From Sipunculus nudus (Eukaryota > Annelida > Sipuncula > Golfingiida > Sipunculidae): a stretch of DNA of 64,000 bases. The notes beneath the pieces were generated by a model. The model had not been told where the DNA came from and ran no database searches. It saw only the letters and a program-made list of their open reading frames with translations. The DNA lies in NCBI GenBank assembly GCA_026874595.1, contig CM049311.1:12553676-12617675 (forward strand), given 5' to 3'. Each line of letters starts with the position of its first letter. The stretch's first letter is position 1. Of this stretch, positions 1 through 64,000 are shown one piece after another. The position numbers and the translations under genes are program-made.

Positions 1-49
1 TCTCTATCCAGTGTCCATTTGTGGGTCTGTTTCCACTCATAAACCCTCA

Positions 50-885
50 TATCTCGGGAACCGTTTGACCGATCAGGAAATAAAATTGATACAAATGTAG
101 CCCTTGGATTGCTTTATAACATACACAAAAAATGGTGGCGCCACCTGTAACCATGTTTGCACAGTGTCCATCTGTTCATCTGCCTTGGGTTAAAATCACT
201 CATATCTCTGCAGTGAATTGACTAATTCACCTGAAATTCGTCATGTGTATACATCCAGGATAGCTTTCTTGATTTTATGACAGGTGGCGCCACCTACGTT
301 CACGTTCACGCTGATGACATCCAAGCTTATATCTCGGGAACCGTTTGACCGATCAGGAAATAAAATTTATACAAATGTAGCCCTTTGATAGCTCTGTAAC
401 ATACACAAAAAATGGTGGCGCCACGTGTAACAATGTTTGCACAGCGTCTGTCTGTTAGTCTGCCGTGGCCTAAAATTACTCATTTCTCTGTAGTGGCTCG
501 ACATAACTGCCTAAAATTTTGCAGGTTTATACATCGTGGACAGCTTTCTTGATTTATGACAGGTGGCGCCATCTACATTCTAGTTAACGCTGGACACATC
601 CAAGTTCATATCTCAGGAACCATTTGACCGATTGGGCCAAAATTGTGCATGTATTTAGATCTCACATAGGTCTTTATCATACACAAAACTGGAGGGGTTA
701 CCTGCAAAGATTTTTGCACAGTGTTTGTCTGTTTGTCTGCCATGGGCAAAAATCGCTCATATACATGTAGTGGTTTGACTTTTCTGCCAAAAATTTTGCA
801 GGTGTATACAACTTGGACAGCTTTCTGGATTTGTGGTAGGTCGCACAACCTACATACACATTTAGGCTGCAGACATCCATGCTAA
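50..885. repeat. Tandem repeat, three units of about 280 bp, each with two related halves
   Basis: ATCTCGGGAACCGTTTGACC starts at 51 and 331, and a diverged copy starts at 610. Each unit contains two half-units of about 140 bp, each ending at the 12-bp palindrome GGTGGCGCCACC (for example 134-145 and 283-294). The third unit is the most diverged and has lost the palindromes. Confidence 0.9.
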
Positions 886-1360
886 TATGCAACATACCTC
901 ACTCTATTTCCCCTTGCCACTCAATCCATGCCTCACTATCCGATTTTGGCAGATACATGTAGTCACTTGTCGGTTACCCGTATTCTAGTTTTAAAAGTTT
1001 ACACATTTTTCTCAGTTTTTGAGATATAAAAATACAGACTAAATCTTGGCCTGTTGGTTAATCTGTTTGATGCTTCAGTTGAATGGGTATATACTACCAT
1101 TCTGGTGATAAAATTTCCTTTTGCGAATCTTGTCCCAGTCAGCTGAGCGTCATGACCCATGGGTCACTTGTTTAAATATGCGATTAACGATATGAGCAAG
1201 ACTGTCCTTATCCACCCCATTGGCCGTTCCACTCCCTTTGTTAACCTTATTTTTGTGATTATTTTGGTAATGTAAAACAACCTAATTATTGCAAACAAGT
1301 TGCAAGTGCAGAAGAAAGGTAACGAAATATAAACTGCTTTCCACATCCCATATAATATTT

Positions 1361-1663
1361 TTAACAATTTATTTAACAAGCTTTTCTACCAGTCCATTGG
1401 TACAAATGTATAAATTGTATTCTCTTTAAATCAGTTTTTAAATTATTTATGATGACAGGATTATACACCTAAAACTGACACATTTTACATAACTTAACTG
1501 TGTATGTTTCCTTAACAATTTATCTAACATAACCAGCTTTTCTACCAGTCCAATGGAACCAATGTATAAATTGTATTCTCTTAAAAGCGGTTTTTATGTT
1601 ACTTATAATAACAGGATTAAACATTTAAAACTGACAAATTTTATATAACTTAACTGTGTATGC
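1361..1663. repeat. Two-copy direct repeat of about 151 bp
   Basis: TTAACAATTTAT...CTTTTCTACCAGTCCA...TTAACTGTGTATG is present at 1361-1511 and again at 1512-1663 with point differences. Confidence 0.88.
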
Positions 1664-2325
1664 TTCCTTATAATCGCTTGTGTTTAAACAGGTATTTGAT
1701 CAACAGGAGGTTCCCTATGAATAGCTTTGTTTACGAAAACCGGCCAATACTTTCATGGCCTAGACAAACTGCACACGTGGTCATCACAGTATGTCGTTCT
1801 GAAAGTTCGCTGTTGACCTTGAAGTTAATGAGATGTAAATTTTGGTTACATTTCACATCACTTAATTTTATTAAATATTTACTTGGATTTCTTTACATTC
1901 TCATAGTACATTGACGTTTTTTTAATTAGACCTTGAATACAGCAGCTGCGATGGTATTTTTTTCAGATTTTATTGAAACATGAAACATGGCTTTTTTTAA
2001 TCAATTGCATTTCTTTAACATTGTTGGCGCACTATAAATGATTAATATAAGCAGTATTATACACGTATTTCCTATTGTTGGATCATTCCAAGTAATTTTA
2101 CTTGTATGCAAATGATAAATGTAAAAGATAAACACCAAATATAAATGAAGATTAACAATACAAAAGATATACAGTCCGCGGATCTGCGATATATTATACA
2201 CAATAATATACACAACAATATTAACGTGTAATTTGATAGAGCTGTGTCTTCAAAATTACTCTCGATATATACTTCTCAGGAGTTTCTTGGGAGCTTAGCA
2301 TGACACCCCTAAAGATGTTTGTCTT

Positions 2326-2688
2326 TCACGATACCTGATAACTGTCACGACGTAGAAGACGTTTTCCTCTTTTATACCACGGTTTACGCATTTTCGAATG
2401 GGGTATTGCATCATCATTCTTTCCCTTTTCTTCTTCTTGTTGAGATGAAAAAAATAATAATTTGGGAAATTCTTGTTTTCCGTTTGTAACCATTGATGTT
2501 TCGTATCTCGTTGGGATCAAATAGTCATCGTTATTTGTCTTACTACCCTTTAGATCTGTCTCTTTTTGTTCACATTTCAACATCCTGGGTCTCCTCGTCG
2601 CTGGGGGACTAGGGGCTTTCATGTTGGGTTCTTGCCACTTCGTAAATGTAGATTCATCTTGAAAATCCTTTGTCCGACTGCTGGAAGT
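2326..2688 (-). CDS. Gene 1 cytoplasmic tail, last coding exon
   Basis: This 363-nt exon includes the stop codon. It shares blocks with the gene 2 tail: APSPPAT, NDDYLIPTR, and a basic KMRKPWYKRGKRLLRR stretch near the end. The Tyr of Asp-Asp-Tyr-Leu-Ile-Pro (codon 2521-2523) resembles a phosphotyrosine docking site. The protein ends Ser-Tyr-Gln-Val-Ser. No polyadenylation signal was assigned with confidence. Confidence 0.88.
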   Translation of the reverse strand, partial: TSSSRTKDFQDESTFTKWQEPNMKAPSPPATRRPRMLKCEQKETDLKGSKTNNDDYLIPTRYETSMVTNGKQEFPKLLFFSSQQEEEKGKNDDAIPHSKMRKPWYKRGKRLLRRDSYQVS

Positions 2689-5600
2689 CTGAAGGGTATA
2701 TGCAGTTAATTAAAAATCACGTCAATGGGACATTCTTCAAGATCTGTAGATTGCCCAATGACTGATATGTTAATACTATCAGAGATAACGCTTCGTAACG
2801 TGTGCTCATCAAACACAGGAACATTAAACGACATGGGGTTTATGATTGAAAAGTATAAGCATGGCAGACATGTTTTAACTAAAAATCGATATTATCCAGG
2901 TATAATAAAAGACTGCATACTCTTCAATCTCTCTATTATACACCCCTCTCATAATATGGTTTTGAAGTAAAAAGGTGTACCCTATTTAATGACTTAATGA
3001 ATACATGTTTGTAGTAATCAGACTTTTCTTTCGCAATGGTATCTTTGAATGTTTTACTCGAGTCTTTTGACATGTACTTTAAATTCTGCGCCAACCATAA
3101 CCTCATCTTAGTGATACCCGTGTAATCAAAGTTAGATTACTCAAAAAGAAAAAAAAGTAATCGTAAACACTCACTGTTTGGGTTGTTGCACTTCTCAGAA
3201 ATTTCTTTTTCCTGGACTGACAACTTTCGCGAACCTAATAATTTTACATTTTATAAAATACAAATTATGGTAATTTAGGTCTTTATGTATTTAACTACAA
3301 TTTCAACCCACCAGTTTATTTAACGATTATGATTGACTTATAACCAACGCATGTATTCTGATTTCAAACAAAAACCCTCTTATAAACAAATTTACAGAAT
3401 TTAATAAAATTTATAGACTAGCAAGAATGTCCAGAGTATTCTTCATGAAGCATCAACTTATATCAACTTGTAACTGACATTTCATCAGACACATTGTATG
3501 ACACATTTGCAAACACGTCCCCTGTGTTTTGGATTATCTATATGGATTATTCATTATCATTGAATTCCCTTGTTTATTTCTGTCCTTCATGCCTCACTTA
3601 CCTTAGGGTTTAGCAAGCAGTGGAATACGAAAATAAAAACTCCCTGCAAATACAGAAAATGTTAAATAATTTAAACAGATGCATGCATAAAATTTTTAGC
3701 CTCTTTGCAACCTAATGCTATATCGGACAATTGCGAAAAGCAAATGTGAGATGTGCAGTAAATTATGTGCTTACAAATTTTTTTATTTTTTTTTTTTTTT
3801 ATTCCTGTCCCTACCTGGAAAGAATTTGCTATGGCAAATATCCATTGGAACACGAAGCGCGCGTGGACATTTGGGACAACAGTTAATGCACCAAAAACCC
3901 ATGTGATTCCGAGCAATGGTGTAAGTACACCTATATTCCATAAAATAGACCTGGAACAAGTATTTACTAAACATTATATTACAGCGAAATCGACAACAGG
4001 CAGGTTCTGTTAATACTAAATGATCTGTGTCATCACGGATGACAAAATCGAGATATATGCATATGGCTTACCTTGCCTTTTTCCTCCTTGTATCATTTTT
4101 TGACAAATTCATTGCCTTGTATACGACAATTACCAAGATGACCACATTTATCTGAATAAAAAAAATACTAAAGAATAACCATTTAAAAATCATCTTAATA
4201 CGAAAGGGGATGATGTATCGGCAATGTACCACAGGTTTTTCCCTCCAACACACCCAGTTGAGAAAAACAGCTAACATCTGTTTTCAAAGTATCATACATG
4301 TTGACTTCACTTGTCTAGAGTTTTCACCCACAAGTCTTAAGACTTATCCAAACAGTGCATTAAATAAACACGTTTTGTAAACAATTATAGGCCTTTGTAA
4401 TAAATTTTATGGAATGACACGACTAGATATTTTAATTTGATATAAAATAAAGAGATTAAGCAAACGGCCTGAAGCATCATTTGGATAAGATAAACAAAAA
4501 TTAAATACTAACATTTTGCTTAAATTTGTTCAATTTCTCTTATGAACCTCATGAAAGAAATGAAATGTATGACAGAAGCATATCCACTTACCAGCACAAC
4601 TAAACCAATAGGAATAAGGAAACTCAGCCAGGCAAACAGATTGTTTAGCCAACAACTAAATAAGACAATGTAATACACCTTGACAACATACGACTAATAG
4701 TATGCATTAATTTCACCATTACTGTATGGTCAGGATTCAGTGCCAAATCGTTATAAATCCTTAAGTTTCCTTTTTCAAGTCATTTAAGTTTAGAATACTG
4801 TGCGATGAATGTATTTTATTTAAACAATGTACTTACAAGCTTTCGTTTCCATGACTGTGACCATTGGTTATAATGTGAACAAGGGTTACTAAGATTGCTG
4901 GCAAAACTATAAATGAAAATGAAATAAGTGGATCCGTATCCAAATACGTCACTATGTACCAAACCATAAATTATATGTTCGATAACCTAGAGTTTATGAA
5001 AGTTTCAATAAACATGAAATCCGAATAAATGTGAAAACAGCAATAAGATGCATTATAGTATTAGTAATTCAAATTTGAAAATAAAAATTGGTATTTCTGG
5101 AGGCAAAATATAATATATTTATATATTTATTTAAATTTTAAAGAAAATAACTAATCTTTTAATCAAACATCTACTTAGTGGTAGGAAATCCTGAAACCCG
5201 CTATCTAGAATAATACGCTATCAATTTTATTCTGCCTTCTGTTATAACAATCACTCTGAACCGAATAAACACGACCACTCCATCACTCGCTTTCTGCTTT
5301 TTAATTCTTTGTGAAAGTGAATATAAATTTATATTGGTATTGACAAATTAGTTTGATATTGACAAGAAAATAAAAATAAAATTAAAGCAAAATAAAAAAA
5401 AAAAGAAAGGATAATCAGTTTACTCCAAGCAGCAACAATTAGTGCCGCTGTTTCCCATTTCTTTCTCTGGTGAAAAACCATGATAACCGTAATCAGACAG
5501 TGGATGCCCTCTGCTAGCATCATGAAGAACGACGTCGTGAAGAAGAAATGCAGCAACACAGCAATAGCAGAACACAGGACCTGGTCAATAATAGTGATAG

Positions 5601-8600
5601 GTAAGATAAGTTCCTCCCATCTTTAAGATTTTCCATCACTTTAAATCATGTAACATCCATCAAAAGAAATCATTCTTTAGTTATGAAGGAGACAGTTGTT
5701 ACCAGTGAAGCGATAAATGATCCCAAAAGACGAGTATGACAAATGAGCCAATAAATGTTGGTATAAAGTTACTTGATTCGCATTTTAAAGGCTTGACCTC
5801 GCAATGTCTTGTATCAACTTAGGAACGCGAAGAAAATAAAAAAATATTTGTTATATACTGTTTACAGGATCAGAAGAAAATAAGGTGGCTAAGCCACGTT
5901 TGACACATACAATCAATACCATAAATTACTGAATATACTTCAATTTTTCCTTCGAAACGAAACTTTTTCTTTTTGTGGCCTCACCACAAGCTGAAACATT
6001 TATGTCCACATAGAGTTGCAAATAAGTGCTAGCAAATCGTTATGGTGGTAATTATTACTAGGCTTTGCCTACCTGGTTATGCACTTTGGACACACCAAAC
6101 AGAAATAAACAATTTGCAACACAGAGAGGTATACAGAAAAACACCAGCAAGACGCCCGTGTGAGAGCCAATCTTCCTACAAAAAAAAATGAAAGCTTCGG
6201 TGTCAATATCAGTAACATTCCATGCCTACAAGGATATAAAATTTAGATACATATATTTGTATATATCTAGGTCAGGATATATGTGTAGATATATGCAATT
6301 ATAAAGCGTTGCATTTTTTTGTGTTAAATACTAAAGATAACTTATGTAAAGCCGCTTTTATCATCATTTATTTGATCCTATCGTTTCTTTTATATTTGCC
6401 TTGTCAACATGTCTACATTTGAAAGAATGTTTAGCGTACATTAAATTTTTTGTAGGTGTGTAAGGTGATTTATAAAATACTTTGTTTTTATAAACCATTA
6501 CAGGTGAAACATGTTAGACTTACTTCCAAAAGATGATGTGACACAAGACAGTAAGGACTAAAGCTATGATGGAAAGACTCAGACCGATGGTGCTGACCAA
6601 TGAGAGTATTGCCGTATAGACTGGTTTCTGAAAAAAAGTTTGGCCTCCCTCATTTTATTAAGAATGAGACTTGAGGACGTATTAAACCTCATAGCAATGG
6701 TTGATATTATGATTTGGAGGATAGAGAGATCATCAAAGATCCACAGATATATACCCTTTTATTGAAGGGCTCGACTTTGAAGAACTGGATTAAAGTCGCT
6801 TGGTTCACTTTTTCTGGGTTAATTTATAATAAGGTCAATGTGTCTTATGGAGGAAGTTATCGCAGAGCTAAAAAGCCGCCACAAAGTTCTACGCAGTTGT
6901 TCTAGAGAATAAAACAACTTACATCATTTGATATATCTTATGTGTAAAGTAAAAACAAACGTTGTATTAGTATAGTGTACTTATGTGTTTCAGAATAAAG
7001 ATTTACTTTATATTTAATATATCTGTACTGAGAAATTTAAGCCCATTTAGAAATTGAGCATGTATGAAAAATATCACATAAACTGTCAGATTCGGCGATG
7101 GAATCGTTAACAACTTTTTTTTCGTATAACCATGTACATATTCTATATACCATATATCAGCCTGGAAAAGAACATGGCATATTTGGATGTACATAAAATT
7201 TCAATGTAGGTACCTACCATGACTAGATTGGGCGATATGATGACAGCAAAATTTGTCGTATGATTACAGGAACAGTTTACATGATCGCCATTTGTAGATT
7301 TATGACAACCATAATCTGACCAAGCCCCGCTCCTAAAATATATATTTGCCATCCTTATATTTAGTATTTATAGTATGAGTAAATGTCAATATATACTATT
7401 ATTTAGTTAATGTATTTTAATTTCCACAACCATTCTAATAAAAAATATCTTTAAAACATGTATTGAAGGAAAACATTGCGTATCAAAACGAAGTTACTGA
7501 TACTTAAACTTATACTGGAATTGGCATTATACCCAGTACCCATGCTTTCTAGTTCAACTAAAGCTAGCATTTGTATTTCACAGTTGTTTCCCTATATCTA
7601 CTATGTTATCTACCATTAAGTATACACTAAGGACATTTGATTTCTTTCAGAAGGTACAAACCACTCAGACTAACATTAACATAAAAATAATTAACCATGC
7701 ATTAGATAGCAGATTAGTATTGCGAGATGGAAGGAGACATTCGATACTTTCTTCTAAATGCAATATTTGCAATATTTAACAAAGGTTACATTTGTTTTAA
7801 ATATTCCTAACTGACCAGTTGGCAAATGTGTAATCCCAAAATACGCAAGCATTGGTTTCGTTGCTCAAAGTCTGAAAGTAAATAATATTTGAAAAAAGTC
7901 AACTGTATTATGTAAATAAAATAAAAGTAAATATGGGGAAATATGGCCAGTTGTCTATCTAACGAATGTCAGCGTAAACCCCTTGCATTTAATATCTCTG
8001 TTTTGGATGGCCTGCCTTCGAACACCAAGCTACTTTTGATAATGTAATGTAAATTGGAATTTAATAAAATTTTGTTTTCTTATAATTCCGAACATTAAAC
8101 TCTTTGCAACCCTCATTTCACACTTTACATGGCTGTTGATTATGACAAATATTCCTTATATCCCAAAGCTAGTGTATGGGCACAGACAAAGAGAAAAAAG
8201 ACGTTACTTGATATTATAATATTTTGTCGGATAAAACATTGAATGGTTTATAAACTTAGCGAAACTATTTGCTGAAATTTCACGTGTTCCTATTAATTTC
8301 CATTTCTAAATAGATTATTCAACACATGAAAATTCATAAAAAAAAGTTGCAACCTAGTAAGAGGTAACAACGCTGGGTTATCGAGAATAGGCACATCAAC
8401 ATGACATAAAGATGCTCTTCTCTCCCCTGCGGATAAATACCTATTTGTTACTATAATATGCTAAAAATACCTGCAAACTTGTTCTATTGAAAGAGAGTAT
8501 CAGAGGGTTATTGAATTCTGTAGATCCGTTCAGTTCCGCGAACGTCACAGACATCACACGTCCAATGCGGGAAATGTTGAAACTCTCTGTCCCCCTTTGG

Positions 8601-11600
8601 ATGAAACTTACAGCATTTTAGCCTGTCTTAAATTATTTGATGAATATTTTTTCTCTCATCTGATTACATATTTGATTTTGAAGCGTATTGCAAAAACATT
8701 CAATTTTCGTTTCAAAGTTATTGAATGGAACCATAACTGATATGATAATATTTAAAGCAACATTTATCATTCGGTCTTGTGTTAAGCATACGATCATTAG
8801 AAAATAACTGATTGATATTTCTGCAACTCACGAGTTCGTGGGGAAAACAGTTTGTGCGGTCCTATACATGTTACTGGACACTGATACACGTGTCTGGCCT
8901 GTTTTGTCTAAATCAAATCAACATATGCGATATATTTAATATGAAACTTTCTTGATATAAAAGATAATATATTCTAACATTTCATTTAACATGTTTGGTC
9001 TTCTCACTTCAGGACACCAACGAGGTCAAAAATCAGAAATTTTCTTGCTACGAATGACATCTTAATTAAACGTAGTCACCTTATAGAACTTCTACCAATG
9101 CAATATGACTGGCAAACACAAGCATTTACAATATAAGTCCAGTGGCACAAACTAATCTAACACAAGCGTTAATAATATCATTTGTATTCTAGCTAACGCT
9201 TTGTTGTATGCAGGATTGGAAATTTACATACCGGCAATTTCTAGGATAAGTTTACTGGTAACGTGTCCCGTGTCGGTGTTCCAGTCCTCTGTAGCCTCGT
9301 CTCTAAATGGGAACTGAATATCCTCGGTTCCCTTTGACGTGTTTGTTGCCTTTACTTGCATCACTAAATAAAAAAAAAGGTCCGGGATTAAATGACTTGT
9401 TTCCTCCACACTCAGAGATTTGTCTCTTGTTGTACTATATCCTTGAACCAATGTAATTTTGCTTTAATATTCTATTGATTTATGTGATTAAAAAACAGGC
9501 TATCCAACATATATTTTAAGATGCATTTTTAAATCAAATCCATGGTCTCTGTCGTATAATGAAATCCGGGAAGCCGGTTGGAAAATTCATAAAGGATTTT
9601 AGTTTTGTTCCCACTTTACCAGTCACATTCGGTTAAACTAGTCACAAAGGTTGCGATTGTTAATAATAGCATATTAAAAAAGGGAACTCTTCATGTGCAA
9701 ATGATATAGGTTGTCATGATTTATCACAAGTTTAAATAATTGTGTCCAAATTTCTCTATGATTTTGCAATAATAGCCATACGTTTTGCGTAAAATGAAGA
9801 CATACACTGTTTTGTTCAAAGATTAATATAAACTATATGTTTAGAAGGAATTTCAATTCAGTTTAAACTTCAATTTTTGTGTTATATCTAAATAAGGACT
9901 GTCAATGTTCAAATATCCAAAATAAAAGGTTCCTAGAGTTATTGTTCACTCAGATTGATGGCAGGTTTTTTTTTAGGAGTAAACATGGTAATTCCTAAAG
10001 TGTTGAATATTTAAAGCGAAAGATTTAGGTGTTAGCTATGGTAACATAAAATGTTTTAAGCAATACAGTATAAATTTGGTTTGGATATTAAAAAAAGTAT
10101 TTTCTTGAATACCACAGTTGCAATTAAGATTTTTAGTCATGATGTTTTTCAATGATATCTGAAAGCCACAGTAGATTGTTATATGTCCAGCGAAAAGTGT
10201 TGGGTTATCAAATTCTAAATTATTTTGAATATCAGGAAAGTAATTGAAAAAAAAAAACCTTGTCCCTACTGTCTAAAAGGATAAATTACAGCAGATGATA
10301 TTTTGTGATTGATCCAGTGTTCATAGTATGACCATCCTGTATGCAACAATCTGATTTCCAATTGTGCAATGAATTGTGAAGCTCAGATTATAAAATTATT
10401 TTCCCAACCCCCCGCCTCAATAAAAACACTGAAAGCAAATCCCAAAAGAGGTAATCAATATAACCTGGCATTTTTCCAAAATCATGGGAACTTTGCTGTC
10501 CATTTTGCACTTATTTTATTGTAAAGTAAAATAAAGAATATACATGTTATCTTAATTCTCGTACATACTATATTGGTGTATCTGAGACAACATGTTTGAT
10601 CAATGATCAAGGTTGGTTGTATAGACTTTGGAAATTACTCGAGTGATATAGATTGCATACTATTAAAAAAATTCTAGGTCTTACAGAAAATAATCTTAAT
10701 GTATTAAAGGGAAAATACCATTAAATCCGTACCATTTATACTGAAAATTCAAAGAGAAATAAGGGAGAAAGATAGATAGCTAATTGTCTTCGAGTAAAAA
10801 CATTTTAAGTCAGCCATTTTCTCTGACAGACGCGCACATTCTATTATTTTTAGTAAATGGAGGATTTTGTTTCATCTATAATTTGGTCATCAAATGTTTA
10901 AGGAGGTCCCTGGCTAGTTCAAAAGCGATCCCCTTGGAAAGACCAGTTGGTCTAGAGGGTTGCATGTAAACGGAACATTATGTTGCATACTGGTATGTTA
11001 TCAGTACATACGAAGGTTATCCGTTTTAATGGTCCTATTAGCCCCGACTGGAACGCTTCTTGAGAACATTTGACCATACAACTGGGCGGTCTGGACAACC
11101 TCCACACCACGACGGTTATTATCCTGAAATAGTTATACAAAGATTGTTAAGTGCATCTGATGCCAGAAATCAAAGCACCATACAAACAATACTAGAATGT
11201 CATCTGACTATTTCTAAATTATTGCAACATAAAGATATGTGTATAAAGGGATACTTGAACATTAAGAAGTTTGTTCAAATGTACCGGAGCACTTTGCCTC
11301 AATAATATATCTAAAGACGTCAAATGACTGGTGTAAAAATATTATATAATTCTTTCACAATAACACGTGTCAAAAGTATATATGAACTTTAAATATATTA
11401 TTAATATTTTATGGAGATAATATAACTTATAGTTTATATAATAAATAAATAAATCAAACTAATCAATTATGCAATCAAAATTCATTTCATGTTTAAGAAA
11501 AGTGTGTTACAGCTTATGTTATATATCTATTTATTTTTTATGAATAATTAGTTACCCGAGATATCTCTGACCACGCCTCCTGGTTATTTTGATCCAACAT

Positions 11601-14600
11601 TGTCCCGATTGACCTCACTACGGCCTAAAGGGAAGAAAGTAAGGTAAAAAAAAACCGTGTGACTAATTCCATGGGGGTGCTTAACAGAAAAATTATCCAG
11701 ATAGATGATATTAGTGTTGCTTTCTTGTGAGCTAGGTTTTTTTTGTCAAGCGAAGGATATAAAAGAATGGTGGGACATATTTTAAAAAAATGTCGCTAAA
11801 GAAACCAGTAACCAAGAATAAAATAATAGTATACACAAATAAGATGAAGAACCTTTGACATAACCGCTAATTATAAGCATCTTCACAATATATTTATAAT
11901 TTAATGATTTTTAATATGCCATACATATTTAATTTGTGGTAGGTACTGTGGAGGAATATTTTTTCTTTCCTTCGTCAAGCAACCATTCACACTAACAAAC
12001 ATTCATTTACCGCAGTTTCAGTCTGCGACACGTTAGCGGCGACTGCTGCTCTTGCTTCAGCTATCCTGGTCAGAGCGTCAGATGCTGCCAGCAAATTCCC
12101 TGACTGCATCCCGGTTGTGCTGTTAGCATCAGCCTTGGTTATGTTCTCTATCCCTGACGTCACTTCCTCTACACGGCCTGTGTCGTTGGCGCCACCGCCT
12201 TCGAGTATCTTTTCGGCCTGTTAGGTAAACAAGAGATCTATTGTTAGGGTGAATATAAAAGAAGTAATATTATGTATTTCTCAGTTCACTGACGCTAACC
12301 TAGCGTATAATACTTGTAATAGATTTTTATCACATTTGTGCAGTTTTTAGACGAACGAGCAAGACAATATTTCATTTACCTGGCGCATTAGCATTATCTC
12401 TATATACGAAATAGATGCTGATAAAATAAAAACGGGGAAATGCTTCTTGTTTGTAGTAAATGCCATCAGCTTGATATCTTACAATTTCCACATTATCCCA
12501 TTTCGCTGGCAATTTTCCATAAGACTATACAGAAGAAATTTTCAAAATTAAGGCCGTTTGTTGTGTATGTATTGTGTATGTGTTTGTGTATATATAACTT
12601 TATAACTGTATTGTTTATGGATTGTTTAGACACATCACATCTTCAACGGCCTTTTGAAAGTTCTCGTCCCTACAGGCGATGTAAACCGGGCTATCCCATT
12701 CGGCATCACGACCGGCAGTGTGTTGGGTACACATTCTCCTCAATAATCCTGTCAATTTAAAGAGTATATATTGTATTGTAATTTTGTAACAAAATAAGCG
12801 ATTAACTGCAAAAACGTGTGTAGGGATTTTTTTTTGTTGGCTGTAAACCAAAAATATTTTGTAACGTATGACTTGTATACACCTTGTAGAAATACCTAAG
12901 AAGGATAAAGATGATGGATCATTGGCAAGATTGCTTCTAATAAAGGACAGAATCTTACAATTGTAAAGTATGATAGGGTTTGCCACATAAGAGCATCCAA
13001 TACACAAATCCATTGCCATTGTGTTAAACACACGTAGAAATCGTTACGCCCGCATTGAACTTATTATCAATTATGTAAAACTGTCATTTAGCATATAGTG
13101 AGAGAATGCAACAGGGGTCTGATTATTTTTGTATAAAGATTTGCATTGAATGCATGTATAATCAAACCATAAACTTTGTAAAATGCAAACCAAACGCAAT
13201 AAAAAACAAATGTAATTACACTACAATAACATTGTACAATAAAAGGTACGTATGAAGGAAATGTAATAAGAAGCCGAAAATTAATTTAGTACACTGACCT
13301 ACTTGACCTTTTGGACAGGGCGCATTCACTGTAGTTTTTCCCACAGAGTCCTCGGCCACACTATCCCGTTTAATGTCTCCTCATCACAGACCGTCTTGGG
13401 TTCTGGTGAACAAAACGTATTTGCACGAAAAGCGGATAGCAAGAATTATACTTAAGGCATTAATAAGAGAATAGAGAGATTTATATCGAATGAAAGTTAA
13501 GTTCAAGTTCCATTGTTGCAGGTGAACATTTGATATAATGTCCAATAATTATCATTTTTAATGTGCTATAAGCAGTAATCAAGTCAAATAAATGTAGCAA
13601 ATAAATAATATTTTCTATAAAATATCGACTTGTAAATTTACCGTGTTCCTTTTGAGGCTCTATCCCCCTGACTTTACATGATTTTTGGTCCTTGCCAACA
13701 AGATTTTTGGCCTTGCAGGTCAGAGTTAAATCCAAGGAGACTGTCGTATTGAGTACTTGAACGATTGAATTCCCGGTCCTGACTGTTGTAATTAGGCTAC
13801 CTGGAATTTAACCATGAAATGAAATATCTACAAGAGAATAAAAACAATTTTTATGAATGAGTATTAAACTTGTGGCTTATGTTGTAGTTATGCATAAGTT
13901 ATACAATAAAGCTTACCCAGGCTCTCACTCAGGGTATGCCATTGTTTTGTCTTAATCTTGGTGGATTCCTGCCTAATACAGTGACTAAGACTTACTTACT
14001 TTATTGTATTTGCAGTCACCTAGCGTGACGTGACAGCCCGGGTGCTTGAATAAGGCTGCGCAAATGCCAAAGCAGAGATCTTGGCTGAACAGAATTGTCC
14101 CACTACCCATTGTGCAATGGCCATGAATATATACCAGAAGGGTAGTTGTTGTCATGACGTAATTCAATTGTTTAACATTTGGTCTGTTTTATTGCAAGGA
14201 ATGCCATAATTTTGGCCAAACGGGATTGATAAAGATAGTACTGAAAAGACTTCCTCATCGAGATGTTTACAGCAGTTTTTTTGTATAATTCTTAAATGTC
14301 TCATCATTCTTAAATGGCCTATTGGCTCTCTGACTGACTCCCGTCACCTGCCTCTTTTCTCATTTCTGGGTCCACAATTTTATCGGTTTCGTGATTGGTG
14401 CATATGAATACAGTTGCTCGACTGGTTAAAAACACTATTGTAGGGAGTAAATGAAAAAGAAGTGGGGCTCACAGATAATGATTATATCTGACGTTTTCGA
14501 GTAGAACAACATCCTTCATGATAAAAATATACCTATCAAAGGTCCGGTGTCACCCTCCCAGTCAATGGTGATATTATCGAGTGAAGACACAGTATTCTGG

Positions 14601-14826
14601 TTCGGCAAAGTCACAGTGCAGGAGACCTGCACGGACTGACCTTTGTCGACAGCGATTGTATTAGGAAAAACAGAGACCCGAGGACGTGACAAGACTATCA
14701 GGCTGACAGAGGTTGTTCGTGTAGTGCCGGAGTTCAGGGCTTGGCAGACAACTGTACCTGTATAGCAACATATAACATAATATGATGTTAAAGCGTATTG
14801 TAAAGTTCAGCAATATATATAAATAA

Positions 14827-14857
<31 letters not shown>

Positions 14858-17800
14858 AACAAACAGAGCAGAAAAATAAAACAAAATATTCCAATAGTGT
14901 TCTTTAACACAATCCTTCAGAAGGTGTTTCAACCTAGCTAAGAAAACGTCATATAATCTCAGAGATGTTATTGTGCACAACTAAGAAACACATACCTGAA
15001 TCATCCCAAGCTAGTCTTGTGATATTCATCCTAGAGCACACTCTTCCTGGGTTACAATTGGTGTATATCCGGAACTTACTCTCTGCACCCATGTCGGTTA
15101 CACGGACACCTTTCAGGTACCATTGAAATTCACTCTGAGATAAACCTGGCGTTGTGTTGGTGCGTGTTGTGAATTCACAATGGAAGCTTTGTACAGTGCC
15201 CTCGGAGGACCAGCTGCCTATTTTGTGTAACATAATTGGGGTTGTATCTAGAAAAGAAACAAGAATTTTGAATGTGTGTAATTAAGTAATGGTATGTAAA
15301 ATACAAACGACTTATAAATGATTCAAAAACATTTTATTCAATCATGATTGTTTCGTGAATTGTAAATATTTAAAAACTTAGATTGTTTTCATCAGCGATG
15401 TATGGAAGATGTTCGTTTCAAAGGACAATACTAAACCAACCTTACAGGATAATGACTTCCCAAAAAAATTTCATATTCTTACCATTTTCACAAAATCGTC
15501 CTTCAAACCCTGGAGCACAGTAGCATGTTCCATTGTCACAAGAAACGTTGTTCATACATGGCGTAAAGATACAGGGGTCGGGAGCTGAAATGTTCATGCG
15601 TATTGCAAATTGACAAAAAAATTAAAGAAAGCAGAAAACATCTATCATTACATTAAGAAAATCTTTGGAAATAATAATATCCGACAATTTTTAATAAACG
15701 AATTTTATAAATGTTTTGTTTTTTATGCATGTTTCTTGACTTGGTAGAATGTATACTAAGTTTTACTAAATAGCTTAATGTATGCTTTTTTATACAGTGT
15801 ATATGTCCAATATAGCGAACAGATAAAGCAATTACATTAGGTTGTCTACGTACAAAATACAAGAAGTTAGAACGCCAGTACACTGATTTTTAAACCTGGA
15901 AATATTTTTCGATGATTCACGTACGTGTTTGACACGTTGACCCTGAGTAAAACGGCAGACATGCGCACTGGAAGAGAGTGGTATTTACGATGGTACACGT
16001 TCCGTTGTTCTGACAAGGTGAGGAAAAACATGGCTCTGAAAAAAATGTTAATTGGCATTCCAGAATGTGTTACAAAACCAACCTTAATCACAGTTATAAA
16101 ATTTTAATCTTAAACTGACAAATGACTGGCACTAAAATTAATTTACCTCGAATATTGACTAAAAAATAGTATAGTTATCTGAAGCTAGACCACAATTTGG
16201 ATTTGCAAGTAATTGAACAAATTAATATTCTTTACCTATACGCTATCTTGATTTTCAGCAACTGTCATTCTATTTTGTTAAATTTATTTAGTAAATGTCA
16301 TTTTGTAATTTTCCTTGGGTTTGTTTTTGTATGAATATCATACGTGATTCGCAGACTATCCCGCTGTAAGGCGAAGGGCATGTGCACTCAAAATGTGTGG
16401 CGTTCAGCGATGTACATCTCCCGTTATGCTGACATGGAGACGAAATACACGGATCTGAAATGTGACAAGGCAAACCGGTAATGTGGATTACATTAAAATA
16501 AGAAAAGTTGAAAATGGAATTTAGTAACATTTAAGGTATCATGGTAATACCCACTTAAATATCTATATGTCATAGAGAAAATGCTATAAAATAAAAAATC
16601 AGACGAATAAAGATGTAACATACGGGTTAAAAATGTTAAAGGCTACACCTGAAATGCGGAATACATTAATGTAAGGAAAGTTGACAATGGAATATAATAA
16701 GTTTAAAGTACCATAAAAATGTCATTGTAATATCTATCCATAGAAATATCCTTCCAACGTTAAATGTTTTAATCCGATTTAAGAAATAATATGTGTAACA
16801 AATTAAAGCATTTTTCTTCAAACCACTAAGGATTTTAAATCAAATTGATACCATCATTTTATAACATTTTACCGTTCGGAGACAAGACATGATAATGATG
16901 ATGAGAGAGGAATAATGGAAATAAAGAAGCACTATGGATCAGATAATGTGTTTCATCAAACTAATTGATACTATAGACCTTATGCAGGATTCCCACTAGC
17001 CGATCTCAAAACGAGGCTGTCACTGCACGCGAGGGGCTTTCCCAGTCTTCGTGTTTGCTTAACACTGGAAAACGTCAAGTGTGACCAAAATTTGGCACAA
17101 AAACCTCAGCGTATTACCTGTACTGCCCGCGGGCTTCATCGAGTCCTTTGTTGAACAACAAAAGGCTGTTGCCGTGACGTCAGATCGAGCTTACAAGTTC
17201 TTTCTCGAAGGCTACGTGCATGATTTTGAACGAAGAAATATCGTCATGTTGATGCATATGGCCGCCTTTCACATGCGCGACCCCGATTTATATGTGCATG
17301 CATCTTGTTCATTTCATGATTAAGGGGATAAAGACATAAACTGAGTGTTCTTCGGAAACACCAGTCCTGATTTTTCATTGTGTAAATGTGTTTATATGTA
17401 GATCAGCTGATTGGGCAGAGAGATTTAGCGCTAAGCAGTCATTAGAATTGGCGATTGTTCTTTTGCCTCGGCCCTTTCTTTCATGTGTACCACATCGTTT
17501 TAGAATTTAAGTTGGATTTATTGATGCGGGCCGCATGCAATGATAATTGAATTGAATGGACAATCCTTTTACTGAACATTAGAAGCAATTTATATGGTTT
17601 TCTTGCTTTAGATTCCCATTAAATATTATTGATAATATCATGGTTGTTGTAATTTTATCGCTCATTTATTTAATGATATTAATAGTTTTATTAAAAAAAA
17701 ACACACACAGCCACAGGTATACCCTGCCGAAAGATTAATTTATAAAAATTGTGCTGACATCTTTTGCATTTTTTTTATTCCAGTTCGTAAAACAAATCAT

Positions 17801-20800
17801 GGAGATGACACAGATTGGTCTGTGAGAAGCAAGTGCTACAGATCACAGAAGAAAACCGAGCTGCCTCACAGTATCCAGGTAGGCTTAAAAATGAAATGCT
17901 ACTTTAGTACTTATTTTTTAATTTTTTAAAAATATATATGCAGGCTAATAAATAAATATATATATTTTTCTAAATGTGAAAATAATTAATATTTTATGGT
18001 AGTGAAGTCCAAATTTATTCCATGTGTTTATATATATATATAAGTATAATGCATAAATAATAGTTTCCTCTTTACAGATTACATTTTGAGTATTTATACA
18101 TGTCTGTTAAAATGAAAGACAATGAGACAATTTATTCCATTTTTCCCCAAACAGGTTAATTTTTCGGAAACTCAGGTGTCCAGTACAAAGTGCAGTTGTG
18201 CAGCAACAAAGGGATTGTGTCACCACACTATAGCAGTTTTATACCAACTACAGCATTACCAGAGACTGAAGATGAAAAGTGTTCTACCATTGACATCAAA
18301 AACTTCACTCCCACAGGTAAAAAAAACTTTAAAAAATATAGCTGTACTTTCATCACATTAGGCGTATATTATATACCATAGGTGTGTGTGTGTGTCTACT
18401 TGAGCACATTTTTTAGACAGACTAACATCATCACAGTCATGTATCTTTATTACACATTTTTAACAACAAAGCTTATCCCGTTTATACGAAATCACAAACG
18501 TGTCTTTATTATACATTTTTTACAGCGACAGCACATCGCACCCAGGTGACTTCACAAACATATCTTTATTATACAATTTTTACAGCGACAGCACATCCCG
18601 CCAAGGTGACATCACAAACATTTATCTTATTATACATATTTTACAGTGACAGCACATCCTGCCCAGGCGATATCACAAACATGTATCTTTATTATACATT
18701 TTTTACAACAACAGCACAAACATTTATCTTATTATACAATTTTTACAGAGACATCACATCCTGCCTAGGTGACATCATATATATGTATCTTTATTATACA
18801 TTTTTTTACAGCGACAGCACATCCTGTCGAGGCAACATCACAAACATTTATCTTTATTATACAGTTTTTATTGCAATATCACATCCAACTGATACAACAT
18901 TTTATTAATGTATCTTTATTATCCTTTTATTACAGCAATGGCACATCCCATCCAGAAAGGAAGGTCTAGCTCCAAAACAGGCATCAGAAATGATTGTGCA
19001 AAGAGCCAAGAAAAGTGGGCAGAAAAGAACAGATGGTGTACAGTCAACTGTGTACAAAGCAGTGGAGGGTGAACTTATGGACATCCGACTTGACCATATG
19101 ATGGTGCCATTTATGGCAAATATGAGTCCTGTTCCGCATTTTGTACAGGTCTGGTCACCAGTTCAAGATGTATACCCAACTTCTGAAACTGTGTTTGGCA
19201 AAGTACCGAGAGGTAGCCTGTTATCATACCAACTTCCAACAGGTATCTCTGAAACGAATGATAACATTGTCATTCAAGGTGTGGCGCCACCTTCACCTTT
19301 CATGTTGCCTGTGGTCGAGTCTACATTTCATGGTCCCCTGTCATATGAGTGTGACTGTTTGTTTCGTAGTCTAAGTGTAACACAGGAGCAGGCAGTTGAT
19401 TATGAGGGGATGAAAAGAGACCAGAGCAACAACACTACCTGGCATACTCACAGAGCAAAGAGGATTACAGCCTCAAATTTTAAATAGGTATGCAGTAGGA
19501 GAGGCAACTTTGAGACACTTGTGAAACAACTGCAGCTGCAATGAAGAGGGGCATTGAATTAGAGCCAGCAACTGCAGAGACATATTCCCGCACATTTGGA
19601 CGAAATACGTATGAAGTGGGATTTGTCGTTAACCAAAGCACCTTCCACCTTGGCTGCACCCAAGACCGGCGGGTTTATGATCCTGAGGCTATGGATTCTA
19701 TATGGACTTCTGGAAGTCCATCAGTGAGCAATGTTGCAGAATGCAAATATTTATTGTCATCAGGAAGTGACAAACTGTAACTTAGCAAAACACACCAATA
19801 CTACTATCACGTAATGGGCCAGATGGGACTGACTGGTGCTTTGTGGTGTGATTTTTTTGTATATGCAGTAAATGATTTTCACTGTGAGAGGATAACATTT
19901 GACCAGGACTTCTTCAACAATATGCTAGAAAAACTGGATTTGTTTTATTACAATTACTATTTACCATCTTGTGTTTACATATGGCCTCTTGCTTTGTATA
20001 TACCATTGAGATGGAACAGTAGTTAGTATGAATGAAATTGTGTTCAATTAAATAAAAACAATATCTCAAGACTAAATGTTAGTTATCATATGGTTTTATC
20101 AAGGTTCTGAGTCGACTTGATACAGAATATGGTACAAATAATCAAACAGCAGTCTACACATAACTCAATTTTGCAGTAATAAGGGGCCTTGGAAATTTGT
20201 GAGCAGACAGCACACTGCCCATAACTGGGTTATCGTTCCAGCTAGGTTCAAGGGAATTGCAGAATCAAAGATGTGAAATTCCTTGAATCTCCTGATTGCC
20301 CTTTCCACTTGTACTCTCAAATTAACAATTTTTTTTCATTTTGCTCAGTCTCCTCTCTGGAGAACTGGCCCTTTTGTCCCAAGAAGTTAGGGATGACCAG
20401 CATGCATCCCTTCTTATCAAGTAGGTCTTGGATAACAAATCCCTTATCTGCCATTACCTGATCCCCACTATTCAGAAGGTCCAAGATGCCTGACACCATG
20501 GTAATATGTTTATCCGATATGCTACCTGCATATAGGCTACTTACAAATGTTACTAGTCCAGGGGGTGCAATGCCCACCAAACTCTTAAAGGTGGTAGTTC
20601 CCTTATAATGGGAATATAATTCAGAACTTAACACCAGACTGGACGGGGACTGAATCTTGAGTTCAGTACAGTCCAGTATCACTCGGACCGCTGGATACCT
20701 GTTTTGAAAGGATGTTGGCATAGTTTTATGGACCTGCTCTCTGCTTGGCCATAAAGGCTGAGAGCTAAGTAAACAGTACAAGAAATTTGCTCATGTTATG

Positions 20801-22691
20801 GTGTTTCTGCTTACAGTGGACTGGCTGACATGAAACTGGAAGGCAAGCTCTTGATCTAAGGTGGCTAACCTAAGCTTCTTTAGGAACATTAACATCTGGT
20901 CAAATAGTGGCAGTTTACAAGAATTGCCAGTGTCATACATCCTATTAGACATGTTTACTTTTAGTCTCTGGTATCGTGCCCATGTTGTCATTCTAGCAGC
21001 ATGTGGAGAAATGGAGTAAAAGAAGGATTTCAACAGTTCATAGTTAGTGAATCCAGTGAAAAATCTTATGTCGTCTGGATTTGTGGAATACTCGGCCAGC
21101 CCGAATCTTTCTATTTCATATTTCACCACCTTCTCCTCTAGTTGTTGAATGTATTCCTGGGCTGTTTGCAGTTTCTCTGCATCAGTTGTGGGTGCAGATG
21201 TATAATCCTTAGTCTGCCCCAATAGTGTTCTGTGGAACCTCCAAATTACTGAAAAGAAACAAAAGTAAAAATTATAATACTATATACCACATGTCAGGGG
21301 TCCTTTGCACATGCATGAAATATTCTTAAATATGTAAAATGAAATCATTGCAATATTTTATTGAGCAGATATAACTGAATTATTTTGTATTAAGCAGTAT
21401 TAGCCAGTAATTGAGGTACTTACTAGCCATGTTAAAGCCAATGTGGCTGTTGCATGCTTAAGTGAACTGAAAGTGAACAGGTAAAGATAACTGGCATTGA
21501 AGAGGAGTGCCATATCCCCCTTTTGTAAGTTTTCTATGGTTGCTGATACAGTGCATTATATGAGTTCTGATTAAATAAACTGTGTGAGATTTTGCTGATG
21601 TTGCCATATGTATCTTTTGCAAGATTCTAGTATCCTGTAATGTGAATGTGTAAATACATTACACTGATGTTACATACAAGAGCATACATACAAGCAAACT
21701 GTAGAGTGTGTCAAATCTTAAACTAAACAATATGTAAATAAAATCAATAAAGTAAAATTTGATACCTGTCATCTGATGTTGATGGGCCAAGGGTTGGCTC
21801 AGCAATTTTCCTAATTTTAGGCGGCTTCCTTGGTGTTACCGTTGTCCAGGAAAATTGGGTTGGAACAACGCCTGCTTTTAGTTTTCTGACACCTGTCAGG
21901 GTCTTCATAAAGTCCTCATCATTGAAGTGGGCAGAGCATACATATGTGCGGTTTGTCACCTGTACGTTAAAACAAAAATTCATATAAATTAGACCTTCAT
22001 TCACATGCATATAAATGTGGTCTTCAACCACCAATAATGCACAGGCCCTAATACTGGTACTTAACTCTTAACTCTTATAAATGAAAAATATGTTTTACAA
22101 CTTCACATACTCTTTCTTTATAAGCATTAGTACAGCATTTATAGCATTAGTAAAAGAAGTAAACACAAGTCAATAATATTAAGAAATGTTTAAAATAATT
22201 TGTTAAAAATTACTCATTAAAACTAATTATTAAAAACTCGTTATCAATAAAAAAACAAACAGATAAAGTTGCTAAGTATCATGTGCTGATGATTTGCATC
22301 AAATAAACTAATATAACATAATTGTAGGGCCGCTACAAGACTTGAACAGATTCATGCATCTGCGCTATGAATTGTAAACAAACCATGATTGACGCCATAA
22401 ATCTTTCTAATATCGCTCATGTCATGAACATACCGCGAAGTTGGGTCCTTCGTCCCGCTTTATTTTCACAATTCACTTCTTCCTCAATTCTTTATCACTG
22501 GGAAACAGGTGAAAAGATATCTTCTTTTCATCTTGTGCAGTTTTATGCTGATAACGCGCATCGTTTGTGCACTTCGGTACAGGGCAGTGAAACATGCTGT
22601 TTGCAGTCGCAGCCTCGTTTTGAGTTAGCTATGGCGAAAGCGTGAGTATGGCCTATTCCCGGGACTATCAGTGATACCTGCTCACTAATTC

Positions 22692-22747
<56 letters not shown>

Positions 22748-25625
22748 ATATGGAAAGGGTATACACAGAATAGTCGGTTCACCAAGTGTTCAGTTTACAC
22801 CCTTTCCATCTATATACAATGAGCTATCATGGCTATTCATACATACATATATATTCTATCAGAGTAATAATAAACACGTGAAAATTTACTCACGTAACGT
22901 AGTTGAACCAGACTGTGTGTCACTAGTCATTGATTGAGAAACTGACACCACTTCAGCTGTGTAAGATAATCCAGGGGCAAGGAATGTGAACGTTTCACTA
23001 AATTGCCCAGATGTTCCGGTGTTCTGGCTGACATACCTGACATTTAGTGTCGTCTGATTGTGGTACTTAAGTGTAACAGTGTAGTGATCAACATGCCCTG
23101 CTGATGCTGCATCCCAAATTACAGTCAAGCTTGTGGTTGAAGCAGGAACCACTCTTACATTCTGCGGAGGTTCAGGCCCTTGTACAAAAAGGATAATTAT
23201 AAACGAAATCGTTCTAATTTTCTTCATATATAAAGAGCCGAGATGAAGATCCATTTAAAAAGTCCATCTTGGGGGATAATTATGATAGAAAGATATCCCA
23301 TATTTACAGACACGAGACAATTTTTGCCTGTGAATAAACGTGCGCGTGTAAACGTCGGATTGGTATTTCAGAAATAAACATGATGATTCCGGATAAATCT
23401 ACCTGTTAACCTAAAAGAACCTTTTTATACTTAACTGTCTTTAATTCCATCATCATACTGTGGAAACTAGAAGATTCAACAATTATACGCTACTGATGAC
23501 ACGGGCTTTTCTACGAATTACCAACGAAAAAGTCAACTCACGTAGTATAGTTGCAATAAGCTGCGCCTGACTCTCCACTGATTTAGACCCTGACACCACT
23601 CTTGTTGTGTAATATCCTCCGGGTTCCAAGTGTGTGAATGTTTCAACGAATGGTCCTTTTGTCTCAGTCATGTTCCTTGCATATATCACAGTCCCACTCT
23701 GATTCATAAGAGTAACAGTATAGTAATATACAATTCCAGTTTCTGCAGCATCCCAAGTGACAACCAGGCTTGTGGTGGATACAGGAGTCACCGTGACATT
23801 TTCTGGAGGTTCAGGTTCTGATAAGAAAATAATAATCATAATCCCCTTGAAACAAGTTGAAACATTGGTGATGAATGGATATAGGATCAGAAATCATGGT
23901 AAATTCACTCAAGGCTGAACAAGACAATTATCGTGAATGACAAAGGATATTTGAAAAATCGTTACTGCCGTCCTCGAATTATTCCGAGACACGTGCATTG
24001 TTTTTAGGGAAAAGAATATCGCATCGTTAGAGTGTCGAATCATTTATAGGAATATCTGTAGAATAACTGTACTGGATTTATCCGATTGTAAATAAAAAAA
24101 AATATTACTCACGCAGCGTTGCTGAGCCAAACTGCATAACACTCTCCATTGATCGAGATACCGACACCACTTCAGCTGTGTAGGATTCTCCAGGAGTCAG
24201 ATGTGTGAACTCTTTCCATAATGACCATGTGTGGTTTCTTTCAAACAATGTCATCTGAGTGTTACCCTTCAGTGTCAAGGTGTAGTAATTTACATATCCT
24301 GCTGATGGTCTATCCCAAACTACACGTAGGCTTGTAGTTGAAATAGGATACAATCTGACATTTTCTGGAGGCTCAGGCCCTGGTATATTACGATAATTAT
24401 GTAATGATTCTCAAATATTCCCATCTGTCGTTTGAATCAGAAAACATTTTCATCCACTTTTAAACATCACCTATGTTTTTTACCTTTATAACCCACATAG
24501 TCAGTAGTCTACCTGTTAGAATAACTATCCAAACAATTTACTCGTATAATCAAACTATACTTATTAATTTCCTGAACGTCATTATTTATTCAATCAGTCT
24601 TTTTTTCTATATAGGCACTCTATAGGGTCAATCCTTAAAGACAAATCCAAACCTTGTAGCCATTTTTTATCATGCCAATTCAGTGGACGAACAGAAGAAA
24701 TAATTTACTCACGGAGAATAGTTGAACCAGACCGTGCCTCACTCTCCACTGACTGTATTACTGATGTCACGTGAGCTCTGTAAAGTTCTCCTGGGTTCAA
24801 GTTTGAGAATATTTCTTTGAATGGCCCTGTTGTTTCATTGTTGCTTCTGGCAGATAATATTCTATGGGAAGCATCCCTTAATCTAACAGTGTAGTAATCT
24901 ACATATCCTACTGCTGCTGCATTCCAGGTCACATTTAGGTTTGTGGTTGATATAGAATTCACTTGGACATTCTCTGGGGGTTCAGGCCCTGATAAAACAA
25001 GAATAGTTCTTATAAGACATTCGTCTTTACAGGTGTTTCCATGACTGATTGAATAATAAAAAATAGAGTTAAGACTATTACCATGTATCAAGACATGGTT
25101 TTGTAATTAGTATTGGTATAACCTCTTCCTGTACAAAGGTTCCGGTTCCCTTTGTTGATGATATTTGTACCAGACCATATCTATTGCATAACAGTAAAGA
25201 TGCACTTTAAAACAAAAATCATACTCATTGCTATCAAAATTCCTATTGCACCTATTAGTTTACTGGCAACACCGAAAGATTTGAAATGGACATGATGCCA
25301 CAATTATACGTGAAACCCAGTAACCATTTAAAGCTTTGTTTCCACTTGTCCGGACAGTAATACGGATACCGACACGGATACGGTTGGAACAAAAATTTGG
25401 ATTTCAGAACTCTCCCGGTACGGTTCCCCGTATACGGCTCCTAACTGGTATCACAAAAGTGATGTAATTTCTCAGGAAAAGTATACAATCATGTGTTTTC
25501 AAATATATATACTTTGTAAATTAATTCTTCAATATCTGTTAACAAATATGTATATACATAGCAATACACATGTTCAATGCAGGCAACAAAGAGGTGCATT
25601 TTTTTCATCCTAGGCCGATGCGTTT

Positions 25626-25671
<46 letters not shown>

Positions 25672-28600
25672 AATTCCAGAATTAATATGGTGATATATCT
25701 TAAAATTGCACCTACTGTACTTGTATTTGGGTCCAATTAAACCTGGTGAAACAACGATTTTAGGCGGATAGGCACAGTTCGGCGACCGTACAATTGGAAA
25801 CACTCAATACGTATCGGTACCAGTAGCCGTGTCCGTTTAAGTGGAAACTCAGCTTAATTCATATTTAGGTCAACATGGAGCATGTGGCAGTTCTTATAAT
25901 ATGAAAAATGTAGACGCTTTTACACATTAACTCTTGCATTTTGTTTCATACATATGGTCAATGTAGCCACGAAAATGCAAAAATGCAGTATCATTAATAT
26001 GCGATATATAAATCATATTTTCCAATTTTTTTTTTCAAATATTCATAATCCTGAACATAATACAGTTACGAATTTACTTACGCAATCTAGTTGAAACAGA
26101 CCGCATTTGACTTTCCACCGATTCAAACACTGACACCACTTGAGTTGTGTATGATTCCCCTAGGGTCAGGTTTGTGAATATTTCAATGAAGGGTCCCGTT
26201 CTATTAGTGTTGTTTCTCACCGACAATGTTGTCTGCCATGTGTTCTTCAATGTCACAGTGTAGTAATCTACAATTCCTTTTGATGGTACGTTCCAGGTCA
26301 GAGTTAGGCTTGTTATTGAAGGAGGATAAACTCTTACATTTTCTGGCGGCCAAGGCCCTGATACAAGAATACATAACTATCAAAAACGCATTGGATGACA
26401 CAAGTATTTCCGAGGGATCTAAAGCGGAATTTCAAGAACCAGTACCAAGAACAGCAGGTCTGAAAAAAAAAGATTTTGGCATACCCTCGTCCTGTATAAA
26501 GTACTGCCATACGCAGATAGATATACGTTTTCGATGCTGAGGTAACACAAATTTTCGACACATGTAAGCAAAGATAATTTCACATGCTGGATAAAAGGGC
26601 AAACGATCTTTCAGTGCCTATTTTTTCATATCATGTACAATCCAATTTTATCACAAAATACCCAGAGATAGGAAGGGCCAGAAAAAGTCCATAGAGAAAC
26701 CCTTACTAACCATTGCTCTTCTGTCAATATAAATAACAATTGTTTCTTAATTAAAACGATGTTTAATGGGATTAACACGCCACTTTTAAATTTGAGACAA
26801 TACAATAACTTCCTACATGTTTTTAAAATGTAGTTCGCATTGTAAAATAGAAAAAGATAAAGTACAGTAGTAATTCGATTCGTGAATTTGTCAACGATAT
26901 TTTCAAACAAAAATCCAATATTATCAATGTAAAAAAACGTGTCATCTGATGATATGCGTTAATTTTGAAGTGTACCAGTAGATACCAATATCCACTAGGT
27001 AAATTGTTACCAATTATGAATATATCAAATATTATTTGATTTATTTAACAATATTTGATTTAATTTCCTTACTCAGTTCAATTGAGCCCGACCGCGCCTC
27101 ACTCTCCAATCCTTTAGAGACGGACACCACTTCAGCTGTGTAGAATGCTCCTCGGGAGAGGTTTTGGAACGTTACACTGAATAGCCCTGCTGTTTCAGTT
27201 CTGTTGCTTACAGAAACCACTGTCCACCAGGACCGTTTGAGTCTTACGGTATAATAATCGATGCTTCCTTTTGGTGCAACATTCCAAGTCACAGTCAGAC
27301 TTGTGGTTGATACAAACACCAACGTAACATTTTCGGGAGGTTCAGGCCCTGATACAATAAGAATAAAGATAGATAGTATAATAAATTATAAGCAATTACA
27401 AGGATTATTTTTGCAATCAAAATACCAATATAAGATTATTAAGCAAGATACAGTTTAACAATGGACTCAGGGATCTCGAATTTCAGCTGATTTGGTCAAT
27501 GAGAATATATTTAAAGCTTTTTCAATAGTGCGTTCTCAGGCCTCGACCTTTGATCTTGTGACATAAAAATAAATAGGATTTTCCCATTCTGTTGGATGAG
27601 CGAAATGTAAAAGATGACATGTTTGGATGAGAAAGGTTGGATTCAGATTATCCTGAAGCGTATCAAAGCAGGGAGTCATATGACCTTGACCTCTGACCTC
27701 AAAATTCTTCCCTTATTGGTTGGTGAAAGATGAACGGTTTGTGATAAAATGATCGGCATTAAATGCATTAAAAGGTGACCTTCCAGTCAACTGAGTCATA
27801 AAAATGGTGAAGAACAACCAGAAAAGTAGGAATAAATTGAATCAAGAATTGAAATATCTGCACAATTTATCGAATCGATTCTAGGTTTCCGCACAGCCAT
27901 GGGCCTAAACATCAAGGTTAAGCTTTCCCGTTTTAAAAATTCTTCAGAAATATGACAGAAACAACTTGTGTCTCAAATTTGAGGGGCGAATATGCAATAC
28001 TTCCAAAGTTATCACGTTCTCAAAAAAATCCTAAGGCTGATAAAATTGAGTTGATTTGACCGTGAAGATTCTTTCTGAATTCATCATTCTTCGATCTCCT
28101 CCAAGATTTTAGTTTATATATTTGCCAAATATGAGAACAGAATAGTTTCTTAAAAGTTATGTGTCATATTTTAGGGGAAAATGGGGAAGAAATGTTTTCA
28201 GAGGCATAGGAAATTCTAAAATGAATGCACAAAATTGTGCTGATATAACCTTGAAGGTCGTGGCTAAGGTCACCATATTTTGATCTCATCCGAGAACTTG
28301 CTTGAAACCATGTTCTTGCAATTTGAGAACAAAATATTCAGAACTTCAAAACGTTTGTTGTTCATAACAACCTTACATTTTGGCTGATAGAACATTAGAT
28401 ATCAAGGTCAAGGTCGCCACTCCTCCAAGGGTTTGGTAAAAATAATTTGTTTTTAATATTTCAAGGAAATAATATGCATTACTTAAAAAGTAAATGTGTT
28501 CATAAGATATCCTACAGACGACGACAACGGAGGAAAACGGGACTGAAACTATATGTCTCCCAACAAACCACGTTTAAGGACACTAGATAAAACCACAGTG

Positions 28601-31600
28601 GAGAAACTGATACATTGATGTCCGTTTCCCGTCTCAAACGTAAAGGAAAAATGCATAAAAAATGCATGTGGTGCCGCCAATAAACGCACCAGGTTCGGGA
28701 CGCTAGATACCACAGTTGAATAACAGAAACCAGTGGTGTAAGTTCGCAATCTCAAAAAGATAAGAAAAACACAGGAGGCGCAACCCGTCTTAAGCAGATG
28801 ATGAAATTATCAAAAACTGAAAGGATCATACATTTCATTCATTAAGTAGCGAGATACTCGAAGTTGTGTATCACACTTTTAATTATTTTTGATGCACAGA
28901 CACGCATCGTGGTCAGAAGGATATAGGTCGAAGTGTGACCTAATTTCATGATATTTGATCGACCTCTCTAAATGTTCAGTTAGGCATAGAAGAGAAAAAA
29001 CATAAACCTTCAAATGAAGGGCAACGAGCGCAGTAAAACTTCTGAATAACAAAAAGTACAGAAACATTCAGCACTGCTTTGTATTATTTTTTTCACATTA
29101 ATTTAATTAAAAATACTCAATCGTTCAAGCTGAATAAAAATTTCCATTTTCTTAATTATAGAATATTGGCATTACCATGTAAAACCTTCGAGTAAAAATA
29201 TAATGGCGACAACATATTCCAAATCCCGAACACACATACATTCAGAAATTTACTCACGTAGTATGGTAGAACTAGACCGCATCTCACTCTCAACTGATTC
29301 ACATACTGACACCACTTCACCTGTGTAGGATTCTCCAGGAGTCAGGTTTGTGAATATTTCTCTAAACTGCCCTGTTCTATTAGTGTTGTTTCTTATGGAG
29401 AGTATTGTCTGAGTGTTGTCCTCTAATGTCACAGTGTAGTAATCTATAATTTCTCCTGATGGTGCGTTCCAAGTCAAAATTAGACTTGATGTTGAAAGGG
29501 GATCAATTCTTACATTCTCTGGAGGCCCAGGCCCTATGAATGATTGTCAAAACACATTGACAAATGATAAAAATGTTCGTATTTACATTTGCTTGATGTA
29601 TTATTTTCATGGCAGGTAATTAAATCAGCACAGCACCCATACTAATAAATTGTAAACCGTTAGTATGACTATTCATATTTCTGACACAAATACAGTCACG
29701 AATACACTTACGTAGTACTGTAGAACTAGATTGCATTTCACTCTCAACAGATTCAAACACTGACAATACTTCCGCTGTGTAGGATTCTCCTGGAGTCAGG
29801 TTTGTGAATATTTCTCTGAATATCCCTGTTCTGTTTGTGTTGTTTCTTACGGACAATACCGTATGATTGTTTTCCTCTAATGTGACAGTGTAGTAATCTA
29901 CATTTTCTCTCGATGGTGCGTTCCAAGTCACAATTAGACTTGTGATTGAGAGTGGATCCACTCTTACATTTTCTGGAGGTCTAGGTCCTGAAAAATAACA
30001 AAAATTCTTTTCAAAACACAGTGTCGGACGATAACACTTTTGCCATTAGTCTTTGAAACGTGTAAGGGAGGGAGTCATAGCAAAAATTATATAGCAAACA
30101 AGTCATCTTGAAAAGGTGCAGGCGTACCCTCTTCAGGCAATAAATTCTTTGACAAAATCTCAGCAGATATATTAGTTTGAAACCTAACGGAATTTAGGAA
30201 GCAGTATTATATTCATCCTGTGTAATAATGAACTCTTTTAGTCTCATCTGATGATGTTGTTTTACAAAATAATTACTATAAAATAACGTATATAAGAACC
30301 AGTAAGAATAACATTCGAGCTGCATTCAATGTATACGAACTTAAAAGGGATCAGAACAGAACGTTCTCTGACTAAAGCAACTTCCTGTTCAGCCCAGGGA
30401 AATGTTTCAGTATATTTTGATTATATCCTTTGTACATCACTATATCCTGGACATAATTGACCGATACGGGTGATCATTAGAATGAAGTCCTGTTGATCAA
30501 ATCATACTTATTACAACTGTGCCCGATACATGCTATACCAACGTCTACAGGAACAGTAGGGTTTTAACAAAATGATGTGGTTCATACAGGCTTACTGATA
30601 TCAACTGTCACACAGAATGAAACATAATGACTCCAATATATATATATTGGATCCTTAGAACACTTAATATATGATAATTTTTTTCCCTACACATATTCTT
30701 ATTTATCATAGATATACAATATAACCTTATCTTAACATAACATTGTCAAACCTAAATATAAGCAATAAAAAAGACTATATAATCTGAATCATATACGCAA
30801 ATGCAGGTACGAATTTACTCACGAAGTATAGTTGAAGTAGACCGTATCTCACTCTCCACTGATCTAGAAACTGACACCACTTCAGCTGTATAGAATTCCC
30901 CTAGGGTCAGGTTTGTAAATGTTTCACGAAATGGCCATGTGATGTTTCTCACAGGGAATATCTTCTCAATGTGGTCCTTGAATGTCACAGTGTAGTAATC
31001 CACATTTCCTGCTGATGTTGCATCCCAAAAAACAGTCAGGCTTTTTGTTGAAACCGGATGAACAGGATACAACCTGACATTCTCTGGGGGTTCAGGCCCT
31101 GGAACATAAAGGTTATATTTAGTAATTTTTTTTCAATTATTTCATTTGTATCGTAAGCTAGAAAGGTATTTAATGAAAACCCATCATTATATTGCACGAA
31201 GTCAGAAGGTAGCAAGTTAGAAGAACATTTCATAAAAACACGTGTGATCAAACGATGCTTATTACTATTCTTGCTTAATATATCACACCACCCTTCTTCT
31301 CTCAGGCATGACTCTCGGGGTCAATCCGTTCAGGCATATAACCTCTTTTCAACTTGTTTCTACACAATGCCATGCCTGAACGCAAGAAAAAAAATTCATC
31401 TAAAACCATACAGTACCCCCGATGATCAATCGGTGGAGATCAACACCCTGTATGTGGCTTCTCATTATAAAGTCAGAAGAGAAAGCAAATAGAAAATATA
31501 GTTTACTCACGAAGAATAATTGAACCATCCCGTGCCTCACTCTCCATTGTCTGAGACACTGAAGTCACTTCAGCTGCATAGAGTTCTCCGGGGTTCAGGT

Positions 31601-34600
31601 TTGAAAATGTTTCCCTGAATGGCCCTGAAGTTTCATTGTTGCTTCTAAGATATATTAATCTACGAAATGCATCCCATACTCTGACAGTGTAGTAATCTAC
31701 ATTTCCTGTTGATGCTTCATCCCAAGTCACACTGAGTTTTGTGGTTGATACAGTTTCAAGCCTAACATTCTCTGGTGGCTCAGGCCCTGGTATATCCAGA
31801 TTAATACAAAGGGAATGACATTTAGATAACATTGAAGAATGCAGGTGTTTCTGATGAGATCTCGAATCATCAAAACAGAAAGCCGGCAACAACATGTATC
31901 AACACAGTACATTTGTTTTTAAATTAATGTTTATATAGCCAGTTCTTGTAAAAAGGTGTATGATAATATCTGAGTAGGAATAAACACAAGTTCAACTGTT
32001 CAAGGACACAAAGAAATTTACAAAAAAAAGAAAATAAATCCACCTGGGCTATGCGACTAATTTCAGTCCGATATGATATAATTTGTACCACGACATTTCT
32101 ACGATATAACAAAACGAATCGGGGGGCCTGTAGAAAGGCGTGTCAGTAGAAGAACATTTAATATAAAATCATACTTACTGCTATTCTACCTGTCATATGT
32201 TTATATCAGAACAATTATATCGGGTGTTTTTCGAAATTTATGTGGCATTCATAAGTTCAATGATAGCGCCGATAATTTTTAAATTGACAATACGCGGCAA
32301 TTAAATCGGAATAAAATAGTTAAAGCTTAATTCAGACTTAAGGTCATCCGGACAACTTGATATATTTTGGTACGTTTTATAATAGGGAAGTAATGGACAC
32401 TGTAATGCACTGAAATCATTGCATCACATTTCCTTTAACAGTTACTGAAATCAGGGAAATATATTAGCACACCATCTTTACTATACAAATATACAAAAAC
32501 ATTTTAAATACATTTTATTTAGCATAAATATATATAAATCTGCACACAAATAAAATTATGAACTCGCTCACGTAGTACAGCAGAAGTAGACCTCGTAGCG
32601 CTCTCAACCGATTCAAACACAGAAACCACTTTCGTTGTGTAGTATTCTCCTGGGGTCAGGTTTGTGAATATTTCTCTGTATGGCCCTGTTCTGTTTGTGC
32701 TTCTTACGGACAGTCACAGTGTAGTAATCAACAGTTTCTCTTGGTGGGGCGTTCCAAGCCAAAATTAGAGTTGTGGTTGAAAGAGGATGCACTCTCACAT
32801 TCTCTGGAGGTTTCGGCCCTGAAAAAAACATGAATATTTGTTAAAACACAATGACGAATACTAAAAGTATTCGCAATTAGTATATGGCAACGTCTAGAGA
32901 GGGATGTTCAAAGTAAGACCAGTTAACCAACATGGTATCTTGGGGAAAAGTTCTCTTCATAGCCGCTTCAAGGAAAACGTTCTATGAAAAATCTGCGTAA
33001 AAATACTCGTTTCATATAAATATCCGGAAGAACTAAGGCAAATTAAGAAGAAATATGTTACATGTATTTTACATGTGTAACACAGGGAATTCTTTCAGTT
33101 GCAGCTGATGATATTGTTTGTCCAGATAATTTCTTTAACATACCGTACCATATTGGAGAACTGCTAAGAATAAGAATCAAGTTGCATTCTATGTAGACGA
33201 ATTTGAAAGGAATTAAACCTAATGGATTATACTCTTACTTAATCAAACGTCTCTGCACCCAAGTGAAATATTTCAGCCCTTTATGATTACATTATCTGTA
33301 CATCACTACTATGACATATTGGACCGATGCAGGGACTCAGTGAGATGATAATTGCGTAAAAGTAAACATTCGATCCCATCATACTCATTGTTATTCTGCT
33401 TGATGCAAAATTATCATTCAATAAATCGTCTGCATTTATTTTTAGAAAGAGTTAACGTTATCACAAATATACAATAAAATATCATCTTTATGGTGTAAAT
33501 TTTCACCATTAAAAGCACTAGATATATCTGATCACGCAAATGCAGTTAGGAATTTACTCACTAAGTATAGTTGAAGCAGACCGCATTTCACTCTCCACCC
33601 ATCTAGAAACAGACAGAACTTCAGCTGTGTAGGCTACTCCTAGGGTAAGATTTGTGAATGTTTCACGGTATGACAATGTGAAGTTTCTCACATTGAACAT
33701 TGTCTGGGTGTGGTTCATCAGTGTCACCCTGTAGTATTCCACACTTCCTGCTAATGCTGCATCCCAAACCACAGTCAGGCTTCGTCTCAATACCGGATAC
33801 AGGGGATACAATCTGACATTCCGTGGAGGTTCAGGCCCTGGTACATCAAAATCACTTTTATATGAAATCAGAAAAGGACTGGTGTGAAGCAAATTTATCA
33901 CTATGAATAGTAAAATTAATGCTTATTAATATCTTTGCGAAATATTATCCTGGAGAGTCAATCCTTAACAGGCAAGTAACTTTCTTTAAACTTGAGTTTA
34001 TATAGTGCAAACCTGAACCCGAAGAGAATAAATAAATCATACACTTCCGTATTATACTCTAGAGGACCAATCGTATGAAGCAAACACCCTCCTCATATCT
34101 TTTTTATATTGTCAAAACGGGAGGCGGAGAGAGGCAGTAATTACTTACAGAGAATAGTTGATCCAGATCGTCCTTCACTCTCCACTGATTGGAACACTGT
34201 CATCACTTCAGCTACGTAGAATTCTCCTGGGATCAGGTTTGAGAATGTTTCATTGAATGGCCCGGTTGTTTCATTGTTGCTTCTTACATATAATATCCTG
34301 CTGTAGGTGTCCCTTACTGTTACAGTGTAATAATCTGCATTTCCTACCGCTGCTGGGTCCCAGATAACAGAAAGGCTCGTGGTTGATATAGCGTTCGCTC
34401 GGACATTCCTTGGAATATCAGGACCTAATGCAATAAAATAAATCTTAGACGACGTCGAGGTATACAAGAGTTCTGATGAATTCTCGAATCATCAAAGACG
34501 GAAGCCAACACAGGGCATGTTTAAATTAATATTGATACAACCTTTCCCGATACAAAGGTTCCAGTCTCATTTGATAATTTCATTTGTACAACATCATTTC

Positions 34601-37600
34601 TATTACATAGTGGTTTCGACATTGATACACCTTCGAATAAATCATGGTCATTGCTATTTATTCGATCATATGTCATTCTCATAACAATTATATCCCGCTT
34701 AATCAGGAGTTTCTCCATTTATCTCTTGTATTATTTTAGTTTAAAATTTCATAGTTCTTATATTTTACTGTTATTCCATAATTTTTTACCTTACATTTTA
34801 TATATAATTAGCCACTGTGGTCTCTTAAACAAATTAACTCAATATTTTTACTCTTAAACGTCTTTATCCTATCCTTTGGTATCACGATTAATATTATGAA
34901 GACATTTATGAATTTACTCACGCAGTATAGCTGTAACAGATCGCATCCCACTCTCCACTGACTCAAACACGGACACCACTCCCGCTGTGTAGGATTCCCC
35001 CAGCGTAAGGTTTGTGAATATTTCAATAAAAGTTCCTGATCTTTCAGTGTTATTTCTCTCAGTCAATATCGTATTTGTGTGGTTCAGTGTCACAATGTAG
35101 AAATCAACAATTCCTTTTGATGGCGCGTCCCATGTCAAGTTCAGGCTTGTGATAGAAGGAGGATTAACTCTCACATTTTCTGGGGGCCAGGCTCTGATAA
35201 AAGAAAAATAACTATCGAAAAACACATCGGATAACAAAAGTATTTCCGAGGGACCTTCTACACACAAGAAGCGGGACGTCAGGATCCGGACCTTATTTAA
35301 ATAGAGTAGGTCTGAAAAGATTTAATGTCATACCTGCACCCGGAATTCAGTCCAGCCAAAAGAAGGTATAAATACATAATTACGATGTTAAACGACGATT
35401 AAGACACTATATCATATGCGCGACCCATTACTATACTTAGATGTCAGATATGCGTTTCACATAAACAATAGACCGAATTTACTTACTCAGTGTAACTGAA
35501 ATAGACCGTGCCTCACTCTCTATTCCGTTTGAGACGGACACCACTTCAGCTGTATAGAATCCTCCTCGGGACAGGTTTTGGAACGTTTCACTGAATGGTC
35601 GTACTGCTTTAGTTTTGTTTCTTACAGAAACCAAGGCCGACCTGTAGTCCCATAGTCTCACGGTATAGTAATCGATTCTCCCATTTGATGCATCATTCCA
35701 AGTCACAGTCAGACTTGTGGTTGATGCAAGATCCAACATAACATTTTCGGGAGGTTCAGGCCCTGATACAATCAGAATAAAAATCAATAGCATAATTGAA
35801 TTAGAATGCACTCAGAGATGAGGACTAAGGCAGCCTATTACCCCTATATGGAATCTGTCGGAAATGCAGCAGTTTTCCTTTAAATATTCCTCGATCCAGA
35901 ATGTGATCCGAATGAAAATTAGGCCAATTGTTCTTTCTATCATTCTTGAGCTGTCCTGGAAATTTAAGGAAAATCCGTTGCTAACAGACTAACAAACACA
36001 CAAACGTACCAATATAAAATTTATTTTGGTTAGACATGGCCTATATATGTCAGTGCCTCTCAGTCATTTGACTCTTCCTGATTCGGCATTCGGGAAAAAC
36101 ATATAAATTTTCATTTAGTTCATCATTTACAAAAAAATATAGATCTTTATTTGAATCAGTTGTTAGCTTTATGCTGGTGTAAAGGTAGACGCTATGAGAG
36201 TAGTCCACCGCAGCCATGCTGTGGCTACTTTCGGTCATTTGGCTCAGTGCCCAACTTCATACCTCCACCGAGTTTTATTGACTCTGTGTTATCCGAAGTC
36301 ACACTTTCTCATCAGGTAATTAGCACCTAGTCTTGGTACCACTGCAGCTCTCGGGGCTGCTGAGGTCGCTGTGTATGGCCTTGGAACTGGAGGAGGGGGG
36401 GGGGGGGGGGGTGAGCATGGGCTTGGCAGTGAATGTGTTAAATAATATTTGGGAAATTCAATTTCATATTTTCTTTACTATACAAAATGTACAATAATTA
36501 AGAACACCAATATGGTCAGGAATTCACTCACGTAGTATGGTAGAACTAGACCGCATCTCACTCTCAACTGAGTCAAAGACAGACACCACTTCCCCTCTGT
36601 AGAATTCTCCCGGCGTTAAGTTTGTGAATATTTCACTGAATGGCCCTATTCTTTCAGTGTTGTTTCGTACAGACAGTATCGTCTGATAGAATCCCTTCAA
36701 AGTCACAGTATAGTAATCTACAGTTTCACCTGATGGTGCGTACCAAGTCAAATTTAGAATAGTCGATGAAACAGGATCCACTGTTACATTTTCTGGAGGT
36801 CTTGGCCCTGGAACGACGGGAATAATTGTCAGAACAATTTATAAACGTAATTCAAATTAGCTTTTAGCACAAAAAAAATCAAAAGCATTACAACACAGAG
36901 ATGAAGATTGCATAAAAGTGTTATTTTGATTAAATCATACCCATTGCTATTCTGGCTGATATATTCGTATAACAATTATAACCTGAAAACTAGGATGTTT
37001 ATCGAAGTTTACATGATCCTTACAGGTTTACAGATATCAAATGTCGTTCAAAAATAGGTATAATGCCACAAATTAACATGAAACCTTGCAGCATTAACAA
37101 ACAATATATATGTAAATGCGGGCAGTCGGCATATTGAGCGCCATTACGAAAAGAATCAGTCAATGCTTCCTATAACACACCCTTTACATTTGCTTCCGTG
37201 GGATATTTAAAGTTACCATATACCATAAACAATATAACATCGTTAATGTGTACTTGATACAGTTCACTGTTACACCTAAATGTACATCACAAAAATTAAT
37301 AAATAGTATTCATTAAGAACGTAAATGCAGTTACGAAATTACTAACGAAGTATAGTTGAAGAAGACCGCATTTCACTCTCCACCCATCTAGAAACTGACA
37401 CCACTTCAGCTGTGTAGGATTTCCCAAGGCTCAGGTTTGTGAATGTTTCATGGAATGACCATGTGCTGTTTTTCCAGGGAACTGTAGTCTGGGTGTGGTT
37501 CATCAGTGTCACCCTGTAGTATTCCACACTTCCTGCTAATGCTGCATCCCAAACCACAGTCAGGCTTCGTCTTAATACCGGATACAGGGGATACAATCTG

Positions 37601-40600
37601 ACATTCCGTGGAGGTTCAGGCCCTGGTACATCAAAATCACTTTGATATGAAATCAGAAAAGGACCGGTGTGAAGCAAATTTATCACTATGAATAGTAAAA
37701 ATAATGCTTATTAATATCTTTGCGAAATATTATCCCGGAGAGTCAATCCTTAACAAGCAAGTAACTTTCTTTAAACTTGAGTTTATATAGTGCAAACCTG
37801 AACCCAAAGAGAATACATAAATCATAAACTTCCGTATTATACTCTAGAGGACCAATCGTATGAAGCAAACACCCTCCTCATATCTTTTTTATATTGTCAA
37901 AACGGGAGGCGGAGAGAGGCAGTAATTACTTACAGAGAATAGTTGATCCAGATCGTCCTTCACTCTCCACTGATTGGAACACTGTCATCACTTCAGCTAC
38001 GTAGAATTCTCCTGGGATCAGGTTTGAGAATGTTTCATTGAATTGCCCGGTTGTTTCATTGTTGCTTCTTACATATAATATCCTGCTGTAGGTGTCTCTT
38101 ACTGTTACAGTGTAATAATCTGCATTTCCTACCGCTGCTGCGTCCCAGGTAACAGAAAGGCTCGTGGTTGATATAGCGTTCGCTCGGACATTCCTTGGAA
38201 TATCAGGACCTAATGCAATAAAATAAATCTTAGACGGCGTCGAGGTATACAAGAGTTCTGATGAATTCTCGAATCATCAAAGACGGAAGCCAACACAGAC
38301 CATTTTTAAATTAATATTGATACAACCTTTCCCGATACAAAGGTTCCAGTCTCATTTGATAATTTCATTTGTACAACATCATTTCTATTACATAGTGGTT
38401 TCGACATTGATACACCTTCGAATAAATCATGGTCATTGCTATTCATTCGATCATATGTCATTCTCATAACAATTATATCCCGCTTAATCAGGAGTTTATC
38501 CATTTATCTCTTGTATTATTTTAGTTTAAAATTTCATAGTTCTTATATTTTACTGTTATTCCATAATTTTTTACCTTACATTTTATATATAATTAGCCAC
38601 TGTGGTCACTTAAACAAATTAACTCAATATTTTTACTAATAAACGTCTTTATCCTATCCTTTGGTATCACGATTAATAATATGAAGCCATTTATGAATTT
38701 ACTCACGCAGTATAGTTGTAACAGATCGCATCTCACTCTCCACTGACTCAAACACGGACACCACTCCCGCTGTGTAGGATTCCCCCAGCGTAAGGTTTGT
38801 GAATATTTCAATAAAAGTTCCTGATCTTTCAGTGTTATTTCTCTCAGTCAATATCGTATTTGTGTGGTTCAATGTCACAATGTAGAAATCAACAATTCCT
38901 TTTGATGGTGTGTCCCATGTCAAGTTCAGGCTTGTGATAGAAGGAGGATTAACTCTCACATTTTCTGGGGGTCCAGGCTCTGATACAAGAAAAATAACTA
39001 TCGAAAAACCCATCGGATAACAAAAGTATTTCCGAGGGACCTTCTACACACAAGAAGCGGGACGTCAGGATCCGGACCTTATTTAAATAGAGTAGGTCTG
39101 AAAAGATTTTGTCATACCTGCACCCGGAATTCAGTCCAGCCAAAAGTAGATATAAATACATAATAACGATGTTGAAAACAACATTTAAAAAACATAGTGA
39201 ATAATTTGATTGTCATCCAATCAATTGTACATTTTATTTACATAAGGGATCGAGAGAGAGGACTAGGTAGAAAAATCCAAAGAAGAAGACTAATACAAAT
39301 CCCATTCATTGCTATTCTGACTATCATATGGAATTTTTGAATTATTTCCCAATAAATAAGGTGTTTAACGAGAATTATATGGTACTAATTTTCTCATGGG
39401 ATGTACCTGGAGCAAAGATACTATAACATATGCGCGACCCATCACAATACTTAGATTTCAGATATGCGTTATAAAGTGTAATTATTATTGTAACACTCAA
39501 AGAATAAACTTCATCAGTAATGGTCCTTATTCCGTTCATGATCTTTCCACACAAAAAATATTATACCATCAGTGTAATTAAAAAATAAACTCTCATGAGC
39601 ATAAGCAATAGACCGAATTTACTTACTCAGTGTAACTGAACCCGACCGTGCCTCACTCTCTATTCCGTTAGAGACGGACACCACTTCAGCTGTATAGAAT
39701 CCTCCTCGGGACAGGTTTTGGAACGTTTCACTGAATGGCCGTACTGCTTTAATTTTGTTTCTTACAGAAACCAAGGTCGACCTGTAGTCCCATAGTCTCA
39801 CGGTATAGTAATCGATTCTCCCATTTGATGCATCATTCCAAGTCACAGTCAGACTTGTGGTTGATGCAAGATCCAACATAACATTTTCGGGAGGTTCAGG
39901 CCCTGATACAATAAGAAAAAAAATCAATAACATAATTGAACTAGAAATGCACTCAGAGATGAGGACCAAGGCAGCCCATTACCCCCATATGGAACCTGTC
40001 AGATATGCAGCAGTTTTCCTTTAAATATTCCTCTATCCAGAATGTGATCCGAATCGAAATTAGGCCACTGTTCCTTTTCACCTTTACTCGCCTCGGCAAT
40101 TGTCACGCTTTTTGGAGGCGCTTCGATGATTTCAATGATATTTGGGTCTCAGACCCAAAGAAGGACAAACAGGGACATAAGTACCGCCATTATTATGCAG
40201 GAGTGTCTGGCCTCCAGTGTTATATAGCAATTGAAAACATCAAGTGATAGAATGGCAGGTTCAGTCAAATCTCGTTACATTTTTCATTGAAGGAGAATAA
40301 GCTGGATCTCGAGAAAAAACTATCTCCTTCACTTTTCATGCTAGAGATCCCTAGTTTTTGGTCTTTCGTTGCATTCCATAGAACATCCTTACGATTTGCG
40401 TGAATGGAGAATGGGCGAGACTTCATGAAAATACTTATAACAAGGTCATCTTTAAAGCTAGGGAGGTCTACCTTTCTGCTTTGGGCAGCATATCATAACC
40501 TGGAAAAGACTCAATCACAAGTCTAATCAAATCTCGTGCCTTCAAAACAGATCAAGCAAAATTGCACGTAAATACTTTTAGCTCGGTTAAGCGGTTTTAT

Positions 40601-43600
40601 GCTAGAGAATGCTGCGGTATGGATGACAGTCTGCCGCTTGACAGGGCATCATTACATTTAGTTTTCAATACTAATTTGTTTCTTACAGGTCTACTTATAA
40701 AACCTGTAGATCTGAGTAAGACATGGGTCATCACTGAGAGGGTCCGTAATAAGTGCAGATATAGATCAACGAAGGCAGATTTCTAAATAAAATTCAACAG
40801 TTAAATAATATTCGGGAAATTCAATTTCATATTTCCTTTACTATGCAATATGTATACTAATTAAGAACACCAATATGATCAGGAATTTACTCACGTAGTA
40901 TGGTAGAACTAGACCGCATCTCACTCTCAATTGAGTCAAAGACTGACACCACTTCCCCTCTGTAGGATTCTCCCGGCGTTAAGTTTGTGAATATTTCACT
41001 GAATGGCCCTATTCTTTCAGTGTTGTTTCGTATAGACAGGATCGTCTGAGAGAATTTCTTGAAAGTCACAGTATAGTAATCTACAGTTTCACCTGATGGT
41101 GCGTCCCAAGTCAAATTTAGAATAGTCGTTGAAACAGGACCCACTGTTACATTTTCTGGAGGTCTTGGCCCTGGAACAACGGGAATAATTGTCAGAACAA
41201 TTTATAAACGTATTTCAAATTAGTTTTTGCACTAAAAAATTCAACAGCAATACTACAGAGAGATGAAGATTGCATAAAAGTGGTATTTTGATTAAATCAT
41301 ACCCATTGCTATTCCGCTTGATAAATTTTTTATAATAATTATAACCTGAAAACTAGAATGTTTATCGAAATTAACATGGTCCTTACAGGTTTACAGATAT
41401 CAAATGGCGTTCAGAAACAGACATAATGCCACAATTAAACATGAAACCTTGCAGCATTTACAAACGTATATATGTAAATGCGGGCAGTCAGCATATTGTG
41501 CACCATTACGAAAAGAATCAGTAAATGCTTTTTATAATACATCCTTTACATTTGCTTCCGTAGAATATTTAAAGGTATTATATATACAATATAACATCTT
41601 AAATGTGTAATAGATACATGTCACTGTTACACCTAAATGTACACCACAATTTTTTTTTTTTTAAATTATTCTTCATTAAGAACGAAATTACTCACGAAGC
41701 ATAGTTGAAGCAGACCGCATTTCACTCTCCACCCATCTAGAAACTGACACCACTTCAGCTGTGTAGGATTTCCCAAGGCTCAGGTTTGTGAATGTTTCAC
41801 GAAATGACCATGTGCTGTTTGTCCAGGGAACTGTAATCTTGATGTGGTTTGTCAGTGTAACCCTGTAGTATTCCACACTTCCTGCTAATGCTGCATCCCA
41901 AACCACTGTCAAGCTTCTTCTTGAAACCGGATACACGGGATAAAATCTGACATTCCGTGGAGGTTCAGGCCCTGTACATTAAAATTACCTTTTACCAAAA
42001 TCCCAAGTGGACCGTTAAGAAAGACATTTCATTAAATATGTATGGTAAAAACGATTCTCATTACGATCCTTTGAGAAATTCCTCACATCTCCCTCCTCCT
42101 CCCATTTATCACCCAGGATGGTAAGTGCTTAACCAACAATTTTTTTTAATTGTATTTATATAGTGCCATAATTGAACCCAAAAAGAATAAATAAATCATC
42201 TCCTTTCGTATTATACTCTAGAGGACCAATCGTGTGAAGCAAATACCATCCTCATAGCTTTTTTATATTGTCAAAACAGGAGGCGGAAAGAAGCAATAAT
42301 TTACTTACAGAGAATAGTTGATCCATATCGTGCTTCACTCTCCACTGATTGGAAAACGGATATCACTTGAGCTACGTAGAATTCTCCTGGGATCAGGTTT
42401 GAGAATGTTTCATTGAATGGCCCGGACGCTTCATAGTTGCTTATTACATATACTATTCTGCTGTAGGCTTCACTCACTATTACATTGTAATAATCTACAA
42501 TTCCTACTGTTGCTGCGTCCCAGGTCACATTTAGACGTGTGGTTGATACAGCGTTTACTCGAACATTCCTTGGAGTGTCGGGGCCTTTTAAAACGAAAAG
42601 TGATTTTTAGAAGACGAAGTATTCAGGAAACCTGATGAGTCCTCGAATCATCAAAAAGGGAAACCAATACTATAAGCATGTATAAAAAGAGGGCATTTTA
42701 CAAAATGGTATTGATACTACCTCTTCCGGCACAAAGGATAAGGTTCCATTTGATAATAATGTTTTCATCACAATGTCTATTATATAGTAGTTTAAATGAA
42801 GGTTCATTTTCAAAATAAATGTTTATTGCTATTCTTTCCATCATCTTTCATTTTCATGACAGTTATATCCGGTTTTATATATGGGCTAGTTTAAACAAAA
42901 TATCTATTGTACTTTTTATGCACTGGTAGTACCGATAGTTCTGGACATAACGCTGCAATTAAATCAGAAATTCAGGGTTCCTCACTTACGTTTCATTTTA
43001 ACAGCTTATGTAGTCACTGGAATTATTATATAAAAGTAATATCTTTACAATGCATCCTATTTTAAACCTTTATTTTGAAGATTCATGATAATGAAAACAG
43101 GATTTTACTCACGCAGTGTAGTTATAACATACTGCATCTCACTCTTCACTGACTCAAACAACGACACCACTTCAGCTATGTACGATTCCCCTAGTGTAAG
43201 GTTAGTGAATATTTCAATGAAGGGTCCTGTTCTTTCAGTGTTGTTTCTTACAAACAATATCGTATTCATGGTGTAGTTCTTCAACGTTATGGTGTAGAAA
43301 TCAACAATTCCTTTTGATGGTGCGTCCCAGGTCAAGTTTAGTCTTGTTATTGAAGGAGGAGCAACTCTCAAGTTTTCGGGGGGCCAAGGCCCTTAAAAAA
43401 GAAGCATAGCTATCAAACACACACATTGTATAACATCGTAAAACACGAGAAATCTTTTATACACCATCATCGGAAAGTCTTGATCCTGAGTTTATTTTAA
43501 AATAACATATCTGAAGAGAGGTGTTGGCATACCTGAAACTGTTATAAAGTTCTAGTACAAGTAGATGTAAATAGCTGTTTTTGATGGTGAATGGTCACAA

Positions 43601-46600
43601 CCGAATTTACGAACACGATTGCTTTGAATGCCATTTTGGCAAATGTGTACAGACCTATTTGCTTTTACATAAGGCAACTAGAGAGACCGGTATAAAAAAT
43701 CAATAGAGAAAATCACATTCATTTCTGTTCTACCTATTATTTGTAATCGACAGAACAATTAATACAGCACTTGATACTTCATAGCATGCACCTGTAGCTT
43801 AGATACAAACACCACGCTAATATGCGGACCGGCATGGTACAAACATTAAAGATATGTGTTATTTAGTGTAACATCTGAAGATATATTTTTAACTTTACAT
43901 GGCAACCTTTGAAACAAATATCTACAAGATAACTTTACAGACAGGTTACCAATTCTGAACATTAAACAATGGAGGGAATTTACTCACGGAGTATAACTGA
44001 ACCCCACCGTGCATCACTTTCCATTCCTTTAGAGACGGAAACCACTTCAACTGTATATAATCCTCCTCGGGAAAGGTTTTGGAACGTTTCACTGAATGGT
44101 CGTACTGCTTTAGTTTTGTTTCTTACAGAAACCAAGGTCGACCTGTAGTCCCATAGTCTCACGGAATAGTAATCGATTCTCCCATTTGATGCATCATTCC
44201 AAGTCACTGTCAGGCTTGTGGTTGATACAACATCCAACATAACATTTTCAGGAGGTTCAGGCCCTGATACAATCAGAATGAAGACAAGTAGCATATTGAA
44301 TTATAAAGATAATTGCCAGGTTTCTTCAAGACATGAACCGGCGAATAATGTTAAATTATCACATATCATTTACATAGGGGAAGCTATTTTGTTTCATTAG
44401 TTAAACTTCTTATATACATATTTTGTGATCACATATGAAAATAAATAAACATATCTCTGTTTCAAAGATAGCCTTGGAATTAAATGATGGTGTAATGATA
44501 GACACAGGGTGTCGGATTATGTTTATAGTAAAACCAACCAGTTGTGTACAAATAGAAGACTTTATTGCATTGATAACTATAACATGAAAACCTGATGTCA
44601 GAACACCAGAATGAACAACTTAAAAAAGGCAGGTGCATTTTTGATCAAACAATAGTGCAATTGTGACTTCCATAATTAATCTTTCATTGTCTTTTCATAG
44701 TATAGTCCTTTTTTATAAAGATTCCGACTGGCAAACTTTAGTCTTATCGTCGTATCTGTTTGTCTTTTTGTTGCTTGCCGGAATCATCGATTTCACCCAG
44801 CATGTTAGTCAGTCCAGTATGTCTGTCTATCTGTCACAGGTCACAATTTTACAGCTACTGCTTTTCGTATATACTTTATCCCTTGAAACTGTCGTTTTTA
44901 GTCGAAAAAGATCAAAACTTAGGGTTAAGGTCACCAAAATACCTAAAAAACGGGGTTTTGCCGTACAACTATGTTCGTAGCCACATACACTGTAGCTTAT
45001 TATATTCGTCATTCCATGGTCTTCACCAATGATGAGTATTAGCCTCAATTTGGTGTAACCATGGGTACGCATCGTGGAATTCGTTTTTTTAAGCAAGAGA
45101 CTTTTTTTTTCTTGGTTTAGGTATCACTTAATTATCTTTATGCAAAATATTTGCAAGTCCAGCAGTATTTCTCGTCAAAAGAGATTTAAGTGAGATTTCA
45201 TTTAAATACACTCTGGAGGTCACAATTTCGGAGCAAAATTTTTGAAACTGATATATTTTATATTATTTGAAAAAAAAAATCATTTGGGGAAATGGCGAAC
45301 AAGGGGCGTTGGATAAGATATACTTTAAAACATCTCTTTCTATCAATTTATGTAAAACTATAAACAATTTCACAACATGTAATACAGCCTCTAAATTTAA
45401 AATCCATAGGCCTAGTTTTTCTTAGTAAAACTGGCTATGTTAAATTGTATCCATGGTTACCTATTTCAAGGTAAAATTATAAAATTTGTAAATGTGTATG
45501 AAGTAAATATTGCCCCCACAATTGCCCCTTTTCCTTTAGTCCTTTACTGGTCTCTACGCTTTTTTATGGAAGCACTTAGAGTAATTAAGTGTATATAGAG
45601 TTTTAATAGACTGGTCAGAACACCAGAATGAACAACTAAAATGGGCTGGAGAGCTCTAGTTTTCTGCCTTATGATGCTTTGTTGAGCTTATAATGGCTCA
45701 ACTGACGTTCCTAGAATATCATAAAGTTTGGCGTCAATGGAGAATAGGCGAGATTTTATTAAAATGCTTATAATCCAATCACTTTAAAAGCCAGGGAGGT
45801 CTACCTTTCCTCTTGTAGTCTGCTCTCAATGGCTAAGTCGCAAGTCTCATCAAATCCCGTGCCTCAAACCAGATCAAGCGGGTTTCACTTAAATACGTAT
45901 TGCTCGTTTACATTTTCATACTACAGAATGCTACGGTATGGTATACAACTGTCTGCTATACAGGGCCTACGACTATGTCATCGATCAAAGTTGATTTCAA
46001 AACTAATTTGAATCTTATAGGTTTATTTATGGAACCCTAAATCTGAGTAAAACATGACATAGGATTTATAAGAAGTTCAGAAATAGATCAACCAAGGCAG
46101 CACCAACCGAGGAAATAACATTCAACTATTCAATCATTTAAGGGAAATTTAAAATCCAATTATTTTTACTATGCAATACGGGCACAAATCCAGAACACAA
46201 ACCTAGTCAGGATTTACTCACGTAGTATGATAGAACTCGACCGCATCTCACTCTCAACTGAGTTAAAGACTGAGGCCACTTCCCCTCTGTAGGCTTCTCC
46301 AGGGGTCAGGTTTGTGAATATTTCACTGAATGGCCCTATTTTCTCAGTGTTGTTTCGAACAGACAGTATCGTCTGAGCGATGTCCTTTAAAGTCACAGTG
46401 TAGTAATCTACAGTTTCACCTGATGGTGCCTGCCAAGTCAAATTTAAACTTGTGGTTGAAAGAGGACCCACTGTTACATTTTCTGGAGGTCTTGGCCCTG
46501 AAACAAAAGGAATAATTTCAGAGCAGTTTTCGGCATCTCATAGACAAAAGCAATACTGTATATTTGATATCTTGAACACAGAACCGCCTCTATGCCTAAG

Positions 46601-47699
46601 TATAGACGTTTTATGATAAAATCTAAACACATATTCATTAAATATCGGTGTCCTTCGTTCTATAATGCATATAATATCTTTATACCCAAAAACCAGCATT
46701 CCTCCGAAAGTAGCGGGCCTCATAGGGCCGTTATCATGGTTATTAGGATGTTATTTGTATAACTAAGATTTTTTCGATATATCCATAGTTTCAACTTTTT
46801 TTTCTGACAACAATTATTGCCATATAATTTTAAATAAATCTATGCCCCTGAATAAGTGACATGAGACTCCGATTCCAAGTTTTTCTTCGTTTTCCATTTA
46901 CGGTTCTGAAACATTTTTTTTTAGGTCCTTCTCCAAGTGTCCCGCATGACTTCTCAGAATATCTGGAGCTTCTACAATAAAAATATGTTTACTGTTACTG
47001 TTACTGTTATTTAATTCCAATTACGTTTGGCTCCATCAGTTATTGTTTGTGTTAATTCAGGTGACCTCCCCTGGCCAGTAAGGCAAGCTAGACTTGTATA
47101 ATTTATTGAATAATCTATCCCATGAGATATTAAAAATCTTACCCCGTTAGAGACAATGCAATTTGCTAAGATAGCTGAGTAATTGAGATTGGTGCGTTAA
47201 TTAAAGGTGAAATTTAAAGATATTTTAGGTACCTGGAGAATCACACATATCGATGACAGGTGGCTTTATTTACAATTATGCAACAGTATTATAAAGATTT
47301 CTTTTTATTAAAAAAAAGCTTGAAATAAGAAAATGTTTATCAAGGATGGCGGCCTCAGCCACCAAGCTTTTGATTTTTCACACGGCCCAAAAATTTTTCT
47401 GTTTTATGACGTCATAGTTACCGCACCAAACAAGGACACTAGGCGGTTTTTCATTCTTGACAAGTGCAAGTATGAGCAATGCTGTATGGAAAACAGAAGG
47501 CAGAGTTTTTCACCATACAAATATTTAATTTTAGCCCATTAACGTCGTATTCATGAAAGGTTTATTAAATACCAGTATAGGTTGTAATATTTACCACTGT
47601 GCATGAAACTACAGCTGTCAGAAGTGAACATATAATCTAACAAGTTTGGAAATGCGTCTGGATATCAATGCGTCAGCACTGAACGAGACTATAGAATGT

Positions 47700-47786
<87 letters not shown>

Positions 47787-50700
47787 AATGGCAATAATAT
47801 TTGACAGGGTGTCCGTCCGCTTCTGGGTCCGCACTGGTATTATAACAATTAGATAACAAATTCAGCACCGGTTTTACAGTATGTTTCATATTTACATACC
47901 TCAACATCGACAACTGAAATGTACATACAGGAGTGAACCGTTACATTACTAAAATAACGAGCGTGTGTTTGTGATTTAGGCTTCTTCTGTAAATCTTACA
48001 TTTGATGTGTATATAATTTGGTAGACCTATCGGGTATTTAATTTTATTGATTTTACAATTTCACACAATCCGATGAAACGGTGAGCAGATTCACTCATGT
48101 GATCCTAGAATAATAAGCCCTATGGCACGACCAAATTTCAAAAGCCATTTGGCCAATTCCACTTAAGCCCCAAATGTGCAAATAATGATTTTTTTGTTCA
48201 CCTTCTGATGTTAAATGTGATCAATACTCAGTTTTTTTTAGATTTTTTTTATAATTATCAGTAGTTTGTTTAGACTGGGAGTAGAGCACTTTGCGTGCAG
48301 GCCAGGGCCTATATACCAGTTATATTTTCAAACAATAGTTCCGCTGCTTTTCAAATTTATACATACAAATTATTTTATTTTAATGTAACATAATTCTCCA
48401 TTGTTCTTCACAATTGTGTATAATTCTCGTTAAATCAGTCGAATTAATTTAACAATTAAACAGATCATGAAGAGTGGATATTTGAAATGAGATGAGACAC
48501 AGCTGAACACGAAGTACAATTCTCGACGAGATACTAAAGTGGAAAGGTGTTTTCTTTGTTAGGTAACTATGACGTCATCATTTGATCATCAGACGCCTGA
48601 TGGTATCAGAGCAATGCTCTTTTTCCTAAGCCTTTTTCATCAAATTCAGTTTGTTACCTTCACTTTAATAAGCTATCATTTAGCTCACCGGCGTAATTTT
48701 TCACCCTGGATTCCGTGAGCGAATAAATAACTCGTTACAATTCACCTTTAAGATTATGATTCGGTGCATGAAAATTGACAATGTTTATTTAAGTGTTTTT
48801 CATTTCATGTTTTTTTTCTGTAGAACAGACATGAATCCCAGGATTAGCAAATGATATCGCTCTCATAGATGCATGAATCCCCCAACCCAATCCCCGGAGA
48901 GGCTTTAGTCAAATGTATGCAACATATTTTATTATAGAAATTGATTTCTACAAAGCAAAGAAAAATGAAATTTCGATTCTGTTGATTAAGTCTCGAGTTG
49001 ATAATATATTTAAGAAAAGCTGAATTTTGTTTATGTGTATACGTATCTTTTGTATACAGATTGGTATTTTCATATGTTGATATATTGGGGGGAGGGGGTC
49101 TTTTCATTTTGTTAAAGGGCCCTTAACAATATAAACGAAGGAATCAAAAGTTTGTGTACAAATTTCTCTTGGTGTGAAGACAGGTGTGTTGATATGTTAC
49201 ATAGGGGTATTCATGATGGGGGTTCTTGTACTAAATAAAAGGGTCCTTAAAATTTAAAAGTATGGATGAGTGCGGGCGTTGTATTCTTGATTTCACTGAG
49301 TAAATAAGTGTCTCTTATTCTGACTGACTGTTCTATTGTTTCTTATCGGGCTATCCGTACTCTGATAAACACGCCGCTTTACTTAAGTGGTATTAGATAT
49401 ACACGATACTTTTTTATTCTTGTTTACATTGGCAACTGAGAGCCCTCAGGATTAAGATTAGCTTTGCCATGGCATGACATGAAGAGGAGACAGCCTTTTT
49501 TTTATTTTGGCACTCTAAATTGTACGTGCCTACACTTGGAAATAATATTACCATTTTCTAACATGTAGTAAATTTATTGCCTCTGCAGGGAGGATATGCA
49601 TTCAACCCCTTCGAGTGTGTTTGTGTGTTTGGTGTTTTTGTTTTTGTTCACAACATAACTCACGCAATCCAAAACGAAATCTCATTAAATGTTCAAGGCA
49701 TTCCCGGAATCGGCCAACTAAGAATCGATTAGATTTTGGTGTGGATCCGCCCCATGATGCGGTTCCAGCAAGGACTTCTACGAATATCTACACATATACA
49801 GTCACTTATGCAAGAAAAAACATGGGACAATTAAGTCAATGTAAATCGGGTTCAGCCTCGTGCACCACGCAGGCTTGTCCTCCTGTTCAGGCCACATCCG
49901 ATCGAACAGAACTTCGGAGTGAGGGTTTCTAGTGAGGGCTCTCTGCAATACGGCTTGTGCACACCAGAAAATTCAAAGTATGAACTTCACCATCGGGATT
50001 TCAATCTTTGCAGAGCGTTTTTGTGCCCTTAGTTCCGAGGCGAGTGGCCTTCAGCCCTCAACACCTAACAGTTGGTATCCCCAATTGAACCATTATTAAA
50101 ATAATGCTGTCCAGTTAAAAAAAAAGACATTACAGTGTGCATCCCTTTCGTTTGTGATTGAATTTCTCTTCACAACATAGTTATCGACGGAATCTCCTGA
50201 CATTCTGAGGCCCATTCGGTAATAGACCAATGAAGAATCGATGACATATAATACATCGATTACGTTTAATATACTCTCAGAGCAGATACTTTACACTCTG
50301 TAAACAGAGGAGCTCCAAACCGACTGCTTGCTGATTTCTTATCAGTCGTTCATGATCGGTCTATAAAGCTCTCATTTTAAAACAAATGACAAATACTCCG
50401 TCATAATTCACAATACCTATACGTTTTATCTTTGAACAATACTGATTACTATGTTCCTTTTCAAAAGTGTAGTTTGTCTTGACACTTAGTTTCAAGCTTT
50501 TACCTTATGACGTTTAAACAATAATTTCATCAAAAGATAAGCGTCAAATTACATTAGCGTGTAATGACCAAAATATATCTGCGCTGATAACATTCTAAAG
50601 ATTTTCATATGGTTTCATCGACTGTACTTAACTCCCAAGACTTGAAGGTCAATTTATGATTTTGTTGTTATCACGTGTAATAGAACAATTTTTAATCAAT

Positions 50701-51237
50701 AAATATATTTGTCCAGGTTGGGTCCCTGATGTCAGGTTGAGTGTTATACTTCTAATCCGCTTGTCCAGTGAAGCACATTTTAAAGGCAACCTTTTCTTAT
50801 GTGTATTTCTACAATGACTTTACTTAATGAGTTGGTCATTATTAATTCGGAACTTGTGGTTAAGTCGGTAATAACAATAATTAAAAGCAATCTAAGAATC
50901 CTGGATTGAACAGCTTATGTTGGGTTATACACCTTCTGTCCATTAATTATTTATTAGGGTCATGTGAATATATCATTATAAATAAAGGTAATGCCTGAAT
51001 TTATCATTATTAAAATTATTTTGCGGTACCTGAAAATCCTTCAGTACTTGACACACCTTCTGTCGTGTGACGGTTTTCGGTGGGGGCAGGAGATGTGGCC
51101 ACTGCCTCCTCCGAGGTTGTTTTGGGTGAGCTTACGACTGTGGTCGATAAGAATTCCTCAGTTGTTGATGTCAATGTGGACGATGTAAGAGAGGACAAAA
51201 CAAGTACGAAAATCAGTTGTTTTTCCATGTTATACAT
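2326..51237 (-). CDS. Gene 1: giant adhesion-type GPCR with 26 FN3, 3 EGF, 2 Ig, HormR, GAIN/GPS and 7TM (multi-exon gene span)
   Basis: This multi-exon minus-strand gene would encode a cell-surface receptor of roughly 3,500 residues. Domains in order are a signal peptide, Ser/Thr-rich stub, 26 one-exon FN3 domains, three EGF-like domains, two Ig-like domains, HormR, GAIN with a GPS, seven transmembrane helices and a 140-residue tail. All ectodomain exons up to HormR use phase-1 introns, so they concatenate in frame and behave as shuffled modules. FN3, EGF and Ig modules are known adhesion and ligand-binding domains; GAIN/GPS is the autoproteolytic module of adhesion GPCRs; the 7TM part would act in the plasma membrane. 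A PHIS-type transposon sits in the intron before EGF-1. Odd points are a one-base deficit in the HormR exon, a broken FN3-16 and a frame problem in FN3-13. Joining exon 1 to the FN3 exons is inferred from strand, phase and the absence of another start. No orthologue is named. Confidence 0.85.
3175..3234 (-). CDS. Gene 1 cytoplasmic tail exon 1
   Basis: This 60-nt phase 0-0 exon encodes VRESCQSRKKKFLRSATTQT. It follows TM7 directly (NPK-VRE) and aligns with the gene 2 exon at 57512-57571. It is too short for simple ORF finding. Confidence 0.85.
3602..3643 (-). CDS. Gene 1 TM7 end exon
   Basis: This 42-nt phase 0-0 exon encodes GVFIFVFHCLLNPK, the end of TM7. It has the same length as in gene 2. 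Confidence 0.9.
3815..3950 (-). CDS. Gene 1 TM6 and TM7 start exon
   Basis: This 136-nt exon encodes GVLTPLLGITWVFGALTVVP (TM6 with Gly-Ile-Thr-Trp) and FVFQWIFAIANSFQ. Both are typical of adhesion GPCRs. The donor GTAGGG is followed on the intron side by a 21-base A run (T run on plus). Confidence 0.92.
4072..4151 (-). CDS. Gene 1 TM5 end and intracellular loop 3 exon
   Basis: This 80-nt exon encodes INVVILVIVVYKAMNLSKND followed by a basic TRRKKAR loop. The donor is GTAAGC. Confidence 0.88.
4592..4655 (-). CDS. Gene 1 TM5 exon
   Basis: This 64-nt exon encodes CWLNNLFAWLSFLIPIGLVV. The Cys-Trp-Leu motif is the usual adhesion-GPCR extracellular loop 2 signature that pairs with the TM3 Cys. 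Confidence 0.9.
4837..4906 (-). CDS. Gene 1 TM4 end and extracellular loop 2 exon
   Basis: This 70-nt exon encodes LPAILVTLVHIITNGHSHGN, then GluSer. The donor is GTAAGT. Confidence 0.86.
5424..5580 (-). CDS. Gene 1 TM3 exon
   Basis: This 157-nt exon encodes VLCSAIAVLLHFFFTTSFFM, then MLAEGIHCLITVIMVF and the basic loop HQRKKWETAALIV. The donor is GTAAAC, weaker than the GTGAGT of gene 2 at the same place. Confidence 0.88.
6073..6175 (-). CDS. Gene 1 TM2 exon
   Basis: This 103-nt exon encodes GVLLVFFCIPLCVANCLFLF, then GVSKVHNQ. The gene 2 copy is the same length. Confidence 0.9.
6524..6627 (-). CDS. Gene 1 TM1 exon
   Basis: This 104-nt exon from phase 0 encodes TAILSLVSTIGLSLSIIALV, then LTVLCHIIFW, a clear transmembrane helix. 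The donor is GTAAGT. Confidence 0.9.
7218..7332 (-). CDS. Gene 1 GPS, second exon with cleavage site
   Basis: This 115-nt exon encodes WSGAWSDYGC, then NCSCNHTTNFAVIISP. This is the GPS pattern Trp...Gly-Cys...Cys-x-Cys-x-His-x-Thr-x-Phe-Ala-Val. Autoproteolysis in the family occurs before the Thr after His-x, here between the two Thr of His-Thr-Thr. The residue before the cut is Thr where Leu or Met is commoner. What follows is the tethered-agonist (stachel) stretch TNFAVIISPN. Confidence 0.92.
7816..7871 (-). CDS. Gene 1 GPS, first exon
   Basis: This 56-nt exon runs from phase 0 to phase 2: TLSNETNACVFWDYTFANW. It contains the first GPS Cys and the Phe-Trp motif. Confidence 0.9.
8471..8594 (-). 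CDS. Gene 1 GAIN domain exon 6
   Basis: This 124-nt exon runs from phase 2 to phase 0: ESFNISRIGRVMSVTFAELN and NNPLILSFNRTSLQ. These are beta strands of the GAIN core before the GPS. Confidence 0.84.
8832..8907 (-). CDS. Gene 1 GAIN domain exon 5
   Basis: This 76-nt exon runs from phase 1 to phase 2: TGQTRVSVSSNMYRTAQTVF. Two in-frame acceptors 9 nt apart are possible (starts at 8907 or 8898). The longer form matches the length of the gene 2 exon and is preferred. The donor is GTGAGT. Confidence 0.82.
9232..9363 (-). CDS. Gene 1 GAIN domain exon 4
   Basis: This 132-nt phase 1-1 exon encodes VMQVKATNTSKGTEDIQFPF, then an acidic stretch and VTSKLILEIA. It starts the beta-rich GAIN subdomain B. 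The donor is GTATGT. Confidence 0.83.
9364..11011 (-). other. Gene 1 intron within the GAIN domain
   Basis: AT-rich intron of about 1.6 kb. No exon, repeat array or RNA gene was recognised. Confidence 0.4.
11012..11123 (-). CDS. Gene 1 GAIN domain exon 3
   Basis: This 112-nt exon runs from phase 0 to phase 1. It encodes RGVEVVQTAQLYGQMFSRSV, then PVGANRTIKTDNL. The Tyr codon of this copy is TAT; the paralogue has TAA at the same place. Confidence 0.8.
11556..11624 (-). CDS. Gene 1 GAIN domain exon 2
   Basis: This 69-nt phase 0-0 exon encodes AVVRSIGTMLDQNNQEAWSE, then ISR, a helix of GAIN. The gene 2 counterpart has the same length. Confidence 0.82.
12011..12217 (-). CDS. Gene 1 GAIN domain exon 1
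   Basis: This 207-nt phase 0-0 exon begins AEKILEGGGANDTGRVEEV and continues with an Ala-rich helical stretch (LAASDALTRIAEARAAVAAN). It is helical subdomain A of GAIN. The paralogous exon in gene 2 is 206 nt. Confidence 0.82.
12639..12748 (-). CDS. Gene 1 HormR domain, second exon
   Basis: This 110-nt exon enters in phase 1 and leaves in phase 0. It holds LLRRMCTQHTAGRDAEWDSP and VYIACRDENFQ, matching the Cys...Trp...Pro...Cys second half of HormR. I placed the donor at GTGATG after GAAGAT because the next exon needs phase 0. That donor is not strong. Confidence 0.72.
13299..13402 (-). pseudogene. Gene 1 HormR domain, first exon, with a one-base deficit
   Basis: The exon reads VCDEETLNGIVWPRT in one frame and SVGKTTVNAPCPKGQVG in another. 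Together they match the HormR pattern Cys...Gly-Ile-x-Trp-Pro-x-Thr-x-x-Gly...Cys-Pro-x-Gly. The exon is 104 nt where phase-1 neighbours require a multiple of three, so one base seems missing around 13347-13351. As written, a TGA follows within the exon. The acceptor and the GTCAGT donor look normal. It is either a real null allele or an assembly error; the corresponding gene 2 exon is outside the window. Confidence 0.75.
13642..13800 (-). CDS. Gene 1 Ig-2, second part
   Basis: This 159-nt phase 1-1 exon gives the end of Ig-2 with LDLTLTCKAKNLVGKDQKSC (F and G strands with Cys). The donor is GTAAAT. It leads into the HormR domain. Confidence 0.8.
14533..14757 (-). CDS. Gene 1 Ig-1 end and Ig-2 start
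   Basis: This 225-nt phase 1-1 exon completes Ig-1 (TVVCQALNSG) and begins a second Ig-like domain with VSVFPNTIAVDKGQSVQVSC and a Trp in ITIDWEG. The donor is GTATAT. The open frame that continues past its acceptor is a microsatellite translation. Confidence 0.82.
14827..14866. repeat. (GACA)n microsatellite in an intron
   Basis: A run of AGAC/GACA units ending in AAAC units, next to the Ig-2 exon. Confidence 0.9.
14996..15247 (-). CDS. Gene 1 Ig-1, first part
   Basis: This 252-nt phase-1 exon has Ig landmarks: Cys in QSFHCEF, Trp in FQWYLKG, and a C-terminal LAWDDSG that continues in the next exon as TVVCQAL. Together they form the Asp-x-Gly-x-x-x-Cys F strand. Two extra Cys (NCNPGRVC) lie between. 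The donor is GTATG. Confidence 0.85.
15483..15584 (-). CDS. Gene 1 EGF-3
   Basis: This 102-nt phase 1-1 exon is a shorter EGF-like domain: DPCIFTPCMNNVSCDNGTC, then YCAPGFEGRFC. The donor is GTAAG. Confidence 0.88.
15925..16035 (-). CDS. Gene 1 EGF-2
   Basis: This 111-nt phase 1-1 exon encodes a six-Cys EGF-like domain: EPCFSSPCQNNGTC, then FQCACLPFYSGSTC. It is a close relative of EGF-1 and the same length. The donor is GTACGT. Confidence 0.9.
16344..16454 (-). CDS. Gene 1 EGF-1
   Basis: This 111-nt phase 1-1 exon has six cysteines in EGF spacing: DPCISSPCQHNGRC, then FECTCPSPYSGIVC. There is no Asp/Asn-rich calcium-binding motif at the start. The donor is GTATGA. Confidence 0.9.
16455..17004 (-). 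repeat. Intron upstream of EGF-1 with a partial duplication
   Basis: Sequence just upstream of the EGF-1 acceptor (about 16455-16560) is partly repeated at about 16650-16740, including the CTGAAATG acceptor context and the AAAGTTGAxAATGGAAT word. It may be the remains of a duplicated exon boundary without its exon. Confidence 0.4.
17005..17027 (+). repeat. Left terminal inverted repeat of the transposon
   Basis: This 23-bp sequence starts CTCAAAACGAGGCTG and matches the reverse complement of 22602-22624 at 21 of 23 positions. Confidence 0.85.
17081..20026 (+). pseudogene. Transposon accessory protein: SWIM zinc finger plus YqaJ-like nuclease, broken
   Basis: Exons appear at about 17081-17310, 17784-17878, 18155-18316 and 18936-20026. 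The first has the family's FVEQQ...TSDRAYKFFLEGYVHD start. The second encodes VRSKCYRSQKKTELPH. The third carries a SWIM-type Cys-x-Cys...Cys-His-His finger (KCSCAATKGLCHHTIAVLYQ). The last has the YqaJ/lambda-exonuclease-like body, including RGIELEP, HLGCTQDRR and LTGALWCDFFVYAV. Lesions are an in-frame TAG at 19485-19487, a frameshift near 19540, compensating indels near 19693-19715 that remove the Glu-x-Lys catalytic motif, and a stop near 19778. The exact end of exon 1 is uncertain because it seems to read past the expected donor. The role in transposition is inferred from the family. Confidence 0.75.
18410..18935 (+). repeat. Minisatellite of about 60-bp units built from a splice-acceptor region
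   Basis: About nine units contain TATCTTTATTATACATTTTT followed by ACAG and then GACAGCACATCC. The array runs up to the real acceptor of the last nuclease exon (TTACAG at 18930-18935, exon starting CAATGGCACATCC), which looks like the founding unit. One unit is shortened to about 40 bp. The open frame at 18546-18908 is translation of this repeat. Confidence 0.85.
20165..22595 (-). pseudogene. Transposase: THAP domain plus DDE endonuclease, broken
   Basis: Exon 1 (22595-22434) encodes the first half of a THAP C2CH zinc finger: Cys-Pro-Val-Pro-Lys-Cys, then FHLFPSDKELRKK. Exon 2 (21959-21766) continues with YVCSAHFNDEDF, RKLKAGVVPTQF. Exon 3 (21248-20165) holds a coiled segment, a helix-turn-helix region (FQFHVSQSTVSR) and a DDE_4-like catalytic core: Asp in ILDCTE, Asp in SDKHIT and Asp in VMADKGF. 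Lesions are TGA at 22473-22475 where the conserved THAP Trp belongs, a frameshift with TAA at 21209-21211, TGA at 20791-20793 replacing another Trp, and a frameshift in an A run at 20329-20336. The protein would cut and move the element in the nucleus, but this copy cannot encode it. Confidence 0.85.
22602..22624 (-). repeat. Right terminal inverted repeat of the transposon
   Basis: Inverted copy of 17005-17027. It lies only 7 bp outside the transposase start codon (22595), so the promoter would overlap the repeat. Confidence 0.85.
22693..22743. repeat. (TC)n microsatellite
   Basis: About 51 bp of pure CT dinucleotide repeat just outside the right end of the transposon. It creates a spurious Arg-Glu repeat open frame on the minus strand. 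Confidence 0.95.
22894..23178 (-). CDS. Gene 1 FN3-26 (last FN3)
   Basis: This 285-nt phase 1-1 FN3 exon uses donor GTGAGT. It has GPEPPQNVRVVPASTTSLTV, then Ile-Trp-Asp, DHYTVTLKYHNQTTL and a three-codon longer hairpin. It is the last FN3 before the transposon-bearing intron and EGF-1. Confidence 0.86.
23542..23817 (-). CDS. Gene 1 FN3-25
   Basis: This 276-nt phase 1-1 FN3 exon uses donor GTGAGT. It does not fall clearly into classes a-e. It has a YYYTVTL C strand and a Leu-Glu-Pro-Gly-Gly turn. With FN3-26 it forms the membrane-proximal, non-cassette part of the array. Confidence 0.85.
24113..24379 (-). CDS. Gene 1 FN3-24 (class e)
   Basis: This 267-nt phase 1-1 FN3 exon uses donor GTGAGT. 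Class e marks are YPISTTSLRVVWDRPSAGYV and the short loop ERNHTWSLWKEFTHL. Confidence 0.85.
24713..24988 (-). CDS. Gene 1 FN3-23 (class d)
   Basis: This 276-nt phase 1-1 FN3 exon uses donor GTGAGT. Class d marks are AAAVGYVDYYTVRLRDASHR and SNNETTGPFKEIFSNLNPGE. Confidence 0.86.
24989..26081 (-). other. Intron between FN3-23 and FN3-22 with an (AC)n/(TA)n microsatellite
   Basis: AT-rich intron with an (AC)n to (TA)n tract at 25626-25665. The stretches around 25330-25450 and 25740-25860 share words such as TACGG, CCGTA and GTGGAAAC in opposite orientation. They could be the ends of an inverted-repeat element, but I could not align them convincingly. Confidence 0.35.
25626..25665. repeat. (AC)n/(TA)n microsatellite
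   Basis: A short AC tract runs into about 26 bp of TA repeat in the FN3-23/FN3-22 intron. Confidence 0.92.
26082..26357 (-). CDS. Gene 1 FN3-22 (class c)
   Basis: This 276-nt phase 1-1 FN3 exon uses donor GTAAGT. The class c mark PPSITSL is followed by a Trp and PSKGIVDYYTVTLKNTWQT. The exon reads through from the acceptor without a stop. Confidence 0.83.
27073..27348 (-). CDS. Gene 1 FN3-21 (class b)
   Basis: This 276-nt phase 1-1 FN3 exon uses donor GTAAGG. Class b marks are NVAPKGSIDYYTVRL and the Asn-Leu-Ser-Arg-Gly turn. It is the oldest-looking class b copy. Confidence 0.84.
27349..29257 (-). repeat. Intron between FN3-21 and FN3-20 with a dispersed repeat rich in TGACCT-type half-sites
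   Basis: About 27470-28530 looks like a dispersed repeat. It has spaced TGACCT/AGGTCA words, including a run of TGACCT-like words at 27681-27700 and AAGGTCAAGGTC at 28404-28415, and ends in an ACGACGACAACGG-type tail near 28514. About 28540-28780 shows two diverged direct copies of a roughly 110-bp segment. No exon is visible. Confidence 0.45.
29258..29533 (-). CDS. Gene 1 FN3-20 (class a)
   Basis: This 276-nt phase 1-1 FN3 exon uses donor GTGAGT. It is a second consecutive class a domain, very close to FN3-19, and only about 180 bp of intron separate them. It looks like a single-exon duplication. Confidence 0.86.
29712..29987 (-). CDS. Gene 1 FN3-19 (class a)
   Basis: This 276-nt phase 1-1 FN3 exon uses donor GTAAGT. 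It has the class a core RENVDYYTVTLEENNHTVLS and the NNTNRTG glycosylation-type loop. Confidence 0.86.
29988..30822 (-). other. Intron between FN3-19 and FN3-18
   Basis: AT-rich intron with similarity, near FN3-19, to the intron beside FN3-16. I see no exon or recognisable element. Confidence 0.4.
30823..31098 (-). CDS. Gene 1 FN3-18 (class e)
   Basis: This 276-nt phase 1-1 FN3 exon uses donor GTGAGT. Class e marks are HPVSTKSLTVFWDATSAGNV and the short hairpin VRNITWPFRETF. Confidence 0.85.
31511..31786 (-). CDS. Gene 1 FN3-17 (class d)
   Basis: This 276-nt phase 1-1 FN3 exon uses donor GTGAGT. Class d marks are NVDYYTVRVWDAFRRLIYLR and SNNETSGPFRETFSNLNPGE. Classes b and c are missing between it and the class a exon FN3-16, so this is a shortened cassette. 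Confidence 0.85.
32572..32818 (-). pseudogene. Gene 1 FN3-16 (class a), broken exon
   Basis: The exon keeps its acceptor and a GTGAGC donor but is 247 nt instead of 276. About 29 nt are missing from the central hairpin after DYYTVTV, so the frame shifts and reads into unrelated residues. FN3 sequence resumes in another frame (FTNLTPGEYYTTKV). Both flanking introns are phase 1, so skipping it would leave the rest of the gene in frame. I treat it as a decayed exon. A sequencing or assembly error is less likely for a 29-nt gap. Confidence 0.75.
32819..33561 (-). other. Intron between FN3-16 and FN3-15
   Basis: AT-rich intron. The part next to FN3-16 resembles the intron next to FN3-19 (from 29988), as expected if both follow class a exons in duplicated cassettes. 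No exon is visible. Confidence 0.4.
33562..33837 (-). CDS. Gene 1 FN3-15 (class e)
   Basis: This 276-nt phase 1-1 FN3 exon uses donor GTGAGT. Its N-terminal half is the twin of FN3-10 (LYPLYPVLRRSLTVVWDAAL). Its C-terminal half (FNVRNFTLSYRETF) differs from FN3-10. Confidence 0.85.
34149..34424 (-). CDS. Gene 1 FN3-14 (class d)
   Basis: This 276-nt phase 1-1 FN3 exon uses donor GTAAGT. It begins Pro-Asp-Ile-Pro-Arg-Asn-Val and contains DYYTVTVRDTYSRILYVRSN. It is the twin of FN3-9. Confidence 0.87.
34922..35191 (-). CDS. Gene 1 FN3-13 (class c, one-base deletion near the acceptor)
   Basis: This class c exon has donor GTGAGT. Compared with FN3-8 it lacks one T between the G run and CCAGG at the 5' end. 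With the homologous acceptor (exon starting at 35193) the length is 272 nt and a TGA follows after a few codons. A second AG two bases downstream gives 270 nt and restores the frame (Trp-Pro-Pro-Glu-Asn-Val). I placed the start on that rescuing AG. Which AG is used is not known. Confidence 0.65.
35487..35762 (-). CDS. Gene 1 FN3-12 (class b)
   Basis: This 276-nt phase 1-1 FN3 exon uses donor GTAAGT and has the class b core. It is nearly identical to FN3-7 over the whole exon and the first part of its intron. Confidence 0.87.
35763..36531 (-). other. Intron between FN3-12 and FN3-11 with a copy-specific replacement and a G run
   Basis: The first 150 bp beside FN3-12 match the FN3-7 intron, then sequence from about 35930 to 36430 is unrelated to the sister intron. 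It includes a 17-base G run at 36395-36411. It looks like a copy-specific insertion or replacement. No exon is visible. Confidence 0.5.
36395..36411. repeat. Poly-G run of 17
   Basis: Uninterrupted G run in the FN3-12/FN3-11 intron. It could form a G-rich structure and is also a likely place for length errors. Confidence 0.95.
36532..36807 (-). CDS. Gene 1 FN3-11 (class a)
   Basis: This 276-nt phase 1-1 FN3 exon uses donor GTGAGT. It has the class a core GETVDYYTVTLKGFYQTILS. The usual Trp-Asp after the B strand reads Trp-Tyr here. Confidence 0.85.
37347..37622 (-). CDS. Gene 1 FN3-10 (class e, mosaic)
   Basis: This 276-nt phase 1-1 exon uses donor GTTAGT, unlike the GTGAGT of its relatives. 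The N-terminal half is nearly identical to FN3-15. The C-terminal half, VPWKNSTWSFHETF, resembles FN3-5 instead. The switch near 37485 marks the junction of the cassette duplication. Confidence 0.83.
37934..38209 (-). CDS. Gene 1 FN3-9 (class d)
   Basis: This 276-nt phase 1-1 FN3 exon uses donor GTAAGT. It is almost identical to FN3-14, with only a handful of base differences, and the introns on both sides are also nearly identical to those of FN3-14. Confidence 0.87.
38707..38979 (-). CDS. Gene 1 FN3-8 (class c)
   Basis: This 273-nt phase 1-1 FN3 exon uses donor GTGAGT. Class c marks are PPSITSLNLTWDTPSKGIVD, then Phe-Tyr, with a hairpin one codon short. It is the intact counterpart of FN3-13, which has one base fewer near its 5' end. 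Confidence 0.86.
39627..39902 (-). CDS. Gene 1 FN3-7 (class b)
   Basis: This 276-nt phase 1-1 FN3 exon uses donor GTAAGT. It has the class b core NDASNGRIDYYTVRLWDYRS and differs from FN3-12 by only a few residues. Confidence 0.87.
39903..40894 (-). repeat. Intron between FN3-7 and FN3-6, with shared module and inverted repeat
   Basis: About 150 bp next to FN3-7 are nearly identical to the equivalent intron near FN3-12. A perfect inverted repeat, TTTGGGTCT-C-AGACCCAAA, lies at 40141-40159. The 40380-40790 module is related to 45680-46080. The plus-strand open frame at 40562-40786 lies in this module but is disrupted in the related copy, so it is not called a gene. Confidence 0.55.
40895..41170 (-). 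CDS. Gene 1 FN3-6 (class a)
   Basis: This 276-nt phase 1-1 FN3 exon uses donor GTGAGT. The core GETVDYYTVTFKKFSQTILS is class a. It is the paralogue of FN3-11, in the second of the near-identical cassettes. Confidence 0.85.
41696..41971 (-). CDS. Gene 1 FN3-5 (class e)
   Basis: This 276-nt phase 1-1 exon uses donor GTGAGT. Class e marks are YPVSRRSLTVVWDAALAGSV and Glu-Tyr-Tyr-Arg-Val. The second half (VPWTNSTWSFRETF) and the intron sequence just below it match FN3-10, which helps locate the duplication junction. Confidence 0.83.
42309..42584 (-). CDS. Gene 1 FN3-4 (class d)
   Basis: This 276-nt phase 1-1 exon uses donor GTAAGT. Class d marks are a start reading Pro-Asp-Thr-Pro-Arg-Asn-Val, the AATVGIVDYY core, the GPFNETFSNLIPGEFYVAQV stretch and an ending at Ser-Thr-Ile-Leu. 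It is the diverged third copy of FN3-9 and FN3-14. Confidence 0.83.
43113..43391 (-). CDS. Gene 1 FN3-3 (class c)
   Basis: This 279-nt phase 1-1 FN3 exon uses donor GTGAGT and acceptor TTAAG. Class c marks are PPSITRLNLTWDAPSKGIVD followed by Phe-Tyr, plus NNTERTGPFIEIF. It is one codon longer than the usual 276 nt. Confidence 0.83.
43988..44263 (-). CDS. Gene 1 FN3-2 (class b)
   Basis: This 276-nt phase 1-1 FN3 exon uses donor GTGAGT. Class b marks are the NDASNGRIDYY core, a WDYRS hairpin, VSVRNKTKAVRPFSETF and an Asn-Leu-Ser-Arg-Gly-Gly turn instead of Leu-x-Pro-Gly. It is closest to FN3-7 and FN3-12. Confidence 0.85.
44264..46221 (-). repeat. Intron between FN3-2 and FN3-1, with a decayed module shared with the FN3-7/FN3-6 intron
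   Basis: About 400 bp here (roughly 45680-46080) is recognisably related to 40380-40790 in the equivalent intron of the next cassette, so it was part of the ancestral cassette. The first half (44660-45500) is AT-rich with a stretch containing GTCACC/AGGTCA-type words. I see no host exon. Confidence 0.55.
46222..46497 (-). CDS. Gene 1 FN3-1 (class a)
   Basis: This 276-nt exon has phase-1 boundaries on both sides (acceptor before GGCCAAGACC, donor GTGAGT). It shows the FN3 landmarks seen in every copy: a Pro-Pro-Glu-Asn-Val start, a Leu-x-x-x-Trp B strand, Asp-Tyr-Tyr-Thr-Val in the C strand, an Asn-Leu-x-Pro-Gly turn and a late Tyr. The GETVDYYTVTLK stretch marks class a. It is the first FN3 domain after the signal exon. 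Confidence 0.85.
46498..51029 (-). other. Gene 1 intron 1
   Basis: I see no FN3-like or other coding exon here on either strand. The stretch holds a (TA)n/(GA)n microsatellite at 47702-47787 and AT-rich sequence. The plus-strand open frame at 49615-49932 is Cys- and Arg-rich low-complexity translation without domain features, and I treat it as chance. Confidence 0.5.
47702..47787. repeat. (TA)n followed by (GA)n microsatellite
   Basis: A TA tract at 47702-47760 is followed by a GA tract at 47763-47787, inside gene 1 intron 1. Confidence 0.93.
51030..51237 (-). CDS. Gene 1 exon 1: signal peptide and Ser/Thr-rich stub
   Basis: This is the only plausible start exon upstream of the FN3 array. 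ATG is at 51235-51237, with a second in-frame ATG three codons later. The Met-Glu-Lys-Gln start is followed by a hydrophobic Leu/Ile/Phe/Val core, a typical secretory signal. About 45 residues rich in Ser, Thr, Glu and Pro follow, which looks like a short mucin-like O-glycosylated stub. The exon ends at a GTACC donor after 208 nt, in phase 1, matching the FN3 exons downstream. No TATA-like element was recognised just upstream. Linkage to FN3-1 across a 4.5-kb intron is inferred. Confidence 0.7.
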
Positions 51238-52683
51238 ATTTCATTCAAAAATGTGTTTTCACCTTACGTTGTTGGGAAATCAGATTAAAGACCCGCAACT
51301 CTCCTTAATGTCTCTCTGTTTGCACAGAATAACGAGTCTTCGGAGCACTGATAAAACAATCGAAATCCACACCTAATATTCGCGAACAATGGCGTGTACA
51401 ACAGAATTTACTTCCTGGTCTTATGACAAAAATCACCTACTGGGTAAAGCAAACAACAGACTAGCGATAAAATAAATATATATAGTGACTTGGGTCATGG
51501 GTAGCACTCTCAAGGCACCCACTGTTTGTGTACATATCTGCGGTAATGCCATGGGTCAAATTTTATTCAAAAACATTCACATTGAAGGTTGTTTAACTAG
51601 TACTTACATGTATCGCTTCACTTTTTAATCTATATTGTTTCAATATGGCGCCTTTCTGTTCATTCTTTATGGAGGTAACCGCCTCGATAAGACGTGTAAA
51701 GTGGACTTATATAATGTTAATTAAAGTGTGTACAGCCATAGAGTGCCATTTCAGTTTCGATACAACATGCTATGAGCACTCGCTGCTTGCCATTAATATG
51801 ATCTCGTGCTGTTAACCAGGCCTGGTGTCTACTGCCCATGTGGGCCCTGGGTGTATCATCAAACCCAATGCTTGGTCTTTAGGTCGCGAAACCCACCGAA
51901 TGTTTCTGAGCAATAATGGCTTTAAGGCACACATTTCAGTTTAGTTTAAAGAGCGCTCACCCTTTGCAGGATCCGGCCGTGAAATATGTCACCTCTCCTC
52001 GATTGAGATTTGGATCCTGCTCTGAACCCTTAGTTCGAAGGAGCCGGTAAGGCCTCTGTTTTCATGAGGATCTGAGTGAGAAATATAAGATCCTTGGTAT
52101 GTTATGACCAGGATGTCTACGGAAGCTGTAAGACGAACTTTAACTATTGCCTTCCGGGATTTTTTAACGATTAATATATCAAATATTGACTCCTGTTCCT
52201 GTCAAGTATTTACTAATCCTTGTAACACAGCTGCATCTTAAGATATCTAAGTGTAATAGATTCATCGATAGCTGAAGTACCAGTACACAACTGTTCTCTC
52301 GTTTAAATCAGTGTTTACTTAATTGTATTTTCTTCATACTTTACAAGAATCATAAATTCATTAATTGCTCTTTGGAATGAACCTAACTGAAAGCCCTTAA
52401 TTACAATTCTCACCCCCGGATAAGTGACTACTTTTTAAAAAAAAAACACTGAAAGCAAGGTACCATTGTCATGAGTACTTCTTTATTAAGTGAATCTGAA
52501 TATTTCCTCATATCAATTTTTTTGTAATATACTGGCAATAATGCATATATAAATTATTGACGCCATTAAATGGAAAATCGCCACTTCCTTCAAACAGTTT
52601 GTTATGAATGCTTTAGCTAGTACCATGTTTCTATCCTTAAAATTACGGAGTTCTACTCAAGGTTTTGCAAACTTTTTTACAAC

Positions 52684-52687
<4 letters not shown>

Positions 52688-52714
<27 letters not shown>
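52688..52714. repeat. (TA)n microsatellite
   Basis: About 27 bp of TA repeat directly beside the palindrome cluster. Confidence 0.92.
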
Positions 52715-52716
<2 letters not shown>

Positions 52717-52737
52717 TGGAGCCCGTTAGCTGATCTG

Positions 52738-52803
52738 GCCCATCTGCCGATGGGCTCGGCCCAGATGAGGATCCATTATTGGGCTGCCCATCTGCAGATG
52801 GGC
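52738..52803. repeat. Palindrome cluster
   Basis: GCCCATCTGCAGATGGGC at 52786-52803 is a perfect 18-bp palindrome. GCCCATCTGCCGATGGGC at 52738-52755 is an imperfect copy. GGCCCAGATG lies between them. It sits next to a (TA)n tract and may be the end of a mobile element. Confidence 0.7.
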
Positions 52804-53370
52804 TTGATCCATTAACCGATTTTAATTTTTGTTATTTATACGTTATTATTATATTATCTTGATGACTTCTGTACTCAGACAAACATTTATCAGAACTTAA
52901 ATGTGTTTATTGAAACACTAATAACTACCACAGCCTTACATCAATAATTTTATCATCAAAATTACATAGACGTGCATAGGAAACTACATAGATGTGCATT
53001 CAGTGTTACAATACCCTATTTGATAACTTATTACTCACAATTCTTAATTAGTCTACATTGCATTCGTGTGATGTAAAGATTTTAATGAGGTTCACTTTTT
53101 ACCAAAGTGTAATTACAGCTGTTGCGAAAAAAAATTCATTTACTTTACCACAAAGATGTGACTTCCATGGTACCATACAATTTTATTGAAGAGCAATATA
53201 TATGGTACCGAATCAGTTTCTCAAGTTCATTTGAAAAAAATCACATATATATCAAGGTTGCCATATACATTTTAACAATAACATAGTTATATATGTATAA
53301 CACTCTCTCAGACTCATTTAATCTCAGGGCAATTCACAATCATGCACTATCATCACAATAACTCATCTTG

Positions 53371-53619
53371 TTACAGCTTGTTTTGGAGGAGTGCCATATC
53401 GATAATCTCTCTACTTAGCATTCGTACAGATTTGTTGGCGTCCTGGTCATGAGAGCAGCAGGGAAGTCGGGCAGTACTCCATTTCATGTTATCACATAGA
53501 TGATGCCGAGGGTAAATGTAGTTTTGGCTGCAGGGGTCATTGTCGGAGAATAGGGTGTTTGCAAAGGCCAGGGCAAAAACGCCACGAAATAAATTTAAAC
53601 AAAACGATGGGTTTATGTT
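53371..53619 (-). other. Unrecognised minus-strand open stretch, possible terminal exon or transposon remnant
   Basis: An 83-codon stretch without a start codon ends at TAA (53371-53373). It contains a hydrophobic segment (FRGVFALAFANTLF) and then a Cys/His-containing part with NDPCSQNYIYPRHHLCDNMK and ARLPCCSHDQDANK. Its composition looks more protein-like than the surrounding AT-rich sequence. I do not recognise the family and see no good acceptor, so this is a weak call. Confidence 0.25.
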
Positions 53620-54779
53620 TTACATATCTTTTACAGTTACATAGTAAAGTTCAAATGTCACATAACATACACTGAAAAATTTAAGTGAATTTCCATGGAG
53701 GTCATTAAAAAATCTTTCTCTTATAGTAGAATAAAACGCAGAGGTTACTGTCTTATTGACGTTATTAAAGCAACATCAGCGGTGCCTTGACACTCACTCA
53801 TGTATATCAAACAGGTTGTTTCTAACAAGTGGGCAATATAACCTAAATTTGAAGGATGGGGATTCGTTGCATGATTGTCTTACAACTAGGGCCATTCATC
53901 TAATATACTCACGATCAAGCACGTCTTTATGAATATTATTATTCGGTCACAATACCTAAAGCCTATCAATGCCGATTGGCAGCAGAAAAGAGTTAAAGTG
54001 TTATAATTCAGACATCTTTTTAATTATATCGGAAACCACGAAAAAACTTGCCTGGGGTTTAGTCCCTATTTTTTTCTCATATAATTTAAGACTAGCGCTG
54101 GTGAATACAGTAAAAATATGTAAGCTGAAAAAAAGTAAAAGTAACGAGCCTGCTTTCACAAAGCAATAATTCATACACTCACAAGGTGCCCCTCAATGTA
54201 TTTAATATGCGCCGATATAGTAAGCTGTAGGCATACATACAGATAACTCAGGATATTTTTTTCATACCGGGTAGGTGTAATTGATATATTTGAACACAAT
54301 TCAAAGGAAATTACTCTCAAACTATCAAACTATATCTTTAATATTAATTTGCCAATATAATACATTCATATTTTAAAACCATAACTATGATTCTTCAGAA
54401 TCGGAGTAACAGGTTTATGTTCAGTGAGGGATCAGGTCATGCATACATTCAGTAATACATACCTGGCATTTTTTTCTGAAGTCTAGATGGAAAATACATG
54501 TTAAATCTGACTGTCATACCAGATACAGTGTACCTTAACAACAAGTTAATGTTTGCTGTGGATACCCCGTGTTGGATAGACATCGCCATTAGCTGTGCAA
54601 CCCTATCGTTCCCTATTTACCATTTCTAAATTGACAACAATTATTTATGGAATTTGTGACTTAAGACTTTTGCTAAAACACATGGCATGTTGCTTTGGTG
54701 AATAGTAATCTCAAATGTTCTTCAGATGCATTATTAACTCAGCTGACTGAAAGTAATCTGAACTATAGCGATCACTCTT

Positions 54780-55860
54780 TCTCCGTCATCCATCCGTCCG
54801 TCCGTCTAAGTATCTATTGGTCTGTCCGTAACTGCTGAACCTAGAAAAATTTAAGTGAATTTCCATGGAGGTAAAAAAAAATCTCCTTTGAAACCTGAAA
54901 TTAGGTCACTGAGAGCTATATCGTCCGAGCTACCTTGTTAGGAAATAGCCCACTGAATAATTAAAAAATAATACACAAACTTCTGTAATTTCATAATCAA
55001 TGCATGGATTGTCATGAATCTTGCCTTGATTATTGACTATAACCATTTTTTTTTAAGATCCTAAAAAATTCTTTTTCTAATTGTAATTTTTTTTTCTAAT
55101 TTGGGACCATAAAATGAAAGCAATCATGTCAGTTTCTCAGCTGTTGTTTCTTCTGGTATCCCGAAACATGACGTGTTTATTAATACTACGGGTACCCTGT
55201 AGTATTCACTATGTCTGTCCGTCTGTCCGTCCGTACCTCGAATTTGGATTGAGATATGGATTTCATACATGAGTTATGTATGGCCCATCAATAATGTAAA
55301 AATCTTATGCCTTTGGGGTCATGAAGGCAAAGGTCAGGGTCATAGAAACCACCTATTTAAAATATACTGACAGCGTATTAGTTAACCTTTCAGCCCAAAC
55401 CTTCCATCTTTAGCATATCGCTGTCCTGTGAATAAATGAATATCCTACTTGCTTGGAGATCACAAAGTTAAAAGTAAAGGTGATTGACAAATTAGTAAAT
55501 GGACGATAACTCTGGTATGGTTTGACAGACTGGCTTTAGACTGGCTATTATTGTATATGGCCCATTACTAAAGTAAGAACCCTATTAATTTTTGTCATAA
55601 AGTCAAAGTTAGAGTAAAGGTCTTAGGGTAATTTTCTATAAAAAAGATTGTTGATCCATTTTAAGCCACAAACCTTCAATCTTCCAGATTTTGTTAATTT
55701 GCTAATGGGACAAGACCATTATTGATTTCGGAGTCACAATGTCACAGGTCAAGGTCACAGCGCCCACATTTTGGAAAGCTCATAAATATATAGTTATAGA
55801 CAAATTCAGCTAAGCGTCGAAACCCATGGGGCCCTAGTTTATATATTCCTCATTCCTTCT
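54780..55860. repeat. Dispersed repeat rich in GTCCGT and AGGTCA words
   Basis: Contains CATCCGTCCGTCCGTC near 54790, CTGTCCGTCTGTCCGTCCG near 55205, and repeated AGGTCA-type words such as CAGGTCAAGGTCAC near 55745. Its style resembles the repeat in the 27.5-28.5 kb intron. No open frame is present. Confidence 0.5.
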
Positions 55861-56252
55861 CAAAGAGGTTAATCAGATTATATAAATTAAATAGTTACTC
55901 AGATCTCCGCACGTTAAAAATGTTCAATTAATATTTATAACACCAAAATATTTGTTATATACATACACATGTGATGTCTCGATATACCGTTTTTTTATTG
56001 TACTTTTAAAATGTAAACTTGAAGATGCTACAAATATTATTTCTTGCTACATTGCCTACATTTCCATATACAAATAATCATTATTCCAAAACATATAAGC
56101 TTATACCGCAGGAAAAAATGTATAATATCATTATATGTGAAGTTGACGATATAATTTGCATTCAGAGCAGACAAACTGCAGATAAAAATGCAAGCTAAAG
56201 TTCAGTGCGTTACTGAGATATGGTGATTGTTTATAGGCTCATTTATATATCA

Positions 56253-56855
56253 TTATATGGCACTGTCATCAGTGGTACTGTCAATGTGTTTGGCCATCGA
56301 ATTTCTTAGGTAGGGCAATCTGAATTCTAAATTATAATCCGTCGTTGACGATATCATGTGACTGTTATGACGTAGTAAACGTCTTCCTCTTTGATACAAA
56401 GGTCTGCGTATTTTAGAGATAGGTGTAGCGTCGAAGTCCTTTTTCATTTCCTCTGCACTTCGATAAGGTAAATATGATCTTTTGGGGAATTCTTCAAAAT
56501 GGTCTTCTTTTACTGAGAGGTTATCGGCGGAGTCAGTCCCTGGAAGAGTAGAAATAACAGACGCATGGCTCGTTGGGATAACATAATCTTCCATTGCGTC
56601 GATCCTGTCCGAGGTATCTCTCTGTGGATTTAATCGTCTGAATGAGTCGTGTGGGACCATATCTCCGCTCTGTCGGATTGGGATCACATAATCATCATTT
56701 GGTAATGTGCTGCTTGTTTGATCTCCTTCTGGCAGAGTAGGGTTCAACAATCGGGGTCTCTGCGTGGCCGGAGGACTTGGAGCCTGTCTCTTGTGTTCTT
56801 CCCAGGGAGTAAATGTAATTTTATCTGAACCACCCTTGGTTCCATTATTGGGATT
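56253..56855 (-). CDS. Gene 2 cytoplasmic tail, last coding exon
   Basis: This 603-nt exon includes the stop (200 residues). Shared blocks with gene 1 are APSPPAT near residue 25, DDYVIP around residue 56, and IRRPLYQRGRRLLRHNS. A second EDYVIP lies around residue 91, so gene 2 has two Tyr motifs to gene 1's one. The C-terminus Asp-Ser-Ala-Ile fits a class I PDZ ligand (Ser at -2, Ile at 0). Gene 1's shorter tail lacks it. Confidence 0.9.
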   Translation of the reverse strand, partial: NPNNGTKGGSDKITFTPWEEHKRQAPSPPATQRPRLLNPTLPEGDQTSSTLPNDDYVIPIRQSGDMVPHDSFRRLNPQRDTSDRIDAMEDYVIPTSHASVISTLPGTDSADNLSVKEDHFEEFPKRSYLPYRSAEEMKKDFDATPISKIRRPLYQRGRRLLRHNSHMISSTTDYNLEFRLPYLRNSMAKHIDSTTDDSAI

Positions 56856-57703
56856 CTGAAAAAAAATAATAAAACATCGATTTACGTGGTTCGGATAGTT
56901 GCGGTTTTGTTCAAGCTTTATGTAATTGGCCGTCATAAAGAATTCGTGAATAAACTTGCCTAATGATGTATTTTGACAAAATTTGATATACTTATCAGGT
57001 ATCATTGGTAGCTTATTTGAACTACACTGCGCATATTTGAAAGGTACTTATAACAAGCAAAAATTAAAAGAAACATGGTGTTTCGTAAAATCATCGTTCA
57101 ATCGAGGTTCTCCTGGCTGAATGTCTTGTCCAAGGCATGTACCCCGTTTTAGTCCTGATGAGCTTATGAACGCTAATTCGACCAGTAATATGATTAATCA
57201 CGTAGTCTATACCAAATCCTTTCGTATTTAAAATAAAGTAAAAATAATCTTAAACATAATTTAAAGAGATATCAACATTAGATAAGAAAATAAGATGAAA
57301 TATTTACTGTAGGGGGTAATATTATATCCCTTAGTTGATAAAAGGTGCCAATATTTTTACAAGGAACTCGAGTTTAAAATAACCAGATGTTTGGACGACT
57401 AATTTTTTGAGTATGTGCCTCTAGCTCCTTGCACATTGTGGCCTACTTTTTGTTTTCATTTTTTATTGAAAATCTAAACTCCTTCTAATAAGGTAAAGGG
57501 CAATATCTCACCGTTTGGATTGGTAAACTGCTCCGAGGGTTGTTCGTCCTGGCTTTACAAGTTTCTCTAACCTGCAGAGTGGAAAGTTTGTTCGTAATAA
57601 TATACCGGTTAAAATGACAAATTCAAATTTTATAAATAATTATTGTACCTCCTACATTATCAGCAAGCTATTTCCGGCATTCAAATTCATGCCATTAACC
57701 CTA

Positions 57704-57796
<93 letters not shown>

Positions 57797-60700
57797 TGAT
57801 TGGAAATCGCATGTTTTGACAATATTTATAGCCTATCCTATGAACCATTTAGTTTCATAAACTCAATATCACTGGGAACAGTATTAGCAAATTAGCCTTA
57901 TCGTAAAACAAGCTGAAGTTTTACTACTACTTATAGGCTTACCTGTAAGTCACAGACTTAAATTGTCTTTTTTAAAATTGAGATATCAGATGTTATTTAT
58001 TCATCCTGTTTATCAAAAGGAAAAATCTCCATCATTATAATGAAAAGGTTTGCATTATTATAAATTTCATTAGTAATACTTACATTGGGATTCAGCAAGC
58101 AGTGAAACACGAATATCAAAACACCCTGCGGACAAAACATAATAAAGTCAATTAGGTTTCAAACAGCTGCTCGGATAAAATGTTAAAAATAATGTAATAG
58201 AGGTAAATCAGATGCGATATTTTATGTACATCGGATTAATCCGACTAATAATTGAGGTTTTCTATGAATTATGTGGAGTTGCGTTTACAAAATTACTGTT
58301 CCTACCTGGAAGGAATTGGCTATAGCAAATATCCATTGGAACACGAAGCGCGCGTGGACATTCGGAACAATAGTTAATATACCAAACACCCAGGTGATAC
58401 CAAGCAATGGCGTAACTACACCTATATTCCATAAAACAGACCTACAACAAGAAGGCAGTATGTAAATTACAAAATATTATTTCGAAATAGATTAATGACA
58501 CATGTTTCTTTTGGGGCGATCTAACCCAACTCTCTAATAATGAATACTGGAACTTACCTCGTTTTTAAGCGCTTTGTATCGTTTTTAGGCAATTTCATCG
58601 CCTTGCACAGGGCTATTATCATAATAACCACGTTCCCCTGTTTATACAAATATAGCCATACTTATTAATCTCCATTTAATGAAAAGCATATATCCGATAA
58701 CTATACATTGGTATCTAATGTATTTTGTATCAGCATTTTTGTAATGTCAAGGCACTAATTATATAAAGATTGATGACATTCTAATCTCAAGACGATTCGC
58801 AATTGATCCATTGCAATTTTTCATAATTCTCTCTCTCCCTCTCTTTGACCTTGTAAAGCAAATAGAAAATTCTCGGGAAAATATTTACTTACAAACACAA
58901 TTAAACCGACAGGAATCAGGAAACTCAACCAGGCGGGAAGACTGTTCAGCCAGCAACTGAATAAATTGTTTTAGTTTATAATAAAATATAATAGCAAGGA
59001 ATATTTATTTATTAATGAAAAACAAGTCGAAAGTGGAAATTCAAATGTTCAGGCTCAGAGGCACCATTCAGCCTTCATATTTAAGTTTTAAATATGTGTA
59101 ACAAGGTACAAACTGTGACTCACTAGCTTTCGTTTCCATGACTCCGACCATCGGTTATTATGGAAACGAGTGTTACCAAAACAGCTGGCACAACTGAGAA
59201 AGAGACAGCAGTGGCAAGTTTAACAGAAAAAGGCTACACATCATGACTAATTGTGGGAGATTTGAAATAGCCATAATCGAATATGCGATTACTAGCGAAC
59301 ATTTTAAATCCCGGATTTAAAGGTAAAGCTGATAGACTCACTCCAAGCAACAACAATTAGTGCCGCTGTTTCCCATTTCTTTCTCTGGTGGAAAACCATG
59401 ATAACACTGATCAGAAAATGGACGCCCTCTGTCAGCATCATGAAGAACGACGTCGTAAAGAAGAAATGCAGCAACACGGCAATAGCGGAACACAGCACCT
59501 GACCAAATAAAACGACATTAAGGCCAGAAATGATTAAATTAAATCATAAATAGTTTATTTTATTTGTAAATTCTTTTTTGGTATGACGGGTATAATTGAC
59601 ACTTCTAAACGTTATTTTTGATTTGCGACCAAACTGGAATACAATCTACGGATGTACATGAACATTTAGCATTATTCGGTTGTTTGTTAAATAAACCAAT
59701 GGCAAAGATAAGTGCTCAAGTAAACGTATTGTAGGAATTAGAAATATTATTTCAAATATGACAATTTATGTGTAAATAAACCACCGTAATCATGTTATTT
59801 CCTTTAACACCGCACAATGAAGTCTCAATAAATAAACAGTTTTTTTATGCATATTTGTTATATAAGAAGATGTACTTACCTTGCCATGAACTTTGGTCAC
59901 ACCAAACAGAAACAGACAATTAGCAGCACAGAGAGGTGTACAGAAGAACATCAACAAGACGGCTGAGTGAGAGCCAAGACTCCTACAATATCAGTAAGCT
60001 GATAATGTTGACATAAATAAATATGATTTGTTTCGAAAGTTTCCCCTTTATATTCTTCTTTATTTGAAATTAACTTTTATAACCTTTCCAGAATACAATG
60101 ACTCACAAGATTCCCTTTGTCTATAAGTCTCTTGGCAATGATCGATATATTGATAAATTATAGCATGCGATATTACTTACAACAACATGTATCATATACT
60201 ATCATATATCATGACAGAAGAGGTAACAATAGGCTGCGATACTTACTTCCAGTAGATTAAATGAACCATCACTGTAAGAGTTAAACATATAATGGAAAAG
60301 CTCAGACCAATGATGCTGACCAACGAAAGTAATGCCCTGTAGGATGATTCCTGTAAACATTGAATAATTATTATTTTTTTATATTTAGGCAAATAATAAC
60401 ATAACATCTATTTCGCTTATAATAGAATAACTGAAATTAGCGGGTTAATTAAATTTGCCAACTTGTTTGAGCTGTGTACAAACAACATGTCATTCACTTG
60501 ATTCCACATAAGAAACGTTATATTCTACAGGAATTAATATTCATAAAAGTTTTTTTTTTCATTATTCCATTGAGGTACATGCAATATTTGAAGTACATAG
60601 AAAAAATAAACTATATGTAAGCACCTACCCTGACAGGATATAGGGATATAATAACCGCATAATTAGTTGTATGGTTACATGAGCAGTTGACATGATCTGC

Positions 60701-63700
60701 ATCCGTGGACTTCTTGCATCCATAATCCGACCAAGCTCCACTCCTGAAGAGTCAGGGTCAGCCATATTCATAATTATTATCAAATTACTATGAATTTGAC
60801 TGATTTAGGTTAAATTGATACACTATAACTACTATAATTGCCAGCACTATAAGCACTATATTCACGTGTAACGGCACCAGGTTGGCGTTTATACAATTAT
60901 AAAAATATTGTAAATGACTCATTCAATTGTGACACACAACGTTCACTATAATTTTACATTGAATATATTTCGACCATATCTACGAGATAAGTGTAGACAA
61001 TAGAGTGACAATACACGTTAAAACAGGAAAATTAATGATCAAATATTAGTATTGTGTTATAAAAACATTGTTGACTGACCAATTGGCCATAGTGATGTCC
61101 CAAAAGACACAACCAGTCGTTTCATTGCTCACAGTCTGAAAGTGCCAAAAATTATAAAGTGATTTTCAAATAAAATAGAACGAAGTCCATATTGATAATA
61201 GCATATTGGTCAGGCCTAATGATACTAATGGCTAAACTCTACAATGGTCAAGAGGAAACTGTAAGCTCGGCCGCTTGCAGAGTGTACATATATGCACTGA
61301 TGTAAAACGTCAAGAATATGTCACTAAAGGCGGATAATGCATCTTAAATGGAATTCTGACGGATTATCTGTCACATTATCTCCAGTAAAGTAATATATGC
61401 TGACAATCTCCTAACTTAGAGTACTGATACCTGCAGATCTGTCCTGTTAAATAAGAGTATCATTGGATTGATGAACTCTGTTGACCCCTTCAACTCGGCA
61501 AATGTCACAGACATCAAACGTCCAACTCGGGAAATGTTAAAACTCTCTTTACCTCTGTAGAACCAATGTATAAAGCACTAGTTCCTGTATCATACCATTA
61601 TAAGAATATGTTTTAGTACCTTGGTCAAAATAATGGATATTTCACTCACATTATACTTAACTTTTAACGAAATTTAAGTTATTAAGCGCTAACCCTTCTT
61701 CTTAAACATCATAATATGAATAAAACTAGTTCTCAGTCACTCACGAATCTCTTGGAAACACGGTCTGTGCCGTTCTGTACATGTTACTGGATACTGAAAC
61801 TCGTGGCTGGCCAGTTGTCTCTAATGAACATAAACAAATGAAAATATTAACAATTTCCTATAGTATATGACGGTTTACATCTTCACATTTCAGAAAAAGC
61901 CTTGATGTAAACAAAACATTTGAGTCAGCCTATGATAATCATCTGTCAAAATTGTTGATGTATGCACCATATCATTTTAATATTTGACACCGTCTTGTCA
62001 CACACAATATTACTCCAACGTGTGTAAAATAATGCCGCTTGCATGCTTACATATAACATAACTACAAACCAGTGATCTCCTTGATAAGCTCTCCGGTCAC
62101 GTGGACAGTGTCGGGGTTCCAGTCTCCTGTAGTATCTTCTCTGAAAGGAAACTGGATGTCCTCGGCTCCCTCTGACGTGTTTGTCGCTTTAACCTGCATC
62201 ACTAATGATAAAGTTCCGGGTTTAAATGGCCGGATCGATGTTATAAGCATGACAAGGTTCGCCCCATAATCGAGGTTTGAATGAATATCTCGTGACTTAT
62301 ACGTGATGGAAGCAACAGGTCAGCTTCTCAACTATCATTCATATGGTGTATTATTAATACAACTAACATTAAAGTGATTTTAGTTTCATTTGAAGTCTGA
62401 GGTAGTAATTTGTAGTTAAGTGTACAGTCCTCGGTTTTCGTCGCTTTCACTTTGCATTTCGTGAAATCAGTGAATGGGTAAAAGTGACAAATGATTGCAC
62501 TGGATCGCAACCTTGATGGTATTTAATAACATTTTCCTAAACAAATAATTTTATTTGCTTCAATACAGATTTTTTGCTTAAATAGAACTTTTCATTTTAG
62601 AATTTTTCCCATTCCTCTTAGCCAAACAAAGTTGGATTGGTTCTTACAAATATTTTTAGCCTCTACATGTATACTGAATTTATGTTATAAGCCTCGCTGG
62701 AGCTGAGTTTACAAACTGAAGATAAGATTCAGCTATATGAGGAAAATGATGCTTAAATGCTAATGAGTCTCCAACCAATACATACGTAAGTTTTTAGTTT
62801 TAATGGTTTTGTTAGCCCCGACAGGAACACTTCTCGAGAACATTTGACCTTACAACTGGGCAGTCTGGACAATCTCCATCCCTCGGCGATCATTTTCCTT
62901 TAAATTGATCCATTATAAATTTATGTATTATGAGAGATCTGTCAGGAGATACGTTTTAAATGTGGCTGAACAGGCTTACCATCATCCTGTAGGCTCCGTA
63001 TCGTTATCTCTGATCAATAACTGACAAAACGTAATTAATAAACCTACTGCCTTAAAATTTAAGCGATCTAAACTCATCAAAATTAAAGGTTTTGTCAAAA
63101 TTTCGGCAGTTTCTACTTTATCTTTGAAAGTGTGGAAGGTAATGTTTAATGCATTATGTTTAACTGTTAGTTTTAAATGTTTTAAGATAAAAACTGGATG
63201 TTCCTTCCTTCGAGAATACTCATTTACCCGAGATATTTCTGACCATGCTTTTTTATTTTTCTTGTCCAACATCGTTCCTATTGACCTGGCCACGGCCTAG
63301 AATACAGAAAACAATACACTGGAACTTTTACATGCCTAATCCGTAAAATGAAGACGTAGGAAAGTTCAAAACGAAAAGCTTTTCATTTGTATTTGACTGG
63401 TAAGTAACTCTTGGATGGGAAATATTTCATGTTTCTAATGGCTAAATATTTAGACATACCAATGTCAGGGTCCCCCCTTCTTTTCATAGTTAAAGCTGAA
63501 AAATATAATTACCTCCTTATTTATGTAAACATTAAAATACTAAAAGAGGAGTTTACAAACTTATTTAGAGGATATCAATATCAATCTACCGTCGTCTCTT
63601 GTTGCGACACGTTGGCATTGACTGCTGCTCTAGCTACTGCTATCCTGCTGAGAGCGTCAGAGGAGCTACCAGATTCCCGGACTGCATCCCAGTCGTGCTT

Positions 63701-63795
63701 TTCGCATCAGCTTTGGGGATGTTCTCTATATCTGACGTCACTTCCTCTATTCGGCCTGTGTCGTTGGCCCCACCTCCTTCTAGTATCCTATTGGC
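56253..63795 (-). CDS. Gene 2: tandem paralogue of gene 1, GAIN/GPS/7TM/tail part, incomplete at the right edge
   Basis: This minus-strand gene carries the same series of exons as the 3' half of gene 1. Sixteen consecutive exons from GAIN exon 2 to tail exon 1 have identical lengths. The GPS, 7TM helices and tail blocks are all present. The tail exon is longer (603 against 363 nt) and ends in a possible PDZ ligand. The gene continues past 64000, so its ectodomain is unknown. Two lesions lie in GAIN exons: TAA at 62850-62852 and a one-base deletion in the exon at 63590-63795. Splice sites and 7TM sequence remain intact. It is either a recently disabled copy or a working gene affected by allelic or assembly differences. 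Confidence 0.82.
57512..57571 (-). CDS. Gene 2 cytoplasmic tail exon 1
   Basis: This 60-nt phase 0-0 exon encodes VRETCKARTNNPRSSLPIQT and aligns with gene 1 3175-3234. Confidence 0.85.
57705..57791. repeat. (TA)n microsatellite in a gene 2 intron
   Basis: About 86 bp of nearly pure TA, between the TM7 exon and tail exon 1. It creates an Ile-Tyr repeat open frame. Confidence 0.95.
58084..58125 (-). CDS. Gene 2 TM7 end exon
   Basis: This 42-nt exon encodes GVLIFVFHCLLNPN. Confidence 0.88.
58306..58441 (-). CDS. Gene 2 TM6 and TM7 start exon
   Basis: This 136-nt exon encodes GVVTPLLGITWVFGILTIVP and then FVFQWIFAIANSFQ. It is very close to gene 1. Confidence 0.9.
58558..58637 (-). CDS. Gene 2 intracellular loop 3 exon
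   Basis: This 80-nt exon encodes GNVVIMIIALCKAMKLPKND and then a basic TKRLKTR loop. Confidence 0.87.
58893..58956 (-). CDS. Gene 2 TM5 exon
   Basis: This 64-nt exon encodes CWLNSLPAWLSFLIPVGLIV, then Phe. Confidence 0.88.
59124..59193 (-). CDS. Gene 2 TM4 exon
   Basis: This 70-nt exon encodes VPAVLVTLVSIITDGRSHGN, then GluSer. Confidence 0.86.
59342..59498 (-). CDS. Gene 2 TM3 exon
   Basis: This 157-nt exon encodes VLCSAIAVLLHFFFTTSFFM, then MLTEGVHFLISVIMVFHQRK. The donor is GTGAGT. The Cys found in gene 1 after Gly-Ile-His is Phe here. Confidence 0.88.
59880..59982 (-). CDS. Gene 2 TM2 exon
   Basis: This 103-nt exon is parallel to gene 1 6073-6175, with the hydrophobic TM2 and a GVTKVHGK loop. 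Confidence 0.86.
60247..60350 (-). CDS. Gene 2 TM1 exon
   Basis: This 104-nt exon encodes RALLSLVSIIGLSFSIICLT, then LTVMVHLIYW. Confidence 0.88.
60629..60743 (-). CDS. Gene 2 GPS second exon
   Basis: This 115-nt exon encodes SGAWSDYGCKKSTDADHVNC, then SCNHTTNYAVIISLYPVR. The same His-Thr-Thr cleavage triplet is present. The tethered-agonist stretch has Tyr for Phe (TNYAVIIS). Confidence 0.9.
61080..61135 (-). CDS. Gene 2 GPS first exon
   Basis: This 56-nt exon encodes TVSNETTGCVFWDITMANW and matches gene 1. Confidence 0.88.
61431..61554 (-). CDS. Gene 2 GAIN exon 6
   Basis: This 124-nt exon encodes GKESFNISRVGRLMSVTFAE, then the strand STEFINPMILLFNRTDLQ. It is the same length as in gene 1. 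Confidence 0.84.
61745..61820 (-). CDS. Gene 2 GAIN exon 5
   Basis: This 76-nt exon encodes TTGQPRVSVSSNMYRTAQTV, then FPRD. It has one clear acceptor, which supports the longer form of the gene 1 exon. Confidence 0.83.
62070..62201 (-). CDS. Gene 2 GAIN exon 4
   Basis: This 132-nt phase 1-1 exon encodes MQVKATNTSEGAEDIQFPFR, then VTGELIKEIT. The donor is GTTTGT. Confidence 0.83.
62786..62897 (-). pseudogene. Gene 2 GAIN exon 3 with in-frame stop
   Basis: This 112-nt exon is equal in length and frame to gene 1 exon 11012-11123 and reads RGMEIVQTAQL, then TAA (62850-62852), then GQMFSRSVPVGANKTIKT. The stop replaces a Tyr codon TAT by one substitution. Confidence 0.82.
63228..63296 (-). CDS. 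Gene 2 GAIN exon 2
   Basis: This 69-nt phase 0-0 exon encodes AVARSIGTMLDKKNKKAWSE, then ISR, matching gene 1. Confidence 0.83.
63590..63795 (-). pseudogene. Gene 2 GAIN exon 1, one-base deletion
   Basis: It aligns with gene 1 exon 12011-12217 but is 206 nt instead of 207. After GMQSGNLVA one base is missing, and the frame runs into a stop. The Ala-rich helix (RIAVARAAVNANVS) continues in the next frame. Confidence 0.78.
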
Positions 63796-64000
63796 CTGCA
63801 AATTAACCCAAATCAGTTTTGCTAGAGTTTTGTGATTAATTTGCCTATACACATTTAGTATTTAAGGGAATTCTGACGTTAATTTCCCCAAACATTTAAC
63901 GATCCATTTTATCAAATATATTTCAGCAACTCTTTGATATTGCCTATGTATGATATTCTTATGCTGTGATATTGGATATAGTAAAAGTATCGCAAAATGG

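Follow-up and report, generated by a model that had tools for sequence, protein, structure and literature searches.

A locus on the minus strand of the Sipunculus nudus genome raises the question of whether a single gene joins a long array of fibronectin type III (FN3) exons to the signalling core of an adhesion GPCR, and whether that gene is intact. We analysed a window of 64,000 nucleotides (C6:12553676-12617675, within a 1.43 Gb genome) and read about 100 kb on each side of it, 263 kb in all. The gene in the window, termed B, evidently belongs to a tandem cluster of at least four receptors of its family (A-D). We consider it likely that the B locus is a single gene of this cluster, presumably transcribed and spliced in full, whose product would be an adhesion GPCR with a long stalk.

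Gene model and membrane-proximal core

Gene B was modelled as 53 exons running from window position 51237 to 2326 on the minus strand, with GT donors and AG acceptors at all 52 introns, the sites being chosen by hand. Exon 1 (51030-51237; 208 nt, or 69 codons plus one base) encodes a signal peptide and a Ser/Thr/Pro-rich stretch, and ends in a phase-1 donor. There follow 26 FN3 exons of one domain each (22894-46497), three EGF exons (16454-16344, 16035-15925 and 15584-15483), three exons for two Ig-like domains (15247-14996, 14757-14533 and 13800-13642) and two HormR exons (13299-13402 and 12639-12748). The remainder comprises seven GAIN exons and one GPS exon (together 7218-12217, the GPS exon being 7332-7218), eight exons for the seven-transmembrane domain (7TM; 3602-6627) and two for the cytoplasmic tail and stop (2326-3234). 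An earlier reading of the sequence alone had described phase-1 junctions from the signal exon to HormR; the exon model agrees, with intron phases of 1-1 along this whole stretch except at FN3-16, and the second HormR exon enters in phase 1 and leaves in phase 0. Leaving out FN3-16 and masking the broken first HormR exon yields a protein of 3,448 residues, 3,043 of which precede the GPS cleavage point.

A domain search of the spliced pieces recovered fn3, EGF, I-set, GAIN, GPS and 7tm_2 above their Pfam cut-offs. GAIN (41.8 bits, cut-off 26.5) lies directly before the 7TM, and GPS (48.5 bits, cut-off 22.5) and 7tm_2 (121.9 bits, cut-off 20.6) also scored well. The three EGF exons gave two passing stretches; the first Ig-like domain was recognised as I-set, while the second fell just under threshold (Ig_3, 29.4 bits versus 30). 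HormR is common but not universal in adhesion GPCRs. That of B was masked for the scan owing to its frame break, and in paralogue D the corresponding HRM domain scored 30.6 bits (cut-off 26.2). A PF00002 search of the unspliced genome gave no match in the window among the matches listed (150 of 192 candidates scored); because the 7TM is split over eight exons, 7tm_2 is seen only on the spliced protein.

As in other adhesion GPCRs (class B2), the GAIN domain of B precedes the 7TM and the GPS is of the cleavage type (H-x-S/T). Its motif, CSCNHTTNFAV, aligns with CSCNHLTNFAV of ADGRL3, CSCNH.TNFAV being common to both, from which self-cleavage would be expected, exposing a tethered agonist that starts TNFAVIIS. 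ADGRL3 was also the best solved-structure match to the 7TM (E 1.4e-49), followed by ADGRF1. Latrophilins (ADGRL) are marked by RBL, a galactose-binding lectin domain, and in vertebrates by OLF too. Pfam reported neither in the pieces of B scanned (FN3-07 to FN3-16 left out, first HormR exon masked; exons outside the model could be missed), and the receptor is therefore not filed as a latrophilin despite a 7TM nearest to ADGRL3 among solved structures.

The neighbouring receptors share this core. The GPS pattern has four matches in the 263 kb, one per receptor. Paralogue A (C6:12.521-12.543 Mb, plus strand) has five FN3 exons, one EGF, Ig, HormR, GAIN and 7TM, with one candidate for its signal exon at C6:12519592. 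Paralogue C (C6:12.610-12.648 Mb, to about 12648257, minus strand) has its own signal and Ser/Thr-rich exon, three diverged FN3 exons, a further 21 FN3 exons, four EGF exons (one incomplete), Ig, HormR, GAIN and 7TM; its 3' part (tail, 7TM, GPS, GAIN) occupies window positions 56253-64000 and continues beyond. Paralogue D (C6:12.658-12.694 Mb, minus strand) has seven EGF exons, Ig, HormR, GAIN and 7TM, and no FN3. In both A and D the exons of the core have open frames.

Several other features were recorded here. Orphan FN3 exons of B's subfamily lie at C6:12549573-12550292 (plus) and 12492412-12493971 (minus), with no receptor core found beside them. A 7tm_2 exon match at C6:12360527-12360700 (plus, 36.4 bits), outside the stretch read, may mark a further member of the cluster. 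Overlapping open reading frames on both strands occupy window positions 53374-53672, between genes B and C, and a 280 bp tandem repeat is present in three copies at 49-888. A search with bacterial settings found no tRNA genes.

Integrity of gene B

The proposal of an unusually long receptor with 26 FN3 domains was not borne out in intact form, as two exons are out of frame in the assembly. The first is FN3-16 (32572-32818), a degenerate exon of 247 nt that does not keep frame and can be skipped without a frame change. The second is the first HormR exon, which measures 104 nt versus 102 nt in A, C and D, and whose frame runs into an early stop. A third exon, FN3-13, stays in frame only if its acceptor is placed 2 nt further in. 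B as assembled thus does not encode the full receptor: it may be a recent null or a truncated secreted form, or a base may be wrong where the sequence has a short G/A run.

That B is a recent pseudogene, a null or a secreted-decoy allele, in which the HormR break would end translation before GAIN and 7TM and leave a soluble FN3-EGF-Ig ectodomain, is a serious possibility, if the less probable one. Besides the two defective exons, it draws on the state of paralogue C, which carries stops in two GAIN exons, in 4 of the 21 FN3 exons of its array and perhaps in Ig (where the exon boundary is unsettled), and which is probably a pseudogene with several stops and frame breaks. It also draws on the amino-acid changes since B and D separated, with 47 assigned to B, 28 to D and 42 unassignable (outgroup A, 678 codons, 18 of 20 exons), an excess in B that is compatible with weakened constraint. 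Against this, 51 of the 53 exons keep frame, including all 19 that lie 3' of the HormR break, and dN/dS between B and D is 0.118 over 782 codons from Ig to 7TM, indicating that the family is under strong constraint (the Ig-7TM figures for pairs with C exclude GAIN1 and IgB). Moreover, the break adjoins a short G/A run, a usual site of assembly errors, and the first HormR exon could itself be skipped in frame since its flanking exons meet in phase 1.

Structure and growth of the FN3 array

A profile of the FN3 subfamily recovered the 26-exon FN3 array of the sequence-only reading: its 26 matches in the window are confined to the minus strand, from 22.9 to 46.5 kb, and neither the shuffled nor the reversed (not complemented) window gave any. 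Because 25 exons of the window itself went into the profile, the count of 26 is partly by construction. Neither intron 1 nor the plus strand of the window yielded a further FN3 exon of B's subfamily in this search. The Pfam scan of spliced B, which took 16 of the 26 exons (FN3-01 to 06 and 17 to 26, FN3-07 to 16 being left out), found a passing fn3 stretch in every one. The 25 FN3 domains of B contain 66 sequons and a single Cys.

Mean nucleotide identity among the 26 exons peaks between exons five positions apart (0.797), compared with 0.656-0.686 at lags 1-4, 6-9, 11 and 12, and 0.736 at lag 10; in 20,000 reshufflings of the exons a value of 0.797 was never reached at any lag from 1 to 12. 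From the N-terminus the exons fall into classes a-b-c-d-e three times over, then a (degenerate), d, e, a, a, b, c and d; of the last three, the first is weakly e-like and the other two are end exons. A tree of 68 FN3 rows recovers these classes, with b, c and the core of e well supported and a and d less so, although it rests on 91 columns, has an unsettled bootstrap and leaves out B16. It groups exons largely by gene (8 label changes versus a shuffled mean of 33.7). The identity comparison left out C11, C18, all seven X and Y01-Y02, which gave no match to the donor pattern chosen; the tree regained the X and Y rows by match coordinates, with C11 and C18 staying out.

The array of B is evidently in large part a five-exon higher-order repeat that grew by block duplication. 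Two blocks (33534-35392 and 37319-39177, both minus strand) are 96.4% identical over 1.86 kb, introns included, and this pair is by all appearances a recent duplication. The latest block copy (exons 6-10 versus 11-15) has dS 0.061 and a pooled dN/dS of 0.65, with single pairs in the latest copies ranging from 0.43 to 1.63 on few changes; exons 1-5 versus 6-10 have dS 0.22 and dN/dS 0.40, and older pairs reach dS 0.5. Set against dS 0.64 for the 7TM of B and D, these values indicate that at least the last rounds of duplication postdate the gene split, and the pooled ratio in the latest copies suggests that the identity of the FN3 domains is only loosely constrained. The 21 FN3 exons of C, spaced about 610 bp apart, are nearly identical (mean 0.945, 19 of 21 compared), and that array appears likewise recent; a tandem repeat finder with a longest period of 500 returned no rows for it. 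As the FN3 exons are symmetric (phase 1-1), whole domains can be gained or lost by unequal crossing-over with no damage to the frame. We propose that such events, largely in five-exon blocks, would have lengthened the stalk of B; the locus would in this respect display a clean genomic mechanism, the frame-neutral gain of symmetric exons in blocks.

The same symmetry bears on a different use of the array. If FN3 exons were spliced alternatively, by skipping or by mutually exclusive choice, one gene could yield many stalk lengths and faces, and every FN3 exon other than FN3-16 is phase 1-1 and interchangeable; stops confined to single FN3 exons in C would also be tolerable if those exons were skipped. 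We regard this as rather unlikely, because the five-exon groups were copied in order, as expected if all exons are used together.

One gene or two

Whether the FN3 array and the GPCR core belong together depends on the junction between FN3-26 and EGF-1. In B this is a 6.4 kb intron (16455-22893) with transposon-like open reading frames at 18909-22067: YqaJ at 19514-19777 (plus), DDE_Tnp_4 at 20320-20790 (minus) and THAP at 21747-22067 (minus). The distance from FN3 to the first EGF match is 6,439 bp in B; in A and C, where the two also share a strand, it is 490 bp and 965 bp respectively. The first EGF after the FN3 exons of C is incomplete, with the first complete one about 1.5 kb away. Given the short gaps in A and C, it is unlikely that FN3-26 and EGF-1 are separated by a stop and a second promoter. 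The sequence-only reading had assembled these exons into one receptor gene in the given domain order: the order stands, with agreeing phases and its repetition in A and C, and it is from these that we infer a single transcript. Phase and homology would likewise predict the splice of B into EGF and that of D from its first exon to the core.

FN3 exons of B's subfamily also occur elsewhere on the chromosome. One array (C6:9874032-9884899, minus) is followed on its own strand, about 32 kb downstream, by PTP-domain exons at C6:9,842,216 and 9,838,951 (region 9838951-9842365), for which reason the array probably belongs to a receptor phosphatase; in the FN3 tree its members intermingle with those of A, B and C. 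A second array (C6:9973411-9989956, plus) consists of six near-identical exons about 1,060 bp apart, a seventh that is more diverged and then two diverged exons, and the PTP exons that share its strand are about 170 kb away, at 10.158-10.171 Mb. FN3 exons have likely been exchanged, in either direction, between receptor phosphatases and these GPCRs.

It might thus be supposed that the GPCR starts at EGF-1 and that the array in the window is part of another gene, encoding for example a secreted FN3 protein or a receptor tyrosine phosphatase of the R3 type. The array near 9.87 Mb, the long gap in B with its transposon-like reading frames and the lack of FN3 in D would fit, and the FN3 pieces score on the Pfam Dep-1 FN3 models, though below fn3 and with no stretch passing alone. 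We judge this very unlikely, given the proximity of FN3 and EGF in A and C, the matching junction phases and an array that starts at a signal exon with a phase-1 donor. Moreover, the PTP signature HC[SAR]AGx[GA]R has no match in six frames of the 263 kb (a variant or intron-split motif would be missed), and PF00102 gave none there among the matches listed. Least probable of all is that the block repeats are a false duplication in the assembly, as the 1.86 kb pair in B at 96.4% identity and the mean of 0.945 in C might suggest: other same-class copies differ by about 6-23% and other pairs tried have dS 0.1-0.5, so most of the B array cannot be one sequence assembled twice.

Stalk length and comparison with known systems

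Taken together, the results favour a single receptor gene whose EGF-Ig-HormR-GAIN-7TM part would be a conserved signalling module next to the membrane, its self-cleaved GPS holding the tethered agonist TNFAVIIS. The FN3 array would form a glycosylated, almost Cys-free rod that extends far from the membrane and may transmit adhesion or pulling force to GAIN. With FN3 domains about 3.5 nm long, the rod would measure very roughly 90 nm.

Paralogue D appears to have reached a long stalk by another route. What appears to be its first exon spans one open frame of 3,597 codons (C6:12693853-12683063, minus; loci L015-L016), which encodes a signal peptide followed by Thr/Pro/Ser repeats and from its first Met runs for 3,548 codons to a phase-1 donor, with 60% Ser/Thr/Pro; Pfam names nothing in its first 400 residues. 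The first exons of B and C, about 70 codons long with 50% and 48% Ser/Thr/Pro after residue 22, share with it an SG|GT phase-1 end and are short versions of it, and this shared end is the basis for the splice proposed in D. Stalks of several thousand residues would have been reached by FN3 block duplication (B, C) and by growth of a single mucin-repeat exon with additional EGF (D). An FN3 array in B and a mucin-like exon in D suggest that neighbours lengthened the stalk in two unrelated ways, and the mucin-like exon in place of FN3 favours length over a particular FN3 surface.

It is tempting, if improbable, to extend this into a proposal that stalk length itself is selected and possibly polymorphic, with unrelated routes tuning receptors to cell-cell gaps or force thresholds on a conserved module, and with FN3 exons exchanged with phosphatase genes. 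If so, alleles and cell types could carry receptors with different gap or force settings. To our knowledge, how far the length of an adhesion GPCR ectodomain sets adhesion distance or force sensing is an open question, for which the cluster offers a natural length series: a common core whose stalk comprises 5, 26 or 24 FN3 exons in three members and about 3,500 mucin-like residues in the fourth.

FN3, EGF and Ig domains in such receptors are already in print. Latrophilin-like receptors with extra N-terminal EGF, Ig, LamG or FN3 domains have been described in several invertebrates (PMC6422961, whose available text gives no FN3 counts), and uniqueness of the domain set, suggested by a domain order that the sequence-only reading could match to no named adhesion GPCR, is not supported. 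B resembles these receptors in its GAIN, GPS and 7TM, nearest to ADGRL3 among solved structures, and in the EGF, Ig and FN3 of its N-terminus; it differs from them in the lack of RBL and OLF in the pieces scanned, in its 26 tandem FN3 in block repeats and in having neighbours with different stalks. FN3 is counted among the adhesion GPCR domains shared since before animals (available text of PMC12716839) and is listed in a figure legend on sponge receptors (PMC4302439). The ectodomain of B is like those of sponge and pre-metazoan receptors in containing FN3, domain order and array size being unstated in the available text of both articles. An amphioxus survey names other new adhesion GPCR domains, the sole 'fibronectin' in its available text being a reference title (PMC2246102), and FN3, FNIII and 'fibronectin type' are absent from the first 300,000 of 412,533 characters of a 2026 review. 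As far as our literature search extended, mostly over papers outside subscription, neither an FN3 block-repeat array nor FN3/mucin alternation turned up for any adhesion GPCR.

Two further systems invite comparison. With R3-type receptor tyrosine phosphatases (of the PTPRJ/Dep-1 kind) B shares an FN3 subfamily found beside PTP exons on the same chromosome; unlike them it ends in a 7TM, with no PTP signature of the searched form within 263 kb. In ADGRG4, ADGRV1 and CELSR the long parts are Calx-beta, cadherin or mucin-like and not FN3, and Pfam reported no Calx-beta repeats, the mark of ADGRV1, in the pieces scanned. For ADGRG4 a long region of about 2000 residues is described as flexible and glycosylated, and force-triggered signalling is reported for several adhesion GPCRs (available text of PMC13197933). 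B is like these three in its very long N-terminus and unlike them in building it from FN3; paralogue D, but not B, resembles the ADGRG4 solution.
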